Part shown: positions 1 to 64,000 of the stretch, piece by piece | Numbering within the stretch: the first letter of the stretch is position 1 | How the letters are laid out: each line of letters opens with the position of its first letter | Source: Gallionella sp. | GTDB taxonomy: Bacteria; Pseudomonadota; Gammaproteobacteria; Burkholderiales; Gallionellaceae | Length of the DNA stretch: 64,000 bases | Direction of reading: 5' to 3' | NCBI GenBank assembly: GCA_003153155.1 | Contig: PLWV01000005.1 | Span: 74,340 to 138,339 of the forward strand | Translations under genes and position numbers: made by a program | Notes under the pieces: generated by a model | The model's database searches: none | Told to the model about the DNA's origin: nothing | The model's input: only the letters and a program-made list of their open reading frames with translations

Positions 1-2500
1 CCACAAACACTTCACGCTGACGCTCGCGGCGGCGCGCGGTGTGTTTTTCCGCTGGAGTGGCGGTGACCTGCGCCACGGTGCTTAATTTGACCGGATCGGT
101 CTCGATTTGAACCAAGCCGTGGCCGTTGCCTGATGTCTTCGCTACAGGGGCCGGTGTCACTACTGCGGGCAAGTTTGGTGTTACAACCGCAGGCAGGCTC
201 GGGGAGAAGATCGCCGGCATGGCGATGTATTCGCTTGGTTTAACGAATCCATCGGGGAAGGCGATATATTCCGTCGGCGCTGCGCTGACCGGTGCGGTGT
301 CCATCTGTTCGAAAGATTGCTGCACGATGACGGCTTCGCCATTCGTTGCCAACCCTGCAGCGTTTTGCGCCGCATTTTCGCGATGTTCACGTTCGCGGCG
401 TCCACCACGGCGACCGCGACGGCGAGCACCTTCGCGTGGCGGGCTGCCTGCTTCGGCTTGTTCCAGCGCAGCAGCGGCAACCTGGCTTTCCAGCACCGGC
501 TTTTCTTCGGCCCCCGCAAGGAGTACGGGTGCACCGCCGTCTGCGCCAAGACCGCCCGAAGGGCGAGCGTCTGGCGGCGTCCCTTCCACAGCTACCCGCG
601 GCGGGCGCGGCGGCTTGGGTTGACGCGGCTCATGTGGCTTGGCTTCAGCTTGTGCCGGCTTTTGGCCGCTGCGCGGTTCGTTGCGGTCGCGATTACCGCC
701 GCCTTCGCTGCGTTCACCACGTCCGCGACGTTTGCCGCCGCCCTCAGGACGCTCACCGCGTTCGGGACGCGGAGCGTTGCGCGGCCGGCTTGCCGCCGGC
801 TTGGCTTTGGGTTGTTCTTCCTCACCCAACGATTTGATCCAGGCGAAGAATTTGCCGAGCATCGAAGGCTTGGCTACTTCAGCCTGCATCGGTGCGGGTT
901 GCATCGGGGTGACGCCCTGCACCACGGCTTGCGCACGCGTGGCTTTTTGCTGCTCTTGTGCGGCGGTCAGCGGTTTTTCTTCGGCCGGTTTTTCCACCAG
1001 TTTGTAGCTGGCCTGCAACACATCGCTGTTCATGTCATCCTGGCGCAGGCGGTTGATGCTGTAGTTGGGTGTTTCCAGATGCGGGTTGGGTATCAGCGTG
1101 ATGCCCACTTTCAGGCGCGATTCGATGCGATGGATGTCGCTTCGTTTCTCGTTCAACAGGAACGTCGCGACATCCACCGGCAATTGCACGTGTATCGCCG
1201 CGCTGCTTTCCTTCATGGCTTCTTCCTGGATGATGCGCAGGATGTGCAAGGCGGAAGACTCGATGCCGCGGATGTGGCCGATACCGCTGCAACGCGGGCA
1301 GGCGATATAGTTGCTTTCGCCCAGACTGGGTGCCAAACGCTGGCGCGACAGTTCCAGCAGGCCGAAGCGCGAGATCTTGGCAGTCTGCACACGGGCACGA
1401 TCGTAATGCAGCGAATCGCGCAAACGATCCTCGACATCGCGCTGGTTGCGGTTGCTTTCCATGTCGATGAAGTCGATCACGATCAGCCCGCCCAGGTCGC
1501 GCAAGCGCAGCTGGCGGGCGATCTCTTCCGCCGCCTCGAGGTTGGTGTTGAACGCGGTGGCTTCGATGTCAGAGCCTTTGGTGGCGCGCGCCGAGTTGAT
1601 GTCGATGGCGGTCAGCGCCTCGGTATGGTCGATGACGATCACGCCGCCGGATGGCAGGCGCACTTCGCGCGCGTGGGCGGATTCGATCTGATGCTCGATC
1701 TGGAAACGCGAGAACAGCGGCACGTCGTCCACATAACGCTTGATGCGGTTCACATTGCCCGGCATCACCGTGCTCATGAACGCCAGGGCTTGCTGGTAGA
1801 CTTCTTCGGTGTCGATCAGGATTTCGCTGATCTCCGGGTTGAAGTAGTCGCGGATGGCGCGCACCACCAAGCTGCTTTCCAGATAGATCAGCGACGGGGC
1901 TTTTTCGGATTTCGCCGCGCCTTCGATCGCATCCCACAACTGCTTGAGGTAGTCCAGGTCCCATTGCAACTCTTCTTCGTTGCGTCCGATACCGGCAGTG
2001 CGCGCGATGATGCTCATGCCCTGCGGCACGTCGACATGCCCCAGCACTTGACGCAACTCGTCGCGTTCCTCGCCCTCGATGCGGCGCGATACGCCGCCGC
2101 CGCTCGGGTTGTTCGGCATCAGCACGATGTAGCGGCCGGCCAGGCTGATGAAAGTGGTCAGTGCCGCGCCCTTGTTGCCGCGCTCGTCCTTTTCCACCTG
2201 CACCAGCAATTCCTGGCCTTCGCGCAAGGCTTCCTTGATCGAGGGACGGTTGCCGCTGCCGGGTTGGTAAAACTGCGGGGCTACTTCTTTGAACGGGAGG
2301 AAGCCGTGCCGGTTGCCGCCGTATTCGACGAAACAGGCTTCGAGACTGGGTTCGAGGCGGGTGATGACAGCTTTGTAGATGTTGCTCTTGCGTTGCTCTT
2401 TGCCGGCGGTTTCAATGTCGAGGTCGATGAGTTTCTGACCGTCAACAATGGCGACACGGAGTTCTTCCGGTTGTGTCGCATTGAATAACATGCGTTTCAT
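1..2500 (-). CDS. rne: Ribonuclease E (3' end beyond the window)
   Basis: Endoribonuclease of mRNA decay and rRNA/tRNA processing, scaffold of the degradosome. Reading leftwards from the ATG at 2500, after GGAGAC, the protein starts [20 protein letters not shown]. An S1 domain follows at about residues 35-120. The catalytic aspartates are seen as D300 in [12 protein letters not shown] and D343 in IVIDFIDM. The zinc-link cysteines are C401 and C404 in ACPRCSGIG, close to their positions in E. coli RNase E. After about residue 510 the chain is the low-complexity Arg/Pro/Glu-rich tail typical of the non-catalytic half, and it runs out of the window without a stop. The long open frame on the opposite strand here is a shadow of this gene. 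Divergent from rluC. Confidence 0.95.
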
Positions 2501-2985
2501 TTTATTGTCTCCCGCGCTCTGACACGGGCGAGACCAAGCTACACGCGGTTAGGCGTGAGAGAGGAGCAATCGTGCAAACAGTCTTGTAATGTGCAATCGG
2601 TTGGTCAATTTAGTTCTCTATTCGTAGCTGGTCTTAAATTGTTGTTCTCCGGGACTTCTGTATCGTGGTTGCAGATGCATTGCATCCGCTATGCCGACTG
2701 TTGCAAAAGTTCCTCAGGGGTGATGCAGCCATGGCTGCATCACGGAAAATCCGCAGGTGCTTTGAGCGCGTAAATCAATTACTATCACTGCTGGTACCGG
2801 TGAGTGATATTAACCGGGCTGAGGCTGGTAGGGTGGCGGTAGTGACAACTTCTCAAACCCGTGAGGGTTTAGAATTGCCTACTTGTAGTGCATTACACCG
2901 TCGCTTGTGCCAAAAGATCCTTGGCGGGGAATAAATTCCTAAACTTACCCAATCCAAAACTCGCGAGCGGCGAAGTATAAGCAAA
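2501..2985 (-). promoter_or_regulatory. rne-rluC divergent intergenic region / probable structured rne leader
   Basis: No gene is seen in these 485 bases. On the rne strand the region would be a long 5' untranslated leader, which in E. coli is a structured autoregulatory element. It holds a perfect 24-base palindrome at 2720-2743, a small inverted repeat GATGCA-T-TGCATC at 2674-2686, and a 6-bp hairpin AAACCC/GGGTTT at 2855-2870. That these control rne is inference. Confidence 0.4.
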
Positions 2986-3002
2986 ATGAATGGTTTAAGC
3001 AA
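2974..3002 (-). promoter_or_regulatory. Possible sigma-70 promoter for rne
   Basis: On the minus strand TTGCTT (2997-3002) and TATACT (2974-2979) are spaced by 17 bases and point towards rne. The -10 is a 5/6 match, the -35 weaker. It would give a leader of about 465 nt and overlaps the first codons of rluC. Confidence 0.35.
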
Positions 3003-3933
3003 AGATTCTGTTACTTTTCTGACCATCGATGAAAGTGGAGAAGCGCAGCGCATCGACAATTTCCTGTTCAAACACCTGAAAGGCGTGCCCAAGAGCCACG
3101 TTTACCGCATCCTGCGCGGCGAAGTGCGGGTGAACAAGAAGCGCATCGACCAGACTTACCGGCTCAAACTGGGCGATTTGCTGCGCATCCCGCCGATACG
3201 CGTCGCGGAAAAGCATGAGATCGAGGAAACGCACATCCCGGCGGTGGAATTCCCGATCATTTACGAGGACGACGCGCTGGTGGTGGTGAACAAGCCATCC
3301 GGTGTTGCGGTGCATGGCGGCAGCGGGGTCAGCTTCGGGGTCATCGAACAGATGCGCCATGCCCGCCCGCAAGCCAAGTTCCTCGAGTTGGTGCACCGGC
3401 TGGACCGCGAGACTTCAGGTGTGCTGCTGCTGGCGAAGAAGCGTTCCGCGCTCACCGCGATGCACGAGATCATGCGCGAGGGCAACAGCGACAAGCGTTA
3501 TTTCGCGCTGGTGCTGGGGCAATGGAAGAATGCCAAGCAGCACGTCAAATTGCCGCTGCACAAGTTTGATACGCCGCAAGGCGAGAAACGCGTGATAGTG
3601 CGGGAAGACGGGCAAGCCTCGCATACCATCTTCGCCCTGCAAAGAAGCTGGCCGGAATTCAGCCTGCTCGAAGCGCAACTCAAGACCGGACGCACCCACC
3701 AGATTCGCGTGCATCTATCCCATCTCGGCTTCCCGATCGCCGGAGACGACAAGTACGGCGACTTCGCGCGCAACAAGGTGCTGATGAAACAGGGACTGAA
3801 GCGCATGTTCCTGCACGCCCACAGCATCGCGTTCGCGCATCCATTGACGGGCGAGCCGCTGCACCTAACCGCGCCGCTGCCGAAGGAGTTGGAGAGTTTT
3901 ATCGCGCGGTTGGATTCCGCTGCTAGTTCTTAG
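2986..3933 (+). CDS. rluC: 23S rRNA pseudouridine synthase RluC
   Basis: Converts uridines of 23S rRNA (positions 955, 2504 and 2580 in E. coli) to pseudouridine. The 315-residue protein has an N-terminal S4 RNA-binding domain (about residues 15-80) and the RluA-type catalytic domain with HRLDRETSG, catalytic Asp at about residue 140. The C-terminal part carries KTGRTHQIRVHLSHLGFPI, typical of the family. Its place opposite rne is the usual one in proteobacteria. Its last 11 bases overlap the convergent rlmM gene. No strong Shine-Dalgarno sequence precedes the ATG. Confidence 0.92.
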   Translation: MNGLSKDSVTFLTIDESGEAQRIDNFLFKHLKGVPKSHVYRILRGEVRVNKKRIDQTYRLKLGDLLRIPPIRVAEKHEIEETHIPAVEFPIIYEDDALVVVNKPSGVAVHGGSGVSFGVIEQMRHARPQAKFLELVHRLDRETSGVLLLAKKRSALTAMHEIMREGNSDKRYFALVLGQWKNAKQHVKLPLHKFDTPQGEKRVIVREDGQASHTIFALQRSWPEFSLLEAQLKTGRTHQIRVHLSHLGFPIAGDDKYGDFARNKVLMKQGLKRMFLHAHSIAFAHPLTGEPLHLTAPLPKELESFIARLDSAASS

Positions 3934-5095
3934 TCTTCGTCAAAAACACCGTCACTTCCTCCCGGTCGTGATACAGCTGTTTCGCCATCATGCGGAAATT
4001 GATGCCTTCTTCATCCAGCCGTTTACGGATGCCGCCCAGCGCGCTGTCCAGAGCCGCGATGCGCTGCTTCATCGGCAGTTTCAAATTGAATATCGCGTGC
4101 TTGCACCAGCCTGCCGCGAACCATTCACCGATCAGCGTGGCGACCTTGGAGGGTTTTTCCACCATGTCGCAGACCAGCCAGTCCACCGCTTTGCGCGGCG
4201 CGTATTTGAAACCGTCTTGCTTGAGATGTTGCACCAGCGGATGATTTATTAGCGCGCCCTTCATCGGGCCGTTATCCACCGCTGTCACGCGGATGCCGCG
4301 CTTGACCAGTTGCCAGGTCCAGCCGCCGGGTGCCGCGCCCAGATCCACTGCCTGCATCCCTTGCCGCAACAAACGCGTCTGCTCGCTGCGATCCATGAAC
4401 ACCTCGATCGCCTCCGCAAGTTTCATCGTGGAGCGGCTCGGTGCCTCGGCAGGCATGTGCTGACGCACGATACCCATGATGGCCGCCGCGCTGTTGTGCG
4501 GATCGCTGCTGCCGATCAGTGCGGAGGATTTGTCAGGGAAGAAGATATGCAGACGCGGTAGTTTTTCCGTTCGGGCTGACCCTTCGACTGGCTCATAACC
4601 AGCGACTTGGCTATCGTCTTTTGATGGCCTAGTCGAATGGCTAATGGTTTTATCAGGGCGAACGGTATTTTGTGTGTCGCCCTGCAAGCGCCCCTGCTCG
4701 CGCAGCGCGGTCTCCAGCAACGGCTGAAAACGGCGCGTAAAGGTAGACAGCAGCTTGCCCTCGTTGGTGTCCGGCACTTCCAGCCACAGCGCACCAAATG
4801 TGCCGGGCATGGCAGCGATGGCATCAAGGATGGGTGTCAATCGGTCGCGCTCCGGCAGTGTTGGGATGCTGTGATGCAAGCGGATCAGTTGGCGTGTGAA
4901 GATCAGTTCACGGTAGCTTAACGACTGTTCGTTGAGTGCGACGATGACATAGCCGCTGTCGGCGACGATGTCGGGTTGCTCGGTACCGATGATGGGCTTT
5001 TGCTGCTTGGCTTGACGCAATGCTTCCTGCGCGCAATCCTGCTCAAAACCGGGACGGCAATACAACAGCCAGTGGGTGTGCTGAGTTTTCTTCAT
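3923..5095 (-). CDS. rlmM: 23S rRNA 2'-O-ribose methyltransferase RlmM, with repeat-derived internal segment
   Basis: SAM-dependent methylation of C2498 of 23S rRNA in E. coli. The 390-residue protein begins with a THUMP-like N-terminal part and carries the Rossmann SAM site VDLGAAPGGWTWQLVKRG near residues 245-260, followed by DWLVCDMVEKPSKV. Between about residues 145 and 180 it carries a stretch (SHSTRPSKDDSQVAGYEPVE) that is translated from a dispersed palindromic repeat (4594-4656), in frame and without a stop. Convergent with rluC and divergent from the HAD gene. Confidence 0.9.
   Translation of the reverse strand: MKKTQHTHWLLYCRPGFEQDCAQEALRQAKQQKPIIGTEQPDIVADSGYVIVALNEQSLSYRELIFTRQLIRLHHSIPTLPERDRLTPILDAIAAMPGTFGALWLEVPDTNEGKLLSTFTRRFQPLLETALREQGRLQGDTQNTVRPDKTISHSTRPSKDDSQVAGYEPVEGSARTEKLPRLHIFFPDKSSALIGSSDPHNSAAAIMGIVRQHMPAEAPSRSTMKLAEAIEVFMDRSEQTRLLRQGMQAVDLGAAPGGWTWQLVKRGIRVTAVDNGPMKGALINHPLVQHLKQDGFKYAPRKAVDWLVCDMVEKPSKVATLIGEWFAAGWCKHAIFNLKLPMKQRIAALDSALGGIRKRLDEEGINFRMMAKQLYHDREEVTVFLTKTKN
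4594..4656 (+). repeat. Family A palindromic repeat inside rlmM
   Basis: Contains ATAACCAGCGACTTGGCT ... GCCTAGTCGAATGGCTA followed by a TTTATCA tail. The two arms can form an imperfect stem. The same sequence recurs at 23508, 35671, 36481, 48839, 50674 and 59449. A partial copy of another repeat (CCTTCGACTGGCTC, 4581-4594) abuts it. Confidence 0.85.
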
Positions 5096-5170
5096 GCGAG
5101 TATTGTGGCATAGGTTGGGGGACTAGCCCGAAGGTGGTAATATCCGCGCCTCTTTTTTTGCTTTGGTGTA

Positions 5171-5827
5171 ATGAATAAACGCTACGATTTGATCGTGTTC
5201 GACTGGGACGGCACGGTGATGGATTCGACCGCGGTGATCGCGGGGTCGATACAGGCTGCATGTCGCGATCTGGGTTTGACCATTCCCGATGATGAAACCG
5301 CGCGTCATGTGATCGGCCTGGGTTTGGATCAGGCGTTGCGCTATGCCGTGCCTGATATGCCGGAGGCGATGCGCCCTGATTTGGTGGAGCGCTATCGCCA
5401 TTATTTTCTGGCGCAGGATGAGGCGATTCCTTTGTTTGAGGGCGCGCGAGAAACGATAGCGGAGCTGCGCGATGCGGGTTACCGGTTGGGTGTGGCGACC
5501 GGCAAGAGTCGCGCGGGATTGGACAGGGCAATGGAATCCACCGGCATGAAAAGCTATTTTCACGCGACCCGCACGGCAGATCAGACTTTTTCCAAACCGA
5601 ATCCGGCCATGCTGTTTGAACTGATGGATGAATTGGCGGTCAGTGCCGGGCGCACGTTGATGGTGGGCGATACCACGCACGATGTGCAGATGGCGCAGAA
5701 TGCCAAAGTGGATGTGGTGGCGATGGGTCACGGTGCCCATCCGCCGGAGCAGTTGCAGGAGTTGAACCCGCTTGCGCTGATGGGGGATTTTGCGGAACTA
5801 AGGGTGTGGTTGAAGGCAAATGCTTAA
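5171..5827 (+). CDS. HAD-superfamily phosphatase, phosphoglycolate-phosphatase-like
   Basis: Likely a small-molecule phosphatase. The 218-residue protein has HAD motif I DWDGTVMDS near the N-terminus (nucleophile Asp), motif II VATGKSR, a conserved Lys in KPNPAMLF and motif III MVGDTTHDVQMAQNA, plus a helical cap domain between motifs I and II. A gene of this type next to rluC and sppA is common in betaproteobacteria. The exact substrate cannot be read from sequence; it may be a Gph homologue. The stop lies at the edge of a MITE-like repeat. Confidence 0.85.
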   Translation: MNKRYDLIVFDWDGTVMDSTAVIAGSIQAACRDLGLTIPDDETARHVIGLGLDQALRYAVPDMPEAMRPDLVERYRHYFLAQDEAIPLFEGARETIAELRDAGYRLGVATGKSRAGLDRAMESTGMKSYFHATRTADQTFSKPNPAMLFELMDELAVSAGRTLMVGDTTHDVQMAQNAKVDVVAMGHGAHPPEQLQELNPLALMGDFAELRVWLKANA

Positions 5828-5970
5828 GGGAGCCGCTAAAAATCCACATTTCATTCCAACTGCGGCGTTGCGTAAAAAATTTCTTGCTAACATATCAACC
5901 ATATGCGGCGCGGCGAAATTTTTTCCGCGCCTTGCATTTGGGCGAACTCTGAATTTTTAGAGGCTCCCTT
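5825..5970. repeat. MITE-like element with terminal inverted repeats
   Basis: AAGGGAGCC at 5825-5833 is mirrored by GGCTCCCTT at 5962-5970, with inner AAAAAT/ATTTTT also mirrored. About 146 bp, no coding capacity, filling the HAD-sppA gap. The interior (GCGTTGCG ... ATATCAACCATATG ... CGCGCCTTGCA) resembles the element at 15280-15404. Confidence 0.7.
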
Positions 5971-5995
5971 AACGAATTTTAATAAAGGAATTGTG

Positions 5996-6943
5996 ATGTC
6001 AGATCAAAACAACTGGGAACGCGGTGTGCTGGAAAAGCTGGCGATGTCGGCCTTGCAGGAGCAACGCCGCGCGCGGCATTGGGGGATTTTCTTCAAGATG
6101 CTGACGCTGGGATTCATGTTCATTGTGCTGTTTATTTTTATGGGCTGGCTGGGCAAAAATGAGGTCGCGCTGGGCACAGGCAAACACACCGCGCTGGTGG
6201 ATATGCAGGGCGTAATTGCGGCGGACAGTATGGCGAGTGCCGATAATCTGATTCCCAGCCTGCAGGATGCATTCAAGGACAAGAACACGAAGGGCGTGAT
6301 TCTGCGCATCAACAGTCCCGGCGGCAGTCCGGTGCAGGCGGGGCAGATCAATGACGAGATTCGCCGTCTGCGCGTCCAGTATCCGAACATCCCGTTGTAT
6401 GTGGTGGTCGATGACATCTGCGCCTCCGGCGGCTATTACGTGGCGGCTGCGGCGGACAAAATTTTCGTGGACAAGGCCAGTTTGATTGGCTCCATCGGCG
6501 TGCTGATGGATGGCTTCGGTTTCACCGGAACCATGGCGAAGCTCGGCGTGGAACGCCGTCTGATAACGGCCGGAGCCAACAAGGGTTTCCTCGATCCATT
6601 TTCTCCGCTCAGCCCGGCACAGCAGGGCTACGCCAAACAGATGCTTGCGGAAATTCACCAGCAGTTCATCGATGTGGTGAAGCGCGGGCGCGGCAAGCGT
6701 CTCAAGGAAACGCCGGACACTTTCAGCGGTTTGGTGTGGAACGGACAGCGGGGCGTGGAGATGGGTCTGGCGGATGGTTTTGGTACCGTGGAATCAGTGG
6801 CGCGCGATGTCGTCAAGGCCGAGAACATCGTGGACTACACCGTGAAGGAAAACTTCGCTGATCGTCTGGCAAAACGCTTCGGCATAGGTGCGATGAGTGC
6901 GCTTGGTTTCTCCGCGCAGTCGAACGGGGTGAGCTTGCGCTGA
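5996..6943 (+). CDS. sppA: Signal peptide peptidase SppA, short S49 type
   Basis: Membrane-anchored serine protease that degrades leftover signal peptides. An uncleaved transmembrane anchor lies at about residues 35-55 (MLTLGFMFIVLFIFMGWLG). The catalytic Ser is about residue 144 in ICASGGYYVAAAADKI, and the general-base Lys is probably that of TAGANKGFLDPFSP. The ATG at 5996 was chosen because AAAGGA precedes it; a longer frame from 5903 would start inside a repeat element. Length (315) fits the single-domain class rather than the double-length E. coli enzyme. Confidence 0.92.
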   Translation: MSDQNNWERGVLEKLAMSALQEQRRARHWGIFFKMLTLGFMFIVLFIFMGWLGKNEVALGTGKHTALVDMQGVIAADSMASADNLIPSLQDAFKDKNTKGVILRINSPGGSPVQAGQINDEIRRLRVQYPNIPLYVVVDDICASGGYYVAAAADKIFVDKASLIGSIGVLMDGFGFTGTMAKLGVERRLITAGANKGFLDPFSPLSPAQQGYAKQMLAEIHQQFIDVVKRGRGKRLKETPDTFSGLVWNGQRGVEMGLADGFGTVESVARDVVKAENIVDYTVKENFADRLAKRFGIGAMSALGFSAQSNGVSLR

Positions 6944-7149
6944 TGGACGTGCGTCTGACCGTGCTCTAAAACGATGCGCTGCCTCGATTTCCCAAATAAC
7001 CGCCTTAAGGACGTTGGACAAGAAAATGAATCTGCGCCCCTCTCTTGCCCGCATGCGGCCACTTGCGCCTCTGGCACTTGTATTGCTCGGCGCGATTGTT
7101 GCTGTTGCCCTTAACTGCAGGCGCTGAATTACCCGTTTATTGTCCATCA
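6944..7149. other. Gene-free stretch between sppA and the HEARO-like RNA
   Basis: No convincing gene. A 33-codon frame at 7026-7127 encodes a hydrophobic peptide but has no well-spaced ribosome binding site. If the HEARO-like RNA were linked to an IscB nuclease, the nuclease would start here on the minus strand; no such coding sequence is present. Confidence 0.5.
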
Positions 7150-7322
7150 CAAGGTTAAAACCACCGGCTTTAGCCTTGCTGTTATAAGCAAGTTTGGAAG
7201 AACCCAATCTCGTTCCTCCTTGCTGGTTTTGCGCGTTTAGTCTTGCGCGGGTAGAGGACTTCAGTCCTCTGCGACCAGACTGCGCTAATCCACCTAACTT
7301 TAGTAGGTGGTAGTTTAGTTGA
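7150..7322 (-). ncRNA. HEARO-like / IscB-type omega RNA, apparently orphan
   Basis: Read on the minus strand the segment begins GTCAACTAAACTACC. It then has a 7-bp hairpin (7290-7310, CCACCTA/TAGGTGG), a perfect 8-bp hairpin AGAGGACT-GA-AGTCCTCT (7253-7270), then CGCGCAAGACTAAACGCG and CAAAACC (about 7225-7250), GGGTTCTTCCAAACTTGC and an AGCAAGGCTAAAGCCGGTGG tail. This order of hairpins and single-stranded blocks is what I recall for HEARO RNAs, the guide scaffolds of IscB nucleases, and the right end resembles IS200/IS605-type transposon ends. No IscB gene follows, so it is either a solo copy or a remnant. The recognition is by memory of the motif, not by a covariance search. Confidence 0.65.
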
Positions 7323-7633
7323 CCTGAAGAAAACTTCATGGATTGTTTTGGAAACGCTTTGGCGCGCAGGAGATAGGTGCTTTGCCGGGTTTCTTTGAAC
7401 AGCTGAAAAGAGTGGATTTGCGCAAAGGCAAGCGGTATGTTTTGCGCGGCATCACTTTTTATTTCGTGCTATGTTACAAAGTCCAAAGTCGATCATGTCA
7501 ATTACTAAAGAACTCGTGTTGAAGTCTATCAAAGTAAAATACTGCAAACTCCCGGTCTGTCTCCCGCATGCACCCGGCTATTCTCGCGAAAAATATTTTT
7601 CGGGGCAGGGCAGTTAACGCTTGCCGGACCGCC
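7323..7633. other. Upstream region of the dprE1-like operon
   Basis: No intact gene. A short frame at about 7378-7490 (LPGFFEQLKRVDLRKGKRYV) recalls the N-terminus of some DDE transposases but is too short to assign. The operon promoter should lie here; no confident -35/-10 pair was found. Confidence 0.35.
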
Positions 7634-8989
7634 ATGCCCACTCTAATTACGTCACTCTCCGGCTGGGGACGCTACCCGGTGCAATCCTGCGAACTGGAAC
7701 GCCCGGAACGTTACGCCGATCTGCGTCCCGATGCGGACAGCGTGATTGCGCGCGGCCAAGGACGCAGCTATGGCGATGCGGCGCTGAATGAAAACGGGCG
7801 TGTGCTGCTGACCGAGCGCGTCAACCGCCTGTTGGAATTCGATGCGGAGAAAGGCATCTTGCGCGCCGAGGCTGGCGCGACGCTGGCTGAAATTCTGGAT
7901 GTGATAGCTCCCAAGGGCTGGTTCCTGCCGGTCACACCCGGTACGAAATTCGTTTCGCTGGGCGGCTGTGTGGCGGCGGATGTGCACGGCAAGAACCACC
8001 ACCATGAGGGTTCATTCGGCGATCACGTTCTTGGCATTGATTTGATTTTGGCCGATGGCAGCCGCGTGACATGTACACCTGATGACAATGCAGAACTCTT
8101 CTGGGCCACGGTGGGCGGCATGGGGTTGACCGGCATCATCGGCGAAGTGACATTCAAACTCATTCCGATACAAAGTGCGCACATGATGGTGCGGCATCAT
8201 GCTGCCGACAACCTCGAACAACTTTTCCAGCATCTGCAAAATCCTGCCATTGATGATCGCTATACCGTAGCCTGGATGGACAGCTTGGCGACTGGAAAAA
8301 AGTTGGGTCGTGGCATAGCCATGTGTGGACATCATGCGGCGGCAGAAGAGCTGCCAGTCGATATTGGCCATGCATTTTCCACCAGGCAGAAACGCAGTCG
8401 TTCAGTCCCGTTCGATCTTCCTGGTTGGGCTTTGAACCCGGTGAGCATAGGCGCGTTCAACTCGTTTTATTACCAGCTTGAAGAAAAAAAACAGCAGCCG
8501 TTTTTGACCGGTTACGACCCCTATTTTTATCCGCTGGATGCTGTCGGCCACTGGAACCGCCTGTACGGCAAGCGCGGCTTCGTGCAATACCAGTGCGTGG
8601 TTTCAGAGCCGTCTGCATTCGATGGCATCAAGGCATTGCTGCAAGAGCTTTCGGGCAGTCGTCGTCCTTCCTTCCTCGCCGTGCTGAAACGCTTTGGCGC
8701 ACAAGGCAGGGGATTGTTGTCCTTTCCGATGGCGGGTTATACCCTGGCGCTGGACTTGCCGATCCGCGACGATGGCTTGTTCGTGTTGCTGGATAAGCTG
8801 GATGAAATCGTTTTGCAACACGGCGGGCGCGTGTATCTCGCCAAGGACGCACGGCTTTCCGCCGATTCGTTCCGCGCCATGTATCCGCGCTACGCAGAAT
8901 GGCTCAGGATAAAAAATGCGGTTGATCCGCAAAACAGGTTCAGTTCCAGTTTGTCGCGGCGTTTGGGAATCGGGGGCAATGCAACATGA
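7634..8989 (+). CDS. FAD-linked oxidase, DprE1-like (decaprenylphosphoryl-beta-D-ribose 2'-oxidase family)
   Basis: Expected to oxidise the ribose 2'-OH of polyprenyl-phosphoryl-ribose, the first half of its epimerisation to arabinose. The FAD-binding domain carries VIARGQGRSYGDAALNENG and SLGGCVAADVHGKNHHHEGS, and the C-terminal part has the family's YLAKDARL and YPRYAEWL. I chose the ATG at 7634 because LSGWGRYPV then starts close to the N-terminus; a start at 7568 would add 22 residues. It overlaps the next gene by an ATGA junction. In mycobacteria this family works with DprE2, which is the next gene here. Confidence 0.82.
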   Translation: MPTLITSLSGWGRYPVQSCELERPERYADLRPDADSVIARGQGRSYGDAALNENGRVLLTERVNRLLEFDAEKGILRAEAGATLAEILDVIAPKGWFLPVTPGTKFVSLGGCVAADVHGKNHHHEGSFGDHVLGIDLILADGSRVTCTPDDNAELFWATVGGMGLTGIIGEVTFKLIPIQSAHMMVRHHAADNLEQLFQHLQNPAIDDRYTVAWMDSLATGKKLGRGIAMCGHHAAAEELPVDIGHAFSTRQKRSRSVPFDLPGWALNPVSIGAFNSFYYQLEEKKQQPFLTGYDPYFYPLDAVGHWNRLYGKRGFVQYQCVVSEPSAFDGIKALLQELSGSRRPSFLAVLKRFGAQGRGLLSFPMAGYTLALDLPIRDDGLFVLLDKLDEIVLQHGGRVYLAKDARLSADSFRAMYPRYAEWLRIKNAVDPQNRFSSSLSRRLGIGGNAT

Positions 8990-9723
8990 GTGAAGCGGTA
9001 TTGATCTTGGGTGCCACCTCGGCCATCGCGCGCGCCACCGCAGCCGCCTTCGCCGCGCGCGGCAATGCCTTGTATCTGGCTTCGCGCGACGAGGAGGAAT
9101 TGCGGCGCATCGCCGCTGATCTGCGGCTGCGCTACGGCGTTGAGGTGCACTATGGTTTGTTCGATGCGGAAGCGACCGATACCCACGAGGCGTTTTTAAA
9201 ATCCGTTGTTACAGCCATGCCGAATCTTTCCGGCATGGTGCTGGCCTTCAGTTACCTCGGCGACCAGCAGGCGGCGCGCGATTTTAGCGTGGGCGTGAAA
9301 GTCATCGCCAGCAACTTCACCGGCGCGGCCTCCATCCTCAGCCACTGCGCGAATTATTTCGAGCCGTTGCAACGCGGCTTCATCATCGGTATTTCCTCGG
9401 TGGCGGGCGACCGCGGCAGGCAGAGCAATTATGTGTATGGCGCGGCGAAAGGCGCGCTCAGCCTGTACCTGCAAGGATTGCGCAACCGCCTGTACGCCAG
9501 CGGTGTGCGGGTCATCACCATCAAGCCGGGGTTCGTGGATACCGCGATGACGTATGGATTGCCCGGACTGTTTCTGGTTGCCTCCCCGCAGGCTATCGGC
9601 GAGCGTATCGTGGCAACGTTGAGCAAATCGGCTGATGTGGTTTACCTGCCGTGGTTCTGGCGCTACATCATGCTGATCATCAAACACATCCCGGAACCCA
9701 TTTTCAAGCGGATGAAATTGTGA
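8986..9723 (+). CDS. Short-chain dehydrogenase, DprE2-like (decaprenylphospho-keto-ribose reductase family)
   Basis: Predicted to reduce the 2'-keto intermediate made by the preceding oxidase, using NAD(P)H. The 245-residue SDR has the nucleotide-binding start VLILGATSAIARATAAAFA, the catalytic Ser in GISSVAGDRGR and YGAAKGALSLYLQGLR with the catalytic Tyr and Lys. KPGFVDTAMT follows. The hydrophobic C-terminus (FWRYIMLIIKHIPEPIFKRM) suggests membrane association, as in DprE2. ATGA overlap with the oxidase and GTGA overlap with the next gene indicate translational coupling. Confidence 0.83.
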   Translation: MSEAVLILGATSAIARATAAAFAARGNALYLASRDEEELRRIAADLRLRYGVEVHYGLFDAEATDTHEAFLKSVVTAMPNLSGMVLAFSYLGDQQAARDFSVGVKVIASNFTGAASILSHCANYFEPLQRGFIIGISSVAGDRGRQSNYVYGAAKGALSLYLQGLRNRLYASGVRVITIKPGFVDTAMTYGLPGLFLVASPQAIGERIVATLSKSADVVYLPWFWRYIMLIIKHIPEPIFKRMKL

Positions 9724-10361
9724 GCGCAGCGCAAGCGGAAAAGCCGGTCGTGGCGGTATTCGATTTCGACGGCACGCTGACGCGGCGCGATACCCTGCTG
9801 CCGTTCCTGTTGTATACGCTGGGTGCGGCAGCGGTTGCGCGCCATGCGCTCGCGCTGTCCCCGACCCTGGCAGGTTACGCGCTCGGTCTGATTGGCAACG
9901 GTGTTGCGAAAGAACGAGTGTTCGTCCGCTGTCTCGCAGGGATGCGTATTGATGAACTGCGACAGGAAGCCGAGCGGTTCGCGGCGCTCATCCTGCCGGG
10001 CTTGCTCCGGCATGAGTCACTGCAACGTTTTGATTGGCATAAACAGCAGGGGCATCGCTGCGTGGTAATCAGCGCGTCGTTGGAACTTTATGTGCGGCCC
10101 TGGGGGCAAAGGGCGGGCTTCGACGATGTGATCGCTACGCATCTGGAAACGCGGGAAGGTGGGCGCGTCACCGGAAAAGTTTCGGGGGCGAACTGTTACG
10201 GCATCGAGAAAGTGCGGCGGCTGGAAGCATTGCTGGGCAGCAGAGATGGCTATACCTTATACGCTTACGGCAACAGCCGGGGAGACAGGGAATTGTTGTT
10301 GTCTGCCGATTACCCTTACTATCGGCAAATTCCAAAAACACAAAATGAAAAAATTGCTTGA
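9720..10361 (+). CDS. HAD-family phosphatase, SerB/PSP-like (probable polyprenyl-phosphoribose 5-phosphatase)
   Basis: GTG start overlapping the previous stop (GTGA). The 213-residue protein has motif I VFDFDGTLTRRDTLLPF, motif II VISASLELYVRPW, a Lys in KVRRLEALLG and motif III AYGNSRGDRELLLSAD, with a helical cap. HAD phosphatases of this type are often clustered with UbiA-type phosphoribosyltransferases. The likely task, by context only, is removing the 5-phosphate from polyprenyl-phosphoryl-5-phosphoribose. The 3' end overlaps the prenyltransferase gene by 17 bases. Confidence 0.75.
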   Translation: MSAAQAEKPVVAVFDFDGTLTRRDTLLPFLLYTLGAAAVARHALALSPTLAGYALGLIGNGVAKERVFVRCLAGMRIDELRQEAERFAALILPGLLRHESLQRFDWHKQQGHRCVVISASLELYVRPWGQRAGFDDVIATHLETREGGRVTGKVSGANCYGIEKVRRLEALLGSRDGYTLYAYGNSRGDRELLLSADYPYYRQIPKTQNEKIA

Positions 10362-11217
10362 GTTATTGCGCCTGATGCGCCCCTACCAGTGGGTGAAGAA
10401 CGCTTTCGTGTTTACCGGCCTGCTGTTTGGCCATGCCTGGCATGACGCCAATCTGGTAGCCGGAGTGGTGATGGCCTTCGCCGCATTTTGCCTGGGGTCC
10501 AGCGCCGTCTATATTTTCAACGACATCGTTGACCTGGAGCAGGATAGACAGCATCCCAAGAAATGCAAACGGCCATTGGCTTCCGGATTGGTATCCATTC
10601 CCGCCGCCGTCATGCTCGCGGTACTGCTGGGCACGCTGGGTTTGAGTCTGGCATATTTCGCCGCGCCGACGGTGCTGGTGATACTGATCGGCTATGCGCT
10701 GATGAACATCGCCTACACCCTGCGGCTCAAGAACGTGGTGATTCTGGATGTTTTTATTATTGCCACCGGCTTCATGCTGCGCATACTCGCCGGCACGCTG
10801 GGGGTCGGCATCCCGCCTTCGCAGTGGCTGCTGCTGTGCGGCCTGATGGTGACGCTGTTTCTCGGTTTCACCAAGCGACGCGCGGAAATCATTGCCCTTA
10901 CTGATGATAAAACCGCGCATCGCAAAGTGCTGGAACATTACAGCCCGGTGCTGTTGGACAAGATGATAGGGATTACCGCCGCCGGGCTGATCATGAGCTA
11001 TAGCCTGTACACCATGAATCCCGACACCATACGCATCCACAACACGCCCAACCTGATCTACACCGTGCCTTTCGTGATGTACGGTGTATTCCGTTACATC
11101 TATCTGCTGCACCATCAGAGCCGGGGCGGCGACCCGTCGCACGATCTGGTGCGCGACCCGCATTTGTTCATCGTGGTCGGCGCGTGGCTGGTGGCGACCA
11201 TTCTGCTGATAGCGTGA
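10345..11217 (+). CDS. UbiA-family prenyltransferase, decaprenyl-phosphate phosphoribosyltransferase-like
   Basis: Integral membrane enzyme expected to join polyprenyl phosphate and phosphoribosyl pyrophosphate, the committed step to polyprenyl-phosphoryl-arabinose. The first Asp-rich motif NDIVDLEQDRQHPKKCKRP is the UbiA signature; the second region is YTLRLKNVVILDVFIIATG, a form typical of the phosphoribosyltransferase subgroup rather than of UbiA itself. Eight or nine hydrophobic segments cover the 290 residues. The ATG at 10345 was chosen because MKKLLELLRLMRPYQWVKN matches the family start; it lies inside the preceding gene. Confidence 0.85.
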   Translation: MKKLLELLRLMRPYQWVKNAFVFTGLLFGHAWHDANLVAGVVMAFAAFCLGSSAVYIFNDIVDLEQDRQHPKKCKRPLASGLVSIPAAVMLAVLLGTLGLSLAYFAAPTVLVILIGYALMNIAYTLRLKNVVILDVFIIATGFMLRILAGTLGVGIPPSQWLLLCGLMVTLFLGFTKRRAEIIALTDDKTAHRKVLEHYSPVLLDKMIGITAAGLIMSYSLYTMNPDTIRIHNTPNLIYTVPFVMYGVFRYIYLLHHQSRGGDPSHDLVRDPHLFIVVGAWLVATILLIA

Positions 11218-12176
11218 CGCATACCACTTTGTCCGGCTGGCGTTTTCGCGCGCTGCTGCTGATTGTGCTGCTGAGCGCCGTCGGCTATTTGATGTTTTCC
11301 CTGTGGGGCGGCTGGCAAGAGGTGGTTGCGGCTATGGTTCGTGTCGGACTCATAGGCACCGCCATTGCGCTGATGCTCTCGCTGGTCAATTACGGATTGC
11401 GCTTTGTGCGCTGGCAGAAATTTCTCGCACTACTGGGACACCGTGTCCATACTCCTGAAAGCCTGCGAATTTACATCGCGGGATTCGGCCTGACCATACT
11501 GCCCGGCAAGGCGGGCGAAGTGATTCGCAGCTTGTTCCTTAAACACCATGGCGTTTCCTATCCGGAGAGCCTAGCGGCGTTTTTTTCGGAGCAATTCTCC
11601 AATCTCATCAGCATGCTGTTGCTGGTCTCCATCGGTTTGTGGGTGTATCCGCCAGCCAAGCCCATGGTGGTGATTCTTGCCGCGCTGATTGTGACCGGAC
11701 TGGTCGTCCTCCAGCAAACCAAATGGCTGCAAGCGCTCAAGGTCATCGCGCAAAACAAGCTGCCTGCGCGTCCGGCTCATTTCATTACTTCGGCTATTGA
11801 GATCGTGCTGCATTCCGGGCGCTGCTTTCGCCTGCCCATGCTGCTGTATGGCATTGCCCTTGGGCTGGTCGCGTGGGGCGCGGAAGGGATGGCTTTCTAC
11901 TACATCATGCATGTTCTCGGCAGCGACCTGTCGCTGCCGACCGCGTTGTTCATCTATGCATTTTCGATGCTGGTCGGAGCGCTCAGTTTTCTTCCCGGTG
12001 GCCTCGGCGGGGCTGAAGCCACCATGGTCACGTTACTGATATTGAACCACGTCGCGCAACCGCAGGCCGTTGCAGCGACCGTGCTGATCCGGCTGGCGAC
12101 GCTGTGGTTTGCGGTGGCACTGGGCGTGATTGCGCTGACCATGTCTGAACGTGGGGGTTCTCGTAGGTTGGGTTAG
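11214..12176 (+). CDS. Lysylphosphatidylglycerol synthetase/UPF0104-type membrane protein, flippase-like
   Basis: GTG start in a GTGA overlap with the prenyltransferase. The 320-residue protein has about eight transmembrane segments and the family's GFGLTILPGKAGEVIRSLF and SFLPGGLGGAEATMVTLL motifs. Members of this family occur with lipid-linked sugar genes, so moving the finished lipid-sugar across the membrane is a plausible role, by context. The last residues (GGSRRLG) and the stop codon are encoded by a copy of the repeat TTCTCGTAGGTTGGGTTAG, so the native C-terminus has probably been replaced. Confidence 0.75.
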   Translation: MTHTTLSGWRFRALLLIVLLSAVGYLMFSLWGGWQEVVAAMVRVGLIGTAIALMLSLVNYGLRFVRWQKFLALLGHRVHTPESLRIYIAGFGLTILPGKAGEVIRSLFLKHHGVSYPESLAAFFSEQFSNLISMLLLVSIGLWVYPPAKPMVVILAALIVTGLVVLQQTKWLQALKVIAQNKLPARPAHFITSAIEIVLHSGRCFRLPMLLYGIALGLVAWGAEGMAFYYIMHVLGSDLSLPTALFIYAFSMLVGALSFLPGGLGGAEATMVTLLILNHVAQPQAVAATVLIRLATLWFAVALGVIALTMSERGGSRRLG

Positions 12177-12272
12177 TTCTCGTAGGGTGGGTTAGCGAAG
12201 CGGTGCGTGGTTGTTGCCGATTTATCGGCTATACAACCACGGCCTACCCCTTGCGGGTGTAACCCACCCTAC
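12158..12272. repeat. REP/BIME-like nested palindrome between convergent genes
   Basis: Two tandem 19-mers, TTCTCGTAGGTTGGGTTAG (12158-12176) and TTCTCGTAGGGTGGGTTAG (12177-12195), with a mirror arm GTAACCCACCCTAC at 12259-12272. Inside are further mirrored arms, CGTGGTTGT/ACAACCACG and GCCGA/TCGGC, so the whole can fold as one long stem. It may act as a two-way terminator for the convergent genes. The GTAGGGTGG core is shared with the RAYT-flanking REPs at 16695 and 17286. Confidence 0.75.
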
Positions 12273-12282
12273 AACAGCGGGT

Positions 12283-14505
12283 TTAGTCTAACTGCTCAAG
12301 CAACTCATCAAGATCGGTGATCGGCGGCAAGCATTGCGTGCCGTGGCATAGCCATGCGGTGGTTTTTTCTCCGCGAGGTTTGGCTAGCACCTCGGGCAGA
12401 TCTGCAACATCATCAGCCAGCACTATCGTCATCACACCGGGCAGGTAGCGTGATCGCAACGCGTTCTGCCAAGCAGTTGTTGCGCCGGGTGTTCCGCGCA
12501 AAATCAGCAAAGAAGCAGGCTGTAAATATTCCGCGAGTGCCGTGCACAGGCTGCTGTGATAAGCCGCAGATTGTTGCAGTGCCGGGAAGAACAGTTTCAG
12601 GCAACGTTCGGCGGCTTCCGAATATTTTATTTCTCCGGTGAGCAAAGACAGGCGCAGCAATGCTTGCGCGGCAATGCCGTTGCCCGCCGGAGTGGCATTG
12701 TCCTGCCCGATCTTGTTGCGCTGAATCAGTATTTCGTGGTCATGGCTGGTGAAGAAAAATCCGCCGCTTTGCTTGTCCTCAAAGCGTGCCAGCAAGGCAT
12801 CGGCGAGTTGTACGGCAAAGGCCAGGTCTGTGCCGCGAAATTCGGCTTGAAGCAATTCCAGCAAGGCATTCAGCAAAAAAGCATGGTCGTCCAGGTAAGC
12901 GTTCAGATGAGCTTTACCATCTTTGTACGTCGCCAATAATTTGCCATCGCGCCACAAGGTGTTGCGCACAAAATCCATCGCTCGTTGCGCCGAATGCAGC
13001 CAGTCAGGACGATTGAACACCCGTGCAGCACGCGCCATGCCGGTAATCATCAAGCCGTTCCATGCGCCGAGGATTTTTTCATCGCGTCCCGGGCGGATAC
13101 GTTGCTCGCGTGCCGCAAATAATTTTTGCCGGGCACTAACCAGCAATGCAGATTCTTGCTCTGTGGAGAGAACCAGGCGTTGGGCGATTTCTTCGAACGA
13201 TGCGCTGACACGCAGATTCCATGCGTGATGTTCAAAATTGGCCGGGTTGTCCAGACCGTAATAGGCTGCGATGAGCGCGTATTCTTCGGCACTCAATAGC
13301 GCGCGAATCTCATCGCGCTGCCACACATAAAACTTGCCTTCCTCATGCTCCGAGTCAGCATCCAGCGAGGAGTAGTAGCCGCGTTTAACGTTGGTCTCGC
13401 GTAGCGACTCGTTTGCTCCCTCGCCCGGAGATTCAAGATTGCCTTTCTCGTTTGTCCTTTCTCCCGCTTGCGGGAGAGAGTTAGAGAGAGGGGTTCTTTG
13501 CGGGAGAGGGTTGGGGTGAGGGAGACGGGTATGGCGGACTTCATCATCTGCGCTGGTATTTGTGCCATGCCCGTCCGGGGATTGCATTTCGCGCAGCACC
13601 CAAGCGGCGGTTTGCTCGACGACGCGTGCAAACATCGGATCGCCGCTGCTTTGCCACGCGTCGCAATACAGGCCGAGCAGCAGGCCGTTGTCATAAAGCA
13701 TTTTTTCAAAGTGCGGAATGTCCCAGCGCTCGTCCACGCTGTAGCGGCAAAAACCGCCGCCGAGTTGGTCATACAGTCCGCCGTGTGCCATCTGTTGCAG
13801 AGTGTAATGCACGATGTGCAGCGCCTGCTTGTCGCGGGTTGCATGGCTGCGGCGCAGCAGCAAATCGAGTTCCGCAGGATGCAAAAATTTCGGCGCGCCG
13901 CCGAAGCCGCCATTCACGCTGTCGAAGTTTTCGCTGTGTTGTCTTACCGCCAACGCAAGCGGACTGTCATTTAGCAGCACCTCGGAACTGCCCGGTCTGG
14001 GCAATGTTTCGGCAAGTGCCTTGATCAGATGCTGGCCTTGTGCGGCAAGTTCTGCGCGGTTTTCTGCATAGACCTGTGCCACCCGTTTTAACAGATCGGG
14101 AAAGGCGGGCAGGTTGTAGCGCGCCTGCTTGGGAAAATAAGTCCCGCCAAAAAATGGCGTGCCGTCCGGGCTGAGAAACATGGTCAACGGCCAGCCGCCG
14201 TTGCGCTGTGTCAGCATGTGATGCGCGGTCTGGTAAACCTGGTCGAGGTCGGGGCGTTCTTCGCGATCCACCTTGATGTTGATGAAATGCTCATTCATCA
14301 CAGCGGCGACTTCCGCGTCCTCGAACGATTCGTGTGCCATGACATGGCACCAATGGCAGGCCGAATAACCTATCGAGAGCAGGATCGGCTTGTTCTGTTC
14401 GCGGGAAATTTGCAGTGTTTCGGGATTCCACGCATACCAATCCACCGGGTTGTCGGCATGTTGCTGCAAATAGGGGCTGGTCTCTTGTGCAAGATGATTG
14501 GGCAT
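12283..14505 (-). CDS. DUF255 thioredoxin-fold protein (YyaL/spermatogenesis-associated protein 20 family)
   Basis: The 740-residue protein starts with a thioredoxin-like domain holding SACHWCHVMAHESFED (CxxC Cys about 50 and 53) and GGWPLTMFLSPDGTPFFGGTYF, followed by an (alpha/alpha)6-barrel glycosidase-like domain with FGGAPKFLHP and FEKMLYDNGLLL. Biochemical function is not established. The ATG at 14505 gives the usual start MPNHLAQETSPYL; longer frames upstream run through repeats. Just before GYYSSLDADSEHEEGKFYVW there are about 50 extra residues including HPNPLPQRTPL, read through a CCCTCTCCC-type repeat. Confidence 0.85.
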   Translation of the reverse strand: MPNHLAQETSPYLQQHADNPVDWYAWNPETLQISREQNKPILLSIGYSACHWCHVMAHESFEDAEVAAVMNEHFINIKVDREERPDLDQVYQTAHHMLTQRNGGWPLTMFLSPDGTPFFGGTYFPKQARYNLPAFPDLLKRVAQVYAENRAELAAQGQHLIKALAETLPRPGSSEVLLNDSPLALAVRQHSENFDSVNGGFGGAPKFLHPAELDLLLRRSHATRDKQALHIVHYTLQQMAHGGLYDQLGGGFCRYSVDERWDIPHFEKMLYDNGLLLGLYCDAWQSSGDPMFARVVEQTAAWVLREMQSPDGHGTNTSADDEVRHTRLPHPNPLPQRTPLSNSLPQAGERTNEKGNLESPGEGANESLRETNVKRGYYSSLDADSEHEEGKFYVWQRDEIRALLSAEEYALIAAYYGLDNPANFEHHAWNLRVSASFEEIAQRLVLSTEQESALLVSARQKLFAAREQRIRPGRDEKILGAWNGLMITGMARAARVFNRPDWLHSAQRAMDFVRNTLWRDGKLLATYKDGKAHLNAYLDDHAFLLNALLELLQAEFRGTDLAFAVQLADALLARFEDKQSGGFFFTSHDHEILIQRNKIGQDNATPAGNGIAAQALLRLSLLTGEIKYSEAAERCLKLFFPALQQSAAYHSSLCTALAEYLQPASLLILRGTPGATTAWQNALRSRYLPGVMTIVLADDVADLPEVLAKPRGEKTTAWLCHGTQCLPPITDLDELLEQLD
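13455..13526 (-). repeat. CCCTCTCCC/GGGAGAGGG-type repeat translated in the DUF255 gene
   Basis: Contains CTTTCTCCCGCTTGCGGGAGA and then GCGGGAGAGGGTTGGGGTGA. Related sequences occur at about 16662-16690 (CCCTCTCACACTTGTGGGAG), 17711-17751 (inside ybbP) and 36469-36626. The insertion keeps the host frame. Confidence 0.75.
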
Positions 14506-14523
14506 GGTTGATCGAGCAATACG

Positions 14524-14651
14524 CATTAAGAGCCCGTTCGCCCTGAGGTATCGAAGGGTGAACGCCGGTAACCAAGGGCTTCGATACATCCATTGTGGTT
14601 CGATACCTCACCACGAACGGATGTGCCCTGTGCTGAGTATATCGAAGCATC
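14524..14651. repeat. Cluster of TTCGATAC...CACGAACGG-type repeats between tesA and the DUF255 gene
   Basis: The gap holds inverted and direct copies of related motifs: GTTCGCCCTGAGGTATCGAAGG, GGGCTTCGATACATCC, GGTTCGATACCTCACCACG and GCTGAGTATATCGAAGC. This is the same broad type as TTCGACAGGCTCAGCACGAA in scpB. No gene is seen in the gap. Confidence 0.6.
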
Positions 14652-14673
14652 AGCCCCAACGGCAGTGAAAAGA

Positions 14674-15420
14674 TCAATAACGCAACAGCGGCTTCAATTC
14701 ATTCAGCACGTTACGCATCAGCAGCGGTTGCGCATCGGCAGTTGGATGCAAATTGTCAGCCTGAAATTGATCTGCAGCAACACCTTCCAGCAAGAACGGC
14801 AACAGCTTGACGCGGTGTTTTTCTGCGAGGCGCGGATACACATTTTCGAATTGAGTGATGTAAGGTTCGCCGTAATTGGGCGGCAGTTTCATGCCGACCA
14901 GCAGTACTTTGGCGCCGGCGTCCTTCGTTTGCTCAATGATGTCGCCCAGATTGGTTTCGATGTCGGCGGTGCTGAAACCGCGCAGTCCGTCGTTTGCGCC
15001 GAGTTCCACGATCACAATCACCGGGCGATATTGCCGCAAGGCCTTGGCGATGCGCTGCCGCCCTCCCAGCGCGGTCTCGCCGCTGATGCTGGCGTTCACG
15101 ATGCTGAACCCTGATTGCGTGCGCTGCAATTCCTGCTGTAACAAATTGACCCAACTTTTTTCTATGGCGATGCCATAACCGGCTGATAGACTGTCGCCGA
15201 ACACCAGGATGTTTTTTTCGGCATAAGCGCTGAACGGTAAAAAGAAGGTGAGAACCAGAATCAGGTTCAATGGAAATGATAAAAACCGTAGCGAGCGGTT
15301 TGAGTGCAAGGCGCGCGGCGCGGAGCGACCAAGACATATCAGTTTGATAGGCGCAGAAGCGAGCACCGCGCAACACAGCAATCGAATCGCGCAGTAGGTT
15401 TTTAGGACGGGGAATCTCAT
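14674..15420 (-). CDS. tesA: Multifunctional acyl-CoA thioesterase I / lysophospholipase TesA
   Basis: Periplasmic SGNH hydrolase acting on acyl-CoAs and lysophospholipids. Block I is VFGDSLSAGYG with the nucleophile Ser, block II VNASISGETALGGRQRI, block III VELGANDGLRG, and block V DNLHPTADAQPLL with the catalytic Asp/His. A signal peptide LILVLTFFLPFSAYA precedes the mature part. The start is uncertain. The ATG at 15420 gives 248 residues, but the first 46 or so are read through a MITE-like repeat. A TTG at 15270 would give 198 residues, the family's usual size. Divergent from ybbA, with start codons overlapping if the ATG is used. Confidence 0.88.
   Translation of the reverse strand: MRFPVLKTYCAIRLLCCAVLASAPIKLICLGRSAPRALHSNRSLRFLSFPLNLILVLTFFLPFSAYAEKNILVFGDSLSAGYGIAIEKSWVNLLQQELQRTQSGFSIVNASISGETALGGRQRIAKALRQYRPVIVIVELGANDGLRGFSTADIETNLGDIIEQTKDAGAKVLLVGMKLPPNYGEPYITQFENVYPRLAEKHRVKLLPFLLEGVAADQFQADNLHPTADAQPLLMRNVLNELKPLLRY
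15280..15404. repeat. MITE-like element over the 5' end of tesA
   Basis: Ends TAAAAACCGTAGCG and GTAGGTTTTTAG are roughly mirrored. Read on the minus strand the interior (TGTTGCGCGG ... TATCAAACTGATATG ... CGCGCCTTGCACTC) matches the plan of the element at 5825-5970. It separates the tesA signal peptide from the upstream ATG. Confidence 0.6.
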
Positions 15421-16099
15421 GGCAGCGATTGTGCAGGCAATTAATCTTAGTAAGCAAGTGGCAAGTCCCTCAATCGAAGGAGATGCCCAGCCGCTGATCA
15501 TCCTGCACGAGGTCAATTTCACCGTGGAGGCGGGCGACAGCCTGGCGATACTCGGCGCGTCCGGTTCCGGCAAGTCCACGCTACTCGGACTGCTGGCCGG
15601 GCTGGATGTGCCCAGCAGCGGCACGGTGTATCTCGACGGCACGGATATTTTCTCCTTCGATGAAGATGGCCGCGCGCGCCTGCGCGGACGGCTGGCGGGC
15701 TTCGTGTTCCAGTCGTTCCAGTTGCTGCCCGCGTTGACCGCGCTGGAAAACGTGATGCTGCCGCTGGAACTGCACGCTGCCCCCGATGCGCGCGAACGCG
15801 CCACTGAAGCCTTGCGACGCGTGGGATTGATACAGCGCATGGATCACCTGCCCAAGCATCTCTCCGGCGGCGAACAGCAGCGCGTGGCGATCGCACGCGC
15901 CTTTGTCGTCCAGCCGAAGATATTGTTTGCAGATGAGCCGACCGGCAACCTCGACGCCGCCACCGGCAGCCAGATCATCGAACTGATGCTGGAACTGAAC
16001 CGCGCACAAGGCACCACACTGATCCTCGTCACCCACGACGAAGCGCTTGCGCGGCGCTGCAACAGGCAGTTGCATCTGGCGGCGGGGCGGGTGATGTAG
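15419..16099 (+). CDS. ybbA: ABC transporter ATP-binding protein, YbbA-like
   Basis: ATPase of a LolD/MacB-type exporter, paired with the large FtsX-like permease downstream. The 226 residues carry Walker A GASGSGKST (about 46-54), Q-loop FQSFQLLPALTALENVMLP, signature LSGGEQQRVAIARA, Walker B ILFADEPTGNLD and the H-loop VTHDEAL. In E. coli ybbA lies opposite tesA and just before ybbP. Here the same order holds, but about 1.2 kb of extra DNA separates ybbA from the intact permease gene. Confidence 0.9.
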   Translation: MAAIVQAINLSKQVASPSIEGDAQPLIILHEVNFTVEAGDSLAILGASGSGKSTLLGLLAGLDVPSSGTVYLDGTDIFSFDEDGRARLRGRLAGFVFQSFQLLPALTALENVMLPLELHAAPDARERATEALRRVGLIQRMDHLPKHLSGGEQQRVAIARAFVVQPKILFADEPTGNLDAATGSQIIELMLELNRAQGTTLILVTHDEALARRCNRQLHLAAGRVM

Positions 16100-16179
16100 T
16101 GTTGCAAATAGATATGTGGCGCAATGCCCGTTGGTTATTGCGTTATATGCGGGCTTTTGAATTTGAACAGGAGATGAAA

Positions 16180-16533
16180 ATGAAAACAAATAAAGCGAGG
16201 CTGAGTTCTTTAATTCTTTTGCTCGCAATTACAGCATGCACGACATGGACTCAGGAGGATGCGATGCACCTTTTTGCAGTACAACAAGATATGTCTATTG
16301 CTAATAAAGATAATATTGATAGGGTTCTTAACCCAAGGTCGGCAGTCGTATTGCTAGGTGTGCAGGAAGTACAGCCCGGGGTGATGGAGTATTCCTTCGA
16401 AGATAAAAAGGCAAAATGGTTTACTCCTGCGGAAGCGAAATGTCGATTTATTGTTATGGTTAACAAGGATAGTGGCACGGAGATCGGCTGGAGATATAAC
16501 GGTAATCCAGAATACTGTATCGCCAACCCATGA
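16180..16533 (+). CDS. Small putative lipoprotein of unknown function
   Basis: The 117-residue product begins MKTNKARLSSLILLLAITAC, a short basic-hydrophobic signal ending in a lipobox (ITAC), so it is probably lipidated at Cys 20 and sorted to the envelope. I chose the ATG at 16180 because AGGAG (16169-16173) sits six bases upstream; an ATG at 16174 touches that site. The DNA is more A/T-rich than its neighbours. It lies in the block of extra DNA between ybbA and ybbP together with a RAYT element, which suggests acquisition. No family recognised. Confidence 0.65.
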   Translation: MKTNKARLSSLILLLAITACTTWTQEDAMHLFAVQQDMSIANKDNIDRVLNPRSAVVLLGVQEVQPGVMEYSFEDKKAKWFTPAEAKCRFIVMVNKDSGTEIGWRYNGNPEYCIANP

Positions 16534-16580
16534 CGACGAAAACAATCGGAGACAGATCACTGTTTCGCAGTAAATAGAAA

Positions 16581-16649
16581 ATGAACCTCCTTCGCCTGTC
16601 CCTCAATTTGCTGCGCCGCGACTGGCGCGCCGGAGAATGGCGCGTGCTG
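16581..16649 (+). pseudogene. Duplicated 5' end of ybbP
   Basis: The first 23 codons encode the same 23 residues as the intact gene at 17332 (MNLLRLSLNLLRRDWRAGEW and three more). Six bases differ, all at synonymous positions. After codon 23 the sequence switches to a CCCTCTCACACTTGTGGGAG repeat and a REP, and the frame ends at 16733. It is a truncated copy left upstream of the RAYT. Confidence 0.85.
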
Positions 16650-16694
16650 TGCATTTTCCCTCTCACACTTGTGGGAGAGGGGCAGGGGAGTTTC

Positions 16695-17314
16695 GTAGGG
16701 TGGATAAGCAAAGCGCATCCACCGACTTTATGAAAATGGACGCGGCATGAGCAACTATCGCAGGGCATATCTCCCCGGCGGGATTTACTTCTTTACCGTC
16801 GTGACCTTCAATCGCGTTCCGGTTTTCACCGATGAAAAGCGCGTCGAAGCGCTGAGGCAGGCATTCCGCAAGGTGATGGCAACTCGCCCGTTCGAGATTG
16901 ACGCGATGGTCATCCTGCCCGAACACCTGCACTGTATCTGGCGTATGCCGGAAGGCGATGCCGATTATTCCTCGCGCTGGCGTGAAATCAAGAAGGCTGC
17001 TTCGCGCCAAATCAGCACCGCAACCAATGCACGCAACGAGCGCATGGTGTGGCAGCGAAGATTCTGGGAGCATGCAATTCGCGATGAGGAGGACTGGCGC
17101 AGGCATGTGGATTACATCCATTACAATCCGGTGAAGCATGGGTTGGCGAGTCGCCCCGGCGAATGGGCATGGTCGTCGTTCGGCAATGCCGTGAGCAAAG
17201 GGTGGTATGAGGAATCGTGGGGTGATTGCGAACCGGCAACCATTGTTGGGATGGATTGTGAGTGATGAATGGCCTATTCATAAATGGTGGATGCGCTGCG
17301 CTTATCCACCCTAC
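16695..17314 (+). mobile_element. RAYT cassette (REPtron) bounded by inverted REPs
   Basis: Bounded by two 29-base REPs in opposite orientation, 16695-16723 (starts GTAGGGTGGATAAGC) and 17286-17314 (ends GCTTATCCACCCTAC), which match as inverted repeats at 27 of 29 positions. The transposase gene fills the interior. This is the classic arrangement of a REP-associated tyrosine transposase with its cognate REPs. Confidence 0.85.
16747..17265 (+). CDS. REP-associated tyrosine transposase (Y1_Tnp family, RAYT)
   Basis: Single-stranded-DNA endonuclease of the HUH class, related to IS200/IS605 TnpA and thought to mobilise REP sequences. The 172-residue protein shows the N-terminal RRAYLPGGIYFFTVVTFNRV, the metal-binding HxH in ILPEHLHCIW (His 60 and 62), and the C-terminal HVDYIHYNPVKHG with the catalytic Tyr (about residue 123). 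All key motifs are intact. It interrupts the ybbA-ybbP pair. Confidence 0.92.
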   Translation: MSNYRRAYLPGGIYFFTVVTFNRVPVFTDEKRVEALRQAFRKVMATRPFEIDAMVILPEHLHCIWRMPEGDADYSSRWREIKKAASRQISTATNARNERMVWQRRFWEHAIRDEEDWRRHVDYIHYNPVKHGLASRPGEWAWSSFGNAVSKGWYEESWGDCEPATIVGMDCE

Positions 17315-17331
17315 ATTAATGTGAACAGAAA

Positions 17332-19941
17332 ATGAATCTTCTTCGCCTATCCCTCAATCTGCTCCGCCGCGACTGGCGCGCCGGGGAATGGCGCGTGCTG
17401 CTGATCGCGCTGGTGCTGGCAGTGGGTAGCATCGCCACCGTCGGCCTGTTCGCGGATCGCGTGCGGCTGGCGCTGCAACAGGAGGCCACCAGCTTGCTGG
17501 GCGCGGACTTGCGCATTTCTTCGGCGCGGCCATTGCCGCCTGCCTACCGTGAGGCTGCGCGGCAGCGTGGGCTGCGCGTGGTGGAGACGGCGAGTTTTCC
17601 GAGCATGGCGGCGGGCAAGCAACAGAGTGTGCTCGCTGAAATCTTGGCGGTGGAAGAAGGCTATCCGTTGCGCGGGAAGATTATTATTGATGATGGTAGC
17701 GGGAATCGCGCACCCTCTCCCCCAGCCCCTCTCCCACGAGTGGGAGAGGGGAGTAGTAGCTTCATTCCGGCGCGCGGCACGCTGTGGGCGGATGCGCGGC
17801 TGATGCAGCGGCTGGGTGTGCAACTGGGCGGCGAGGTGGGCATAGGCGCGCTGCATTTGCGCTTGGCCGCAGAGGTGGTGCGCGATGTGGATCAGTCGGT
17901 CGGCTTCGCCAGCTTTGCGCCGCGCGTGATATTGAATTCATCCGACTTGCCCGCCAGCGGGCTGGTGCAGGAAGGCAGCCGCATCCATTACCGGCTGCTT
18001 GTAGCGGGCGAGGCGAAGCAAGTGGACGACCTGCGCGGCTGGTTACAAGAAGCTGGGCGGCTGGGCGTGGGCGAGAAGCTGGAGGATGTGCGCGATGCGC
18101 GTCCTGAGATACGCACCGCGCTGGAACGCGCCGAGCATTTCCTCGGCTTGGCTGCGCTCACCGCCGTGGTGCTGGCGGGCGTCGCACTTGCGCTGGCCGC
18201 GCGGCATTTCATCTCGCGCCATCTGGATGCCTGCGCGATGATGCGTTGCCTTGGCGCGAACCAGGCGCAGGTGTTGCGCATCTTCCTCTACCAGTTCCTG
18301 CTGCTCGGCGCGTGCGCCGTGCTGCTGGGCGAGCTGCTCGGTTATATGGCACAGGCCGCGCTGGTGGAATCCATCGCTTCGATGCGCGAAGCCGGTTTGC
18401 CGCCGCCTGGCTGGACGCCGATGTGGCAGGCCGCTGCGAGCGGCATGGCGCTGTTGCTGGGCTTCGCCTTCCTGCCGCTGTGGCAATTGAAAAGCGTTTC
18501 GCCGTTGCGCGTGATCCGCCGTGAACTGGGCGCGCCGGAAGCGGGCACCGGGTTGTTGTATGCCTCCGGTGGGGCGGTGCTGTGCGGGCTGTTCCTGTGG
18601 CAGGCCGGTTCGCTCAAGCTGGGCCTGACCGTGCTGGGCGGTTTGCTGACGGGCCTGCTGGTGTTCGGTTTGCTGGCGTGGATTCTTGTGCGTTCGTTGG
18701 CAAAATTAGGGAGTCATGCGTTTTCCAATCTGGCGCGGCACGGCCGCAGCAACGCGGTGCAAATCGTCGCGCTTAGCCTGGGGGGCATGGCCTTGCTGTT
18801 GCTCACCTTCGTGCGCGCCGACCTGATGGACAGCTGGCGTTCGCGCCTGCCGCCGGATGCGCCCAATCGTTTCATCGTCAACATGCAGCCCGACCAGCGC
18901 GCGGCGGTGCTGGATTTTTTCGCGCAGCAAAAATTGCCGCCGCCGGAATTATTCCCGATGGTGCGCGGGCGCCTGGTGGCGATCAACCAGCGCCCGGTCA
19001 GCGGCGACGATTACCCCGACCCGCGCGCACGCGGGCTGGTGGAGCGCGAGTTCAATTTGTCCTGGTCGGCCAGCCTGCCGAAAAATAATGAGCTGGTGCA
19101 GGGGGAGTGGTGGCTGCGGAAGGGTGATGCCGCAGGCATCGGGCTGACTGAGCGGCCTGCGAGCTTGCGAGCAGATGCCGCCAGTGTCCCTTTGGGGCAC
19201 CCACCGGCGTCCCCCTTGCGGGGAAAAGATGCGCAAGGACAGTTGTCAGTGGAGGAAGGCATCGCCAAAACGCTGGGCATAAACATGGGCGACACGCTGA
19301 CCTACGACGTGGCGGGCAACCGGTTCAGCGCGCAGGTGGCGAACTTACGCAAGGTGCAGTGGGATTCCATGCAGGTGAATTTTTTCGTGGTCGCCGCACC
19401 CGGCATGCTGGAAGATTTTCCGGCCAGCTATATCACCAGCTTTCATCTGCCGCTGGACAAGGCGCAGTCGGCGAATGCGCTGATCAAGAAATTCCCCAAC
19501 CTGCTGCTGATCGACACCGAGGCGATGATAGAGCAGGTGCGCCATATCATGGACCAGATCTCGCAAACCATGAGCGCGGTGTTCATGTTCACGCTGCTGA
19601 GCGGGGTGGCCGTGCTGTATGCGGCGCTGCTCGCGACGCAGGACGAGCGTATCCATGAAGCCGCGATCCTGCGCACGCTGGGGGCGGACAGCCGTTATCT
19701 GCGGCGGCTGCACCTGAGCGAATTTGCCGTGCTGGGATTGTTGAGCGGCCTGTTCTCCGCCGCAGGCGCGGTGCTGCTGGGCTGGGCGCTGGCGCGCTTC
19801 GTTCTGGAAATCCCGTACCAGACTGGCATCGCGATCTGGCTGATCGGCGGGCTGGGCGGGATGTCGGTGGTGGTGCTGGCAGGGTGGCTTGCTACGCGGC
19901 AAGTGGTACAAATGCCGCCGTTGGCGATATTGCGCGAATAG
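17332..19941 (+). CDS. ybbP: FtsX-like ABC transporter permease, YbbP-like, with two repeat-derived insertions
   Basis: Large permease partner of YbbA. The 869 residues include an N-terminal membrane segment (VLLIALVLAVGSIATVGLFA), an extracytoplasmic domain, FtsX-type four-helix blocks (about residues 260-400 and 745-860) and further membrane segments around 410-490. Two stretches look foreign. About residues 124-143 (NRAPSPPAPLPRVGEG) are read from a CCCTCTCCC-type repeat. About residues 597-634 (RPASLRADAASVPLGHPPAS) are read from a second G/C-rich repeat just before the conserved QLSVEEGIAKTLGI. Both keep the frame. Confidence 0.88.
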   Translation: MNLLRLSLNLLRRDWRAGEWRVLLIALVLAVGSIATVGLFADRVRLALQQEATSLLGADLRISSARPLPPAYREAARQRGLRVVETASFPSMAAGKQQSVLAEILAVEEGYPLRGKIIIDDGSGNRAPSPPAPLPRVGEGSSSFIPARGTLWADARLMQRLGVQLGGEVGIGALHLRLAAEVVRDVDQSVGFASFAPRVILNSSDLPASGLVQEGSRIHYRLLVAGEAKQVDDLRGWLQEAGRLGVGEKLEDVRDARPEIRTALERAEHFLGLAALTAVVLAGVALALAARHFISRHLDACAMMRCLGANQAQVLRIFLYQFLLLGACAVLLGELLGYMAQAALVESIASMREAGLPPPGWTPMWQAAASGMALLLGFAFLPLWQLKSVSPLRVIRRELGAPEAGTGLLYASGGAVLCGLFLWQAGSLKLGLTVLGGLLTGLLVFGLLAWILVRSLAKLGSHAFSNLARHGRSNAVQIVALSLGGMALLLLTFVRADLMDSWRSRLPPDAPNRFIVNMQPDQRAAVLDFFAQQKLPPPELFPMVRGRLVAINQRPVSGDDYPDPRARGLVEREFNLSWSASLPKNNELVQGEWWLRKGDAAGIGLTERPASLRADAASVPLGHPPASPLRGKDAQGQLSVEEGIAKTLGINMGDTLTYDVAGNRFSAQVANLRKVQWDSMQVNFFVVAAPGMLEDFPASYITSFHLPLDKAQSANALIKKFPNLLLIDTEAMIEQVRHIMDQISQTMSAVFMFTLLSGVAVLYAALLATQDERIHEAAILRTLGADSRYLRRLHLSEFAVLGLLSGLFSAAGAVLLGWALARFVLEIPYQTGIAIWLIGGLGGMSVVVLAGWLATRQVVQMPPLAILRE
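17711..17751 (+). repeat. CCCTCTCCC-type repeat translated in ybbP
   Basis: Reads CACCCTCTCCCCCAGCC then CCCTCTCCCACGAGTGGGAG, a hairpin-forming repeat of the same type as at 13455 and 16662. In frame. Confidence 0.7.
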
Positions 19942-19955
19942 AGTGTCAGTTTGAG

Positions 19956-19985
19956 TTGAGCTAAGTGCCGCATTGGTGATAGAAT
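19956..19985 (+). promoter_or_regulatory. Probable rpsB promoter
   Basis: TTGAGC (19956-19961) and TAGAAT (19980-19985) with an 18-base spacer, followed by a G/C-rich start region and a leader of about 110 nt. The position just before a ribosomal protein gene supports it. Confidence 0.5.
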
Positions 19986-20101
19986 GCGCGCCGCTTCGGA
20001 ATAGTCCGGAGCAAATTTCCTGTTCGCACAAGTTGGGGTGCCCTTAATGAAGGGTCAAGCTAGCGAGCGGTAGTTCTAACCCTTACATTGGAGTATTAAT
20101 C

Positions 20102-20836
20102 ATGGCTGTAACTATGCGTCAAATGCTGGAAGCTGGTGTGCATTTCGGACACCAGACACGTTTCTGGAATCCCAAGATGGCACCGTTCATCTTCGGTCAT
20201 CGCAACAAAATTCACATCATCAATTTGGAAAAGACCGTCGCGATGTTCGCCGAGGCGGAAAACTTCGTGCGCAAACTGTCCGCGAAGAAGGGCACGATTC
20301 TGTTCGTGGCGACCAAGCGTCAGGCGCGTGACATTCTGCAGGAAGAGGCGGTACGCGCGGATTCACCGTTCGTGAATCATCGCTGGTTGGGCGGTATGCT
20401 GACCAACTACAAGACCGTGCAGGAATCCATCAAGCGTCTGCGCGAACTGGAACAGATGACTGCCGATGGCGCGAATGAAAAAGTTTCCAAGAAAGAAGCG
20501 TTGATGATGAAGCGCGAATTGGAAAAGCTGGATCGCAGTCTGGGCGGCATCAAGGATATGAAAGGCCTGCCAGCCGCGCTGTTCGTGATTGACGTGGGTT
20601 ACCAGAAGGGTGCCATCGTCGAGGCGCAAAAGCTGGGCATCCCGGTGATCGGCATCGTGGACACCAACAATTCCCCGCTGGGCGTGGACTACATCATTCC
20701 CGGCAATGACGACTCCACCCAGGCGATTCGTCTGTACGCGCGCGGTATCGCCGACGCGGTGCTGGAAGGCCGTGCGCAAGCGATGAATGAATTGGTCGAG
20801 CAAGTTGCCGAACAAGCATCCGAACAAGCAGCCTAA
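20102..20836 (+). CDS. rpsB: 30S ribosomal protein S2
   Basis: Needed for 30S assembly and S1 binding. The 244-residue product begins [20 protein letters not shown] and contains [20 protein letters not shown] and [12 protein letters not shown], all diagnostic. A GGAG ribosome binding site precedes the ATG. Usually tsf follows directly; here a terminator and ilvD come between. Confidence 0.97.
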
Positions 20837-20855
20837 ACTCAAACAGGGCGCAATT

Positions 20856-20878
20856 AAGGGGCGCGAGCCCCTTTTTTT
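20856..20878 (+). terminator. Rho-independent terminator after rpsB
   Basis: GGGGC-GCGA-GCCCC stem followed by a run of seven T. It separates rpsB from ilvD and tsf, so tsf probably needs another promoter or read-through. Immediately downstream TTTTTTATAAGCGA occurs twice. Confidence 0.85.
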
Positions 20879-20909
20879 ATAAGCGATAAATTTTTTATAA
20901 GCGACAATC

Positions 20910-22583
20910 ATGTCTGACAACCGCAGAAGCAAGACCGTCACCCAAGGCGTGCAACGCTCGCCCAATCGCGCCATGCTGCGCGCGGTGGGGTTTGGTGACA
21001 AGGATTTTGACAAGCCTATCGTCGGTGTGGCGAATGCACACAGCACCATCACGCCGTGCAATATGGGCATCGGCGCATTGGCCGCGCGCGCCGAAGCCGC
21101 GTTGAAAAAGGCCGGTGCGATGCCGCAGGTGTTCGGCACGATCACCATTTCGGACGGCATTTCGATGGGCACCGAGGGGATGAAATATTCGCTGGTGTCG
21201 CGCGAGGTGATCGCCGATTCGATCGAGACCGTGTGCAACGGCCAGAGCATGGACGGCGTGCTCGCCATCGGCGGCTGCGACAAGAACATTCCCGGCGCAC
21301 TGATCGCGATGGCGCGTTTGAATATTCCAGCTATTTTCGTGTACGGCGGAACCACCAAGCCGGGCCACTATAAAGGGCGCGACCTCACCATCGTGAGCGC
21401 GTTCGAGGCGGTGGGGCAATACACGGCGCACAAGATCGACGAGACCGAGTTGACCGAGATCGAGCGCCACGCATGTCCCGGCGCTGGTTCGTGCGGCGGC
21501 ATGTACACCGCGAATACGATGTCCTCCAACGCCGAGGCGATGGGGCTGAGCCTGATGTATTCCTCCACGATGTCGGCGGAAGATCTGGAAAAAGCGGAGA
21601 GCACCGCGAAATCTGCTGAAGTGTTGGTGAATGCAATAAAAAAACAAATCCTGCCGCGTCAGATTTTGACGCGCGATGCTTTTGAAAATGCGCTTGCGGT
21701 AACCATGGCGGTGGGCGGCTCCACCAACGCGGTGTTGCACTTGCTCGCCATCGCCCATGCCGCACAGGTATCACTCTCGATCGATGACATCGAAATCATA
21801 CGGGCGCGTGTGCCGGTGCTGTGCGACCTGAAGCCGTCTGGGCTATATGTTGCTACCGATTTGCACCACGCCGGCGGGATTCCGCAGGTGATGAAGATAT
21901 TGCTCGCGCACGGCGCGTTGCATGGCGATGCGCTGACCATTACCGGCCAGACCATTGCGGAAGTTTTGCAGGATGTGCCGGCCGAGCCTAGAAAGGATCA
22001 GGATGTGATCCGCCCGTGGGACAATCCAATTTATGCGCAAGGACACCTCGCCATCCTGAAGGGTAATCTTGCGCCGGAAGGTGCGGTGGCGAAGATCACC
22101 GGTGTCAAGTTGCACAAGATCACCGGACCGGCGCGCGTGTTTGATTCGGAAGAGGCGTGCATGGAAGCTATCCTCGCGCGGAAAATAAAAGCGGGCGATG
22201 TGGTGATCATCCGTTATGAAGGCCCCAAGGGCGGTCCCGGTATGCGCGAGATGTTGTCGCCCACCTCGGCCATCATCGGCGAAGGCTTGGGCGATTCCGT
22301 CGGCCTGATTACCGATGGCCGCTTCTCCGGCGGCACTTACGGCATGGTGGTCGGGCATGTTGCGCCGGAAGCAGCGGTGGGCGGCACGATTGCGCTGGTC
22401 AACGAGGGTGACTCGGTGACCATCGATGCGGAACAACGCTTGCTGCAACTCAATGTGAATGATGCAGAAATTGCGCGCCGTCGCGCCGCCTGGCAACCGC
22501 CTGCGCCCCGCTATACGCGCGGTGTGTTGGCGAAATACGCCAAGCTGGTGTCGACGGCAAGCAAGGGTGCTGTGACTGATTAA
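20910..22583 (+). CDS. ilvD: Dihydroxy-acid dehydratase
   Basis: Fe-S enzyme of valine, isoleucine and pantothenate synthesis, converting 2,3-dihydroxy acids to 2-keto acids. Iron-sulfur ligand motifs GGCDKNIPG and [18 protein letters not shown], and [23 protein letters not shown] near the C-terminus, are intact; 557 residues is the normal length. No clear Shine-Dalgarno sequence is seen. Its location between rpsB and tsf is unusual. Confidence 0.96.
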
Positions 22584-22617
22584 AAATTTTTGTCGAATAT
22601 TTATTACGGAGTAGAAG

Positions 22618-23577
22618 ATGTCGGAAATTACTGCAAGTATGGTCAAGGAACTGCGCGAGGCAACGGGTCTCGGCATGATGGAATGCAAAAAAGCGCTGGT
22701 AGAATCGAAGGGCAATTTGAAAGCGGCTGAAGAACAATTGCGCATCAAGAGCGGTGCCAAGGCCAGCAAAGCGGCCAGCCGTGTGACCGCTGAAGGTGTG
22801 GTCAGCGCGTTCATCGCCAAGGACGGCAAGACCGGTGCAGTGGTGGAAGTGAACTGCGAAACCGACTTCGTGGCCAAGAACGATGACTTTGTCGCATTTG
22901 CAAAAAATGCGGCTGAGACTGTGGCGAAGAACAACCCCGCCGACATCGCCGCGTTGTCAGGCATGGCGGTCGCCAACGGTTCCAGCAGCGTGGAAGAAAC
23001 CCGCAAAGCGCTGATCATGAAGCTAGGCGAGAACGTCAGCATCCGCCGTTTCGGGCGCTACGCGACCAGCACCGGCAAGCTGTCCAGCTATCTGCATGGC
23101 AGCAAGATCGGTGTATTGCTGGATTACACCGGCGGCGACGAAGCGCTGGGCCGCGACCTTTCCATGCATATCGCCGCCAGCAAGCCCAAGTCTATCGATG
23201 CTTCCGGGGTGAATCCGGTGGACATCGAGACCGAACGCCGTATCGCCATCGAGAAGGCGCGCGAAGCCGGCAAGCCCGATGCGATGCTGGAAAAGATCGC
23301 CGAAGGCACGGTGCAGAAATTCCTCAAGGAAGTGACCCTGCTGGGTCAAGTGTTCGTCAAAGCCGAAGACGGCAAGCAAACCGTCGAGCAATTGCTGAAG
23401 AGCAAGGGCGCATCGGTGACCGCCTTCCAGATGTTCGTGGTGGGCGAGGGTATCGAGAAGAAGGTCGAAGATTACGCGACTGAAGTGGCTGCCGCCGCAG
23501 CGGCTGCAATAACCAGCGACTCGGCTGGCGTCGTTAGCCAGCCTAGTCGAATGGCTAGTAGTTCCATCAAGGGTTAA
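22618..23577 (+). CDS. tsf: Elongation factor Ts with repeat-encoded C-terminal tail
   Basis: Guanine nucleotide exchange factor for EF-Tu. [20 protein letters not shown] and MECKKALVE are the conserved N-terminal domain, and TDFVAKN is the EF-Tu contact region. The conserved protein should end near [17 protein letters not shown]; instead about 22 more residues (ending [11 protein letters not shown]) are read from a family A repeat at 23508-23572, which also supplies the stop. GGAG precedes the ATG. Confidence 0.96.
23508..23572 (+). repeat. Family A repeat forming the end of tsf
   Basis: ATAACCAGCGACTCGGCTGG ... CAGCCTAGTCGAATGGCTAG ... TTCCATCAAGG. The tail's AAGGG (23569-23573) lies nine bases before the pyrH ATG and is the best candidate for the pyrH ribosome binding site. 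Confidence 0.85.
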
Positions 23578-23582
23578 TTGCC

Positions 23583-24302
<720 letters not shown>

Positions 24303-24316
24303 CTCAGGAGCAAACT

Positions 24317-24874
24317 ATGATTGCTGACATCAAAAAAACCACTGAACAAAAAATGCAGAAGTCGCTGGATGCGTTGAAGGCAGACTTGGGCAAGGTGCGC
24401 ACCGGACGTGCGCATACCGGTTTGCTGGATCATGTGATGGTGGAGTACTACGGAAATCCGACACTGGTTACTCAAGTCGCCAACATCACGCTGGTCGACG
24501 CGCGCACCATCGGTGTACAGCCGTGGGAAAAGAACATGGTAGGCCCGGTGGAGCGCGCGATTCGCGATTCTGACCTGGGGCTGAACCCGGCCACCAGCGG
24601 CGATATGATCCGTGTGCCGATGCCGATGTTGACAGAAGAACGCCGCCGCGATTTGATCAAGGTGATCAAATCTGAAGGTGAGACCGCCAAGGTGGCGGTG
24701 CGCAACATTCGCCGTGATGCCAATAACACCCTCAAGGATGCGCTCAAGGACAAAGAGATCGCGGAAGACGAAGAGCGTCGTACACAGGACGAAATACAAA
24801 AGTTGACCGATCGCTTCGTCGCTGAAATAGACAAGGCTCTCGCCGCCAAAGAAGCCGATCTGATGGCAGTCTGA
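24317..24874 (+). CDS. frr: Ribosome recycling factor
   Basis: Splits post-termination ribosomes with EF-G. The 185 residues include [20 protein letters not shown], the [10 protein letters not shown] segment and [18 protein letters not shown], forming the three-helix bundle and hinge. AGGAG sits upstream of the ATG. Part of the tsf-pyrH-frr-uppS run. Confidence 0.97.
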
Positions 24875-24896
24875 TTCCGACTATAAACTTGGAATA

Positions 24897-25649
24897 ATGG
24901 CCAACCTCCTCCCTAGTTCCACCCGCACCATTCCGGATACCGCCAGTATCCCCCGCCATATTGCCGTCATCATGGATGGTAACGGGCGCTGGGCGAAACA
25001 GCGATTCATGCCGCGCGTGGCGGGGCATCAGCGCGGGGTGGAAGCATTGCGCGAAGTGGTGAAGGCTTGCCGCGATCTGGGCGTGGAGTACCTGACTGTG
25101 TTCGCATTCAGCAGCGAAAACTGGCGACGCCCAGCTGAGGAGGTTTCCTTCCTGATGACACTGTTCCTGAAAATGCTGGAACGCGAAGTCGCCAAGCTGC
25201 ACAAAAACAACATCCGCCTGAAAATCATCGGCGACCGCAGTCGTTTCGACGACAAGCTCAAGCAGACCATGCGGGATGCCGAGCAGCTTACCGCAAACAA
25301 TTCCGCCCTGACGCTGACCATCGCCGTGAATTATGGCGGACGCTGGGACGTGATGCACGCGGTGCAGAACATGCTCAGGGAGCATCCGAGCCTTGCGCAA
25401 ATCTTCACCGAAGAAGACTTGCAACCCTACCTCTCGATGAGTGACGCGCCCGAACCAGATTTATTCATCCGCACCGGGGGCGAACAGCGCATCAGCAACT
25501 TCATGTTGTGGCAATTGGCTTATACCGAATTGTATTTTACCGACACACTGTGGCCGGCCTTTGATCGTAAGGAGCTGGGCAAGGCGATTGCCTCGTATCA
25601 AAAGCGTGAGCGGCGTTTTGGCCGGACCAGCGAGCAGCTGACCAGTTAA
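24897..25649 (+). CDS. uppS: Undecaprenyl diphosphate synthase
   Basis: cis-Prenyltransferase making the C55 lipid carrier for the cell wall from FPP and IPP. The 250-residue protein shows [16 protein letters not shown] (catalytic Asp about 27), [13 protein letters not shown] and [19 protein letters not shown]. It could also feed the polyprenyl-phosphate pathway encoded at 7.6-12.2 kb. Confidence 0.96.
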
Positions 25650-25698
25650 AAGATGAACAGTAAGAAGTTAAACAGTAAACCGGGTCAAGGAGAGCAGA

Positions 25699-26517
25699 AT
25701 GCTTAGGGAGCGGGTGATCACGGCGGTTATTTTGCTGGTGCTGTTTTTGCTGGCACTGTTCCTTTTGCCGGATGCCGGATGGGCAGCTTTGGTGATCGTG
25801 ATGGTGTCGCAGGGCGCTTCGGAATGGTCGCGATTGGCCAGGTTCAGTGGCAGAAAAGCAAACATCTTCTGGGGGATGACGCTGGTGATGATGCTGGGCC
25901 TGGTTTGGTTCGATGCCTATCACACTCCCGAACAACAAGCTTTGCCGCATGTGCTGGTCTATGCCTTGTCTGCCGTGCTCTGGCTGGTCATCGTGCCAAC
26001 CTGGCTTATGGTCGGGTGGAAGGTCGAGCAGCCATTGCTGATGGTCTTGGTCGGCTGGATCGTATTGATCCCGACCGGTCTGGCCATGCTGGATCTGCGC
26101 GGGGGTCATCCAATGTGGTTACTGGGTATGATGGGCCTGGTATGGATGGCCGACATTTCGGCTTACTTCGCCGGACGCAAGTTCGGAAAAAACAAACTCG
26201 CCCCCAGCATCAGTCCCAGCAAGACATGGGAAGGTGTGGCGGGCGCAATGCTTGGGGTCGCGGCGTATGTGCTGGTGGCATGGAGCTTTAGCAGATTCAG
26301 CTTTGCGGTATTGCCGGGATTGCTGGTGGCTTCCTGGTGCTGGGTCGGGTTGGCCGTGTTCGGCGATTTGTTTGAATCCTCGATCAAGCGCCAGGCAGGG
26401 GTGAAAGACAGCGGCGCGTTGTTGCCAGGCCACGGCGGCCTGCTGGACCGCATCGACGCGCTGACTTCGACCCTGCCGCTCGCCGCGCTGGCGCTGCTGT
26501 TGCAACACCTGAGCTGA
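25699..26517 (+). CDS. cdsA: Phosphatidate cytidylyltransferase
   Basis: Membrane enzyme that makes CDP-diacylglycerol for phospholipid synthesis. The 272 residues hold about seven transmembrane segments and end with the family signature [34 protein letters not shown] is also conserved. AAGGAG lies ahead of the ATG. Confidence 0.95.
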
Positions 26518-26522
26518 AATCC

Positions 26523-27704
26523 ATGCAACGTCTGACCATTCTCGGTTCCACCGGCAGTATCGGCACCAGCACGCTGGACGTGGTGGCGCGTCATCCCGAT
26601 AAATTTAGAATCGTTGCGTTGACGGCGAACAGCCAGGTCGAGTTGTTGTTACGGCAATGCCAGCAATTCAAGCCACGCTATGCGGTGCTGTTGGATGAAG
26701 CTGCCGCCATACAGTTGCGCCAGCATGTGCGCGAAGCTGGCTTGAGCACTGAGGTTTTGAGCGGTATGGCAGCACTGGAGCAGGTTGTGGTGTTGCCGGA
26801 AGTGGATGCGGTGATGGCGGCCATTGTCGGGGCGGCGGGTTTGCGCCCCACGCTGGCCGCGGCGCATGCGGGCAAGAAAATCCTGCTGGCAAACAAAGAG
26901 ACACTGGTGATGGCGGGTAACGTGTTCATGGATGCGGTGCGTGCCAGCGGTTCTATGCTGTTGCCCATCGACAGCGAACACAACGCGATTTTTCAAGCCT
27001 TGCCGCGCGGCTACGACGGTGATCTGACCGCCAACGGCGTGCGCCGCATTCTGCTGACCGCGTCGGGTGGCCCATTCCGAAATACACCGCTGGGCGAACT
27101 GCATAACGTCACACCGGAACAGGCTTGCGCGCATCCCAACTGGGTGATGGGGCGCAAGATTTCGGTGGACTCGGCGAGCATGATGAACAAGGGTTTGGAA
27201 GTCATCGAGGCGCACTGGTTGTTCAACGCGAGTGCCGATGACATCCAGGTGGTGATACATCCGCAGAGCGTGATTCATTCACTGGTCGAATATGTGGACG
27301 GCTCGGTGTTGGCGCAACTCGGCAATCCCGATATGCGCACGCCGATCGCCTATGGCTTGGCTTATCCGGAACGGATAGACGCTGGTGTGGCGCCGCTTGA
27401 TTTGTTCAAAGTGGCGACGCTGAATTTTGTCGCGCCTGACTTCGAGCGTTTCCCTTGTTTGGCCTTGGCATATCAGGCTCTGCGTGCGGCAGGCACGGCC
27501 CCGGCGGTATTGAATGCCGCAAACGAAGTGGCGGTAGCGGCTTTTCTCGATAAACAAATTTCTTTCCTAGCCATTCCGCGCGTCATCGAGGCGGTGCTGG
27601 ATGCGTTGCCGGTTAGTACGGTCGGCTGCCTGGACGATGTACTTGGCGCAGATGCCGAAGCGCGTCGAGCCGCACAACAACAAATCCAAAAATCAAGCAG
27701 ATGA
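26523..27704 (+). CDS. dxr: 1-deoxy-D-xylulose 5-phosphate reductoisomerase
   Basis: Second step of the MEP isoprenoid pathway, NADPH-dependent. [19 protein letters not shown] is the NADPH-binding start, [13 protein letters not shown] and [19 protein letters not shown] hold metal and substrate residues. 393 residues, normal. The last four bases overlap rseP. Confidence 0.96.
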
Positions 27705-29071
27705 TTACCTTGCTCGCATTTGTAGTCGCGATCGCGCTGTTGGTGGTGTTCCATGAGTTCGGGCACTATTGGGTGGCGCGCCGCTGCGGTGTGAAGGTGC
27801 TGCGTTTTTCGCTGGGCTTTGGCAATGTGATTTACAGCAAGCGCTTTGCCAACAGTGATACCGAGTGGGTGATTTCCGCAGTTCCGCTGGGTGGCTACGT
27901 CAAGATGCTCGACGAGCGCGAAGAAGAAGTTGCTCCGGAGGATTTGCCCTATGCCTTCAATCGAAAGCCGGTGTTGCAGCGCATGGCGATTGTGGTGGCC
28001 GGGCCGCTGGCGAATTTTCTGCTGGCCATTGTGTTGTATTGGGGTTTATTTATTCACGGCGTACCGGGGCTGAAACCGACTCTGGGCGATGTGCCGCAAG
28101 GCACGCCCGCGGCCATCGCGCAGATGCAATCAGGTGAAACCATACTCAGTATCAATGGCGAGACTATCCCGAGTTGGCAGGAATTGCATTGGACGTTGCT
28201 GAATTTGGTGTTGAAACAAGGCGAGGTGAAAGTCGAAGCGCAAAGTGCCAGCGGCGCGCCGCTGTTTCACTTGCTGGATATCAGCGGCCTGGAAGCGAAG
28301 GATCTGGATAGCGAGTTTCTCGATAAGCTCGGCTTGCATCTCTATCAACCTGTTGTCTTGCCCGTCATCGGTAATGTTGCCGAAGACAGCGTGGCACAAC
28401 GCGCCGGCCTGCAACAGGGCGATCACATTCTGCGCGCCAATGGTGCAGCGATGCAGCGATGGATGGACGTGGTGGAGGTGATACGCGCGCACCCTGAACA
28501 AGCAGTGCAACTGGAGATTCGTCGTGAAGATGGGCAGCGCGGCGCATTGACATTGCAGATCACCGTGGTTCCGCAAGCCGTCGCCGAATCCGGCAAAACA
28601 GTGGGCAAGATCGGCGCGGGGCCGAAAGTGGATGAGGCCGCATGGCAAGCGATGTTCATTGAGGTGAGTTACGGCCCTCTGGAAGCGTTGACGCAGTCGC
28701 TGCGCAAGACTTGGGAAACCTCCGTGATCAGCCTGGAAATGCTGGGCAAGATGGTGATGGGTGAGGTGTCGATGAAAAATTTGAGCGGCCCGATCACGAT
28801 TGCTGATTACGCCGGGCAGTCCGCAAAAATGGGTGTGGTGGCTTACCTGAGCTTTCTGGCGTTGATCAGCATCAGTCTCGGGGTGTTGAATTTGCTGCCC
28901 ATCCCTTTATTGGACGGAGGGCACTTGCTGTATTATGTCGCCGAATTGGTCAAGGGTAGTCCGGCCTCCGAACTGGCCTGGGAAATTGGCCAGAAGATAG
29001 GCATCGCGCTGCTGGGCACACTGATGGTCTTTGCTATATATAACGATATTAATCGCTTGGTTTCAGGCTAA
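27701..29071 (+). CDS. rseP: Site-2 intramembrane zinc protease RseP
   Basis: Cuts anti-sigma factors in the inner membrane during envelope stress. Zinc motif [10 protein letters not shown] (His 18 and 22), two PDZ domains in the middle (about 110-290) and the third metal-site motif [16 protein letters not shown]. 456 residues, four membrane segments expected. ATGA overlap with dxr, and bamA follows after three bases, the standard beta/gammaproteobacterial order. Confidence 0.96.
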
Positions 29072-29074
29072 ATA

Positions 29075-31366
29075 ATGAACACAAAAAAGCTGGCAGGCAT
29101 GATCTTCCTGCTCTGTATCTCACCCGGTTTTATCTCTCCTGTTTGGGCAATCGAGCCGTTCACCGTCAAGGACATTCGCGTCGAGGGCATTCAGCGTACC
29201 GAAGCCGGGACGGTGTTTAGTTATCTGCCTATCAAGGTCGGAGAAACTATGGATAACGAACAGGCCGCTGCGGCGATTCACGCCTTGTATGCCACGGGGT
29301 TTTTTAAAGATGTGCGCCTGAAAGTCGAGCAGGGCGTGTTGATCGTGCAGGTGCGGGAGAGGCCTTCGATTGCAAGTATTGAGGTTAATGGGGTTAAGGA
29401 TTTTCCTAAGGATCAACTCAAGGAAAGCATGAAATATGCGGGGCTTGCCGAAGCGCGCATTTTCGACAAAGGCGCGCTGGATAAAGCCACCCAGGAACTG
29501 AAACGCCAGTACGTTGCGCGTGGCAAATATGCCGTCAAGGTGACGACCACCGTCACCGAACTGGAACGCAATCGGGTTAGCATCGTGTTTAATGTGGTGG
29601 AAGGCGAAGTTTCCAAAATCAAGCAGATCAATCTGGTCGGCAATCATGCCTACTCAGAAGCTGCGTTGCTGGATTTGATGAAACTCGGGACACCGGTCTG
29701 GTTCAGCTGGTTCAGCAGCAACGATCAATATTCCAAGCAAAAGCTGTCCGCCGACATGGAGACGCTGCGTTCGTTTTATATGGACAGCGGCTACCTGGAA
29801 TTTAATATTGATTCAACCCAGGTTTCGATCACGCCGGACAAGAAGGATATTTACATCACTATCAATTTCACCGAGGGCGAGAAATATACCGTCGCTAAGG
29901 TGAGTGTATCCGGTGATACGCTGATACCAAAAGCAGAAATTGAAAAGCTGGTGCTGGTGAAAGCAGGGGATACTTTTTCGCGCAAGGATATGACCGAAAC
30001 CAGCAAGAAAATCGGAGAACGTTTGGGGCAGGAGGGTTATGCCTTCGCCAATGTGAATGCAATTCCGGAAATCGATAAGGAAAATCACCAAGTCTCTTTT
30101 AATTTTGTGGTGGATCCCGGCCAGCGCGTGTATATTCGCCGCATTAACGTTGCCGGAAATAACAAAACCCGCGATGAGGTCATACGCCGCGAGTTCCGCC
30201 AGACTGAAGGCGAGTGGTTCGATGTGGAAAAAATCAAGAAATCCAAGCAGCGCGTTGACAAGCTGGATTTCTTTTCCGAGGTTAATATTGAAACTCCGGC
30301 AGTACAAGGCGCGGCAGACCAGGTGGATGTGGATGTGTCGGTCAAGGAGAAATCAACCGGAAGTGTTTCGGTGGGTGCAGGCTTTTCAAGTGGCGAAGGC
30401 CTTGTGCTGACAGGGAGTGTGACGCAGGCTAATCTGTTCGGCACTGGCAATTACCTTTCCACTCAAATCAACACCGGGAAAGTTAATCAGGTCTACTCGG
30501 TTTCCTACACCAATCCCTATTTCACCGATGATGGTGTAAGTCGCGGCTTTGATATTTATAAGCGCAACACCGATTCGCAAAGTACGGCGATCAGCCAATA
30601 CTCATCGCATACTTTGGGCAGTGGTGTGCGTTTTGGTGTGCCGATAGCCGAGGAAGAGACGATCAGCTATGGTCTGGCGGTCGAAAGAACTCAATTGGGG
30701 TTATTCCCAACCAGCCCGGCGCGATTGATGGAATACGTCAACGTTTCCGGTACGACCAACGACAATTTGTTGGGAACGATCGGTTGGGGCAGAGATAGCC
30801 TCAACAGTGCAATTTATACCACCGAAGGGACGATGCAACGCGCCTTTGCGGAAATCGCGTTGCCGGTGTTCGACATGCGTTACTACAAGCTGAATTACCA
30901 GCATCAATGGTTTCATCCGCTGAGCAAAGATGTCACCCTGCTGCTGCATGGCGAGGCTGGCATTGCAGGTGGTTATGGCGGCCAGCAATTGCCGTTCTTC
31001 AAGAATTTTTATGCCGGCGGCCCCGGCTCGGTGCGTGGCTATGATGCAAATTCGCTTGGTCCGCGCGATACGTCGGATGCGGTATTGGGAGGCCCGCGTC
31101 GCGTGCTTGGCGGAACCGAGTTGTTGATGCCATTCCCGGGGACGGGCAATGAAAAATCCGTGCGCCTGAGCGGATTTGTCGATGCGGGAGCGGTCTATGG
31201 GCCCGGTGATCTGCCGGGCAGTGCCGGATTGCGCTATTCTGCAGGCGTGGCCGTTACATGGATATCTCCGGTGGGGCCGCTTAAATTTAGTTATGCTGTG
31301 CCGATCAATAAACAGCCGGTGGACAAATTGCAAAAATTCCAATTTACTTTGGGTTCGGTGTTCTGA
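29075..31366 (+). CDS. bamA: Outer membrane protein assembly factor BamA
   Basis: Core of the BAM complex that inserts beta-barrel proteins. The 763-residue precursor has a signal peptide (FLLCISPGFISPVWA), five POTRA domains (about 24-425) and a C-terminal 16-strand barrel with GGPGSVRGYDANSLGPRD, the loop-6 VRGY motif. It ends in a terminal Phe (LGSVF). Confidence 0.97.
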   Translation: MNTKKLAGMIFLLCISPGFISPVWAIEPFTVKDIRVEGIQRTEAGTVFSYLPIKVGETMDNEQAAAAIHALYATGFFKDVRLKVEQGVLIVQVRERPSIASIEVNGVKDFPKDQLKESMKYAGLAEARIFDKGALDKATQELKRQYVARGKYAVKVTTTVTELERNRVSIVFNVVEGEVSKIKQINLVGNHAYSEAALLDLMKLGTPVWFSWFSSNDQYSKQKLSADMETLRSFYMDSGYLEFNIDSTQVSITPDKKDIYITINFTEGEKYTVAKVSVSGDTLIPKAEIEKLVLVKAGDTFSRKDMTETSKKIGERLGQEGYAFANVNAIPEIDKENHQVSFNFVVDPGQRVYIRRINVAGNNKTRDEVIRREFRQTEGEWFDVEKIKKSKQRVDKLDFFSEVNIETPAVQGAADQVDVDVSVKEKSTGSVSVGAGFSSGEGLVLTGSVTQANLFGTGNYLSTQINTGKVNQVYSVSYTNPYFTDDGVSRGFDIYKRNTDSQSTAISQYSSHTLGSGVRFGVPIAEEETISYGLAVERTQLGLFPTSPARLMEYVNVSGTTNDNLLGTIGWGRDSLNSAIYTTEGTMQRAFAEIALPVFDMRYYKLNYQHQWFHPLSKDVTLLLHGEAGIAGGYGGQQLPFFKNFYAGGPGSVRGYDANSLGPRDTSDAVLGGPRRVLGGTELLMPFPGTGNEKSVRLSGFVDAGAVYGPGDLPGSAGLRYSAGVAVTWISPVGPLKFSYAVPINKQPVDKLQKFQFTLGSVF

Positions 31367-31373
31367 TCAGCGT

Positions 31374-31444
31374 GTAGCTGGTAGCCGGTAGCTGGTAGCA
31401 AAACCCGCTTGGCTACAAACTACGGGCTACGAGCTACGAGCTAC
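31374..31444. repeat. GTAGCTGGTAGC tandem/inverted repeat between bamA and skp
   Basis: Left arm 31374-31399 is GTAGCTGGTAGCCGGTAGCT and more, right arm 31412-31444 is GCTAC-type units in mirror orientation (GCTACGAGCTACGAGCTAC). A long imperfect stem forms. It lies inside an operon, so it may shape mRNA stability between bamA and skp. Confidence 0.75.
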
Positions 31445-31470
31445 GTTTTATGATGTGTAAGGAGTGGATA

Positions 31471-31980
31471 ATGAAGACAATAATCAAAGCAGGTATGTTG
31501 GCCGTGTTGTTCAGTGCGGGAGCGGCACTGGCCGCGGATTTCAAAGTGGGCGTGGTGGATACCGAGCGCGTGTTGCGTGAGTCTGCTCCCGCGATGAAGG
31601 CGGAAAGTAAAATTGAAAAGGAATTTTCCGGACGCGACCAGGAAATCAAGAAGTTGATGACACAGGCGAAAGAGTTACAAGCCTTGCTGGACAAGGAAGA
31701 CGGTAAGCTTTCAGATGCCGATCATCGCAACAAGGAACGCGAATTGACTGCCATGAATGTGGACTTGCAACGCATGCAGCGCGAGTTTCGCGAGGATTTG
31801 AATTTGCGCAAGAACGAAGAACTAGCCATCGTACTGGAGCAGACCAACAAGGCTATTCAGGCGATTGCCGAAGCGGAGAAGTTTGACCTGATTTTGCAGG
31901 AAGCGGTGTATCGTAATCCAAAAATAGACATCACCGACTTGGTGATTAAGCATCTTGCCGATAGCAAGGCTGGCAAATAG
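31471..31980 (+). CDS. skp: Periplasmic chaperone Skp/OmpH
   Basis: Holds unfolded outer-membrane proteins on their way to BamA. Signal peptide [20 protein letters not shown], then [21 protein letters not shown] and a long charged coiled coil. AAGGAG at 31459-31464 decides for the ATG at 31471. 169 residues. Confidence 0.93.
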
Positions 31981-31994
31981 GCGGTATTGCTCGT

Positions 31995-33032
31995 ATGACT
32001 GTTTCCTACCGGTTATCTGAGATTGCAGCGCGGTTGGGCGGGCGGGTATTGGGTCGTGCCGAGGCGTGTATCTCTCAAGTTGCAACGCTGGAAACTGCGC
32101 AACCTGCTCAAATCAGCTTCCTCGTCAACAGTAAATATCGCGCGCAGCTTGCCAGCACCCGAGCCGGTGCAGTGATTCTTGGTGAAGCCGATGCGGATGC
32201 AACTGACTTGCCGCGCATCATCTCGGATAACCCTTACGCGTATTTCGCCAAGGTTTCGGCTTTGCTAAATCCTTTGCCGGAAGCCAAGCCCGGTATTCAT
32301 CCCAGTGCGGTCATCGGCGCGGGGGCGAAGATAGACGCGACTGCCAGTATCGCAGCGACTGCCGTGATCGGCGCGGGTGCAACGATAGGAGCGTTCAGCG
32401 TGATCGGCGCGGGCTGCTATGTTGGCGAGAATGTGGTCGTCGGCAGCCATGCGCGACTGTATCCGCGTGTGGTGATTTATCACGGCTGCCTGATAGGCGA
32501 TAACCTGATTGCGCATTCCGGTGCGGTGATTGGTTCGGATGGTTTCGGCATCGCGATGGATGAGGGGCACTGGATCAAGATTCCGCAGATCGGTCGTGTG
32601 GTGATCGGCAATGATGTGGAGATCGGCGCGAACACCACCGTCGATCGCGGCGCATTGGATGACACGGTGATCGAGGACGGCGTGAAGCTGGACAACCAGA
32701 TTCAAGTCGCGCATAACGTGCGCATCGGCGCACACACCGCAATCGCAGGGTGTGTAGGCATCGCGGGCAGCACCACCATCGGGCGCTACTGCCGGATTGG
32801 CGGTAGTGCGGGGATTCTGGGGCATTTGCAAATAGCTGATCATGTGGAAATCGCGGCGTTTACCCTGATAGGAAAGTCTATCCGCGAAGCAGGTTCCTAC
32901 ACTGGCATTTTTCCGTTTGCCAAGACCGAAGACTGGCGCAAGAACACCGTGCATCTGCGCCATCTGGACGATCTGGCGAAGCGCATCAAAACATTGGAAC
33001 AAGAGCTTAAATCCTTAAATTTGAAACATTAA
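31995..33032 (+). CDS. lpxD: UDP-3-O-(3-hydroxyacyl)glucosamine N-acyltransferase
   Basis: Third step of lipid A synthesis. N-terminal uridine-binding domain, then a left-handed beta-helix of hexapeptide repeats ([20 protein letters not shown]), NHIS-type centre [20 protein letters not shown] and a helical C-terminus. 345 residues. Confidence 0.96.
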
Positions 33033-33060
33033 AACGGGCATTACTAAAAAGGAAAGACTG

Positions 33061-33537
33061 ATGAGTACGCAAGACGAAAAACTTTTGTCCGGGCACCCGA
33101 TGGACATAAACGAAATTCTCGAACTTCTGCCGCACCGCTATCCGTTTCTGTTGATAGACCGCGTGCTGTCGATGGAACCCGACAAGAGCATCGTGGCACT
33201 GAAAAATGTGACCATCAATGAACCGTTTTTTCCCGGACACTATCCCCACCATCCGGTGATGCCGGGTGTGCTGATCATCGAAGCGATGGCACAAGCATCT
33301 GCGTTGTTATCTTTTAAATCCATGGGGGTAAAGTCTGACGGGAAGTCCGTGTATTACTTCGCGGGTATTGACGGCGCGCGTTTCAGGCGCCCGGTTGGCC
33401 CGGGCGACCAATTGATCATCAAGGCGACGCTCGTTCGCAGTATGCGCGGTTTGTTCAAATTCAGCGCGACCGCTGAAGTCGACGGCCAACTGGTGGCCGA
33501 AGCGGAATTGATGTGCACTGTCAAATCGGTGGCTTGA
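33061..33537 (+). CDS. fabZ: 3-hydroxyacyl-[acyl-carrier-protein] dehydratase FabZ
   Basis: Dehydrates 3-hydroxyacyl-ACP in fatty acid elongation. Hot-dog fold with [15 protein letters not shown] and catalytic [20 protein letters not shown]. 158 residues. AAGGAAAG lies before the ATG; TGATG overlap with lpxA. Confidence 0.96.
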
Positions 33538-34307
33538 TGCGACACGCTACCGCCCTCATTCATCCCAACGCCAAACTCGCCGATGATGTCGAGGTGGGTG
33601 CTTATTCCATCATCGGCGAGCATGTCGAGATCGATGCAGGCACGGTGATTGGCCCGCACGTGGTAGTCGAGGGGCACACCCTTATCGGTAAAAACAACCG
33701 TATCTTTCAGTTTAATTCTGTAGGAGCTATTCCCCAAGACAAGAAATATGCAGGTGAGCCGACGCGTCTGGAGATAGGTGATAACAACACTATTCGCGAA
33801 TTCTGCACCCTCAATACCGGCACGGTGCAGGATGCCGGTGTCACGCGCATAGGTAACGACAATTGGATCATGGCCTACGTGCATGTTGCCCACGACTGCC
33901 AGATTGGTAGTCACACCATCATGGCGAATGGAGCGACTCTGGGCGGTCATGTGCATGTGGGTGACTGGGTTTTTCTGGGCGGGCTATCCGGTGTGCATCA
34001 GTTCGTGCGTATCGGCGCACATGCGATGACCGGTTTTCAGACACGATTGGCGCAGGACCTGCCGCCTTATGTTACCGCTGCGGACAATCCGGCTGTGGCG
34101 CATGGCATCAACTCGGAAGGTTTGAAACGGCGTGGATTTTCCAGCGATTCCATCATGGCAATCAAGCGGGCCTACAAAACGCTATACAGGTCCGGCCTTA
34201 GTTTGGAGGATGCCAAAGTCGCGATCCAGTCGCAATTGGCTGAGAATAAAGATTTGCAATTGTTGGTAGATTTCCTCGCCGCTACAACGCGCGGCATCAT
34301 TCGTTAA
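33537..34307 (+). CDS. lpxA: UDP-N-acetylglucosamine O-acyltransferase
   Basis: First step of lipid A synthesis. Hexapeptide repeats ([19 protein letters not shown]), catalytic His region [20 protein letters not shown] and the C-terminal [20 protein letters not shown]. Start taken at 33537, whose A is shared with the fabZ stop; an upstream in-frame ATG at 33513 lies inside fabZ. 256 residues. Confidence 0.96.
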
Positions 34308-34320
34308 TCCTGATTTTGTT

Positions 34321-35481
34321 ATGGCACAAAAAGTTGTGATAGGTATGGTCGCGGGCGAAGCATCGGGCGATCTGCTCGGCAGCCACTTGATGGCAGCCCT
34401 GCAAGAAGCACGACCAGATTTAAAGTTCGTGGGCATCGGCGGTCCAAAGATGCAATCCGCAGGCATGGAAGTGTTGTTCCCGATGGAAAAGCTGGCAGTG
34501 AACGGCTACGTCGAAGTGCTGCGCCACTATCTCGAGATCGTCGGCATTCGCCGCAAGCTGCGCGCCTATTTTCTGGCTAATCGCCCGGATTTGTTCATCG
34601 CGATAGACGCGCCGGATTTCAATATCGATTTGGAACTCGCGCTCAAGCAACAAGGCATACCCACCATCCACTACGTCAGTCCGTCGATATGGGCATGGCG
34701 CGGTGAGCGCATCCATAAAATAAAGCGCGCGGTTTCGCACATGCTTGCGCTGTTTCCGCATGAGCCCAAGCTCTACCGGCAAGCCGGTGTGCCGGTGGAT
34801 TATGTCGGGCACCCTCTTGCCGACATGTTGCCGGAGCAACCAAAGCGCGCCGAGATGCGCGAGACGATGCACATTTCGCTGAAAGCAAAGGTGTTCGCAT
34901 TTCTTCCCGGCAGTCGCCAGAGCGAAGTCAAATATCTTGCGCGCACCTATATCGAAACTGCCAAACTGATCTTGCAACAACTGCCGGACGCACGCTTTCT
35001 GGTGCCGCTGGTGAGCCGCGAAACGCGCGGAATTTTCGAGCAGGCCCTTTATGATTGCGATGCGCAGGAATTGCCGATCACCATGCTGTTCGGACATGCG
35101 CAGGATGCCATGATTGCCGCCGATGGCGTGTTGGTCGCATCAGGAACCGCCACGCTGGAAGCAGCCTTGCTCAAGCGGCCGATGGTGATCACCTATCGCA
35201 TGTCAGCGTTGTCGTGGTGGTTGATGAAGCGTAAAAGTTATCAGCCTTATTTCGGCTTGCCCAACATTTTGTGCGAACGCTTCGTCGTGCCGGAACTGAT
35301 GCAGGAAGATGCCACGCCGGAAAATCTCACCCAGGCGTTGCTCAATCTGGTCAACAACACGGAAGCCGTGGCGCAGTTGGAACAGACCTTCACCGCGTTG
35401 CATCAAACATTGCGCCAGAACACTGCGCAGAAAGCGGCTGCGGCTATCCTGCCCTATCTGCCTGCGCATGAGAACCTCTAA
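34321..35481 (+). CDS. lpxB: Lipid-A-disaccharide synthase
   Basis: Family 19 glycosyltransferase condensing UDP-diacylglucosamine with lipid X. GMVAGEASGDLLGSHLM at the N-terminus, FIAIDAPDFNID, HYVSPSIWAWRGERIHKIK and LPGSRQSEVKYL are family signatures. 386 residues. Confidence 0.96.
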   Translation: MAQKVVIGMVAGEASGDLLGSHLMAALQEARPDLKFVGIGGPKMQSAGMEVLFPMEKLAVNGYVEVLRHYLEIVGIRRKLRAYFLANRPDLFIAIDAPDFNIDLELALKQQGIPTIHYVSPSIWAWRGERIHKIKRAVSHMLALFPHEPKLYRQAGVPVDYVGHPLADMLPEQPKRAEMRETMHISLKAKVFAFLPGSRQSEVKYLARTYIETAKLILQQLPDARFLVPLVSRETRGIFEQALYDCDAQELPITMLFGHAQDAMIAADGVLVASGTATLEAALLKRPMVITYRMSALSWWLMKRKSYQPYFGLPNILCERFVVPELMQEDATPENLTQALLNLVNNTEAVAQLEQTFTALHQTLRQNTAQKAAAAILPYLPAHENL

Positions 35482-35901
35482 TAATCTACTGCGCGGTTCG
35501 ATACACCCGCAAGGAGTAGGCCGGTGGGTTCCCGGCGGCAATGTCGCCACCCTTCAGCTCGCTGCGTTGCACCAAAGGTACGCAATCCACTATCCGGCAA
35601 GCCGGATGTGGAATTGTCAGCGCGGTACTCGCTCCTCGCCTACCCATTTGGTATGTCTCGTTCGCTGCGCTGACCAGCGACTTGGCTGGCGTTTTTTTGC
35701 CAGCTTAGTCGAATGGCCATGCAAAGCTCCGTGCGCACCTTCGACTTTGCTCAGGACAGGCTTGCTCTCGAAGCGGCGGCTGCGACACGTTACTGGCGAA
35801 GCCAGCCGATTGCGGGAGCAGTCGCCAGTTGCCCCTCCCGCACCGGATGCTTCGCAACACCGTGTCAAGGCAACCTCGTTACGATTCTTAGAGGTTCACG
35901 A
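35482..35901. repeat. Repeat-filled spacer between lpxB and rnhB
   Basis: 420 bases without a gene. It contains a family A copy (35671-35719, ACCAGCGACTTGGCTGG ... CCAGCTTAGTCGAATGG), a TTCGACTTTGCTCAGGACAGG unit near 35743, and a G/C-rich unit near 35520-35620 (GGTGGGTTCCCGGCGGCAAT). An open frame runs from here into rnhB but looks non-coding. Confidence 0.7.
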
Positions 35902-36501
35902 ATGACCAATGTTGTGCTTATTTGTGGTGTGGATGAGGCCGGGCGAGGTCCGCTGGCCGGCCCGGTCAGCGCGGCAGCGGTGATACTCGACCCGGACTAT
36001 CCCATCGCAGGTTTGGCCGATTCCAAAAAACTTTCCGAACGGCAACGCGACCAACTGGCAATCATTATTCGCGAACGCGCGCTTGCATGGGCAGTGGCCT
36101 ACGCTGATGTGGGCGAAATTGACCAACTCAACATCCTGCAAGCCACGCTGCTGGCGATGCGCCGCGCCGTGCTGGCCTTGCACATCCAACCGCAGCAAGT
36201 GCTGGTGGATGGCCTGTATTGCCCGCAAACTGGCATTCCCAGTCAGGCCATCGTGAAGGGCGACAGTAAGGTCGCCGCGATTTCCGCCGCTTCGATCCTG
36301 GCGAAGACCGCGCGGGATGCGCTGATGCTGGAATTGCACGAAACCTATCCGCACTACGGCTTCGCCGACCACAAAGGTTATCCCACCGCCGCGCACCTCG
36401 CCGCGTTGCGCGAACATGGAGTATCGATCGTGCATCGCAAAAGTTTCAGGCCGGTGCGTGAATTGCTATCCCCTCTCCCGCATAACCAGCGACTTGGCTG
36501 A
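35902..36501 (+). CDS. rnhB: Ribonuclease HII with repeat-encoded C-terminus
   Basis: Removes ribonucleotides from RNA/DNA hybrids. Catalytic [14 protein letters not shown] at the N-terminus, [34 protein letters not shown] and [13 protein letters not shown] are conserved. Start at 35902 with AGAGG upstream; the longer frame reads through repeats. The last ten residues ([10 protein letters not shown]) and the stop come from a CCCTCTCCC repeat joined to a family A repeat. 199 residues. Confidence 0.95.
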
Positions 36502-36626
36502 CGTATTTTGACAGCCTATAACCAGCCACTTGGTTGTCGTTCTTTGACAACCTAGTGGAATGGCTAAAAGTTTCATCAGTCGAATGGCTAGTAGTTATAT
36601 CAAGCGGGAGAGGGTTAGGGTGAGGG
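36469..36626 (+). repeat. Composite repeat: two family A units inside a CCCTCTCCC/GGGAGAGGG pair
   Basis: CCCCTCTCCCGC (36470-36481) opens and GCGGGAGAGGGTTAGGGTGA (36605-36624) closes the block. Between them are two family A palindromes (36482-36523 and 36518-36564) and extra TCGAATGGCTAGTAGTT tails. This looks like family A inserted into the loop of the other repeat. Confidence 0.8.
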
Positions 36627-36694
36627 TTTATAGAAGAGAGTGTCGCTTTTGAGGTATCGTATTACCTCATCAATAAGCAGACTGGTATCAAACC

Positions 36695-37150
36695 ATGACT
36701 CTGTTCAAACTAATCCATCTGCTTGCCGCCCTGATTTGGGTAGGCGGCATGTTCTTCGCCTACGTGGTGCTGCGTCCGGCTGCGGTAGAGGTACTCGAAC
36801 CGCCGCAGCGTCTGCGCCTGTGGGACGCGGTGTTTCGCCGCTTCTTCATCTGGGTGTGGGGCGCGGTCGCAACACTCATGGCCAGCGGCTTGTACCTGGT
36901 CTATTTGTATGGCGGCATCGCCCACGCGGCGCGTTACATCCACATCATGCTGGTCGTGGGGTTGGCGATGATGGTGATTTACGGCTACGTGTTCTTCGTT
37001 TGCTACGTGCCATTCAACTTGCATGTCGCAAAACAACGCTGGAAAGAGGCGGGACAGATGTTGGGCAAAATACGCAAACTGATCGCCGTCAATCTGGCGT
37101 TGGGTTTGCTGACCGTGTGCGTGGCGGTGATTGGCATGGCGTGGGCATAA
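36695..37150 (+). CDS. CopD-like integral membrane protein
   Basis: 151 residues with four hydrophobic helices: FKLIHLLAALIWVGGMFFAY, FIWVWGAVATLMASGLYLVY, IHIMLVVGLAMMVIYGYVFF and LIAVNLALGLLTVCVAVIGM. The H-x6-W-x-GG start and a His in the third helix recall the CopD/heme-binding membrane family. No substrate can be named. Confidence 0.65.
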   Translation: MTLFKLIHLLAALIWVGGMFFAYVVLRPAAVEVLEPPQRLRLWDAVFRRFFIWVWGAVATLMASGLYLVYLYGGIAHAARYIHIMLVVGLAMMVIYGYVFFVCYVPFNLHVAKQRWKEAGQMLGKIRKLIAVNLALGLLTVCVAVIGMAWA

Positions 37151-37292
37151 GCTGGCTTGCGGTAATGAGGCTAGCAGTAAATGAAGCCGGCCACTTTGGC
37201 ATACTATCACCCGATTTATAGCATTTTAAATTTCCGGCACATACCAGGGCATAGGAATTTTCTTTTTAACTTTCAGTTTGGGGAACGAATCG

Positions 37293-37718
37293 ATGGACGA
37301 AAAAAACACTGTCACTCAACTCAAAGAGCGTCTTAGTAAAGATAGTAATGATATCGAGGCAGCGGTATCTCTGGGTAACATCTTTTACGACAATGGGGAT
37401 GCCGGACAGGCCATACTCTATTACCGGCGTGCTCTTGATATCAATCCGGATTTGCCCGGTGTGCGTACCGATCTTGGCACGATGTATTGGCGCAATGACG
37501 ATATCAGCCTGGCTGAACAGGCTTTCCGTGACGCAATTGCCCGGGATTCAGGCTTCGGCTATGCCTATGTGAATCTTGGCTTGTTATTGCATCGTGCCAA
37601 AGACAATGTCACCGAGGCCCGCACTGTCTGGCAACAACTACTGACGGTTAATCCGGAGCATGATGTGGCGGCCAAGGCGCGCGAATTGTTGCAGGAAACG
37701 GCGGCGTTGGTTAACTGA
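37293..37718 (+). CDS. TPR-repeat protein
   Basis: 141 residues, about three tetratricopeptide repeats (AAVSLGNIFYDNGDAGQAIL, VRTDLGTMYWRNDDISLAEQ, AYVNLGLLLHRAKDNVTEAR). Probably a protein-protein adaptor; partner unknown. Start at the ATG with GGGGA eight bases upstream; a TTG at 37278 is less likely. Confidence 0.75.
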   Translation: MDEKNTVTQLKERLSKDSNDIEAAVSLGNIFYDNGDAGQAILYYRRALDINPDLPGVRTDLGTMYWRNDDISLAEQAFRDAIARDSGFGYAYVNLGLLLHRAKDNVTEARTVWQQLLTVNPEHDVAAKARELLQETAALVN

Positions 37719-37773
37719 TGTTCTAAGATCGCGCAGGCGAGCCATCGTCGCGTGCTTGTCAGCCTTTATTCAG

Positions 37774-38301
37774 TTACTTCTCCTCACCTAAATCAAGTCT
37801 ACGCACATAGTGGCAGGTATACCCGCCGCGATTCTTGACCAGATATTTCTGGTGGTATTCCTCGGCGCGAAAAAATTCTCTGAACGGCACGACTTCGGTG
37901 ACGACTTTGGCTGGCCAGTCGCCGGAGGCATCCATGGTTTTAATGACTTCTTCGGCGGTGTGCCTTTGTTCTTCGCCGAGGTAAAAGATCGCTGAACGGT
38001 ATTGCGTGCCGATGTCGTTGCCTTGACGGTTGCGCGTGGTCGGGTTGTGCATTCGGAAGAATTCGAACAGCAGGTGGCGGTAGCTGAGTTGTTGCGGGTT
38101 AAAAACGATTTTGAGCGATTCGGCATGGCCGGTGTTGCCGGTTTTCACCTGCTCATAGCGCGCATCCGGTGTGTCGCCGCCGGTATAGCCGACTTCGGTT
38201 GCCAGCACGCCGGGGATTTCCCGCACCAGTTCTTCCATGCCCCAGAAGCAGCCGCCGGCGAGGTAGGCGGTTTGTGATTGGATGTGGTCAGTTGTATTCA
38301 T
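37774..38301 (-). CDS. msrA: Peptide methionine (S)-S-oxide reductase
   Basis: Repairs oxidised methionine. Catalytic Cys 18 in AGGCFWGMEELV; VGYTGG, GHAESLKIVFNP and YHQKYLVKNRGGYTCHYV are conserved. 175 residues. It starts two bases after the smpB stop, so both are probably cotranscribed. Confidence 0.95.
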   Translation of the reverse strand: MNTTDHIQSQTAYLAGGCFWGMEELVREIPGVLATEVGYTGGDTPDARYEQVKTGNTGHAESLKIVFNPQQLSYRHLLFEFFRMHNPTTRNRQGNDIGTQYRSAIFYLGEEQRHTAEEVIKTMDASGDWPAKVVTEVVPFREFFRAEEYHQKYLVKNRGGYTCHYVRRLDLGEEK

Positions 38302-38303
38302 GG

Positions 38304-38756
38304 CTATTCACGGCGTAATTTTTTCATCGCCTGCTGTGCCTCGCGCTGCCCTTCGCGTTCTTTTTCAGTAGCGCGTTTGTCATGTTGCTTCTTGCCTTTG
38401 GCAAGGCCGATTTCCAGTTTGACGCGGCCGTTCTTGTAGTGCATGTCCAGCGGCATCAGGGTGTAGCCGGCGCGTTGCACCTTGCCGATCAGCTTGTCAA
38501 TTTCCGCTGTGTGCAGCAACAGTTTTCGGGTGCGTACCGGATCGGGATGAATGTGCGTGGAAGCGTTCAGCAACGGGCTGATGTGCGAGCCGAACAAATA
38601 CAGCGCACCGCCCTTTACGGTGACGTAGGCTTCCTTGAGTTGTGCCCGTCCGGCGCGGATGGCCTTGACTTCCCAGCCTTCCAGCATGATGCCCGCTTCA
38701 TATTTATCCTCGATAAAGTACTCGTGATAGGCTTTTTTGTTCTGGATGATACTCAT
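38304..38756 (-). CDS. smpB: SsrA-binding protein SmpB
   Basis: Partner of tmRNA in rescuing stalled ribosomes. [39 protein letters not shown] and [20 protein letters not shown] are diagnostic. 150 residues. Divergent from ratA; a MITE-like repeat fills the gap. Confidence 0.96.
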
Positions 38757-38885
38757 GATTCCAATCCAATTTCTTCGGTGAAACAGCGTTGATTTCCTCG
38801 CTCACTCCTAGTCGTGCTAATAGCACTGCCCGCCTCGTTCGCTCGTCATCGCCTTGTTTGACCTTCGAAATAGAATTGGAATTAG
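38757..38885. repeat. MITE-like element between smpB and ratA
   Basis: Left end GATTCCAATCCAATTTCTTCGG mirrors the right end, whose complement reads CCTAATTCCAATTCTATTTC. About 129 bp, centre CTAGTCGTGCTAATAGCACT. The terminal ATTCCAATT resembles the ends of the elements at 48711 and 50574. Confidence 0.65.
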
Positions 38886-38946
38886 GTGAGTTTTTCGGTA
38901 TGTTAGGCTATTCTACCAGCCTTTGGAATCGCGGCTCTGATTGGCA

Positions 38947-39384
38947 ATGGCGTTAGTAGAAAAAACAGTGTTAGTAGCTCACAGTGCGGAGCAGATGTTC
39001 AATCTGGTGGATCGCGTGGAAGATTATCCAAAGTTTTTGCCATGGTGCGGCGGTTCGAGTGTGAAAGAGTTGGATGGAACTACGGCACATGCCACGGTGC
39101 ACATCGATTTTCACCACCTCAAGCAGAGCTTCACCACCGAGAACGTGCGCACGTCGCCGCATCAAATCGACATCACTTTGCAGCATGGCCCGTTTAAACA
39201 TCTGGACGGGTGTTGGCGATTTATCCCGTTGAGCGACTCAGCCTGTAAAATAGAGTTTCGCCTGCACTATGAGTTTTCCAACAAGCTGCTGGAAAAAATG
39301 GTCGGGCCGGTGTTTCATTACATTGCAAACAGCTTCGTGGATGCTTTCATCCATCGCGCAGAAAAGGTTTATACGAACACATGA
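38947..39384 (+). CDS. ratA: RatA-like ribosome-association / coenzyme Q-binding START-domain protein
   Basis: 145-residue polyketide-cyclase/START protein (VEKTVLVAHSAEQMFNLVDR, YPKFLPWCGG, PFKHLDGCWRF). In E. coli the homologue blocks 70S formation; in mitochondria the related Coq10 binds ubiquinone. The smpB-ratA-rnfH layout is conserved. A TTG at 38941 is an alternative start. Confidence 0.88.
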   Translation: MALVEKTVLVAHSAEQMFNLVDRVEDYPKFLPWCGGSSVKELDGTTAHATVHIDFHHLKQSFTTENVRTSPHQIDITLQHGPFKHLDGCWRFIPLSDSACKIEFRLHYEFSNKLLEKMVGPVFHYIANSFVDAFIHRAEKVYTNT

Positions 39385-39701
39385 GTGACAAGATCAATAT
39401 CGAAGTGGTATATGCACTGCCTGACGAGCAAATCCTGCTCAAGCGATCCGTGCCGGCGGGAACGACAGTGGCCGAGGCCATTCAAGCCAGCGGCGTACTC
39501 GACAAACATCCCGAGATCGACCTGGCCAACAACAAGCTGGGCATATTCGGCAAGCTGACCAAAGCCGATGCCGTGGTGCGTGATAAGGATCGCATTGAGA
39601 TTTATCGCCCCCTGATCGCCGACCCCAAGGAAGTGCGCCGCAAGCGTGCCGAAGAGGGCAAGGTCATGAAGAAGAGTGGCGGCGCTGCCGCAGAAGTCTG
39701 A
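39381..39701 (+). CDS. rnfH: RnfH-family ubiquitin-like-fold protein (RatB)
   Basis: 106 residues: INIEVVYALPDEQILLKRSV, LGIFGKLTKADAVVRDKDRI and EIYRPLIADPKEVRRKRAEE are family signatures. ATGA overlap with ratA. Function unclear. Confidence 0.9.
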   Translation: MSDKINIEVVYALPDEQILLKRSVPAGTTVAEAIQASGVLDKHPEIDLANNKLGIFGKLTKADAVVRDKDRIEIYRPLIADPKEVRRKRAEEGKVMKKSGGAAAEV

Positions 39702-40567
39702 TGCTGGATTACGACTTGCATTGCCATTCCAATATTTCCGATGGCACGCTTACCCCGACTGAATTGGTGAATCGTGCTGCAGAACGCGGCGTGAAGGTGA
39801 TGGCATTGACCGATCACGATGATATGGATGGATTGGATGAGGCGCGTGCCGCCGCCGCACAACACAGCATGACCTTCATCAATGGCGTGGAGGTTTCCGT
39901 GTCGTGGCGCACCCACACCTTGCATATTGTCGGCTTGAACATAGCTCCCGCTTACCCGCCATTGGTCGAAGGCTTGCGCAGTGTGCGCAGCGGACGCGGT
40001 GAGCGTGCGCGGAAAATGTCCGATGCGTTGGCCAAGGCCGGCATCGGTGGTGTGCTCGAAGGCGCATATCATTACGCCGGCAATCCCAACATGATAGGCC
40101 GCACTCACTTCGCGCGCTATCTGGTCGAGGCCGGACATTGCAAGGACGTGAAAAGCGTGTTCAACCGTTATCTGGTGAAGGGCAAGCCGGGCTACGTGCC
40201 GCATCAATGGGCGGTTTTGGCGGATGCGATCAGTTGGATACGCGGCAGCGGCGGGGTGGCGGTGCTGGCACACCCCGGTCGCTATATGACCGGGCGCGAC
40301 GGCATGGGCAAGAAGACCATGCAGGAATTGCTGACCGAGTTCGTCGAATTGGGCGGGCAAGCGTTGGAGGTCGTCACCGGAAGCCACACTCCGGAACAGT
40401 ATGCCGAGTTTGCGCGTTATGCCGAAGAATTCAATTTGCTGGCTTCATGCGGTTCGGATTTTCACGGCCCTAGTGAAAGCTATCGGGATATGGGACGGCT
40501 GCCGGATTTTCCGCTGGGCTGTCGTCCGGTTTGGGAAGCATGGGAAGCAGCAGTGAAAGTGGCCTGA
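39701..40567 (+). CDS. PHP-domain phosphoesterase, RNase AM/YciV-like
   Basis: Metal-dependent PHP protein; homologues mature rRNA 5' ends (RNase AM) or act on 3',5'-nucleoside bisphosphates. Metal ligands are seen in YDLHCHSNISDGTLTP, MALTDHDDMDGLDEA, VLAHPGRY and CGSDFHGP. 288 residues. It overlaps yciO by ATGA-type coupling, matching the E. coli yciV/yciO neighbourhood. Confidence 0.88.
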   Translation: MLDYDLHCHSNISDGTLTPTELVNRAAERGVKVMALTDHDDMDGLDEARAAAAQHSMTFINGVEVSVSWRTHTLHIVGLNIAPAYPPLVEGLRSVRSGRGERARKMSDALAKAGIGGVLEGAYHYAGNPNMIGRTHFARYLVEAGHCKDVKSVFNRYLVKGKPGYVPHQWAVLADAISWIRGSGGVAVLAHPGRYMTGRDGMGKKTMQELLTEFVELGGQALEVVTGSHTPEQYAEFARYAEEFNLLASCGSDFHGPSESYRDMGRLPDFPLGCRPVWEAWEAAVKVA

Positions 40568-41196
40568 TGTCCCAATTTTTTACCATCCACCCTGACAACC
40601 CCAACCCGCGCCTGATTCGCCAAGCGGCTGAAGTGTTGCGTAACGGCGGTGTCGTGGTGTACCCCACTGATTCCTGCTATGCATTGGGCTGTCATCTCGA
40701 TGACAAGGATGCCGTGACGCGCATCCGCCAGATACGCAAACTGGACGAGCATCATCATCTGACCCTGATGTGCCGCGACCTGTCGGAAATCTCGCGCTAT
40801 GCACGGGTGGATAACACGAAATTTCGCCTGATGAAAAGCAACACGCCGGGCAGTTACACCTTTATCCTGGAGGCGACCAAGGAGGTGCCGAAACGCTTGC
40901 AGCATCCCAAGCGCAGCACCATTGGCATGCGCATCCCGGATCATCCGGTGGCGTTGGCCTTGCTGGAAGAATTGGGCGAGCCACTGTTGAGCACCACGCT
41001 GATCCTGCCGGATGAAGAAGGGCCGCTGAATGATGCCGCGCACATCCGCGAATTATTGGAAAAGCAGGTCGATCTGGTGATCGACGGCGGTACGGTGGGC
41101 GTGGATTTCACCACTGTGATAGATTTAACCGGCGATGTGCCGGTGTTGCTGCGGCGCGGCAAGGGCGATGTTGCCCACTTTGGAATTGAAGATTAA
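40567..41196 (+). CDS. yciO: YciO-like Sua5/YrdC-family protein
   Basis: 209 residues with the dsRNA-binding YrdC fold: RQAAEVLRNGGVVVYPTDSC, KSNTPGSYTFILEATKEVP, HPKRSTIGMRIPDHPVALAL and LLSTTLILPDEEGPLND. It lacks a Sua5 C-terminal domain, so it fits YciO rather than threonylcarbamoyl-AMP synthase, though the roles may overlap. ATG shares bases with the upstream stop. Confidence 0.88.
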   Translation: MSQFFTIHPDNPNPRLIRQAAEVLRNGGVVVYPTDSCYALGCHLDDKDAVTRIRQIRKLDEHHHLTLMCRDLSEISRYARVDNTKFRLMKSNTPGSYTFILEATKEVPKRLQHPKRSTIGMRIPDHPVALALLEELGEPLLSTTLILPDEEGPLNDAAHIRELLEKQVDLVIDGGTVGVDFTTVIDLTGDVPVLLRRGKGDVAHFGIED

Positions 41197-41217
41197 TGAG
41201 AACTTGATGGGAACCTA

Positions 41218-41865
41218 ATGCAAATCGATCAACTGATACAAACCATCGCCCTCGCAGGCATCCCGGTGCTATTCGCCATTACCCTGCACGAAGCGGCGCA
41301 CGGCTATGTGGCGCGACATTTCGGCGATATGACCGCCTATCAGGCGGGGCGCATCAGCCTCAATCCGCTGCGCCATATCGATCCGGTCGGTACGGTATTG
41401 TTGCCGTTGCTTACCCTGTGGATGGGCGGTATTCTGTTCGGCTGGGCCAAGCCGGTGCCGGTCAATTTCGCCGCGTTGCGCCGCCCCAAGCAGGATATGC
41501 TGTGGGTCGCGATTGCCGGACCGGCTTCGAATCTGGTCATGGCACTGGGTTGGGCATTGATCTATAAGATGGGGCTGCTGTTCCCGGAAAATTATTTTGC
41601 CGAACCGATGTTGGGCATGGCCATGTGGGGGATTAAAATAAACGTCGTGCTGATGGTGCTGAACCTGTTGCCGCTACCGCCGCTGGATGGCGGACGCGTC
41701 GCGGTCAGCCTGTTGCCGCATCGCCAGGCATTTCAACTGGCGAAGATCGAGCCTTACGGCATGTTCATCCTGATCTTTCTGGCGATCACGCCGGTGTTAA
41801 GTTTGATACTCTCGCCGTTAATCGGGTTGGTGTTCAAATTGCTTTCGTTGTTATTTGGAATTTAA
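41218..41865 (+). CDS. M50-family site-2 metalloprotease (YwhC type)
   Basis: Six-helix membrane protein of 215 residues. Zinc motif TLHEAAHGYVARHFGD (His 24 and 28), NLLPLPPLDGGRVAVSLLPH as third ligand region and GWAKPVPVNFAALRRPKQDM. No PDZ domain. Substrate unknown. Eight bases before trpS. Confidence 0.88.
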   Translation: MQIDQLIQTIALAGIPVLFAITLHEAAHGYVARHFGDMTAYQAGRISLNPLRHIDPVGTVLLPLLTLWMGGILFGWAKPVPVNFAALRRPKQDMLWVAIAGPASNLVMALGWALIYKMGLLFPENYFAEPMLGMAMWGIKINVVLMVLNLLPLPPLDGGRVAVSLLPHRQAFQLAKIEPYGMFILIFLAITPVLSLILSPLIGLVFKLLSLLFGI

Positions 41866-41872
41866 GGAAATA

Positions 41873-43075
41873 ATGTTTGCAGATCGAGTACTGTCAGGAA
41901 TGCGTCCCACCGGAAGTTTGCATCTGGGGCATTACCACGGGGTGCTGAAAAATTGGGTGCAGTTGCAGAACGAATACGAATGTCTGTTCTTCGTGGCGGA
42001 CTGGCACGCGCTGACCACGCATTACGACACGCCGCAAATCATCGAACAAAATGTGTGGGACATGGTGGTGGACTGGCTCGCCGCCGGAGTCAATCCGGCA
42101 CGCGCCACGCTGTTCATTCAATCCAGGGTGCCGGAACATGCCGAGTTGCATTTGCTGTTGTCGATGATCACTCCGCTGGGCTGGCTCGAGCGCGTGCCGA
42201 CCTACAGGGACCAGCAGGAAAAACTTTCCGAAAAAGACCTGAGCACTTACGGCTTTCTCGGCTATCCGTTGCTGCAAAGCGCGGACATCCTGATTTACCG
42301 CGCCACCCAGGTGCCGGTGGGTGAAGATCAGGTGCCGCATATCGAATTCGCCCGCGAGATCGCGCGCCGCTTCAATCACATCTACGGGCGCGAACCGGGT
42401 TTCGAGAAAAAGGCCGAAGCCGCCGTTAAAAAACTCGGCGGCAAAAAAGCCAAGCTGTATTTCGAACTGCGTACCCGCTTTCAGGAACAGGGCGACGATG
42501 AGGCACTGGAGTCCGCCAAAGCTTTGCTGGATGAGCAACAGAGCCTGAATCACGGTGATCGCGAGCGTTTGTTCGGCTACCTCGAGGGCGGCGGCAAGAT
42601 GATCTTGTCCGAGCCGCGAGCGATGCTCACTGCCGCCTCGAAAATGCCCGGACTGGACGGGCAGAAAATGTCCAAGTCCTACAACAACACCATCACCTTG
42701 CGTGAAGACGAGGCCAGCGTGAGCAAGAAGATCCGCACCATGCCGACCGACCCGGCGCGCATCCGCCGCAGCGATCCCGGCGATCCCGACAAATGCCCGG
42801 TATGGCCGTTGCACCAGGTATATTCCAGCGAGGATACGAAACAATGGGTCATGCAGGGCTGCAAGAGCGCGGGCATCGGCTGCATCGAATGCAAACAGCC
42901 GGTGATCGACGCGGTGCTGGAGGAACAACGGCCGATGCGCGAGCGTGCACAACTGTATCTGGACGACCCGGCGCTGGTGCGCAACATCATCGCCGACGGC
43001 TGTGAAAAAGCGCGCAAACTGGCCTCCGATACCATGCGCGATGTGCGTGAGGCGATGGGCTTGAGTTACAGCTAA
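41873..43075 (+). CDS. trpS: Tryptophanyl-tRNA synthetase
   Basis: Class I synthetase charging tRNA-Trp. HIGH motif HLGH (residues 17-20), KMSKS at about 265-269. 400 residues, longer than the E. coli enzyme, as in other betaproteobacteria, with an insert around GREPGFEKKAEAAVKKLGGK. Start at 41873 with AAGGAA upstream; a frame from 41855 reaches into the preceding gene. Confidence 0.95.
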   Translation: MFADRVLSGMRPTGSLHLGHYHGVLKNWVQLQNEYECLFFVADWHALTTHYDTPQIIEQNVWDMVVDWLAAGVNPARATLFIQSRVPEHAELHLLLSMITPLGWLERVPTYRDQQEKLSEKDLSTYGFLGYPLLQSADILIYRATQVPVGEDQVPHIEFAREIARRFNHIYGREPGFEKKAEAAVKKLGGKKAKLYFELRTRFQEQGDDEALESAKALLDEQQSLNHGDRERLFGYLEGGGKMILSEPRAMLTAASKMPGLDGQKMSKSYNNTITLREDEASVSKKIRTMPTDPARIRRSDPGDPDKCPVWPLHQVYSSEDTKQWVMQGCKSAGIGCIECKQPVIDAVLEEQRPMRERAQLYLDDPALVRNIIADGCEKARKLASDTMRDVREAMGLSYS

Positions 43076-43081
43076 GCGAAC

Positions 43082-43444
43082 ATGGCCGACATGATTTATT
43101 ACTCGATTAAGGTTTTGGCGACAGCAGGCCTGGTCGTGCTGGTGGGAGAAATAATCAAGCGCGGCCATTTGTTTGGTGGAGCCTTGCTGGCCTCGCTGCC
43201 GCTGACATCCCTATTGGTCATGGTGTGGCTGTATCTTGAAACCGGCGACTCTCTCAAAATAGCTGCGCTGTCCACGGGGATATTCTGGCTGGTCCTGCCT
43301 TCGCTGGTATTGTTCCTGCTGCTGCCAGTGTTGATCAAGGCGGACTGGGGATTCTGGCTTAGCCTGCTGACCGCAGTGCTGGCCACGGCACTTTGCTACG
43401 GCGTGATGCTGGCCATACTGAAACAGTTCGGAATGAAAATCTAG
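43082..43444 (+). CDS. DUF3147-like small membrane protein
   Basis: 120 residues with four hydrophobic helices (TAGLVVLVGEIIKRGHLFGG, SLPLTSLLVMVWLYLETGD, STGIFWLVLPSLVLFLLLPV, TAVLATALCYGVMLAILKQF). Function unknown. Its stop TAG directly precedes the scpA ATG. Confidence 0.7.
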   Translation: MADMIYYSIKVLATAGLVVLVGEIIKRGHLFGGALLASLPLTSLLVMVWLYLETGDSLKIAALSTGIFWLVLPSLVLFLLLPVLIKADWGFWLSLLTAVLATALCYGVMLAILKQFGMKI

Positions 43445-44242
43445 ATGAACGATATCGTCCAGCCCATTGCGCGCATTCACGGCGAGCCAATGCTGGAACT
43501 GCCGCAGGATTTATACATCCCGCCGGACGCGCTGGAACTGGTGCTGGAAACCTTTCAGGGGCCGCTGGATTTATTGCTGTATCTGATTCGCAAGCACAAC
43601 CTCGACGTGCTGGATATTCCAATGGCGGAATTGACCAGGCAATACATGAGCTACATCGAGATGATGCACAAGCATCGCCTGGAACTGGCAGCGGATTATT
43701 TGCTGATGGCAGCGGTACTGATCGAAATCAAATCGCGTATGTTGCTGCCGCGTCCGCCCCGGGCCAGCGAAGAAGACGGTGAAGATCCGCGCGCCGAATT
43801 GATGCGTCGCTTGCTGGAATACGAGCAAATGAAACTTGCCGGGCAAAAACTCAGCGAACTGCCGCAGGCCGGACGCGATTTCGAGATCGTGCAAGTGCTG
43901 ATCGAAAACACCGTGCAAGAACGCTTGCCGGAAGTCGGCGTGGAAGATTTGAGGCTGGCCTGGCTTGGCCTGTTGGCGCGCGCCAAGCTCAACACGCATC
44001 ACAAAGTGCTCCGCGAACAACTTTCGGTGCGCGAGCAGATGACGCATATCCTGCGCTGTTTGCAAGGCGGCGAGTTTGTCGAGTTCGGCAAACTGTTCGA
44101 TGTGGAAAGCGGCGTGCCAAAACTGGTCGTCACCTTCATCGCCATCCTCGAACTTGCCAAAGAATATCTTGTGGAAATCCAACAAAGCGAAATATTGGGG
44201 AATATCTATGTCCGAACAAGCCGAGCCATTACCGCAGAGTGA
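43445..44242 (+). CDS. scpA: Segregation and condensation protein A
   Basis: Kleisin subunit bridging SMC heads in chromosome condensation. [40 protein letters not shown] and the C-terminal winged-helix ([20 protein letters not shown]) are characteristic. 265 residues. Overlaps scpB by 35 bases. Confidence 0.93.
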
Positions 44243-44969
44243 AACGCAATTGATTGTTCGCCCTGACCCTTCGGCAAGCTCAGGACTAAAGGTTGTTGTC
44301 GAAGGGTCGCTGAAAAGCAGCGACGAATCTAACGGCGTACCCCCTGCGGGGGATGCTTCGACAGGCTCAGCACGAACGGGGACAGAGTCGTCAGGGCGAA
44401 CGGAATCAGTTGGGGAAGAAATTGATACGCAGCAACTCAAGCACGTGCTGGAAGCTGCGCTATTGACCTCATCCGAACCGCTGCCGCTGGCCGAGTTGAA
44501 AAAACTCAGCGATGCACCGCTGGACAATCGCCAACTCGAAGCGCTGCTCGAAGAAATCATGCAGGATTGGCAAGGTCGCGGCGTGGAATTGAGCCGCGTG
44601 GCGAACGGCTGGCGGTTTCGCGCCAAGCCGGAAATGCAGCAATATCTCGACCGGCTCAACCCGCAAAAACCGCCGCGCTACTCGCGTGCCGTGCTGGAAA
44701 CCCTCGCCATCATCGCCTACCACCAACCCGTCACCCGTGGCGACATCGAGGAAATACGCGGTGTTGTAGTCTCTTCGCAAATCCTCAAAACGCTGGAAGC
44801 GCGCGGTTGGGTGGAAGTAGTCGGCACACGCGACGCACCCGGCAAACCTGAATTATTCGCCACCACCAAACAACTGCTCGACGACCTCAATCTGCGCGCC
44901 CTGCAAGAACTCCCATCTTTGCAAGAGATCGGCGCGTTATTGGAACAGGACACGGCTACGGCGGAATGA
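44208..44969 (+). CDS. scpB: Segregation and condensation protein B with repeat-derived N-terminal extension
   Basis: Dimeric winged-helix partner of ScpA. The conserved part begins near residue 74 ([20 protein letters not shown]) and contains [20 protein letters not shown] and [20 protein letters not shown]. The first ~70 residues ([31 protein letters not shown]) are translated from TTCGACAGGCTCAGCACGAA-type repeats. 253 residues. Confidence 0.92.
44258..44402. repeat. TTCGACAGGCTCAGCACGAA-type repeats in scpB
   Basis: Units: CCCTTCGGCAAGCTCAGGAC, TTGTCGAAGGGTCGCTGA (inverted), CTTCGACAGGCTCAGCACGA and TCAGGGCGAACGG. All keep the reading frame of scpB. Confidence 0.8.
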
Positions 44970-44982
44970 AGGCCGTTTAGGA

Positions 44983-45765
44983 ATGAAGTCGATTCGATCC
45001 CGCGATAATCCGTTTTTCAAGGAACTCGTCAAACTTACCGGTTCGGCGCGGCAGCGCAACAAAACTGATCAGACCTTGCTGGACGGCGCGCATTTGCTGG
45101 CGGCATATCTGGATAGTGGTAATCAGCCGAGCCACATTTTGCTGAACGCAGCCGCATTGCGTGATGAGGAAATAGCTGCTCTGCTCAAGCGTGCCAACGA
45201 TGTGCCGGTCACGCAACTGGATGACAAGTTGTTCGCAGAACTCAGCGAACTGAAAACGTCCACCGGCATTCTCGCGTTGATCGATTTTTTTCGACCGGAT
45301 ATGCCGAGTGCGCAAAGCCGCTTTGCTTTGTTGTTGGAGGATATCCAGGACCCCGGAAATCTCGGCTCGATGTTGCGTTCCGCCGCCGCTGCGGGGTGCG
45401 ATGCGGTGTTCCTGTCCCAGGGTTGCGCCGATGCCTGGTCGCCGAAAGTGTTGCGCGCCGCGATGGGCGGGCATTTTGTGTTGCGTATTTATGAGCAGCA
45501 GGATTTGCCGGACGTGGCCCAAGCATTTTCCGGCACGCTTTTGGCAACCAGTCTGCAAGCCACGCGCAGCCTGTATGACTGCGACCTGCGCGGCAATGTC
45601 GCGTTTCTGATCGGCAACGAAGGGGCAGGGCTGTCTGCCGATTTGCTGAATCTCGCCACACAAAAAATTTCCATCCCGATGTCCGGAAAAATCGAATCGC
45701 TGAATGCCGCAGCGGCGACGGCGATTTGTTTATTTGAAGCAGTGCGGCAGCGCCAGGGGCTGTAG
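44983..45765 (+). CDS. TrmH/SpoU-family RNA 2'-O-methyltransferase
   Basis: SPOUT methyltransferase, likely acting on rRNA. N-terminal substrate-binding domain (RNKTDQTLLDGAHLLAAYL), then LLLEDIQDPGNLGSMLRSAA, VAFLIGNEGAGLSADLL and ISIPMSGKIESLNAAAATAI forming the trefoil knot. 260 residues. Related to RlmB but the exact target is not clear. Confidence 0.88.
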   Translation: MKSIRSRDNPFFKELVKLTGSARQRNKTDQTLLDGAHLLAAYLDSGNQPSHILLNAAALRDEEIAALLKRANDVPVTQLDDKLFAELSELKTSTGILALIDFFRPDMPSAQSRFALLLEDIQDPGNLGSMLRSAAAAGCDAVFLSQGCADAWSPKVLRAAMGGHFVLRIYEQQDLPDVAQAFSGTLLATSLQATRSLYDCDLRGNVAFLIGNEGAGLSADLLNLATQKISIPMSGKIESLNAAAATAICLFEAVRQRQGL

Positions 45766-45859
45766 TTCTTTTTCTTTTTTTCATGGTACAAAAACCACCA
45801 AGCCTCAGCGAACTAAGATATAGAATGGTCAGCGTGCAAATCATCTGTGGAGGTATACC

Positions 45860-48637
45860 GTGAGCGACGCAAGCAAAACGAAAAAACAGGTTTTTGCGTT
45901 TGAAGAAGGCGATGGAAAAAACAAAAAGCTGCTTGGCGGCAAAGGTGCCAACCTTTGCGTGATGACGCAGATCGGGCTGAATGTGCCGCCCGGTTTTGTC
46001 ATCAGCACCGAAGCCTGTCTGGATTACCTTGCGGCACCGCGCAATGGACTGCCCAGGGAATTGCTGGATGTGATTCACGCCCAGATGAAGGTGATCGAAA
46101 CCAAGACCGGCAGGCTTTTCGGCGATGCGCAGAATCCATTGCTGGTTTCGGTGCGTTCCGGTTCGGCGATGTCGATGCCCGGCATGATGGATACCATTCT
46201 CAACCTCGGCCTGAATGAGCAGACACTGGCAGGCACAATCAAGCAGACCGGCGACCCGCGTTTCGGCTATGACACCTACCGCCGCTTCATCCAGTTGTTC
46301 GGCAAGATTGCGCTGGATGTTTCCGACGAGTTGTTCGACAAAGAACTGAATGTCGTCAAACAGAATCGTGGTGTCAAGGAAGACCTCGCGCTCAGCGCGG
46401 ACGATCTCAAGGAAGTCAGCGAACGTTTTCTGCGTGTGGTGCAGGAGCAGACCGGCAAACCGTTTCCGAGCGATCCTTATGAGCAGCTCGACCTTTCCGT
46501 CAAGGCGGTGTTCGACTCATGGATGGGCAAACGCGCCGTTGATTACCGCCGCGAATTCAAGATCACGCCGGAGATGGCCAATGGCACGGCGGTGAATATC
46601 TGCACCATGGTGTTCGGCAATCGCGGCAATGATTCGGCCACCGGCGTTGGTTTTACGCGCAATCCCGCCACCGGTGAAAACCTGTTGTATGGCGAATATC
46701 TGGTGAATGCGCAAGGCGAGGATGTGGTGGCGGGCATCCGCACGCCCAAGCCGCTCGACTACATGGCCAAGGAAATGCCCGACCTGTTCCGGCAGTTGCA
46801 GGAGCTGCGCGCCAAGCTGGAAAACCATTATCACGAAGTGCAGGACTTCGAGTTCACCATCGAGAAAAGTACGCTGTATTGTTTGCAGACCCGCAATGGC
46901 AAGATGAACACCACCGCCATGGTGCGCAGCTCGGTGGAGATGGAGAAGGAAGAACTGATTTCGCGCAAGCAGGCATTGTTGCGTATCACACCGGAAAGTC
47001 TCGCGCAGATGCTGTTTCCGCGCCTGGATCCGAATGCCGGTGCCGAGCCTCTGGCCAAGGGGTTGCCGGCTTCTCCGGGTGCCACATCCGGGCATGCCAT
47101 CTTTGATGCCGATCGCGCCGAACAGCAGGGCAAAGCCGGCAAGCCGGTCATCCTGGTGCGCGAAGAAACCAAGCCGGAAGATATTCACGGCTTTTTCGCA
47201 TCGCGCGGCATTCTGACCAGCCGTGGCGGGAAAACTTCGCATGCCGCAGTTGTCGCGCGCGGGATGGGCAAGCCGTGTGTGGCGGGTGCCGAAGGCATCG
47301 AAGTCAACGTCACGCTGCGCCAGGCAACCATAGGCGAGACGATCATTCATGAAGGCGACATCATCACCATCGATGGCACCTCAGGCATGGTTTATCTGGG
47401 GGTCGTTGCTACCCTTGAAGCCGAAATCACTGCCGAGCTGAATGTGTTGCTGGCATGGGCAGACAAGGAAGCCAGGCTGGCCGTGATGGCGAATGCAGAT
47501 ACGCCGGATGACGCCAAACGCGCCTTGCAATTAGGTGCAAAAGGCATCGGGCTGTGCCGGACCGAACGCATGTTCAACGCCAGCGACCGCCTGCCCATCG
47601 TGCTGGAAATGATCATCGCCGAAGATCAGGCACAGCGTCAGCTGGCGCTCGATCGCTTGCTGCCGATTCAGCGTGCCGACTTCAAAGGCTTGCTGAAAAC
47701 CATGGCGGGATTGCCCGTGACCATCAGGTTGCTTGACCCGCCGATACACGAGTTCCTGCCTGTCGAACAGCAACTGGTCAGGGAAATCGAAGAGCTGCGT
47801 CATTTATACAATACCGCCAGCGGGATGGAAATTTTGTCCGACACGCTGGACCTGCTGCAAGATGCGGAACTGAACCCGGCAGATGCTGCGCAAATCAAAT
47901 CGAATACAGTGAACCCGCACGTCGTCGAGCTGGCGATCAACAAGAAGCAGGCGATATTGAAAAAAGTGCGCGTGCTGCATGAAGTCAATCCGATGCTGGG
48001 CCATCGCGGTGTCCGCCTCGGCATCACCTTTCCGGAAATCTATCTCATGCAGATACGCGCGCTTGCCGAAGCGACAGTTGAATGCGTCAGGGAAGGACTG
48101 GATGTGCATCCTGAAATCATGGTGCCGCAAGTCTGTACCTCTGCCGAATTAAGGTTTGTCAAAGACTATGTCGACCAGACTATCGCGGAAGTTGAAAAAA
48201 GCAGCGGCATCAAGGCCAAATTAAAATTTGGCACCATGATAGAAGTCGTCCGGGCTTGCCTGCGTGCAGACAGCCTGGCTAAGGAAGCGGAATTCTTCTC
48301 CTTCGGCACCAACGATCTGACGCAGGCCACGTTCTCGTTTTCACGCGAAGACGCTGAAAACAAATTCCTGCCGGCATATATCCAAAAGGACGTGCTTCAC
48401 GACAATCCGTTTGAGGTGTTGGACATACAGGGTGTGGGCAGATTGATGAAGCTGGCCATCGAAGGGGGGCGCGCCACCAAACCGGAACTCAAGATCGGCA
48501 TTTGCGGCGAGCATGGCGGGCATCCTGCCTCGATCCGCTTTTGTCACCAGATCGGCCTGGATTACGTGTCGTGCTCTGCACCCCGCGTGCCGATTGCCCG
48601 GCTTGCTGCTGCACACGCCAAGCTGAGCGAAGGCTGA
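45860..48637 (+). CDS. ppdK: Pyruvate, phosphate dikinase
   Basis: Interconverts pyruvate + ATP + Pi and PEP + AMP + PPi. GTG start with GGAGG six bases upstream. The ATP-grasp N-terminal domain has KLLGGKGANLCVMTQIGL; the phosphorylated His is about residue 461 in GGKTSHAAVVARGMGKPC; the PEP domain carries RLGITFPEIYLMQIRALAEA and the catalytic Cys about 882 in GICGEHGGHPASIRFC. 925 residues. Suggests PPi-linked glycolysis/gluconeogenesis. Confidence 0.95.
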   Translation: MSDASKTKKQVFAFEEGDGKNKKLLGGKGANLCVMTQIGLNVPPGFVISTEACLDYLAAPRNGLPRELLDVIHAQMKVIETKTGRLFGDAQNPLLVSVRSGSAMSMPGMMDTILNLGLNEQTLAGTIKQTGDPRFGYDTYRRFIQLFGKIALDVSDELFDKELNVVKQNRGVKEDLALSADDLKEVSERFLRVVQEQTGKPFPSDPYEQLDLSVKAVFDSWMGKRAVDYRREFKITPEMANGTAVNICTMVFGNRGNDSATGVGFTRNPATGENLLYGEYLVNAQGEDVVAGIRTPKPLDYMAKEMPDLFRQLQELRAKLENHYHEVQDFEFTIEKSTLYCLQTRNGKMNTTAMVRSSVEMEKEELISRKQALLRITPESLAQMLFPRLDPNAGAEPLAKGLPASPGATSGHAIFDADRAEQQGKAGKPVILVREETKPEDIHGFFASRGILTSRGGKTSHAAVVARGMGKPCVAGAEGIEVNVTLRQATIGETIIHEGDIITIDGTSGMVYLGVVATLEAEITAELNVLLAWADKEARLAVMANADTPDDAKRALQLGAKGIGLCRTERMFNASDRLPIVLEMIIAEDQAQRQLALDRLLPIQRADFKGLLKTMAGLPVTIRLLDPPIHEFLPVEQQLVREIEELRHLYNTASGMEILSDTLDLLQDAELNPADAAQIKSNTVNPHVVELAINKKQAILKKVRVLHEVNPMLGHRGVRLGITFPEIYLMQIRALAEATVECVREGLDVHPEIMVPQVCTSAELRFVKDYVDQTIAEVEKSSGIKAKLKFGTMIEVVRACLRADSLAKEAEFFSFGTNDLTQATFSFSREDAENKFLPAYIQKDVLHDNPFEVLDIQGVGRLMKLAIEGGRATKPELKIGICGEHGGHPASIRFCHQIGLDYVSCSAPRVPIARLAAAHAKLSEG

Positions 48638-48710
48638 TATGGATATTGATTTGCGGTGGAATCTATTATTCACCAGAACAATTCGTTTTTCCGTCCTGCC
48701 AAAGATCCCG

Positions 48711-48981
48711 CCTTATTTCATTTCGCATTAAAAACAGCATGTGTGTAGGAGCGGGCCATGCCCACGACCAAGAGACTCGCGAGCATGGCCCGCTCCTACA
48801 GGTGCCTGGCCAAAAGTTTTTCGGACGGGTGCCCGGCCATAACCAGCGACTTGGCGAGTATTGTTTGCTTGCCTAGTCGAATGGCTAGTTGTTCCACCAG
48901 TAGTCATATCAGTAGTTCCATCAAAAGTTTTTCAGACATCCGGCAAAATTGTTGTCGTTTTTAACGCAAATTGGAATTAGG
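48711..48981. repeat. Composite MITE-like element upstream of rpsF
   Basis: Terminal inverted repeats: left CCTTATTTCATTTCGCATTA, right end complement CCTAATTCCAATTTGCGTTA. Inside are a GTAGGAGCGGGCCATGCCC ... GGCCCGCTCCTAC palindrome (48746-48799), a family A palindrome (48839-48890) and a TTTTCAGACATCCGGCAAAA tail. A shorter second copy lies at 50574-50792. Confidence 0.85.
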
Positions 48982-48996
48982 CCAGCGTTAAACTCC

Positions 48997-49024
48997 TTGA
49001 CCTACAAGCCTGTTTCGCTATAAT
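48997..49024 (+). promoter_or_regulatory. rpsF operon promoter
   Basis: TTGACC (48997-49002) and TATAAT (49019-49024) with a 16-base spacer, 16 bases after the end of the MITE-like element. A strong sigma-70 match, expected for a ribosomal protein operon. Confidence 0.8.
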
Positions 49025-49039
49025 GCGCGCCCCTGTGAG

Positions 49040-49103
49040 ACTGCCTGTAAAACTGATGGGCAGTTCACTTACCTTGCTCCACCGCACCGCAAGCGGGGGG
49101 CTT
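49040..49103 (+). promoter_or_regulatory. rpsF leader, possible S6:S18 autoregulatory motif
   Basis: A hairpin ACTGCC ... GGCAGT (49040-49064) is followed by GCTCCACCGCACCGC-AAG-CGGGGGGC (49076-49101). The CCG-containing stem resembles the rpsF-leader element that binds the S6:S18 complex in many bacteria. No structure prediction was run. Confidence 0.45.
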
Positions 49104-49120
49104 AACCATAAGGAGATGTA

Positions 49121-49522
49121 ATGCGAAATTACGAAATCGTGTTTATTGTGCATCCCGATCAAAGCGAGCAAGTGCCCGCGATGATCGAGCGTTATCGCAC
49201 ACTGGTCACTTCCAAGGGTGGTCACATCCACCGTCTGGAAGATTGGGGCCGCCGCCAGTTGGCCTATCCGATCCAAAAGATTCACAAGGCACACTACGTG
49301 CTGATGAATATCGAATGCAACCAGGAAGCGCTGGACGAGCTGGAGCACGCGTTCCGCTTCAATGATGCGGTGTTGCGCCATCTGACTGTCAAGACCAAGG
49401 CTGCCGTCATCGAACCGTCTGCCATGATGAAGGAAGAAAGATCCCGCTCCATGCCGACCGAAGGTGCCGCTGTAAGCAGTGCTGCAGTTCAGGCTGAAGA
49501 AATCGCGGCAGCGGTTGTTTAA
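49121..49522 (+). CDS. rpsF: 30S ribosomal protein S6
   Basis: [20 protein letters not shown] and [20 protein letters not shown] are diagnostic. 133 residues; the C-terminal Ala/Glu-rich tail is variable in the family. AAGGAG precedes the ATG. First gene of rpsF-priB-rpsR-rplI. Confidence 0.96.
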
Positions 49523-49534
49523 TTTCATTGGCAA

Positions 49535-49831
49535 TTGGCGCGTAATCAGGTTGTCATCAGCGGCGAGTTGATCGCACTGGAAAGTTTGCGTTACACCCCG
49601 GCTGGGGTGGCGAGAGTGGCACTGACGTTAAGTCATTCCTCGCAGCAGTCCGAAGCAAATGGTTTACGGCAGGTGCAGTGTGAAGTGAATGCGCTGGCGT
49701 TTGCCGAGGTGGCCGATAAGGTTGCTCAGTTTGCGGTAGGACAGAACGTTAAAGTGCGCGGGTTTTTAGCTCAGCAAAGTATCCGCAGCCGGCAACTGGT
49801 TTTGCATATAAACGACATAATTTTGGAATAA
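49535..49831 (+). CDS. priB: Primosomal replication protein PriB
   Basis: Single-stranded-DNA-binding OB-fold protein of the replication restart primosome. NQVVISGELIALESLRYTPA and VRGFLAQQSIRSRQLVLHIN support it. The start is TTG at 49535; no ATG is available and no clear ribosome binding site is seen, so translation may be coupled to rpsF. 98 residues; position between rpsF and rpsR is the standard one. Confidence 0.9.
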   Translation: MARNQVVISGELIALESLRYTPAGVARVALTLSHSSQQSEANGLRQVQCEVNALAFAEVADKVAQFAVGQNVKVRGFLAQQSIRSRQLVLHINDIILE

Positions 49832-49840
49832 GGAAATATC

Positions 49841-50116
49841 ATGGCCCGTCCATCAGACAAAAAGAAAGATGATAAGAACAAACGTTCTTCCCGCAACAAT
49901 CTGTTCAAGCGCCGCAAGTTCTGCCGCTTCACAGTCGAGAAGATCGCCGAAGTGGATTACAAGGATATCAACATCCTCAAGGAATTCATCTCCGAAAACG
50001 GCAAGCTGATCCCGGCACGCATCACCGGCACCAGGACACATTTTCAGCGTCAATTGAGCACCGCCGTGAAACGCGCGCGCTTCCTGGCTTTGATGCCTTA
50101 CACTGATCTGCATTAA
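49841..50116 (+). CDS. rpsR: 30S ribosomal protein S18
   Basis: [20 protein letters not shown] and [20 protein letters not shown] are diagnostic. 91 residues with the basic N-terminus usual for S18. AAGGAA upstream of the ATG. Confidence 0.96.
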
Positions 50117-50127
50117 GGAGCCCGGAC

Positions 50128-50577
50128 ATGCAAATAATTTTGATGGAAAAAGTGACCAACGTCGGCCAATTGGGTGAAGTGGTCAAGGTCAAGAACGGCT
50201 TCGCGCGCAATTTTTTGATTCCGCAAGGCAAGGCCAAGCGCGCAACTGCCGCCAACATGGCTGAGTTTGAAGTGCGTCGCGGCGAAATCGAAGCGGTCGA
50301 CAAAGCCAAACTGGCCGAAGCGCAAGCACGCGGCGAAAAGCTGGCGGGTTTGACCGTGCAAATCGTGCAAAAGGCCGGCGTGGACGGCAAGCTGTTCGGT
50401 TCCGTCACCAACGCCGATATAGTGGCCGCGCTGGCTGCGCAAGGCTTTGAAATTGAAAAGTCGCAAGTGCGTATGCCCGAAGGCCACCTCAAACAGATCG
50501 GCGATCATCCCCTCAACATCGCGCTGCATACCGATGTGGTGGTGGGTATAACCGTTTCGGTGCTCGGCGAACACTAA
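50128..50577 (+). CDS. rplI: 50S ribosomal protein L9
   Basis: [20 protein letters not shown] and [19 protein letters not shown] form the N-terminal domain; the long connecting helix and C-terminal domain follow. 149 residues. The stop codon lies within the end of the second composite repeat. Confidence 0.96.
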
Positions 50578-50792
50578 TTCTATTTCTCATTAAAAACAGC
50601 GTTAATTGCAGGAGCGGGCCATGCCCGCGACCAAGGTGTTCGCGGGCAAGGCCCGCTCCTACGGGTGCCCGGCCATAACCAGCCACTTGGCTGTTGTTCT
50701 TTGACAGCCTAGTGGAATGGCTAGTGGTCCCATCAAAAGTTTTTCGGACATCCGGCAAAATTATTGTCGTTTTTAACGCATATAGGAATAAG
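50574..50792. repeat. Composite MITE-like element downstream of rplI (second copy)
   Basis: Ends CTAATTCTATTTCTCATTAA and, complemented, CTTATTCCTATATGCGTTAA. Contains GCAGGAGCGGGCCATGCCC ... GGCCCGCTCCTAC (50610-50662), family A (50674-50736) and the TTTTTCGGACATCCGGCAAA tail. Same order and orientation as 48711-48981, so the rpsF operon is framed by direct repeats. Confidence 0.85.
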
Positions 50793-50814
50793 ACATTGCT
50801 GTAGCAACGCAATA

Positions 50815-50843
50815 CAAAAAGGACTGACAACAGTCCTTTTTTG
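50815..50843. terminator. Rho-independent terminator after the rpsF operon
   Basis: AAAAAGGACTG-ACAA-CAGTCCTTTTTT, a stem with A and T runs on both sides, able to work in both directions. It separates rplI from dnaB. Confidence 0.85.
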
Positions 50844-50910
50844 TTTTTAGGTTTTTGCCCGTTAGCGAGGTAAAATACCACCCGCTTAAAAGCCCCTGTG
50901 AATTAATTTC

Positions 50911-52290
50911 ATGCAAAACTTTTCCAACTCGGACACACAACTCGACCAGATTAAATTGCCGCCCCATTCGGTGGAAGCCGAGCAATCGGTGCTGGGCGGT
51001 TTGCTGTTGGAAGCGAGCGCGCTGGACAAGATTAGCGACTTGATGACCGCCGACGATTTCTATCGTCAGGAGCATCGCTTGATCTTCCGCCAAATCGTGC
51101 GCCTGAGCGAGCAGGCGAAACCGGTGGACGTGATTACCGTGGCCGAGGCGTTGGAGATCGCCGGTGAATTGGACAAAGTGGGCGGCTTGCCTTACCTGGG
51201 CGGTTTAGCGCAGAACGTGCCGTCGGCCGCCAATATCCGCCGCTATGGCGAAATCGTGCGCGAACGTTCCATCATGCGCAAGCTGGCGGAAGTCGGCACC
51301 GATATTGCCAGCAGCTCATACAATCCGACCGGGCGCGATGCCGCGCAATTGCTCGATGAGGCGGAAAGAAAAGTGCTGGAAATCGCCGAGGCGGGTTCGC
51401 GCGGCAAGCAGGGCTTTATCGCCATGCCCCCGCTGTTATCGCAAGTGGTAGAACGCATCGAGACCTTGTATGGGCGCGATAACCCCAGCGATATCACCGG
51501 AACCGCGACCGGCTTCACCGATCTGGATCGCCTGACTTCCGGCTTGCAGCCCGGTGAATTGATCATCATTGCCGGCCGCCCGAGTATGGGCAAGACCGCG
51601 CTAGCAATCAACATCGCCGAGAACGTCGCACTGGACAGCAAATTGCCGGTGGCAATTTTCAGTATGGAAATGAATGCATCGCAGTTGGCGATGCGTATGC
51701 TCGGCTCGGTCGGCAAGCTCAACCAGCAGGATTTACGCACCGGTCGTTTGCAGGATGACGACTGGGGACGGCTCACGCACGCCCTCGGCCAACTCAACGA
51801 TGCGCCTATCTACATCGACGAAAGTGGCGCGCTGTCTGCCCTGGAAGTGCGCGCGCGGTCGCGTCGGCTGCATCGCCAGAACAATCTGGGACTCATCGTA
51901 GTGGACTATTTACAATTGATGAGTTCGAACGCAGGCAAAGCCAGCGAAAATCGCGCCACGGAAATCTCGGAAATCTCCCGCTCCTTAAAGGCCTTGGCGA
52001 AAGAATTGCATGTGCCGGTGATCGCGCTGTCACAGTTGAACCGCAGCCTCGAGCAACGCCCCAACAGACGCCCGGTGATGTCTGACTTACGTGAAAGTGG
52101 AGCGATTGAACAGGATGCTGACTTGATCCTGTTCATTTACCGCGACGAAGTTTATAACAGCGATTCACCCGATAAAGGCAAGGCCGAAATCATCATCGGC
52201 AAACAGCGCAATGGCCCGATTGGCATGGTGCCGCTTGCCTTCCGGGGCGAGTATACGCGCTTCGATAATTTGGCTTCTGGCAGTTATTGA
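50911..52290 (+). CDS. dnaB: Replicative DNA helicase
   Basis: Hexameric 5'-3' helicase of the replication fork. The N-terminal domain starts at LPPHSVEAEQSVLGGLLLEA; the RecA-like domain has Walker A GRPSMGKTALAINIAENVA (about residue 222), Walker B LGLIVVDYLQLMSS and DLRESGAIEQDADLILFIYR. 459 residues, no intein. Confidence 0.97.
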   Translation: MQNFSNSDTQLDQIKLPPHSVEAEQSVLGGLLLEASALDKISDLMTADDFYRQEHRLIFRQIVRLSEQAKPVDVITVAEALEIAGELDKVGGLPYLGGLAQNVPSAANIRRYGEIVRERSIMRKLAEVGTDIASSSYNPTGRDAAQLLDEAERKVLEIAEAGSRGKQGFIAMPPLLSQVVERIETLYGRDNPSDITGTATGFTDLDRLTSGLQPGELIIIAGRPSMGKTALAINIAENVALDSKLPVAIFSMEMNASQLAMRMLGSVGKLNQQDLRTGRLQDDDWGRLTHALGQLNDAPIYIDESGALSALEVRARSRRLHRQNNLGLIVVDYLQLMSSNAGKASENRATEISEISRSLKALAKELHVPVIALSQLNRSLEQRPNRRPVMSDLRESGAIEQDADLILFIYRDEVYNSDSPDKGKAEIIIGKQRNGPIGMVPLAFRGEYTRFDNLASGSY

Positions 52291-52488
52291 TCCAGTTGTC
52301 CGCCAAGCCGACCGCTAACTGAGGTCTGCTATGTGCCAAGATCGGCCATTCAAGAAATACACAAAATTCCGGACACCCTCCATCAGGCTCTCCCGCAGAT
52401 TGAAAGTCGGGACGGCGGCATTATGAAGGATGGCACGGTTCGTAGGGTGGGTTAGCCGCACCGCGGCTAACCCGCCGAATTTCCACCA
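52291..52488. repeat. dnaB-perM gap with a perfect REP palindrome
   Basis: No gene seen. A perfect 11-bp stem GGGTTAGCCGC-ACC-GCGGCTAACCC occupies 52449-52473, preceded by CGTAGGGTG, the core shared with the REPs at 12182, 16695 and 17286. It lies at the 3' ends of two convergent genes. Confidence 0.8.
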
Positions 52489-53739
52489 TCAACCCGACGG
52501 CTCGTCTTCCGCCTTTTTCCGGACGTCCGACATTTCGACCGCGATGGCCGATGCCGCTTCTGCCGGCATACCTTCGGTTCTGCGCGTGTATTCGCGCTCG
52601 CTGTGCTCGTCTTTTTTTCTCATCTCCGTGTCCCCGGCCTGCTCCGTCTCGCCGGGCAGATCGACGCGCAGCTTGTCGATGAGCATCAGGATCGTGGCCG
52701 CTACCGGCAGCGCGAGCAGCGCACCGATGATCCCGAACAGCGTGGCGCCCGCAATCAGGGAAAAGAGCACCACTGACGACGGCAGTCGCAGCGCGCGTCC
52801 GTAGACTATGGGTACCAGCACGCGGCTTTCGAACTCCTCGTAGGCGAGCATCAGCAGGAAAACCACCAGGGTGATGACCGTCCCGAACGGGAGCGCGGCC
52901 GCAACCGCGGGGCCCATGGTAATGAAGATGCCTATATACGGCAGCACGTCGGCCAAGCCGCCGAACACCGCGATCACCAGGGCGTTCGGAATACCGCACG
53001 CGGTGAGCAGGACTAACATGAACACGGCCATCATGGCGCAGGTGATCACCTGACCGCGGATATAGCCGCCGACGATAGTATTCAGATTGACCAGGATGCG
53101 CGACAGCCGTATATGGTGCGTGCGCGGTACCACCGCGAACAGCGCTCCGCGCAGCCGGTCGCGGTCCAACATCATGTACAACGCGAGAAAAATCGCGCCA
53201 ACCCCGTAGGCGACGCTCTCTACCACGAGGGTGAAAAAGGTCAGCACGGACGCGGCAGAAGACTTGATGAGCGCGTCATACTGCACGTTGCGCATTGTGT
53301 CCGCGAGGTTCGCCGTGAGCGGAGATCGGGCGAACCACACCGCCAGCCGCTCGCGCAGCGCCGGCTCCATGCCGATCAGGCTCCTCACCTGGTTCACCAG
53401 CTCCGGAATAGTGAGTGCGAATATCAGCACGGTCGACACGAACAGCACGGCAAAGACGATGGCGATACCCACACCCCTGCGCACGCCACGCTGTTCCAGC
53501 CATTCCACCGCCGGGCTGAGCGTGCCGACGATCATCAGCGCCCCTACAAGCACCAGGACGACCGGCAGCAGGCGCATGAAAATCCACAGTCCGGCGATGA
53601 CCAGCACCAGGGAAAATATCGTCCACGGAGCGATTTCGACGCGGATCACGCGTGTTCGCCGCGACAGCAATTCCTGCTCCGGCTCGATGCGCTTGCCCGG
53701 CGCATCGGTCGCAGGTGCCTTGTTATCCGGCGCGCTCAT
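52489..53739 (-). CDS. AI-2E family transporter (PerM/YhhT type)
   Basis: 416-residue integral membrane protein with about eight helices: IFSLVLVIAGLWIFMRLLPV, GVGIAIVFAVLFVSTVLIFA, GIPNALVIAVFGGLADVLPY, GIIGALLALPVAATILMLID. The conserved ADVLPYIG region supports the family. Substrate is unknown; members export small molecules or sodium/protons. Its ATG overlaps the stop of a broken upstream frame. Confidence 0.85.
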   Translation of the reverse strand: MSAPDNKAPATDAPGKRIEPEQELLSRRTRVIRVEIAPWTIFSLVLVIAGLWIFMRLLPVVLVLVGALMIVGTLSPAVEWLEQRGVRRGVGIAIVFAVLFVSTVLIFALTIPELVNQVRSLIGMEPALRERLAVWFARSPLTANLADTMRNVQYDALIKSSAASVLTFFTLVVESVAYGVGAIFLALYMMLDRDRLRGALFAVVPRTHHIRLSRILVNLNTIVGGYIRGQVITCAMMAVFMLVLLTACGIPNALVIAVFGGLADVLPYIGIFITMGPAVAAALPFGTVITLVVFLLMLAYEEFESRVLVPIVYGRALRLPSSVVLFSLIAGATLFGIIGALLALPVAATILMLIDKLRVDLPGETEQAGDTEMRKKDEHSEREYTRRTEGMPAEAASAIAVEMSDVRKKAEDEPSG

Positions 53740-53918
53740 TCAGGCCTCAGCGCGCGCTTCGCATCTGAGTTGATTCGTGCCACCACGTCGCGGGACATAC
53801 CGGCAGGCGCAAAGATGGCGTACCAGGAAACAGGAATGCAAAATTTCATCATCATCACGAGTAGGCGCGGAATATCATAGCAGCCGTGGATAGTAATCCT
53901 ATTCACTCTCTTTTCCAA
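53736..53918 (-). pseudogene. C-terminal fragment resembling a TctC/Bug-family solute-binding protein
   Basis: A 60-codon frame whose end, SWYAIFAPAGMSRDVVARIN, matches the WxGxxAPAGTPxxVVxxLN motif of tripartite tricarboxylate transporter binding proteins (about 320 residues when whole). The rest of the gene and the TctAB membrane genes are absent. The TGA overlaps the next gene's ATG. Confidence 0.55.
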
Positions 53919-54301
53919 TCAAAAGCAGGCAAAGGGGACTAGAGCAAAAGGGGCCAAGATCGATATATTTTAGAAGCAGAAAAACAATTCGAACCTGGCC
54001 CCTTTAATTACTTTCTTTAATTACTTTAATTTCATTTACAGCTAAGGTTCGCAAGCAGGCATTGACGAGAACGTCTGATTAGTGCACAAGCAGACGATCG
54101 GCATTCGAGATGTTGTTGGCTAGCCAACTCGGATAAATCAGGTAACTGAATTGTCACTGGACTAATGTGACATTGTTCCATGTGGTAACACTTAACAAGA
54201 ACCAGCACATCTTAGATGCCCATTCTGGAAACATTGGGCCAAAAATTGTCACTTTTGAAAAATATACCCCGCTAGCTCTTTGATATTCATCAAACCAGTT
54301 G
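53919..54301. other. Gene-free region upstream of a sigma-54 promoter
   Basis: No gene seen. Contains a family B repeat (53946-54005) and a dyad TGTCAC-N9-GTGACA at 54152-54172, about 150 bases before the sigma-54 site, the right distance for an enhancer-binding activator site. That function is inference. Confidence 0.4.
53946..54005. repeat. Family B repeat (GGGGCCA...TGGCCCC)
   Basis: AAAAGGGGCCA at the left is mirrored by TGGCCCCTTT at the right; the interior has GATATATTTTAGAAGCAG and AAAAACAATTCGAACC. A near-identical copy is at 56199-56261 and partial copies at 54521-54541 and 57246-57277. Confidence 0.8.
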
Positions 54302-54317
54302 TTGGCACGACTATTGC
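54302..54317 (+). promoter_or_regulatory. Sigma-54 (RpoN) -24/-12 promoter
   Basis: TTGGCACGACTATTGC: the GG at 54304-54305 and GC at 54316-54317 are separated by the required ten bases and the flanks match TGGCACG-N4-TTGC exactly. Transcription would begin near 54329. Confidence 0.75.
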
Positions 54318-54328
54318 GATAACATTAA

Positions 54329-54368
54329 TACTCCTAATATTCCCTCGAAGGCAGGAATATTAGGAGTA
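54329..54368 (+). other. Perfect 15-bp inverted repeat at the predicted transcript start
   Basis: TACTCCTAATATTCC and its exact complement GGAATATTAGGAGTA enclose a ten-base loop. It lies at the expected start of the sigma-54 transcript, so the RNA would carry a 5' hairpin. It could equally be an operator. The next 225 bases hold no gene; a T-run occurs at 54468-54474. Confidence 0.6.
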
Positions 54369-54593
54369 AGGTAAGCGTGTCTATGCGCAAGCCTCTCATT
54401 CTTAAGCAGACGATTTCTTCGGCAACCATTGGTAGCCGTCTGTCCCTATATATATACCGCCTGTACCTTTTTTTGCGCCGCTTATCCCCAATTTTGAAAA
54501 ACAGCCAAGAGGGCTTGGGGCCAAGATCTATTTTTTGTTAGTGTCTCCTTCACGCCGTTGTTAAAGCGGGTTTTGCAGTGGAAGGACTAGATC

Positions 54594-54800
54594 ATGGTTA
54601 ACTTGGCCGAAGTGGATCGCAACTGGGAGCATCTCTATACGCAGTTTAAAAACCCAACAGGAGGTTCAGTAGTATGTATGGTGCACAAGGAAACCAAGAA
54701 ATTCGTCTACTTCGACGTCCAATTAAATCGGGTTCTTTCGAAACAAGAAGCCTTGATGTACAGAGTGGATGCTACGGGTAAGTATTCAGCTCATCCGTAA
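54594..54800 (+). CDS. Hypothetical 68-residue protein
   Basis: Not recognised. MVNLAEVDRNWEHLYTQF ... VVCMVHKETKKFVYFDV ... SKQEALMYRVDATGKYSAHP; soluble, mixed charge, no signal or membrane segment. GGAAGGA lies about ten bases upstream of the ATG. It is the first frame downstream of the sigma-54 promoter, 265 bases from the predicted start. Confidence 0.5.
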   Translation: MVNLAEVDRNWEHLYTQFKNPTGGSVVCMVHKETKKFVYFDVQLNRVLSKQEALMYRVDATGKYSAHP

Positions 54801-54872
54801 GTTGCCTGTAGACCCACTGTTTCGACGTCAGTCGAAATTGATCCTGGATGAATCAATGGGGGTCGAATCAAT

Positions 54873-54949
54873 GGGGTCAGCTTCGTCTAATTTTCCTAAG
54901 GTGTCTATGGAATGAAAGTGTCCAAGAAAATCAATCTGAAGCTGACCCC
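54873..54949. repeat. GGGGTCAGCTTC inverted-repeat element
   Basis: GGGGTCAGCTTC (54873-54884) and GAAGCTGACCCC (54938-54949) are perfect mirrors around 53 bases. GAATCAATGGGG occurs twice just before it. Same general type as family B. Confidence 0.8.
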
Positions 54950-55060
54950 TTTAGCCATCGCGCCGATCGTCGTCGGTGTTCCCAGCGGCAAAACTTAAGC
55001 CACCTCAAGAAAAGAACCGATAATCCTTTCCTGGAAGAAATAACAACAAGGAGTGTGGAA

Positions 55061-56173
55061 ATGCTGGCCTTCTTAAGCATGGCGTTCTTGATTTACGGCG
55101 TCATGCACATCTATGCGCTCAGCAAAGTGTGGCTGGCTTTCCCGCACTCACTGGGACTGAGTTTGGCGCTGGCGCTTTGGGGACTCGTCATGACCATCTC
55201 ACCGCTGATTATCTGGCAGTTGGCAAAGCAAAACTGGCACAGCGCAACCGCCGTTACATCCTGGGTGACTTATATTTGGATGGGACTCCTGTTCCTGTTT
55301 TGTTGCATCGCCCTGTTATTCGACTTCGGCCATGCACTGGCGACACTATTGGGTTTCAAGTGGCCTCTGCATGAATCAATGGCGTTCCGAACCGTTGGTC
55401 TGCTCGCTCTTGCTATGCTGGGCTATGGTTTTGTCGAGGCCAGGCAGATACAGGTTGAGGAAATAAAAATCACCACCCCCAAGCTATCTTCAACCATCGG
55501 TCGAGTGACCATCGCGCAGATTTCAGACCTGCACCTTGGCGTGATGCTGGGTGATGAATTTCTTGAGCGCGTCATCGCCAAGCTGCGCGAAATTCAACCA
55601 GACATCGTCGTGGCGACCGGAGATATTGTAGATGGGCAGGGGGACAACCTTAATGAACTGGCCCAGCACTTCCTTACTATCAAGCCTTCCAAAGGGGCAT
55701 ACGCCGTCATCGGCAATCACGAAGTCTATGCAGGGCTGGAAAATTCCCTCCGCTTTCTGCGCAGTGCGGGCTTTACCGTGCTGCGTGGCGAGTCGGCCGC
55801 AGCAGGAGGAATCATTCTGGTGGGAATCGATGATCCAAGCGCAGGGGCTCTTGGCCAAGAGGCAAGGGTGGATACCAAGAAGGCGCTCGCTTCAGTCACC
55901 AAGGGCGACTTCATCGTTCTGCTTAAGCACCAACCGGTGGTTGATAGGGAAACCCCGTTCGATTTGCAACTCTCCGGCCATATCCATGGCGGCCAGATAT
56001 TTCCGTTTGGTCTTTTAACGCGGCTTATCTATGGCGTGCGCACCGGCCTCACCCAACTTGCTGACGGGCGGTGGCTGTATGTCAGCCGTGGCGCTGGTAC
56101 CTGGGGGCCGCCGATACGCATTTTTGCTGCGCCCGAGATTACGCTGGTCACGATCGAGAGCGAGAATAAATAA
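55061..56173 (+). CDS. Membrane-anchored metallophosphoesterase
   Basis: 370 residues: four or five N-terminal membrane helices (about residues 1-130), then a calcineurin-like domain with QISDLHLGVML, VVATGDIVDGQ, VIGNHEVYAG, LLKHQPV and LSGHIHGGQIFPF, all metal-site motifs. Members are placed with YkuE-like phosphodiesterases; substrate unknown. Start at 55061 with AAGGAG upstream; the longer frame from 54848 reads through a repeat. Confidence 0.85.
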   Translation: MLAFLSMAFLIYGVMHIYALSKVWLAFPHSLGLSLALALWGLVMTISPLIIWQLAKQNWHSATAVTSWVTYIWMGLLFLFCCIALLFDFGHALATLLGFKWPLHESMAFRTVGLLALAMLGYGFVEARQIQVEEIKITTPKLSSTIGRVTIAQISDLHLGVMLGDEFLERVIAKLREIQPDIVVATGDIVDGQGDNLNELAQHFLTIKPSKGAYAVIGNHEVYAGLENSLRFLRSAGFTVLRGESAAAGGIILVGIDDPSAGALGQEARVDTKKALASVTKGDFIVLLKHQPVVDRETPFDLQLSGHIHGGQIFPFGLLTRLIYGVRTGLTQLADGRWLYVSRGAGTWGPPIRIFAAPEITLVTIESENK

Positions 56174-56198
56174 TCACATATGCTGCAAGTTTCTGAGT

Positions 56199-56261
56199 CA
56201 AAGAGGCCAGGGCAGATATATTTTGAAGCAGAAAAACAATTCGAACCGGCCCTATTTTAAT
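56199..56261. repeat. Family B repeat, second copy
   Basis: CAAAGAGGCCAGGGC, GATATATTTTGAAGCAGAAA and AACAATTCGAACCGGCCCTA. It ends one base before the ATG of the following gene, so it holds that gene's whole upstream region. Confidence 0.8.
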
Positions 56262-56262
56262 T

Positions 56263-57159
56263 ATGACAACAAAGCAGATCATCTACGTACCGGGAAAGAA
56301 CCCCAAGCCAGAGGCAGCACTGCATCGTGAATTGCTCTGGCGTACCCTTGTTGAAGGGGTGCGCCGCGCCGATAGGGCTGTGGCCGGTTCGCTTCAGGCC
56401 AACTACCCGCAATTCCATCTTGTTAGCTGGAACTACCTTTATTATCACGAGTATAAAGATATCACCAGCGACATTCCATGGATCGATGCCCTTATCAACA
56501 AACATGGCCCCACAGAGCAGGACATGCGGGATGCCCATTCCTGGAATATATGGCTGAGCCGCTTCGTGTTGACACTGGGAGATCACATTCCATTGCTGAT
56601 ACGATTGCTACCCGAAGAGTTGCGAAGTACCGCCACTGAAATCAACCGTTATTTTAATAATACCGATAATGCTGCCAGCAAAATTCGTGATTTATTAAAG
56701 CAGACACTACGCCCCATGCTTGAGAAACAAGATGATGTGTTATTGATTGGGCATAGTCTCGGTGCTGTCGTCGCCTACGACACATTGTGGGAACTTTCAC
56801 GTCAGGAAGGGCTAAAAGGGAAAATAGACTTTTTGACTCTCGGCAGCCCCATGGGTATGCATTACATACATCGGCGCTTGCTGGGTATGAGTGGCCAAGG
56901 GGAAAAAAGTTATCCCGACCTGATCCGCCACTGGATAAATTTGTCAGCAGAAGGCGACGTTACTGCGCTTAATCAAAATTTAAAAGAGAGTTTTCATCCA
57001 ATGCTGGAACAGGGTTTAGTCGAGTCTATTGAAGATCATTGCCATGGAATCTACAACTACTTTCGCAGCGATGAAGGCCTTAATTGCCATCGCTCCTATG
57101 GCTACATGGTTAGTCCCGCTGTGGGGAGCATCATTGCTGACTGGTGGAAGCATCATTGA
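56263..57159 (+). CDS. Alpha/beta-hydrolase-fold protein
   Basis: 298 residues. The nucleophile elbow is VLLIGHSLGAVVAYDTLWEL, a lipase-like GHSLG; FLTLGSPMGMHYIHRRLLGM follows and a His in EDHCHGIYNYFRSDEGL may complete the triad. Resembles cytoplasmic lipase-like proteins of unknown substrate. No Shine-Dalgarno sequence is visible because a repeat abuts the ATG. Confidence 0.7.
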   Translation: MTTKQIIYVPGKNPKPEAALHRELLWRTLVEGVRRADRAVAGSLQANYPQFHLVSWNYLYYHEYKDITSDIPWIDALINKHGPTEQDMRDAHSWNIWLSRFVLTLGDHIPLLIRLLPEELRSTATEINRYFNNTDNAASKIRDLLKQTLRPMLEKQDDVLLIGHSLGAVVAYDTLWELSRQEGLKGKIDFLTLGSPMGMHYIHRRLLGMSGQGEKSYPDLIRHWINLSAEGDVTALNQNLKESFHPMLEQGLVESIEDHCHGIYNYFRSDEGLNCHRSYGYMVSPAVGSIIADWWKHH

Positions 57160-57245
57160 TGCTGTGTGGATGAAGCGAAGAAGGCGAGAGAGCACGTCCT
57201 CAACGATCTTTGATCTCTGTGGTATCACACCCACGCAATTCGCAA

Positions 57246-57277
57246 AGCAAAAGGGGCCAGGTTGAGCTGATCCCTTT
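57246..57277. repeat. Family B-like partial repeat
   Basis: CAAAAGGGGCCAGGTTGAGC and TGATCCCTTTAATT, lying just upstream of the RAYT remnant. Confidence 0.6.
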
Positions 57278-57303
57278 AATTGATACCGAGATAGGAACGT
57301 GAC

Positions 57304-57354
57304 ATGGAACGGCACGTGGGCTATATTCATTTCAACCCCGTCAAACACGAATAG
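57304..57354 (+). pseudogene. RAYT transposase remnant
   Basis: Sixteen codons reading MERHVGYIHFNPVKHE then TAG. This matches HVDYIHYNPVKHG, the catalytic-Tyr motif of the intact RAYT at 16747. Only the motif survives; the N-terminal HUH region is absent. Confidence 0.7.
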
Positions 57355-57434
57355 GTTACTTCTGCGCCAAAGCATCGGTTAACGCCTTTTTTAAAAGTTA
57401 GTGAAAGTCAGCTGGTATATCCTGCCCCTAAAAC

Positions 57435-57944
57435 ATGATCCGTTATTTATACAAGCAGCCGAAAATACTTTTTGTGGGCATTAATCCCCATCTCGGATCG
57501 TTTGATCGAGGTGTGCCATTTTCCAACAACAAGTCGTTTTGGTACCTTCTCTCAGACGCGGGGATCATCCATGAAAAAAGGGACGAACTTCGAGACGATG
57601 AATCGTTAAAACGGATGTACACAAAGAAGTTTAATGCGGTGTACCGATTGGGTTTCGTGAACATTATCGATCGGCCCACGCGCGATGTTTCCGAGCTTGA
57701 GAAGGGCGAGGAGTTACCGGGGCGCAAAAAGATTTCACGCATAATCAGGGTTGAGATGCCGAAGGTAGCCTGTTTTATCGGAAAGATCACGTACGAGAAA
57801 TATACCGGATCAAAAGATTTTTCTTTTGGCTGGCAGAACAGCATCAATGGAGTGAAGATCTTCGTTATGCATTTTCCTTTGCGCGGAGAAGCCGTTGTCA
57901 GAATTCGCGAGTTAAGAAAAATTGCACAAGCCGCTCATGCTTGA
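57435..57944 (+). CDS. Mug-like uracil-DNA glycosylase-superfamily protein
   Basis: 169 residues. KILFVGINPHLGSFDRGVPF and NKSFWYLLSDAGII match the motif-1 region of mismatch-specific (G:U/G:T) glycosylases; FVMHFPLRGEAV fits the C-terminal motif. Probably base-excision repair. A/T-rich compared with core genes. Confidence 0.75.
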   Translation: MIRYLYKQPKILFVGINPHLGSFDRGVPFSNNKSFWYLLSDAGIIHEKRDELRDDESLKRMYTKKFNAVYRLGFVNIIDRPTRDVSELEKGEELPGRKKISRIIRVEMPKVACFIGKITYEKYTGSKDFSFGWQNSINGVKIFVMHFPLRGEAVVRIRELRKIAQAAHA

Positions 57945-57995
57945 TTCGTAGTTAATTTTTTTATCTAAAATAACCAAATGGAACAAAACAAAAAT

Positions 57996-58288
57996 ATGTC
58001 CACATTAAAACTCATATTCTCTCGCGACGAGGCCGGTACCCAGGCGCTATTTGAGGGAAGCAATCCGAGACGCTTCCGTGCGTTCAGACAGTTGCCGAAC
58101 GCAAACTGACGCAACTGGACGCCGCGGCCACGCTGGATTTTCTTCGCGCGCCACCGGGCAATCGCCTTGAAGCCTTGCGGGATGATCGCAAGGGGCAATG
58201 GAGCATCCGGGTGAACGACCAATGGCGTATTTGTTTCAAGTTCAAGAATGGCGACGTATTCGATGTCGAAATCGTCGATTACCATTGA
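57996..58288 (+). pseudogene. higB: HigB-type toxin, frameshifted
   Basis: Ribonuclease toxin of the RelE superfamily. The first frame reads LKLIFSRDEAGTQALFEG and SNPRRFRAFRQ and then hits a stop at 58107. A second frame from about 58085 continues VAERKLTQLDAAATLDFLRA, NRLEALRDDRKGQWSIRVND and VFDVEIVDYH. Restoring one G in CAG(G)TTGCC joins them into a normal HigB of about 97 residues. So the toxin is inactivated by a one-base deletion while the antitoxin is intact. Confidence 0.85.
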
Positions 58289-58298
58289 GGAGATCAAC

Positions 58299-58598
58299 AT
58301 GGTGAAGAATGGAATGCGCCCGGTACATCCGGGAGAAATTTTGCGCGAGGAATACATCGTGCCTATGGGCATGAGTGTCCATGCGTTGTCGCAGGCATTG
58401 CGCGTGCCCGCCACGCGGCTGCATGAGATCGTCAAGGAACGCCGCTCGATCACACCCGATACCGTATTGCGGTTGGCGCGTTACTTTGGTACGGATGCGC
58501 AGTCCTGGCTGAATCTGCAACTGAGCTACGATTTGAAAATCGCCGAAGCGGAACTGAAGGACAGAATCGAGCGCGAAGTCGAAGAGATGGCGGCGTAA
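58299..58598 (+). CDS. higA: HigA-family antitoxin
   Basis: 99-residue helix-turn-helix protein (MRPVHPGEILREEYIVPMGM, SVHALSQALRVPATRLHEIV, SITPDTVLRLARYFGTDAQS). It should bind and neutralise HigB and repress the pair. GGAG six bases before the ATG, eleven bases after the higB stop, the usual toxin-first order. Confidence 0.93.
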   Translation: MVKNGMRPVHPGEILREEYIVPMGMSVHALSQALRVPATRLHEIVKERRSITPDTVLRLARYFGTDAQSWLNLQLSYDLKIAEAELKDRIEREVEEMAA

Positions 58599-58709
58599 AG
58601 CGCGACGCAGCCTCTTTGATTATTGGAGGCCTGTCATCAAGCGTTTATCAGGCCGCATACGTTATAATAATCCCGTCTGAGTTGGCATGTTAGCCATACG
58701 AAAGGAAAT

Positions 58710-58934
58710 ATGATGAACAGAATCGACGTTCCCATTGCACAACTTTCATTCACCCAGAAGCTGGATTTAATGGAGATGCTTTGGGCCGACATGGTCGGCA
58801 ACGAAAAAAATCTGGAGTCACCGGCTTGGCACGAAGCTATTCTTAATGATCGCGAAGCTGCCTTGGATGCAGGCAAGGTAACCGTTTCAAACTGGGAAGA
58901 AGCCAAAGAAAGAATCAAGAAAAACGTTTCATGA
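58710..58934 (+). CDS. Addiction-module antitoxin (TIGR02574-like)
   Basis: 74 residues: IDVPIAQLSFTQKLDLMEML, WADMVGNEKNLESPAWHEAI, LNDREAALDAGKVTVSNWEE. This matches the short putative addiction-module components paired with ParE/RelE toxins. AAAGGA precedes the ATG; 58713 is an alternative start. Overlaps the toxin by ATGA. Confidence 0.8.
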   Translation: MMNRIDVPIAQLSFTQKLDLMEMLWADMVGNEKNLESPAWHEAILNDREAALDAGKVTVSNWEEAKERIKKNVS

Positions 58935-59224
58935 GGATAAAAATCCTCAGCGCCGCAGAGGGCGATCTCGAAGAGGGCCATCGATTCTACGAGTCACAAG
59001 CCGACGGCCTCGGCACCTACTTTTTGGATACGCTCTATTAAGACATCGACTCACTGGCCTATTTTGCGGGGATTCACCGCATAGTCTTCGGCCATCACCG
59101 GCTCCTCTCCAAACGATTTCCATTTGCTGTTTATTATCGTGTCGCGGACGATGAGGCCATCGTATTCGCCGTTCTCGATTGCCGCCGAAATCCAAGCTGG
59201 ATAAGGAAAAAACTATCCAAGTGA
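58931..59224 (+). pseudogene. ParE/RelE-type toxin with an in-frame stop
   Basis: Frame starts MRIKILSAAEGDLEEGHRFY and reaches TAA at 59039-59041 after 36 codons. The same frame then continues DIDSLAYFAGIHRIVFGHHR, RFPFAVYYRVADDEAIVFAV and LDCRRNPSWIRKKL, the normal rest of the toxin, to a stop at 59222. A single nonsense change would explain it. Confidence 0.82.
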
Positions 59225-59304
59225 TGGGCATGATACGAATATAGACCTCATGCACTTCGCCCATTCTGCATCAGCCTGACCAGCACCATGATCGAAGTGA
59301 TAGC

Positions 59305-59834
59305 AATCATCACATCTACATCGCAGCTTCCGATCTGTCGCGCTCGGAAATATTCTATGACAGGGTATTGCTGGACACACTGGGTTTTCGCAAGGGCAAA
59401 CGCCGATTTAATCCGTTCGTGGTGAGTTTTAAGTCCCCCGTTCGTGGTGATAACCAGCGACTTTGCTGCCGTACTTTGGCAGCTTAGTCGAATGGCTAGT
59501 AGTTCCATCAGCCTGTCGAACCATGGGCGGCGAGCCTCATATTCAATACTTCAATCTCCACTTCGGCTATGTGCTTCGCCCATCGGGCACCAAGGCCATA
59601 CATGATGCCCTCTCACCCGGATTGCACCACCTCTGCCTTCGTGTCGATACACCGGCAGACGTCGCTGCCGTAGCCGCTCAGCTTCGCGGGGCTGGCATAG
59701 CAGCAACCGATGCAAAACTCTATCCCATATACGCCCCGGACTATTGGGCAACCTACTTCACCGGCCCCGATGGCATCCGCCTTGAAGTCACCAACTACAG
59801 GCCAGAGCATCGCGAGCGTCATGACAATTGGTAA
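59305..59834 (+). pseudogene. VOC/glyoxalase-family gene disrupted by repeat insertion
   Basis: The first part HHIYIAASDLSRSEIFYDRV and LGFRKGKRRFNPF is the normal N-terminal half. A block with two GTTCGTGGTGA units and a family A repeat (59417-59513) follows. The C-terminal half then resumes in another frame: GEPHIQYFNLHFGYVLRPSG, GLHHLCLRVDTPADVAAVAA and YFTGPDGIRLEVTNYRPEH. The insertion brings a stop and a frame change. Confidence 0.82.
59449..59510 (+). repeat. Family A repeat inside the VOC gene
   Basis: ATAACCAGCGACTTTGCTGC ... GGCAGCTTAGTCGAATGGCT, then AGTAGTTCCATCA. Preceded by GTTCGTGGTGA twice and followed by CAGCCTGTCGAACC, parts of the TTCGACAGGCT-type repeat. Confidence 0.85.
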
Positions 59835-60026
59835 TTCGGGGAACCCTACCCCTTTAAATTTGAGCCTGGGTGATTAAATTAGTGGTCTGTCGCTAATTGT
59901 TCGGCGAGCAGGAATTTGGCGAACGGATTGATTTTCATGTTAAAAGCCTATAGTGCAAAAATAGCGTCGGCATTGCCGACGTGATATTTTAGGCGATAAA
60001 AATAAACCGGACTTGATTCATCAATT

Positions 60027-63000
60027 ATGCAGTTTGTAGCTCATGGCCCCGACATTCCCGATTCACTTCTTCAGGCGCACGAAGAGGGTCGAGTGGTATT
60101 TTTCTGTGGCGCGGGAATCTCCTACCCTGCAGGGTTACCAGGGTTTCAAGGATTGGTGGATGAAATTTATCGCATCGTCGGCACAACACTCAACCCAATC
60201 GAGCAGGAGGCATATTCGCGTGGGCATTATGATGCCACGCTAGACCTCTTGGAGCGCCGACTACCCGGGCAGCGCTTGGAAGTCCGAACCGCCTTGACAC
60301 AGGTACTTAGGCCAAAACTTCGTCGTAAAGGTGCCACCGATACCCATGCTGCATTGCTGCAACTTGCACGTAGTCGTGATGGATCATTACGTCTCGTCAC
60401 GACCAATTTTGATCGTATCTTTCATCGCCTGACGTCACATACAAAACCGGCTATTGCTGAGTATCCGGCGCCCTTGTTCCCCATACCGAAAAACAGTCGC
60501 TGGAACGGGTTGGTCTACTTGCACGGCTTACTGCCAGAACAACCAGAAGAAAGCGCGCTGAATAGATTGGTTCTTAGCAGTGGCGACTTCGGACTCGCCT
60601 ACCTGACCGAGAGATGGGCTGCACGATTCGTCAGCGAGCTGTTTCGTAACTACGTAGTTTGTTTCGTTGGCTATAGCATCAACGATCCAGTGTTGCGATA
60701 CATGATGGATGCACTGGCAGCAGACAGGATACTGGGGGAATCCACACCGCAGGCTTATGCCTTGGGTGATTGCCGACCAGGTCAAGAAGATGCAAAGACG
60801 GTTGAATGGGAAGCAAAAGGCGTGACCCCCATTCTATATGAGGTGCCTAGCGGGTCCCACGATCATTCTGCATTGCATCACACCCTAAAGGTATGGGCAG
60901 AAACATATCGAGATGGTGTGCAGGGCAAGGAGCGCATGGTGGTTGATTACGCGCTATCCCGCCCTTCAGCCAGTACACGACAGGATGATTACGTTGGTCG
61001 AATGCTGTGGGCGTTGTCACATGACTCCGGATTACCTGCCGAACGTTTTGCCGATTTCAATCCAGTACCCTCGCTAGATTGGCTTGAACCATTGAGTGAA
61101 AACCGCTATCGTCAAACGGATTTATTACGATTCGGCGTTCCACCCCTGCGAAAGATAGATGAAAAGTTTCAATTCAGTCTGACCCGACGTCCTGCACCAT
61201 ATACGCATGCACCGTTGATGATGCTTACGCTTTGGGGTGCAGGTGGTAGCGGGTGGGATAAGGTAATGTGGCACCTTGCCCGCTGGTTGACTCGTCATCT
61301 CAATGATCCTGAGTTGGTGTTATGGCTGGCTCAGAGAGGCGAGTTGTACGAACGTTTCGTGTGGTTGGTTGAAAGCAAGCTGGATAGTATTGCCAAACTA
61401 GAGCGTGAAGGCAGTACGCAGGAACTGGATCTCATTCGCGTCAATGCACCTAATGCCATCCCGCAGCCACTTATGCGCACATTGTGGCGCTTGCTAATTA
61501 CAGGCCGCGTGAAATCTCCATGGCGTGAACACGATCTATATCGCTGGAAAGACCGCCTCAGACGGGATGGAGTAACGACAACGTTGCGCCTTGAATTGCG
61601 CGAGCTGCTCGCGCCGAAAATCAAGCTTAAGAAACCGTTCCGTTGGCGCGAGGATGATGAGTCAGCAACTGAGCCAACTCAAATTAAGCAACTTGTAGAC
61701 TGGGAATTGGTACTAACTGCCGACTACGTACATTCCACATTTAATGATCTGCAGCAGTTGGCAACATGGAAGGCGATACTTCCAGAGCTAATTGTCGATT
61801 TACAACAGTTGCTGCGTGATGCTCTCGATTTACTAGGAGAGTTGGGCGAGGTGAATGGTCTGAATGATCGCTCGCATTGGGATTTGCCATCCATTAGTCC
61901 TCACTGGCAAAACAGAGGCTATCGTGACTGGGTATCGCTAATTGAACTTCTACGTGATGCTTGGCTTGCAGTTCTCAAAGTCAATCCCGCTCGTGCGACA
62001 CGAATCGCGCAGGATTGGTTTTTACATCCGTATTCTACGTTCAAGCGTCTCTCCCTGTTTGCTGCAAGCCACGATGGTTGTGTTTCATCTGACGAATGGG
62101 TGGGCTGGCTACTGTCGAATGATACCTGGTGGTTGTGGTCTGTGGACACACAGCGCGAAACCATGAGGTTATTAGTATTACAAGGAGCACAACTCACCTC
62201 CGATGCTCGGAAACGGCTTGAAACAGCCATCTTGGCCGGGCCTCCGAAAAAAATGTATCGAGACGATATCGAGCCCGAACGCTGGCAGTCATTACTGGTC
62301 CATTCGATTTGGCTGCACTTGGCCAAGCTTGCATCAGGAGGTGTCGCGCTGGGCAGTGACGCAGCCCAAAAGCTGGCAGAGTTATCGGCTGCAAATCCGA
62401 ATTGGCAACTTGCCGCCAACGAAAGCGATGAGTTTTCTCACTGGATGAGTGGAACCGGCGACCCTGATTATCAGGATCGGCGTGAAATAGACAGAGCACC
62501 ACGCACGAGGCTCGAATTGGTGGGCTGGCTTCAAAAACAACCAACCAGAGGGCCTTTCTACGAAAATGATTGGCGCGATGTTTGCAGGGAAAAATTTCCT
62601 ACAGCAGTGTGTGCACTTTATTCGCTATCCGAATCCAATATCTGGCCCACTGAACACTGGCGGGAGGCATTGCAAACATGGAGCGAAGTCAAGTGGGTGC
62701 AACGCTCTTGGCGTTACCTAGCTCTCCAAGTGACGCGCATGCCGGATGATGTGTTGTCTTCCTTGGCATCGAGTGTAACGTGGTGGCTGGAAGCGGCATC
62801 AAAGCAACTGAGCCAACATGAGTCGCTGTTCATTGATTTGTGCCGCCGCATTTTGGCAATGGAGCATCAGGATGGCGTTGTTGACGCCCAGCCTGTCACA
62901 CGCGCCATCAATCACCCTATTGGGCATGTCACGCAGGCATTGTTGAACATCTGGTTCCTCCGTGAGCCAAACGACAACGATGGCCTACCGGAGAACATCA

Positions 63001-63374
63001 AATCCCTGTTCACGTTGTTAAGCGATAAAAAGGTAGATCAATATCGTCACGGTAGAGTCATACTCGCATCACATTTAATTGCTCTGTTCCGTGTTGACCG
63101 TGCTTGGACTGAACAATACCTGTTGCCGAATTTTAGCTGGCAGCATTCGGAATCTGAGGCCAAAGCAGCATGGGAAGGCTTCCTCTGGTCCCCACGCCTA
63201 TACCGGCCGTTACTAACCGCCTTCAAAATTGACTTTCTTGAAACCGCCCGTCACTTCAGCAATCTTGGCGAACATGGCCGCCAGTACGCAGCTATCTTCA
63301 CCTATGCAGCCCTAGATCCTGCCGACACATTTACCAATGCAGAACTCTATGCAACAACCAGCGCTTTGCCTTAG
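60027..63374 (+). CDS. SIR2-domain protein, probable anti-phage NADase, ended by an amber codon
   Basis: N-terminal SIR2-like domain (about residues 20-270): FFCGAGISYPAGLPGF (GAGIS at 28-32), LVTTNFDRIFH (125-129), VYLHG with the catalytic His 166, and VCFVGYSINDPVLRYMMDA. About 850 further helical, Trp-rich residues follow. SIR2 proteins of this kind deplete NAD on phage infection (e.g. ThsA, Dsr2); I think the C-terminal part is of the DUF4020 kind, from memory. The frame ends at TAG (63372-63374, codon 1116), but the same frame stays open and protein-like for another 148 codons to 63821, so the intact protein probably had 1264 residues. No clear ribosome binding site. Confidence 0.85.
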   Translation: MQFVAHGPDIPDSLLQAHEEGRVVFFCGAGISYPAGLPGFQGLVDEIYRIVGTTLNPIEQEAYSRGHYDATLDLLERRLPGQRLEVRTALTQVLRPKLRRKGATDTHAALLQLARSRDGSLRLVTTNFDRIFHRLTSHTKPAIAEYPAPLFPIPKNSRWNGLVYLHGLLPEQPEESALNRLVLSSGDFGLAYLTERWAARFVSELFRNYVVCFVGYSINDPVLRYMMDALAADRILGESTPQAYALGDCRPGQEDAKTVEWEAKGVTPILYEVPSGSHDHSALHHTLKVWAETYRDGVQGKERMVVDYALSRPSASTRQDDYVGRMLWALSHDSGLPAERFADFNPVPSLDWLEPLSENRYRQTDLLRFGVPPLRKIDEKFQFSLTRRPAPYTHAPLMMLTLWGAGGSGWDKVMWHLARWLTRHLNDPELVLWLAQRGELYERFVWLVESKLDSIAKLEREGSTQELDLIRVNAPNAIPQPLMRTLWRLLITGRVKSPWREHDLYRWKDRLRRDGVTTTLRLELRELLAPKIKLKKPFRWREDDESATEPTQIKQLVDWELVLTADYVHSTFNDLQQLATWKAILPELIVDLQQLLRDALDLLGELGEVNGLNDRSHWDLPSISPHWQNRGYRDWVSLIELLRDAWLAVLKVNPARATRIAQDWFLHPYSTFKRLSLFAASHDGCVSSDEWVGWLLSNDTWWLWSVDTQRETMRLLVLQGAQLTSDARKRLETAILAGPPKKMYRDDIEPERWQSLLVHSIWLHLAKLASGGVALGSDAAQKLAELSAANPNWQLAANESDEFSHWMSGTGDPDYQDRREIDRAPRTRLELVGWLQKQPTRGPFYENDWRDVCREKFPTAVCALYSLSESNIWPTEHWREALQTWSEVKWVQRSWRYLALQVTRMPDDVLSSLASSVTWWLEAASKQLSQHESLFIDLCRRILAMEHQDGVVDAQPVTRAINHPIGHVTQALLNIWFLREPNDNDGLPENIKSLFTLLSDKKVDQYRHGRVILASHLIALFRVDRAWTEQYLLPNFSWQHSESEAKAAWEGFLWSPRLYRPLLTAFKIDFLETARHFSNLGEHGRQYAAIFTYAALDPADTFTNAELYATTSALP

Positions 63375-63821
63375 GAAGGATTACAAGACACTGCACAAAC
63401 TCTAGTTCAAGCTTTAGAGGGTGCAGGCGAGCAAAGGGAAGAATATTGGAAAAATCGCATACTGCCTTACTGGAAAACTATTTGGCCAAAATCCAAGCAA
63501 CTCGCCACAAAACCGATTTCCGAGCAATTGGCTTGCTTGGTTATCGCGGCACGAGGCGAATTCCCTGCTGCCTTGGCGACAGTACGAGCCTGGCTTCAGC
63601 CAATTGAACACCCTCATTACGTGGTGCACCTCCTTGACGAATCTGGGGTATGCGCCAGATTTCCCCAAGATGCGTTGAGCTTTCTGGATGTAATCATAGA
63701 TGATCAGGCATGGCCGCCAGAGGAACTAAGCAAATGTTTGGGTGCAATCAAAGATGCTTGGAATAAGGCGGAGCAAGACCTGCGATATCAACGGCTGATG
63801 GAATACCTGCGGAGTCGTTAG
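63375..63821 (+). pseudogene. In-frame continuation of the SIR2 protein after the amber codon
   Basis: Reads EGLQDTAQTLVQALEGAGEQ, YWKNRILPYWKTIWPKSKQL, LACLVIAARGEFPAALATVR, HYVVHLLDESGVCARFPQDA and DLRYQRLMEYLRSR to TAG at 63819. Composition and frame match the upstream protein. The missing codon may have been CAG (Gln), one base from TAG. Confidence 0.8.
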
Positions 63822-63876
63822 ACTAAAAGTCGCCAAACGGAATTATTTTATGAGATATTTGGAGAGATGAGAATCT

Positions 63877-64000
63877 ATGGATCTTGAGCGCATTGTTAAA
63901 CAAGCGAATATTGAAATATTTACTTCGCTCGAAGCAGCAGAGCGACAAATAGATAGAGCAATATCCTTATTTTTAGAAGAACACGACTATTTATGTGCCA
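63877..64000 (+). CDS. Partial gene downstream of the SIR2 protein, small helical protein
   Basis: Cut by the window end after 41 codons: MDLERIVKQANIEIFTSLEA then AERQIDRAISLFLEEHDYLC. GGAGAG lies about 11 bases upstream. The style (amphipathic helix, then E-E-H-D-Y) recalls a family of small helical proteins often seen in accessory regions. It may be a partner of the SIR2 gene, 55 bases upstream. Confidence 0.5.
   Translation, partial: MDLERIVKQANIEIFTSLEAAERQIDRAISLFLEEHDYLCA

Follow-up and report, generated by a model that had tools for sequence, protein, structure and literature searches.

The 64,000-nt window, i.e. the whole stretch of Gallionella sp. DNA that was analysed, carries at seven loci a short repeat whose unit of 60 nt is composed of TAACCA, a hairpin, TGGCTA and a 12-nt tail GTNGTNNNAYCA (type 1). 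All eight units claimed for these loci in an earlier note on this DNA were recovered by sequence search, and a covariance model matches seven of them (E 7.8e-28 to 7.8e-13), the remaining one being the interrupted outer copy at 36483, recognised by eye and by sequence search. All units lie on the plus strand of the window, and seven of the eight start with TAACC, the other with TGACC.

A full type-1 element (4596-4655), surrounded by a repeat that reads CCCTTCGACTGGCTCA before it and GGGCGAACGG behind it, is situated inside rlmM (minus-strand ORF 3923-5095) whose coding sequence it extends in frame by about 20 codons, placed between RLMM_N and FtsJ. Similarly, 20 residues are gained in frame at the 3' end of tsf (22618-23577) from the full element at 23510-23569. 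The copy between lpxB and rnhB (35671-35727), which overlaps the first codons of rnhB in its longest ORF reading, is a variant with a divergent left end (TGACC) and the type-2 tail TGCAAAGC; the tail described in the earlier note thus recurs, with variants, in seven units and fails for this one. At the end of rnhB, the left part of a type-1 element (36483-36518), inserted in a palindromic repeat between CCCGCA and AGCGGG, gives the RNase HII ORF its final residues and its stop codon. The two units reported earlier from this place do exist; one of them, however, is a nested type-1 element (36519-36578) that splits the outer one (36483-36602) between CCTA and GTCG, so that the right part of the latter with its tail GTAGTTATATCA follows at 36579-36602. 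In the interval from a PEP-utilising-enzyme gene to rpsF, a full type-1 element (48840-48899) is placed within another repeat, between GGGTGCCCGGCCA and AAAGTTTTTC, and is followed by two additional 12-nt tails (GTAGTCATATCA and GTAGTTCCATCA; 48900-48923), which may be traces of earlier insertions at one junction. The full element between rplI and dnaB (50676-50735) occupies a repeat of the same kind, and the last full one (59451-59510) stands directly before a 123-aa ORF (59463-59834), for which no identification was obtained, and overlaps its TTG start.

The same Gallionella genome contains at least 165 matches to the repeat; near-identical full-length copies are present (103 of 6328 pairs differ at no more than 2 nt), several of them at different sites. 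Relatives of the element were found in genomes of the Gallionellaceae, which are mostly iron-oxidising bacteria, and in some other genomes of the same order; a further family of the order shows several copies with an AAGC/GCTT outer stem and a tail of the same kind. The elements end with TAACC on one side and with AYCA or AAGC on the other. In type-1 copies the tail starts with GTNG, which is therefore located 3' of the hairpin, and the element terminates in CA. The window gave no Rfam match above the gathering score, none of the plasmid and phage records matched its nested pair, and no earlier description of the element was met in the literature search. An autonomous long version would show as a left and a right half that are unpaired, match and are separated by 300-4000 nt; none was present in the 567 loci fetched (2.04 Mb counting overlaps), where 543 pairs were matched and 86 left and 63 right halves were left unmatched.

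Fold and covariation

The seven folds of the window, with the nested pair counting as one beside six single copies, all beat their dinucleotide shuffles, with z from -2.6 to -4.2. When 241 distinct bodies out of 336 were scanned without reference to structure (48-nt bodies only, other lengths being dropped), the best seven column pairs all fell on the stem, one of them being a mismatch that exchanges G.A for A.G. In the covariation count 97.4% of cells were paired, and cells with a double change numbered 291, where shuffles gave 87.6 and slid controls no more than 40; on a weaker measure, pairs with any double change, the value was 10 against 8.2 and was reached by 41 of 500 shuffles. Since G.T exceeds A.C (360 against 20, or 156 against 20 on leaving out pair 21-27, with pair 14-34 giving 60 of the 156), it is the written strand that folds. 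The hairpin fold is constrained, and the compensating arm changes pointed out in the earlier note were confirmed and reach beyond what the eye had caught. Its selected RNA or DNA hairpin accordingly holds as a constrained, strand-specific hairpin, but not as one conserved in place: because the window copies are missing from the closest relative at the four compared sites (see below), the compensatory change is best read as marking a structure that is needed for mobility and varies by subfamily.

Insertion sites, nesting and tail classes

The insertion in tsf is clean; the 60 nt are missing from all 29 congeneric loci aligned, one of which is about 95% identical, and the empty site reveals no target duplication beyond a possible single shared A. 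In the closest relative, G072 (about 95% identical at tsf), the window copy is missing at all four comparable sites (tsf, 35671, 36483 and 50676); at the 36483 site the repeat is present without the element, but the flank itself has diverged. The element does not fit a classical MITE served by a DDE transposase: duplication does not go past that A, and the two ends, TAACC and AYCA, form no inverted repeat.

Of the 106 clusters of the own genome whose type-1 end is complete, 93 have A at target position -1 and 105 have G or A at +1; over all loci, A at -1 was found in 286 of 304 distinct sites. Copies occur inside coding sequence, other repeats and one another, and the apparent tandem units are nested insertions. 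The sites between A and R entered by GTNGTNNNAYCA tails comprise the body/tail junction, two bulged stem positions and other DNA, and none of 122 type-1 elements is located in the loop of a sister copy. By contrast, 16 of the 18 elements with the tail TGCAAAGC lie in a sister loop, the other two directly after such a tail. The tail class is thus associated with the insertion site. The idea that tail position 3 guides insertion by pairing with target position -2 was discarded (62 of 286 complementary, 68.1 expected). Some targets, split between GTCATTCCGGCGCA and GGCCGGAATCCAG, look like CGTC-type REPs. A preference for targets with more structure than control sites is at best weak (raw MFE p = 0.015; shuffle-z p = 0.33). 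As to avoidance of genes, an open stretch of at least 150 codons spans 57% of 134 sites and 89% of 540 random positions, a crude comparison made with the flanks joined and without gene calls.

The shared orientation seen in the window does not extend outside it, the fetched loci of the own genome having 62 clusters on the plus and 72 on the minus strand. The earlier note had named lack of covariation and random orientation as evidence against its hairpin, and the outcome is split, with covariation strong and orientation balanced. Relative to replication, one sense accounts for 46 of the 69 copies that three complete genomes contain (p = 0.008), while the own genome gives 59 of 134 and the pooled set 105 of 203 (p = 0.67), so that the evidence for a replication-strand bias, as expected for IS608-like ssDNA transposition on the lagging-strand template, is inconsistent; the bias of IS608 itself is opposite in sense to the majority in the three genomes.

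Mobilising enzyme and known systems

Three Y1 transposase genes are present in the own genome, with no copy of the element at any of the three loci (about 1.5 kb fetched on each side), and just one of the 33 Y1 loci fetched altogether, belonging to the 30 from relatives (L082), holds any copy. Of 51 element-bearing genomes, 13 gave no Y1 match, the single-contig G044 and G057 among them, whereas all nine element-free genomes have one (Spearman -0.21, p = 0.11). The cognate RAYT that the earlier note proposed to look for is consequently unsupported. Other enzyme types were searched in 21 hand-chosen, non-random genomes (12 element-bearing, 9 element-free). Reverse transcriptase (PF00078, RVT_1) had no match in the own genome, and was matched in 2/12 element-bearing and 7/9 element-free genomes (one of the seven under the curated cut-off). 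For the IS110 type, represented by the single domain PF02371, the numbers were 0 in the own genome, 3/12 and 7/9; for the IS91 type (PF04986) they were two pieces on contig C12 of the own genome, 3/12 and 4/9. Two single-contig element-bearing genomes matched none of Y1, RT, PF02371 and PF04986. No mobilising gene was found among the Y1, RT, IS110 and IS91 types, the four that the search covered.

The element shares with transposons of the IS200/IS605 group (IS608, ISDra2), which produce no target duplication, the insertion without duplication at tsf, the presumed folded single strand and a target set by few bases; it differs in being gene-less, in its single hairpin and 1-2 nt target, and in that the part associated with the site is its 3' tail and not a guide at the 5' side. 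In IS200/IS605 target choice is described as set by few bases of the element (PMC5934647). GTAG REPs and REPINs with their RAYT (TnpA_REP) are described as short, often bulged, abundant hairpins, some lying in frame in genes (PMC8266576, PMC3733652), and in all these respects the present element is alike. Unlike them, it starts with TAACC, bears a 12-nt 3' tail, nests within sister copies, does not lie beside the own Y1 genes and occurs in 13 genomes without a Y1 match, in which its copies may now be inactive; unpaired GTAG 5' of the hairpin was seen in none of the eight window units. The CGTC-tagged REPs (dRS3, some RPEs), for which PMC3733652 reports hairpins with short CCA-like 3' tails, in-frame insertions and no dedicated transposase, come close in these features, but the present element has a longer tail and no unpaired CGTC at either end. 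Yeast mitochondrial GC clusters, likened here by description and not by sequence, are likewise mobile units of small size that can form hairpins; they merge and shuffle, their mechanism is unsettled, and RNA-mediated retroposition has been proposed in part (PMC4478555); they are organelle-borne and have putative target duplications.

A proposed mode of movement

The repeat is probably a non-autonomous 60-nt mobile element, transferred in folded single-stranded form by a trans-acting strand transferase, its tail going with the site. Its parts would be a 5' TAA, the bulged hairpin and the 3' tail, and the hairpin would have CCA/TGG as its outer stem, then the covarying G.A/A.G mismatch, a stem of 5 bp, mismatched T.T, an inner stem that varies and a loop resembling CGTNNTTTG. 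The written strand would fold and be recognised by the transferase, which would link target A with the TAACC end and the AYCA end with target R, leaving no duplication. Sister copies and other repeats would often serve as targets, and copies would therefore nest; the site would go with the tail, GTNGTNNNAYCA tails entering sites between A and R and TGCAAAGC tails a sister's hairpin loop. A single-stranded intermediate, action in trans and an HUH-like mechanism are inferred.

That the hairpin is a REP-type element moved by a RAYT or another Y1 transposase, still present or recently lost, is rather unlikely. Its bulges and the lack of target duplication match the REP/IS200 systems (PMC8266576), the only genome with a recent insertion demonstrated is the one with three Y1 genes, and the GTNG start of the tail with the terminal CA recalls the proposal that T2 and G4 of GTAG select CA cleavage (PMC8266576); yet GTNG is 3' of the hairpin instead of 5', and the distribution of Y1 genes among carriers and element-free genomes, like the near absence of copies from Y1 loci, gives no support to a resident Y1 acting on the element. 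RNA-mediated retroposition, with which folding of the written strand and its many G.T pairs would agree, is very improbable, as RVT_1 has no match in the own genome nor in nine of the 11 other carriers tested. A hairpin with a static regulatory or structural role, held in place by selection, could account for the strong covariation, but is contradicted by the tsf site being empty in relatives, and further by the other three absences from G072 and by copies lying within coding sequence and within each other; it is scarcely credible. Beyond the mobile element favoured here, it is a tentative and rather doubtful proposal that it forms a distinct class of mobile hairpins, which an enzyme outside the RAYTs and all known transposases would move in folded single-stranded form, with a tail that programs the site and one tail class that parasitises only the hairpin loops of sister copies.

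REP-like hairpins that lack a transposase of their own are a recognised gap (PMC3733652). The present system is abundant; its insertions are clean, a close relative has an empty site, and it comprises several subfamilies as well as two tail classes that differ in their targets. Owing to the empty site, the tail classes and the carriers without a Y1, RT, PF02371 or PF04986 match, the question of what moves such hairpins becomes directly testable, and the link between tail and site suggests that a very small sequence determinant governs target choice.

Fold and distribution of the hairpin element

The element is 60 nt long and is laid out as TAACCA, hairpin, TGGCTA and GTNGTNNNAYCA; the seven places at which the earlier note located it in the window all carry the motif, in eight units. 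A covariance model derived from six window copies matched the own genome (2.75 Mb in 30 contigs, the window being part of contig C19, 74340-138339) at least 165 times (E up to 0.1), with 150 of the 776 candidates scored, and yielded 206 matches (E up to 0.01) over 100 sources, namely the window and 99 fetched own-genome loci, a few of these matches being antisense shadows of others. Motif parsing of the own-genome loci resolved 134 clusters, 83 with a single element and 51 with more than one. The uniform orientation seen in the window was not found at this scale, with 62 clusters on the plus and 72 on the minus strand.

As single-stranded DNA, six window copies and the nested pair (outer copy at 36483, inner at 36519-36578) fold better than shuffles. 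Among the 150 best own-genome matches (of 206), 134 were distinct, and in these 97.4% of the cells of the named stem are paired. The compensatory change proposed from the window copies was borne out, with 291 double-change cells versus 87.6 ± 8.5 in shuffles and at most 40 in slid controls, and a covariation score of 0.412 versus 0.167 and at most 0.098, respectively; pairs in which any double change occurs, a less telling count, numbered 10 (8.2 in shuffles, of which 41 of 500 reached 10). As the model had guided that alignment, the test was redone without structure by APC-corrected mutual information on 241 distinct gapless bodies, each of 48 nt, taken from all loci. The top seven of 1128 column pairs fell on i + j = 48, the counts being of related sequences, not events, and the collecting motif fixing both ends; the mismatch of columns 7 and 41 (G.A 182, A.G 47) is among the seven. 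G.T pairs exceed A.C pairs (360 versus 20, or 156 versus 20 with pair 21-27 left out, 60 of the 156 coming from pair 14-34), and thus the folding strand is the written one. Several copies from a further family of the order carry AAGC/GCTT in place of CCA/TGG as their outer stem, with a tail of the same kind.

Within Gallionellaceae the element was matched in 51 of 60 genomes and 14 of 15 genera (E up to 0.001), and in Burkholderiales in 16 of 200 drawn genomes (E up to 1e-6, stricter filters), six of the 16 being Gallionellaceae, own genome included. A pattern scan of named genomes found at least 114 stretches, and the 80 listed are mostly titled Gallionella, Sideroxydans, Ferrigenium, Gallionellaceae, Gallionellales or Nitrosomonadales, with a few Sulfuricella, Thiobacillus, Betaproteobacteria and Proteobacteria. 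No copies were found in plasmid and phage records. One viral contig with a copy, IMGVR_UViG_3300037222_000062, has it intact at L295:5596-5656 (minus strand), and a phage or prophage may be a carrier; a 741-aa ORF of this contig reads like a putative phage tape measure. The element lies within a larger repeated unit, about GCTCCCCTCGCCCGCATGCGGGAGAGGGGCTGGG ... GTGAGGGAACCGACATGG, with mostly similar flanks, in G250 (L423-L428, L432), a genome of another family of the order.

Insertion sites and tail classes

Every one of the 76 searched genomes of the genus (own genome included) matched the tsf region, and the 29 best other loci fetched from these matches were aligned. The alignment of the relatives' DNA breaks off at the tsf element (23510), which is absent from all 29 loci; two of them, L365 and L366, have a few other extra bases at the site. 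The window reads GCA-A-TAACC...CATCA-AGGG and the majority of relatives GCN-AAGG, a difference of 60 nt with one shared A, which is the most that a target duplication could amount to. EF-Ts thereby gains 20 in-frame residues. Because the closest relative, G072, one of the 29, is 93-95% identical across the region and lacks the element, the insertion is younger than the split from it. At the 36483 site G072 has a palindromic repeat without the element and a somewhat altered flank, at 35671 a different arrangement with a type-1 insertion of its own, and at 50676 other sequence, this comparison leaving out 48840 and 59451 as not aligned or outside the query. Two further protein genes have a window copy in or at them: rlmM, with an in-frame copy of about 20 codons (4596), and rnhB, at whose end the copy provides the stop codon.

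Of 106 own-genome clusters whose type-1 end is complete, 93 have A as the preceding base and 105 have G or A as the following one; over all loci, A occupies position -1 at 286 of 304 distinct sites. Repeats are frequent among the targets. Sorting 130 clusters (four of the 134 were skipped) roughly by motif gave GGGTGCCCGGNCA/AAAG in 13 (slash, insertion point), GA-rich palindromes in 19, CTTCGACAGGCTCA/GGGCG in 13, CGCAACGCAGCA/GTTGGG in 7 and one further repeat kind in 5, with 73 unclassified. A second small hairpin, about CGGGTGCCCGGCCAAAAGTTCTTCGGC (window 48826-48839 with 48924-48935; L008:1404-1484), is widespread and also occurs within the element's loops; the element enters it at GGCCA/AAAG, so that the two families are nested in each other.

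The tandem-looking arrays are insertions within insertions. When the innermost own-genome elements were sorted by tail, the 12 nt after the hairpin body (43 elements without a recognised tail left out), none of the 122 of type 1 proved to be in a hairpin loop. Other DNA accounted for 74 of them, and the remainder were in another copy: 27 at its body/tail junction, 14 at the 3'-arm T.T mismatch and 7 at the 5'-arm G.A mismatch. Those of type 2 (tail TGCAAAGC) lay within another copy's loop, CGT/NNTTT, in 16 of 18 cases, and immediately after another type-2 tail in the remaining two. At loci of other genomes (23 elements there being without a tail), 160 of 169 type-1 elements were in other DNA, six in a 3' arm, two at a junction and one in a site that is loop-like by the motif rule and by eye no family loop; both type-2 elements were in loops. 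Tail class and insertion site are thus associated, though shared events may be the origin of some nested copies. Surplus 12-nt tails with fewer bodies (e.g. 48900-48923) would be consistent with bodies lost after several insertions at one junction. In the distant genome G314 (L439-L441), type-2 copies are arranged as 49-nt direct repeats, and their surroundings are similar to those of the window 35671 copy (35640-35740; ATGTCTCG...TGACCAGC...ATGCAA); the two are perhaps one old composite repeat.

Candidate mobilisers and mode of insertion

A cognate RAYT, which the earlier note proposed to look for, fails on linkage. None of the fetched loci of the three own-genome Y1 genes (IS200/IS605-like transposases, RAYT included) contains a copy, and only one of 30 Y1 loci of relatives does. 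The window Y1/RAYT gene (16747-17265; unit 16695-17314) lies between inverted repeats, written GTAGGGTGGAT... or GTAGGGTGGATAAGC, an arrangement typical of REP/RAYT, here of another family. This unit is flanked by two 90% identical gene-start copies (16570-16649 and 17321-17400), giving the appearance of a duplication, around the unit, of the start of the 17332 gene. The stretch L009:1393-1452, located upstream of the 243-aa Y1 gene of the own genome (L009:1468-2199), begins TAACCAGCGCTTG and ends TTCATCA; its ends resemble those of the element, without the arms, and it is either a chance likeness or a decayed relative.

Nor does Y1 predict the element across the 60 family genomes (Spearman -0.21, p = 0.11): 13 of the 51 element-bearing genomes have no Y1 match, among them G044 (33 element matches) and G057 (12), both single-contig, and all nine element-free genomes have one. 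Since recent activity is shown only in the own genome, which itself has Y1 genes, a Y1 enzyme since lost, or transiently present, may nevertheless have been the mobiliser. In 21 chosen genomes none of RVT_1, IS110 (PF02371) and Y2 (PF04986) tracks the element, and neither G044 nor G057 has a match to any of these or to Y1. The element-free genomes (G007, G008, G009, G017, G026, G039, G047, G051, G058) often have several Y1, RT and IS110-type matches and the tested element-bearing ones few, a contrast that lineage may explain, six of the nine being of one genus.

Lacking the matching tag, the element belongs to neither the GTAG nor the CGTC class of REPs. It is like IS200/IS605 in the absence of duplication, the strand-specific bulged hairpin and the short fixed ends, and from this anatomy it would appear to work like single-strand transposition of that type. 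A possible replication-strand bias emerged when three complete genomes were pooled (46 of 69, p = 0.008), in the sense opposite to that of IS608; the own genome showed none (59 of 134, with contig skews from short samples), nor did all pooled (105 of 203, p = 0.67). A simple guide version, in which tail position 3 pairs with target position -2, failed when tested. A tentative reading, which we consider rather doubtful, is that the tail programmes the insertion site and that the mover is neither a RAYT nor a known transposase.
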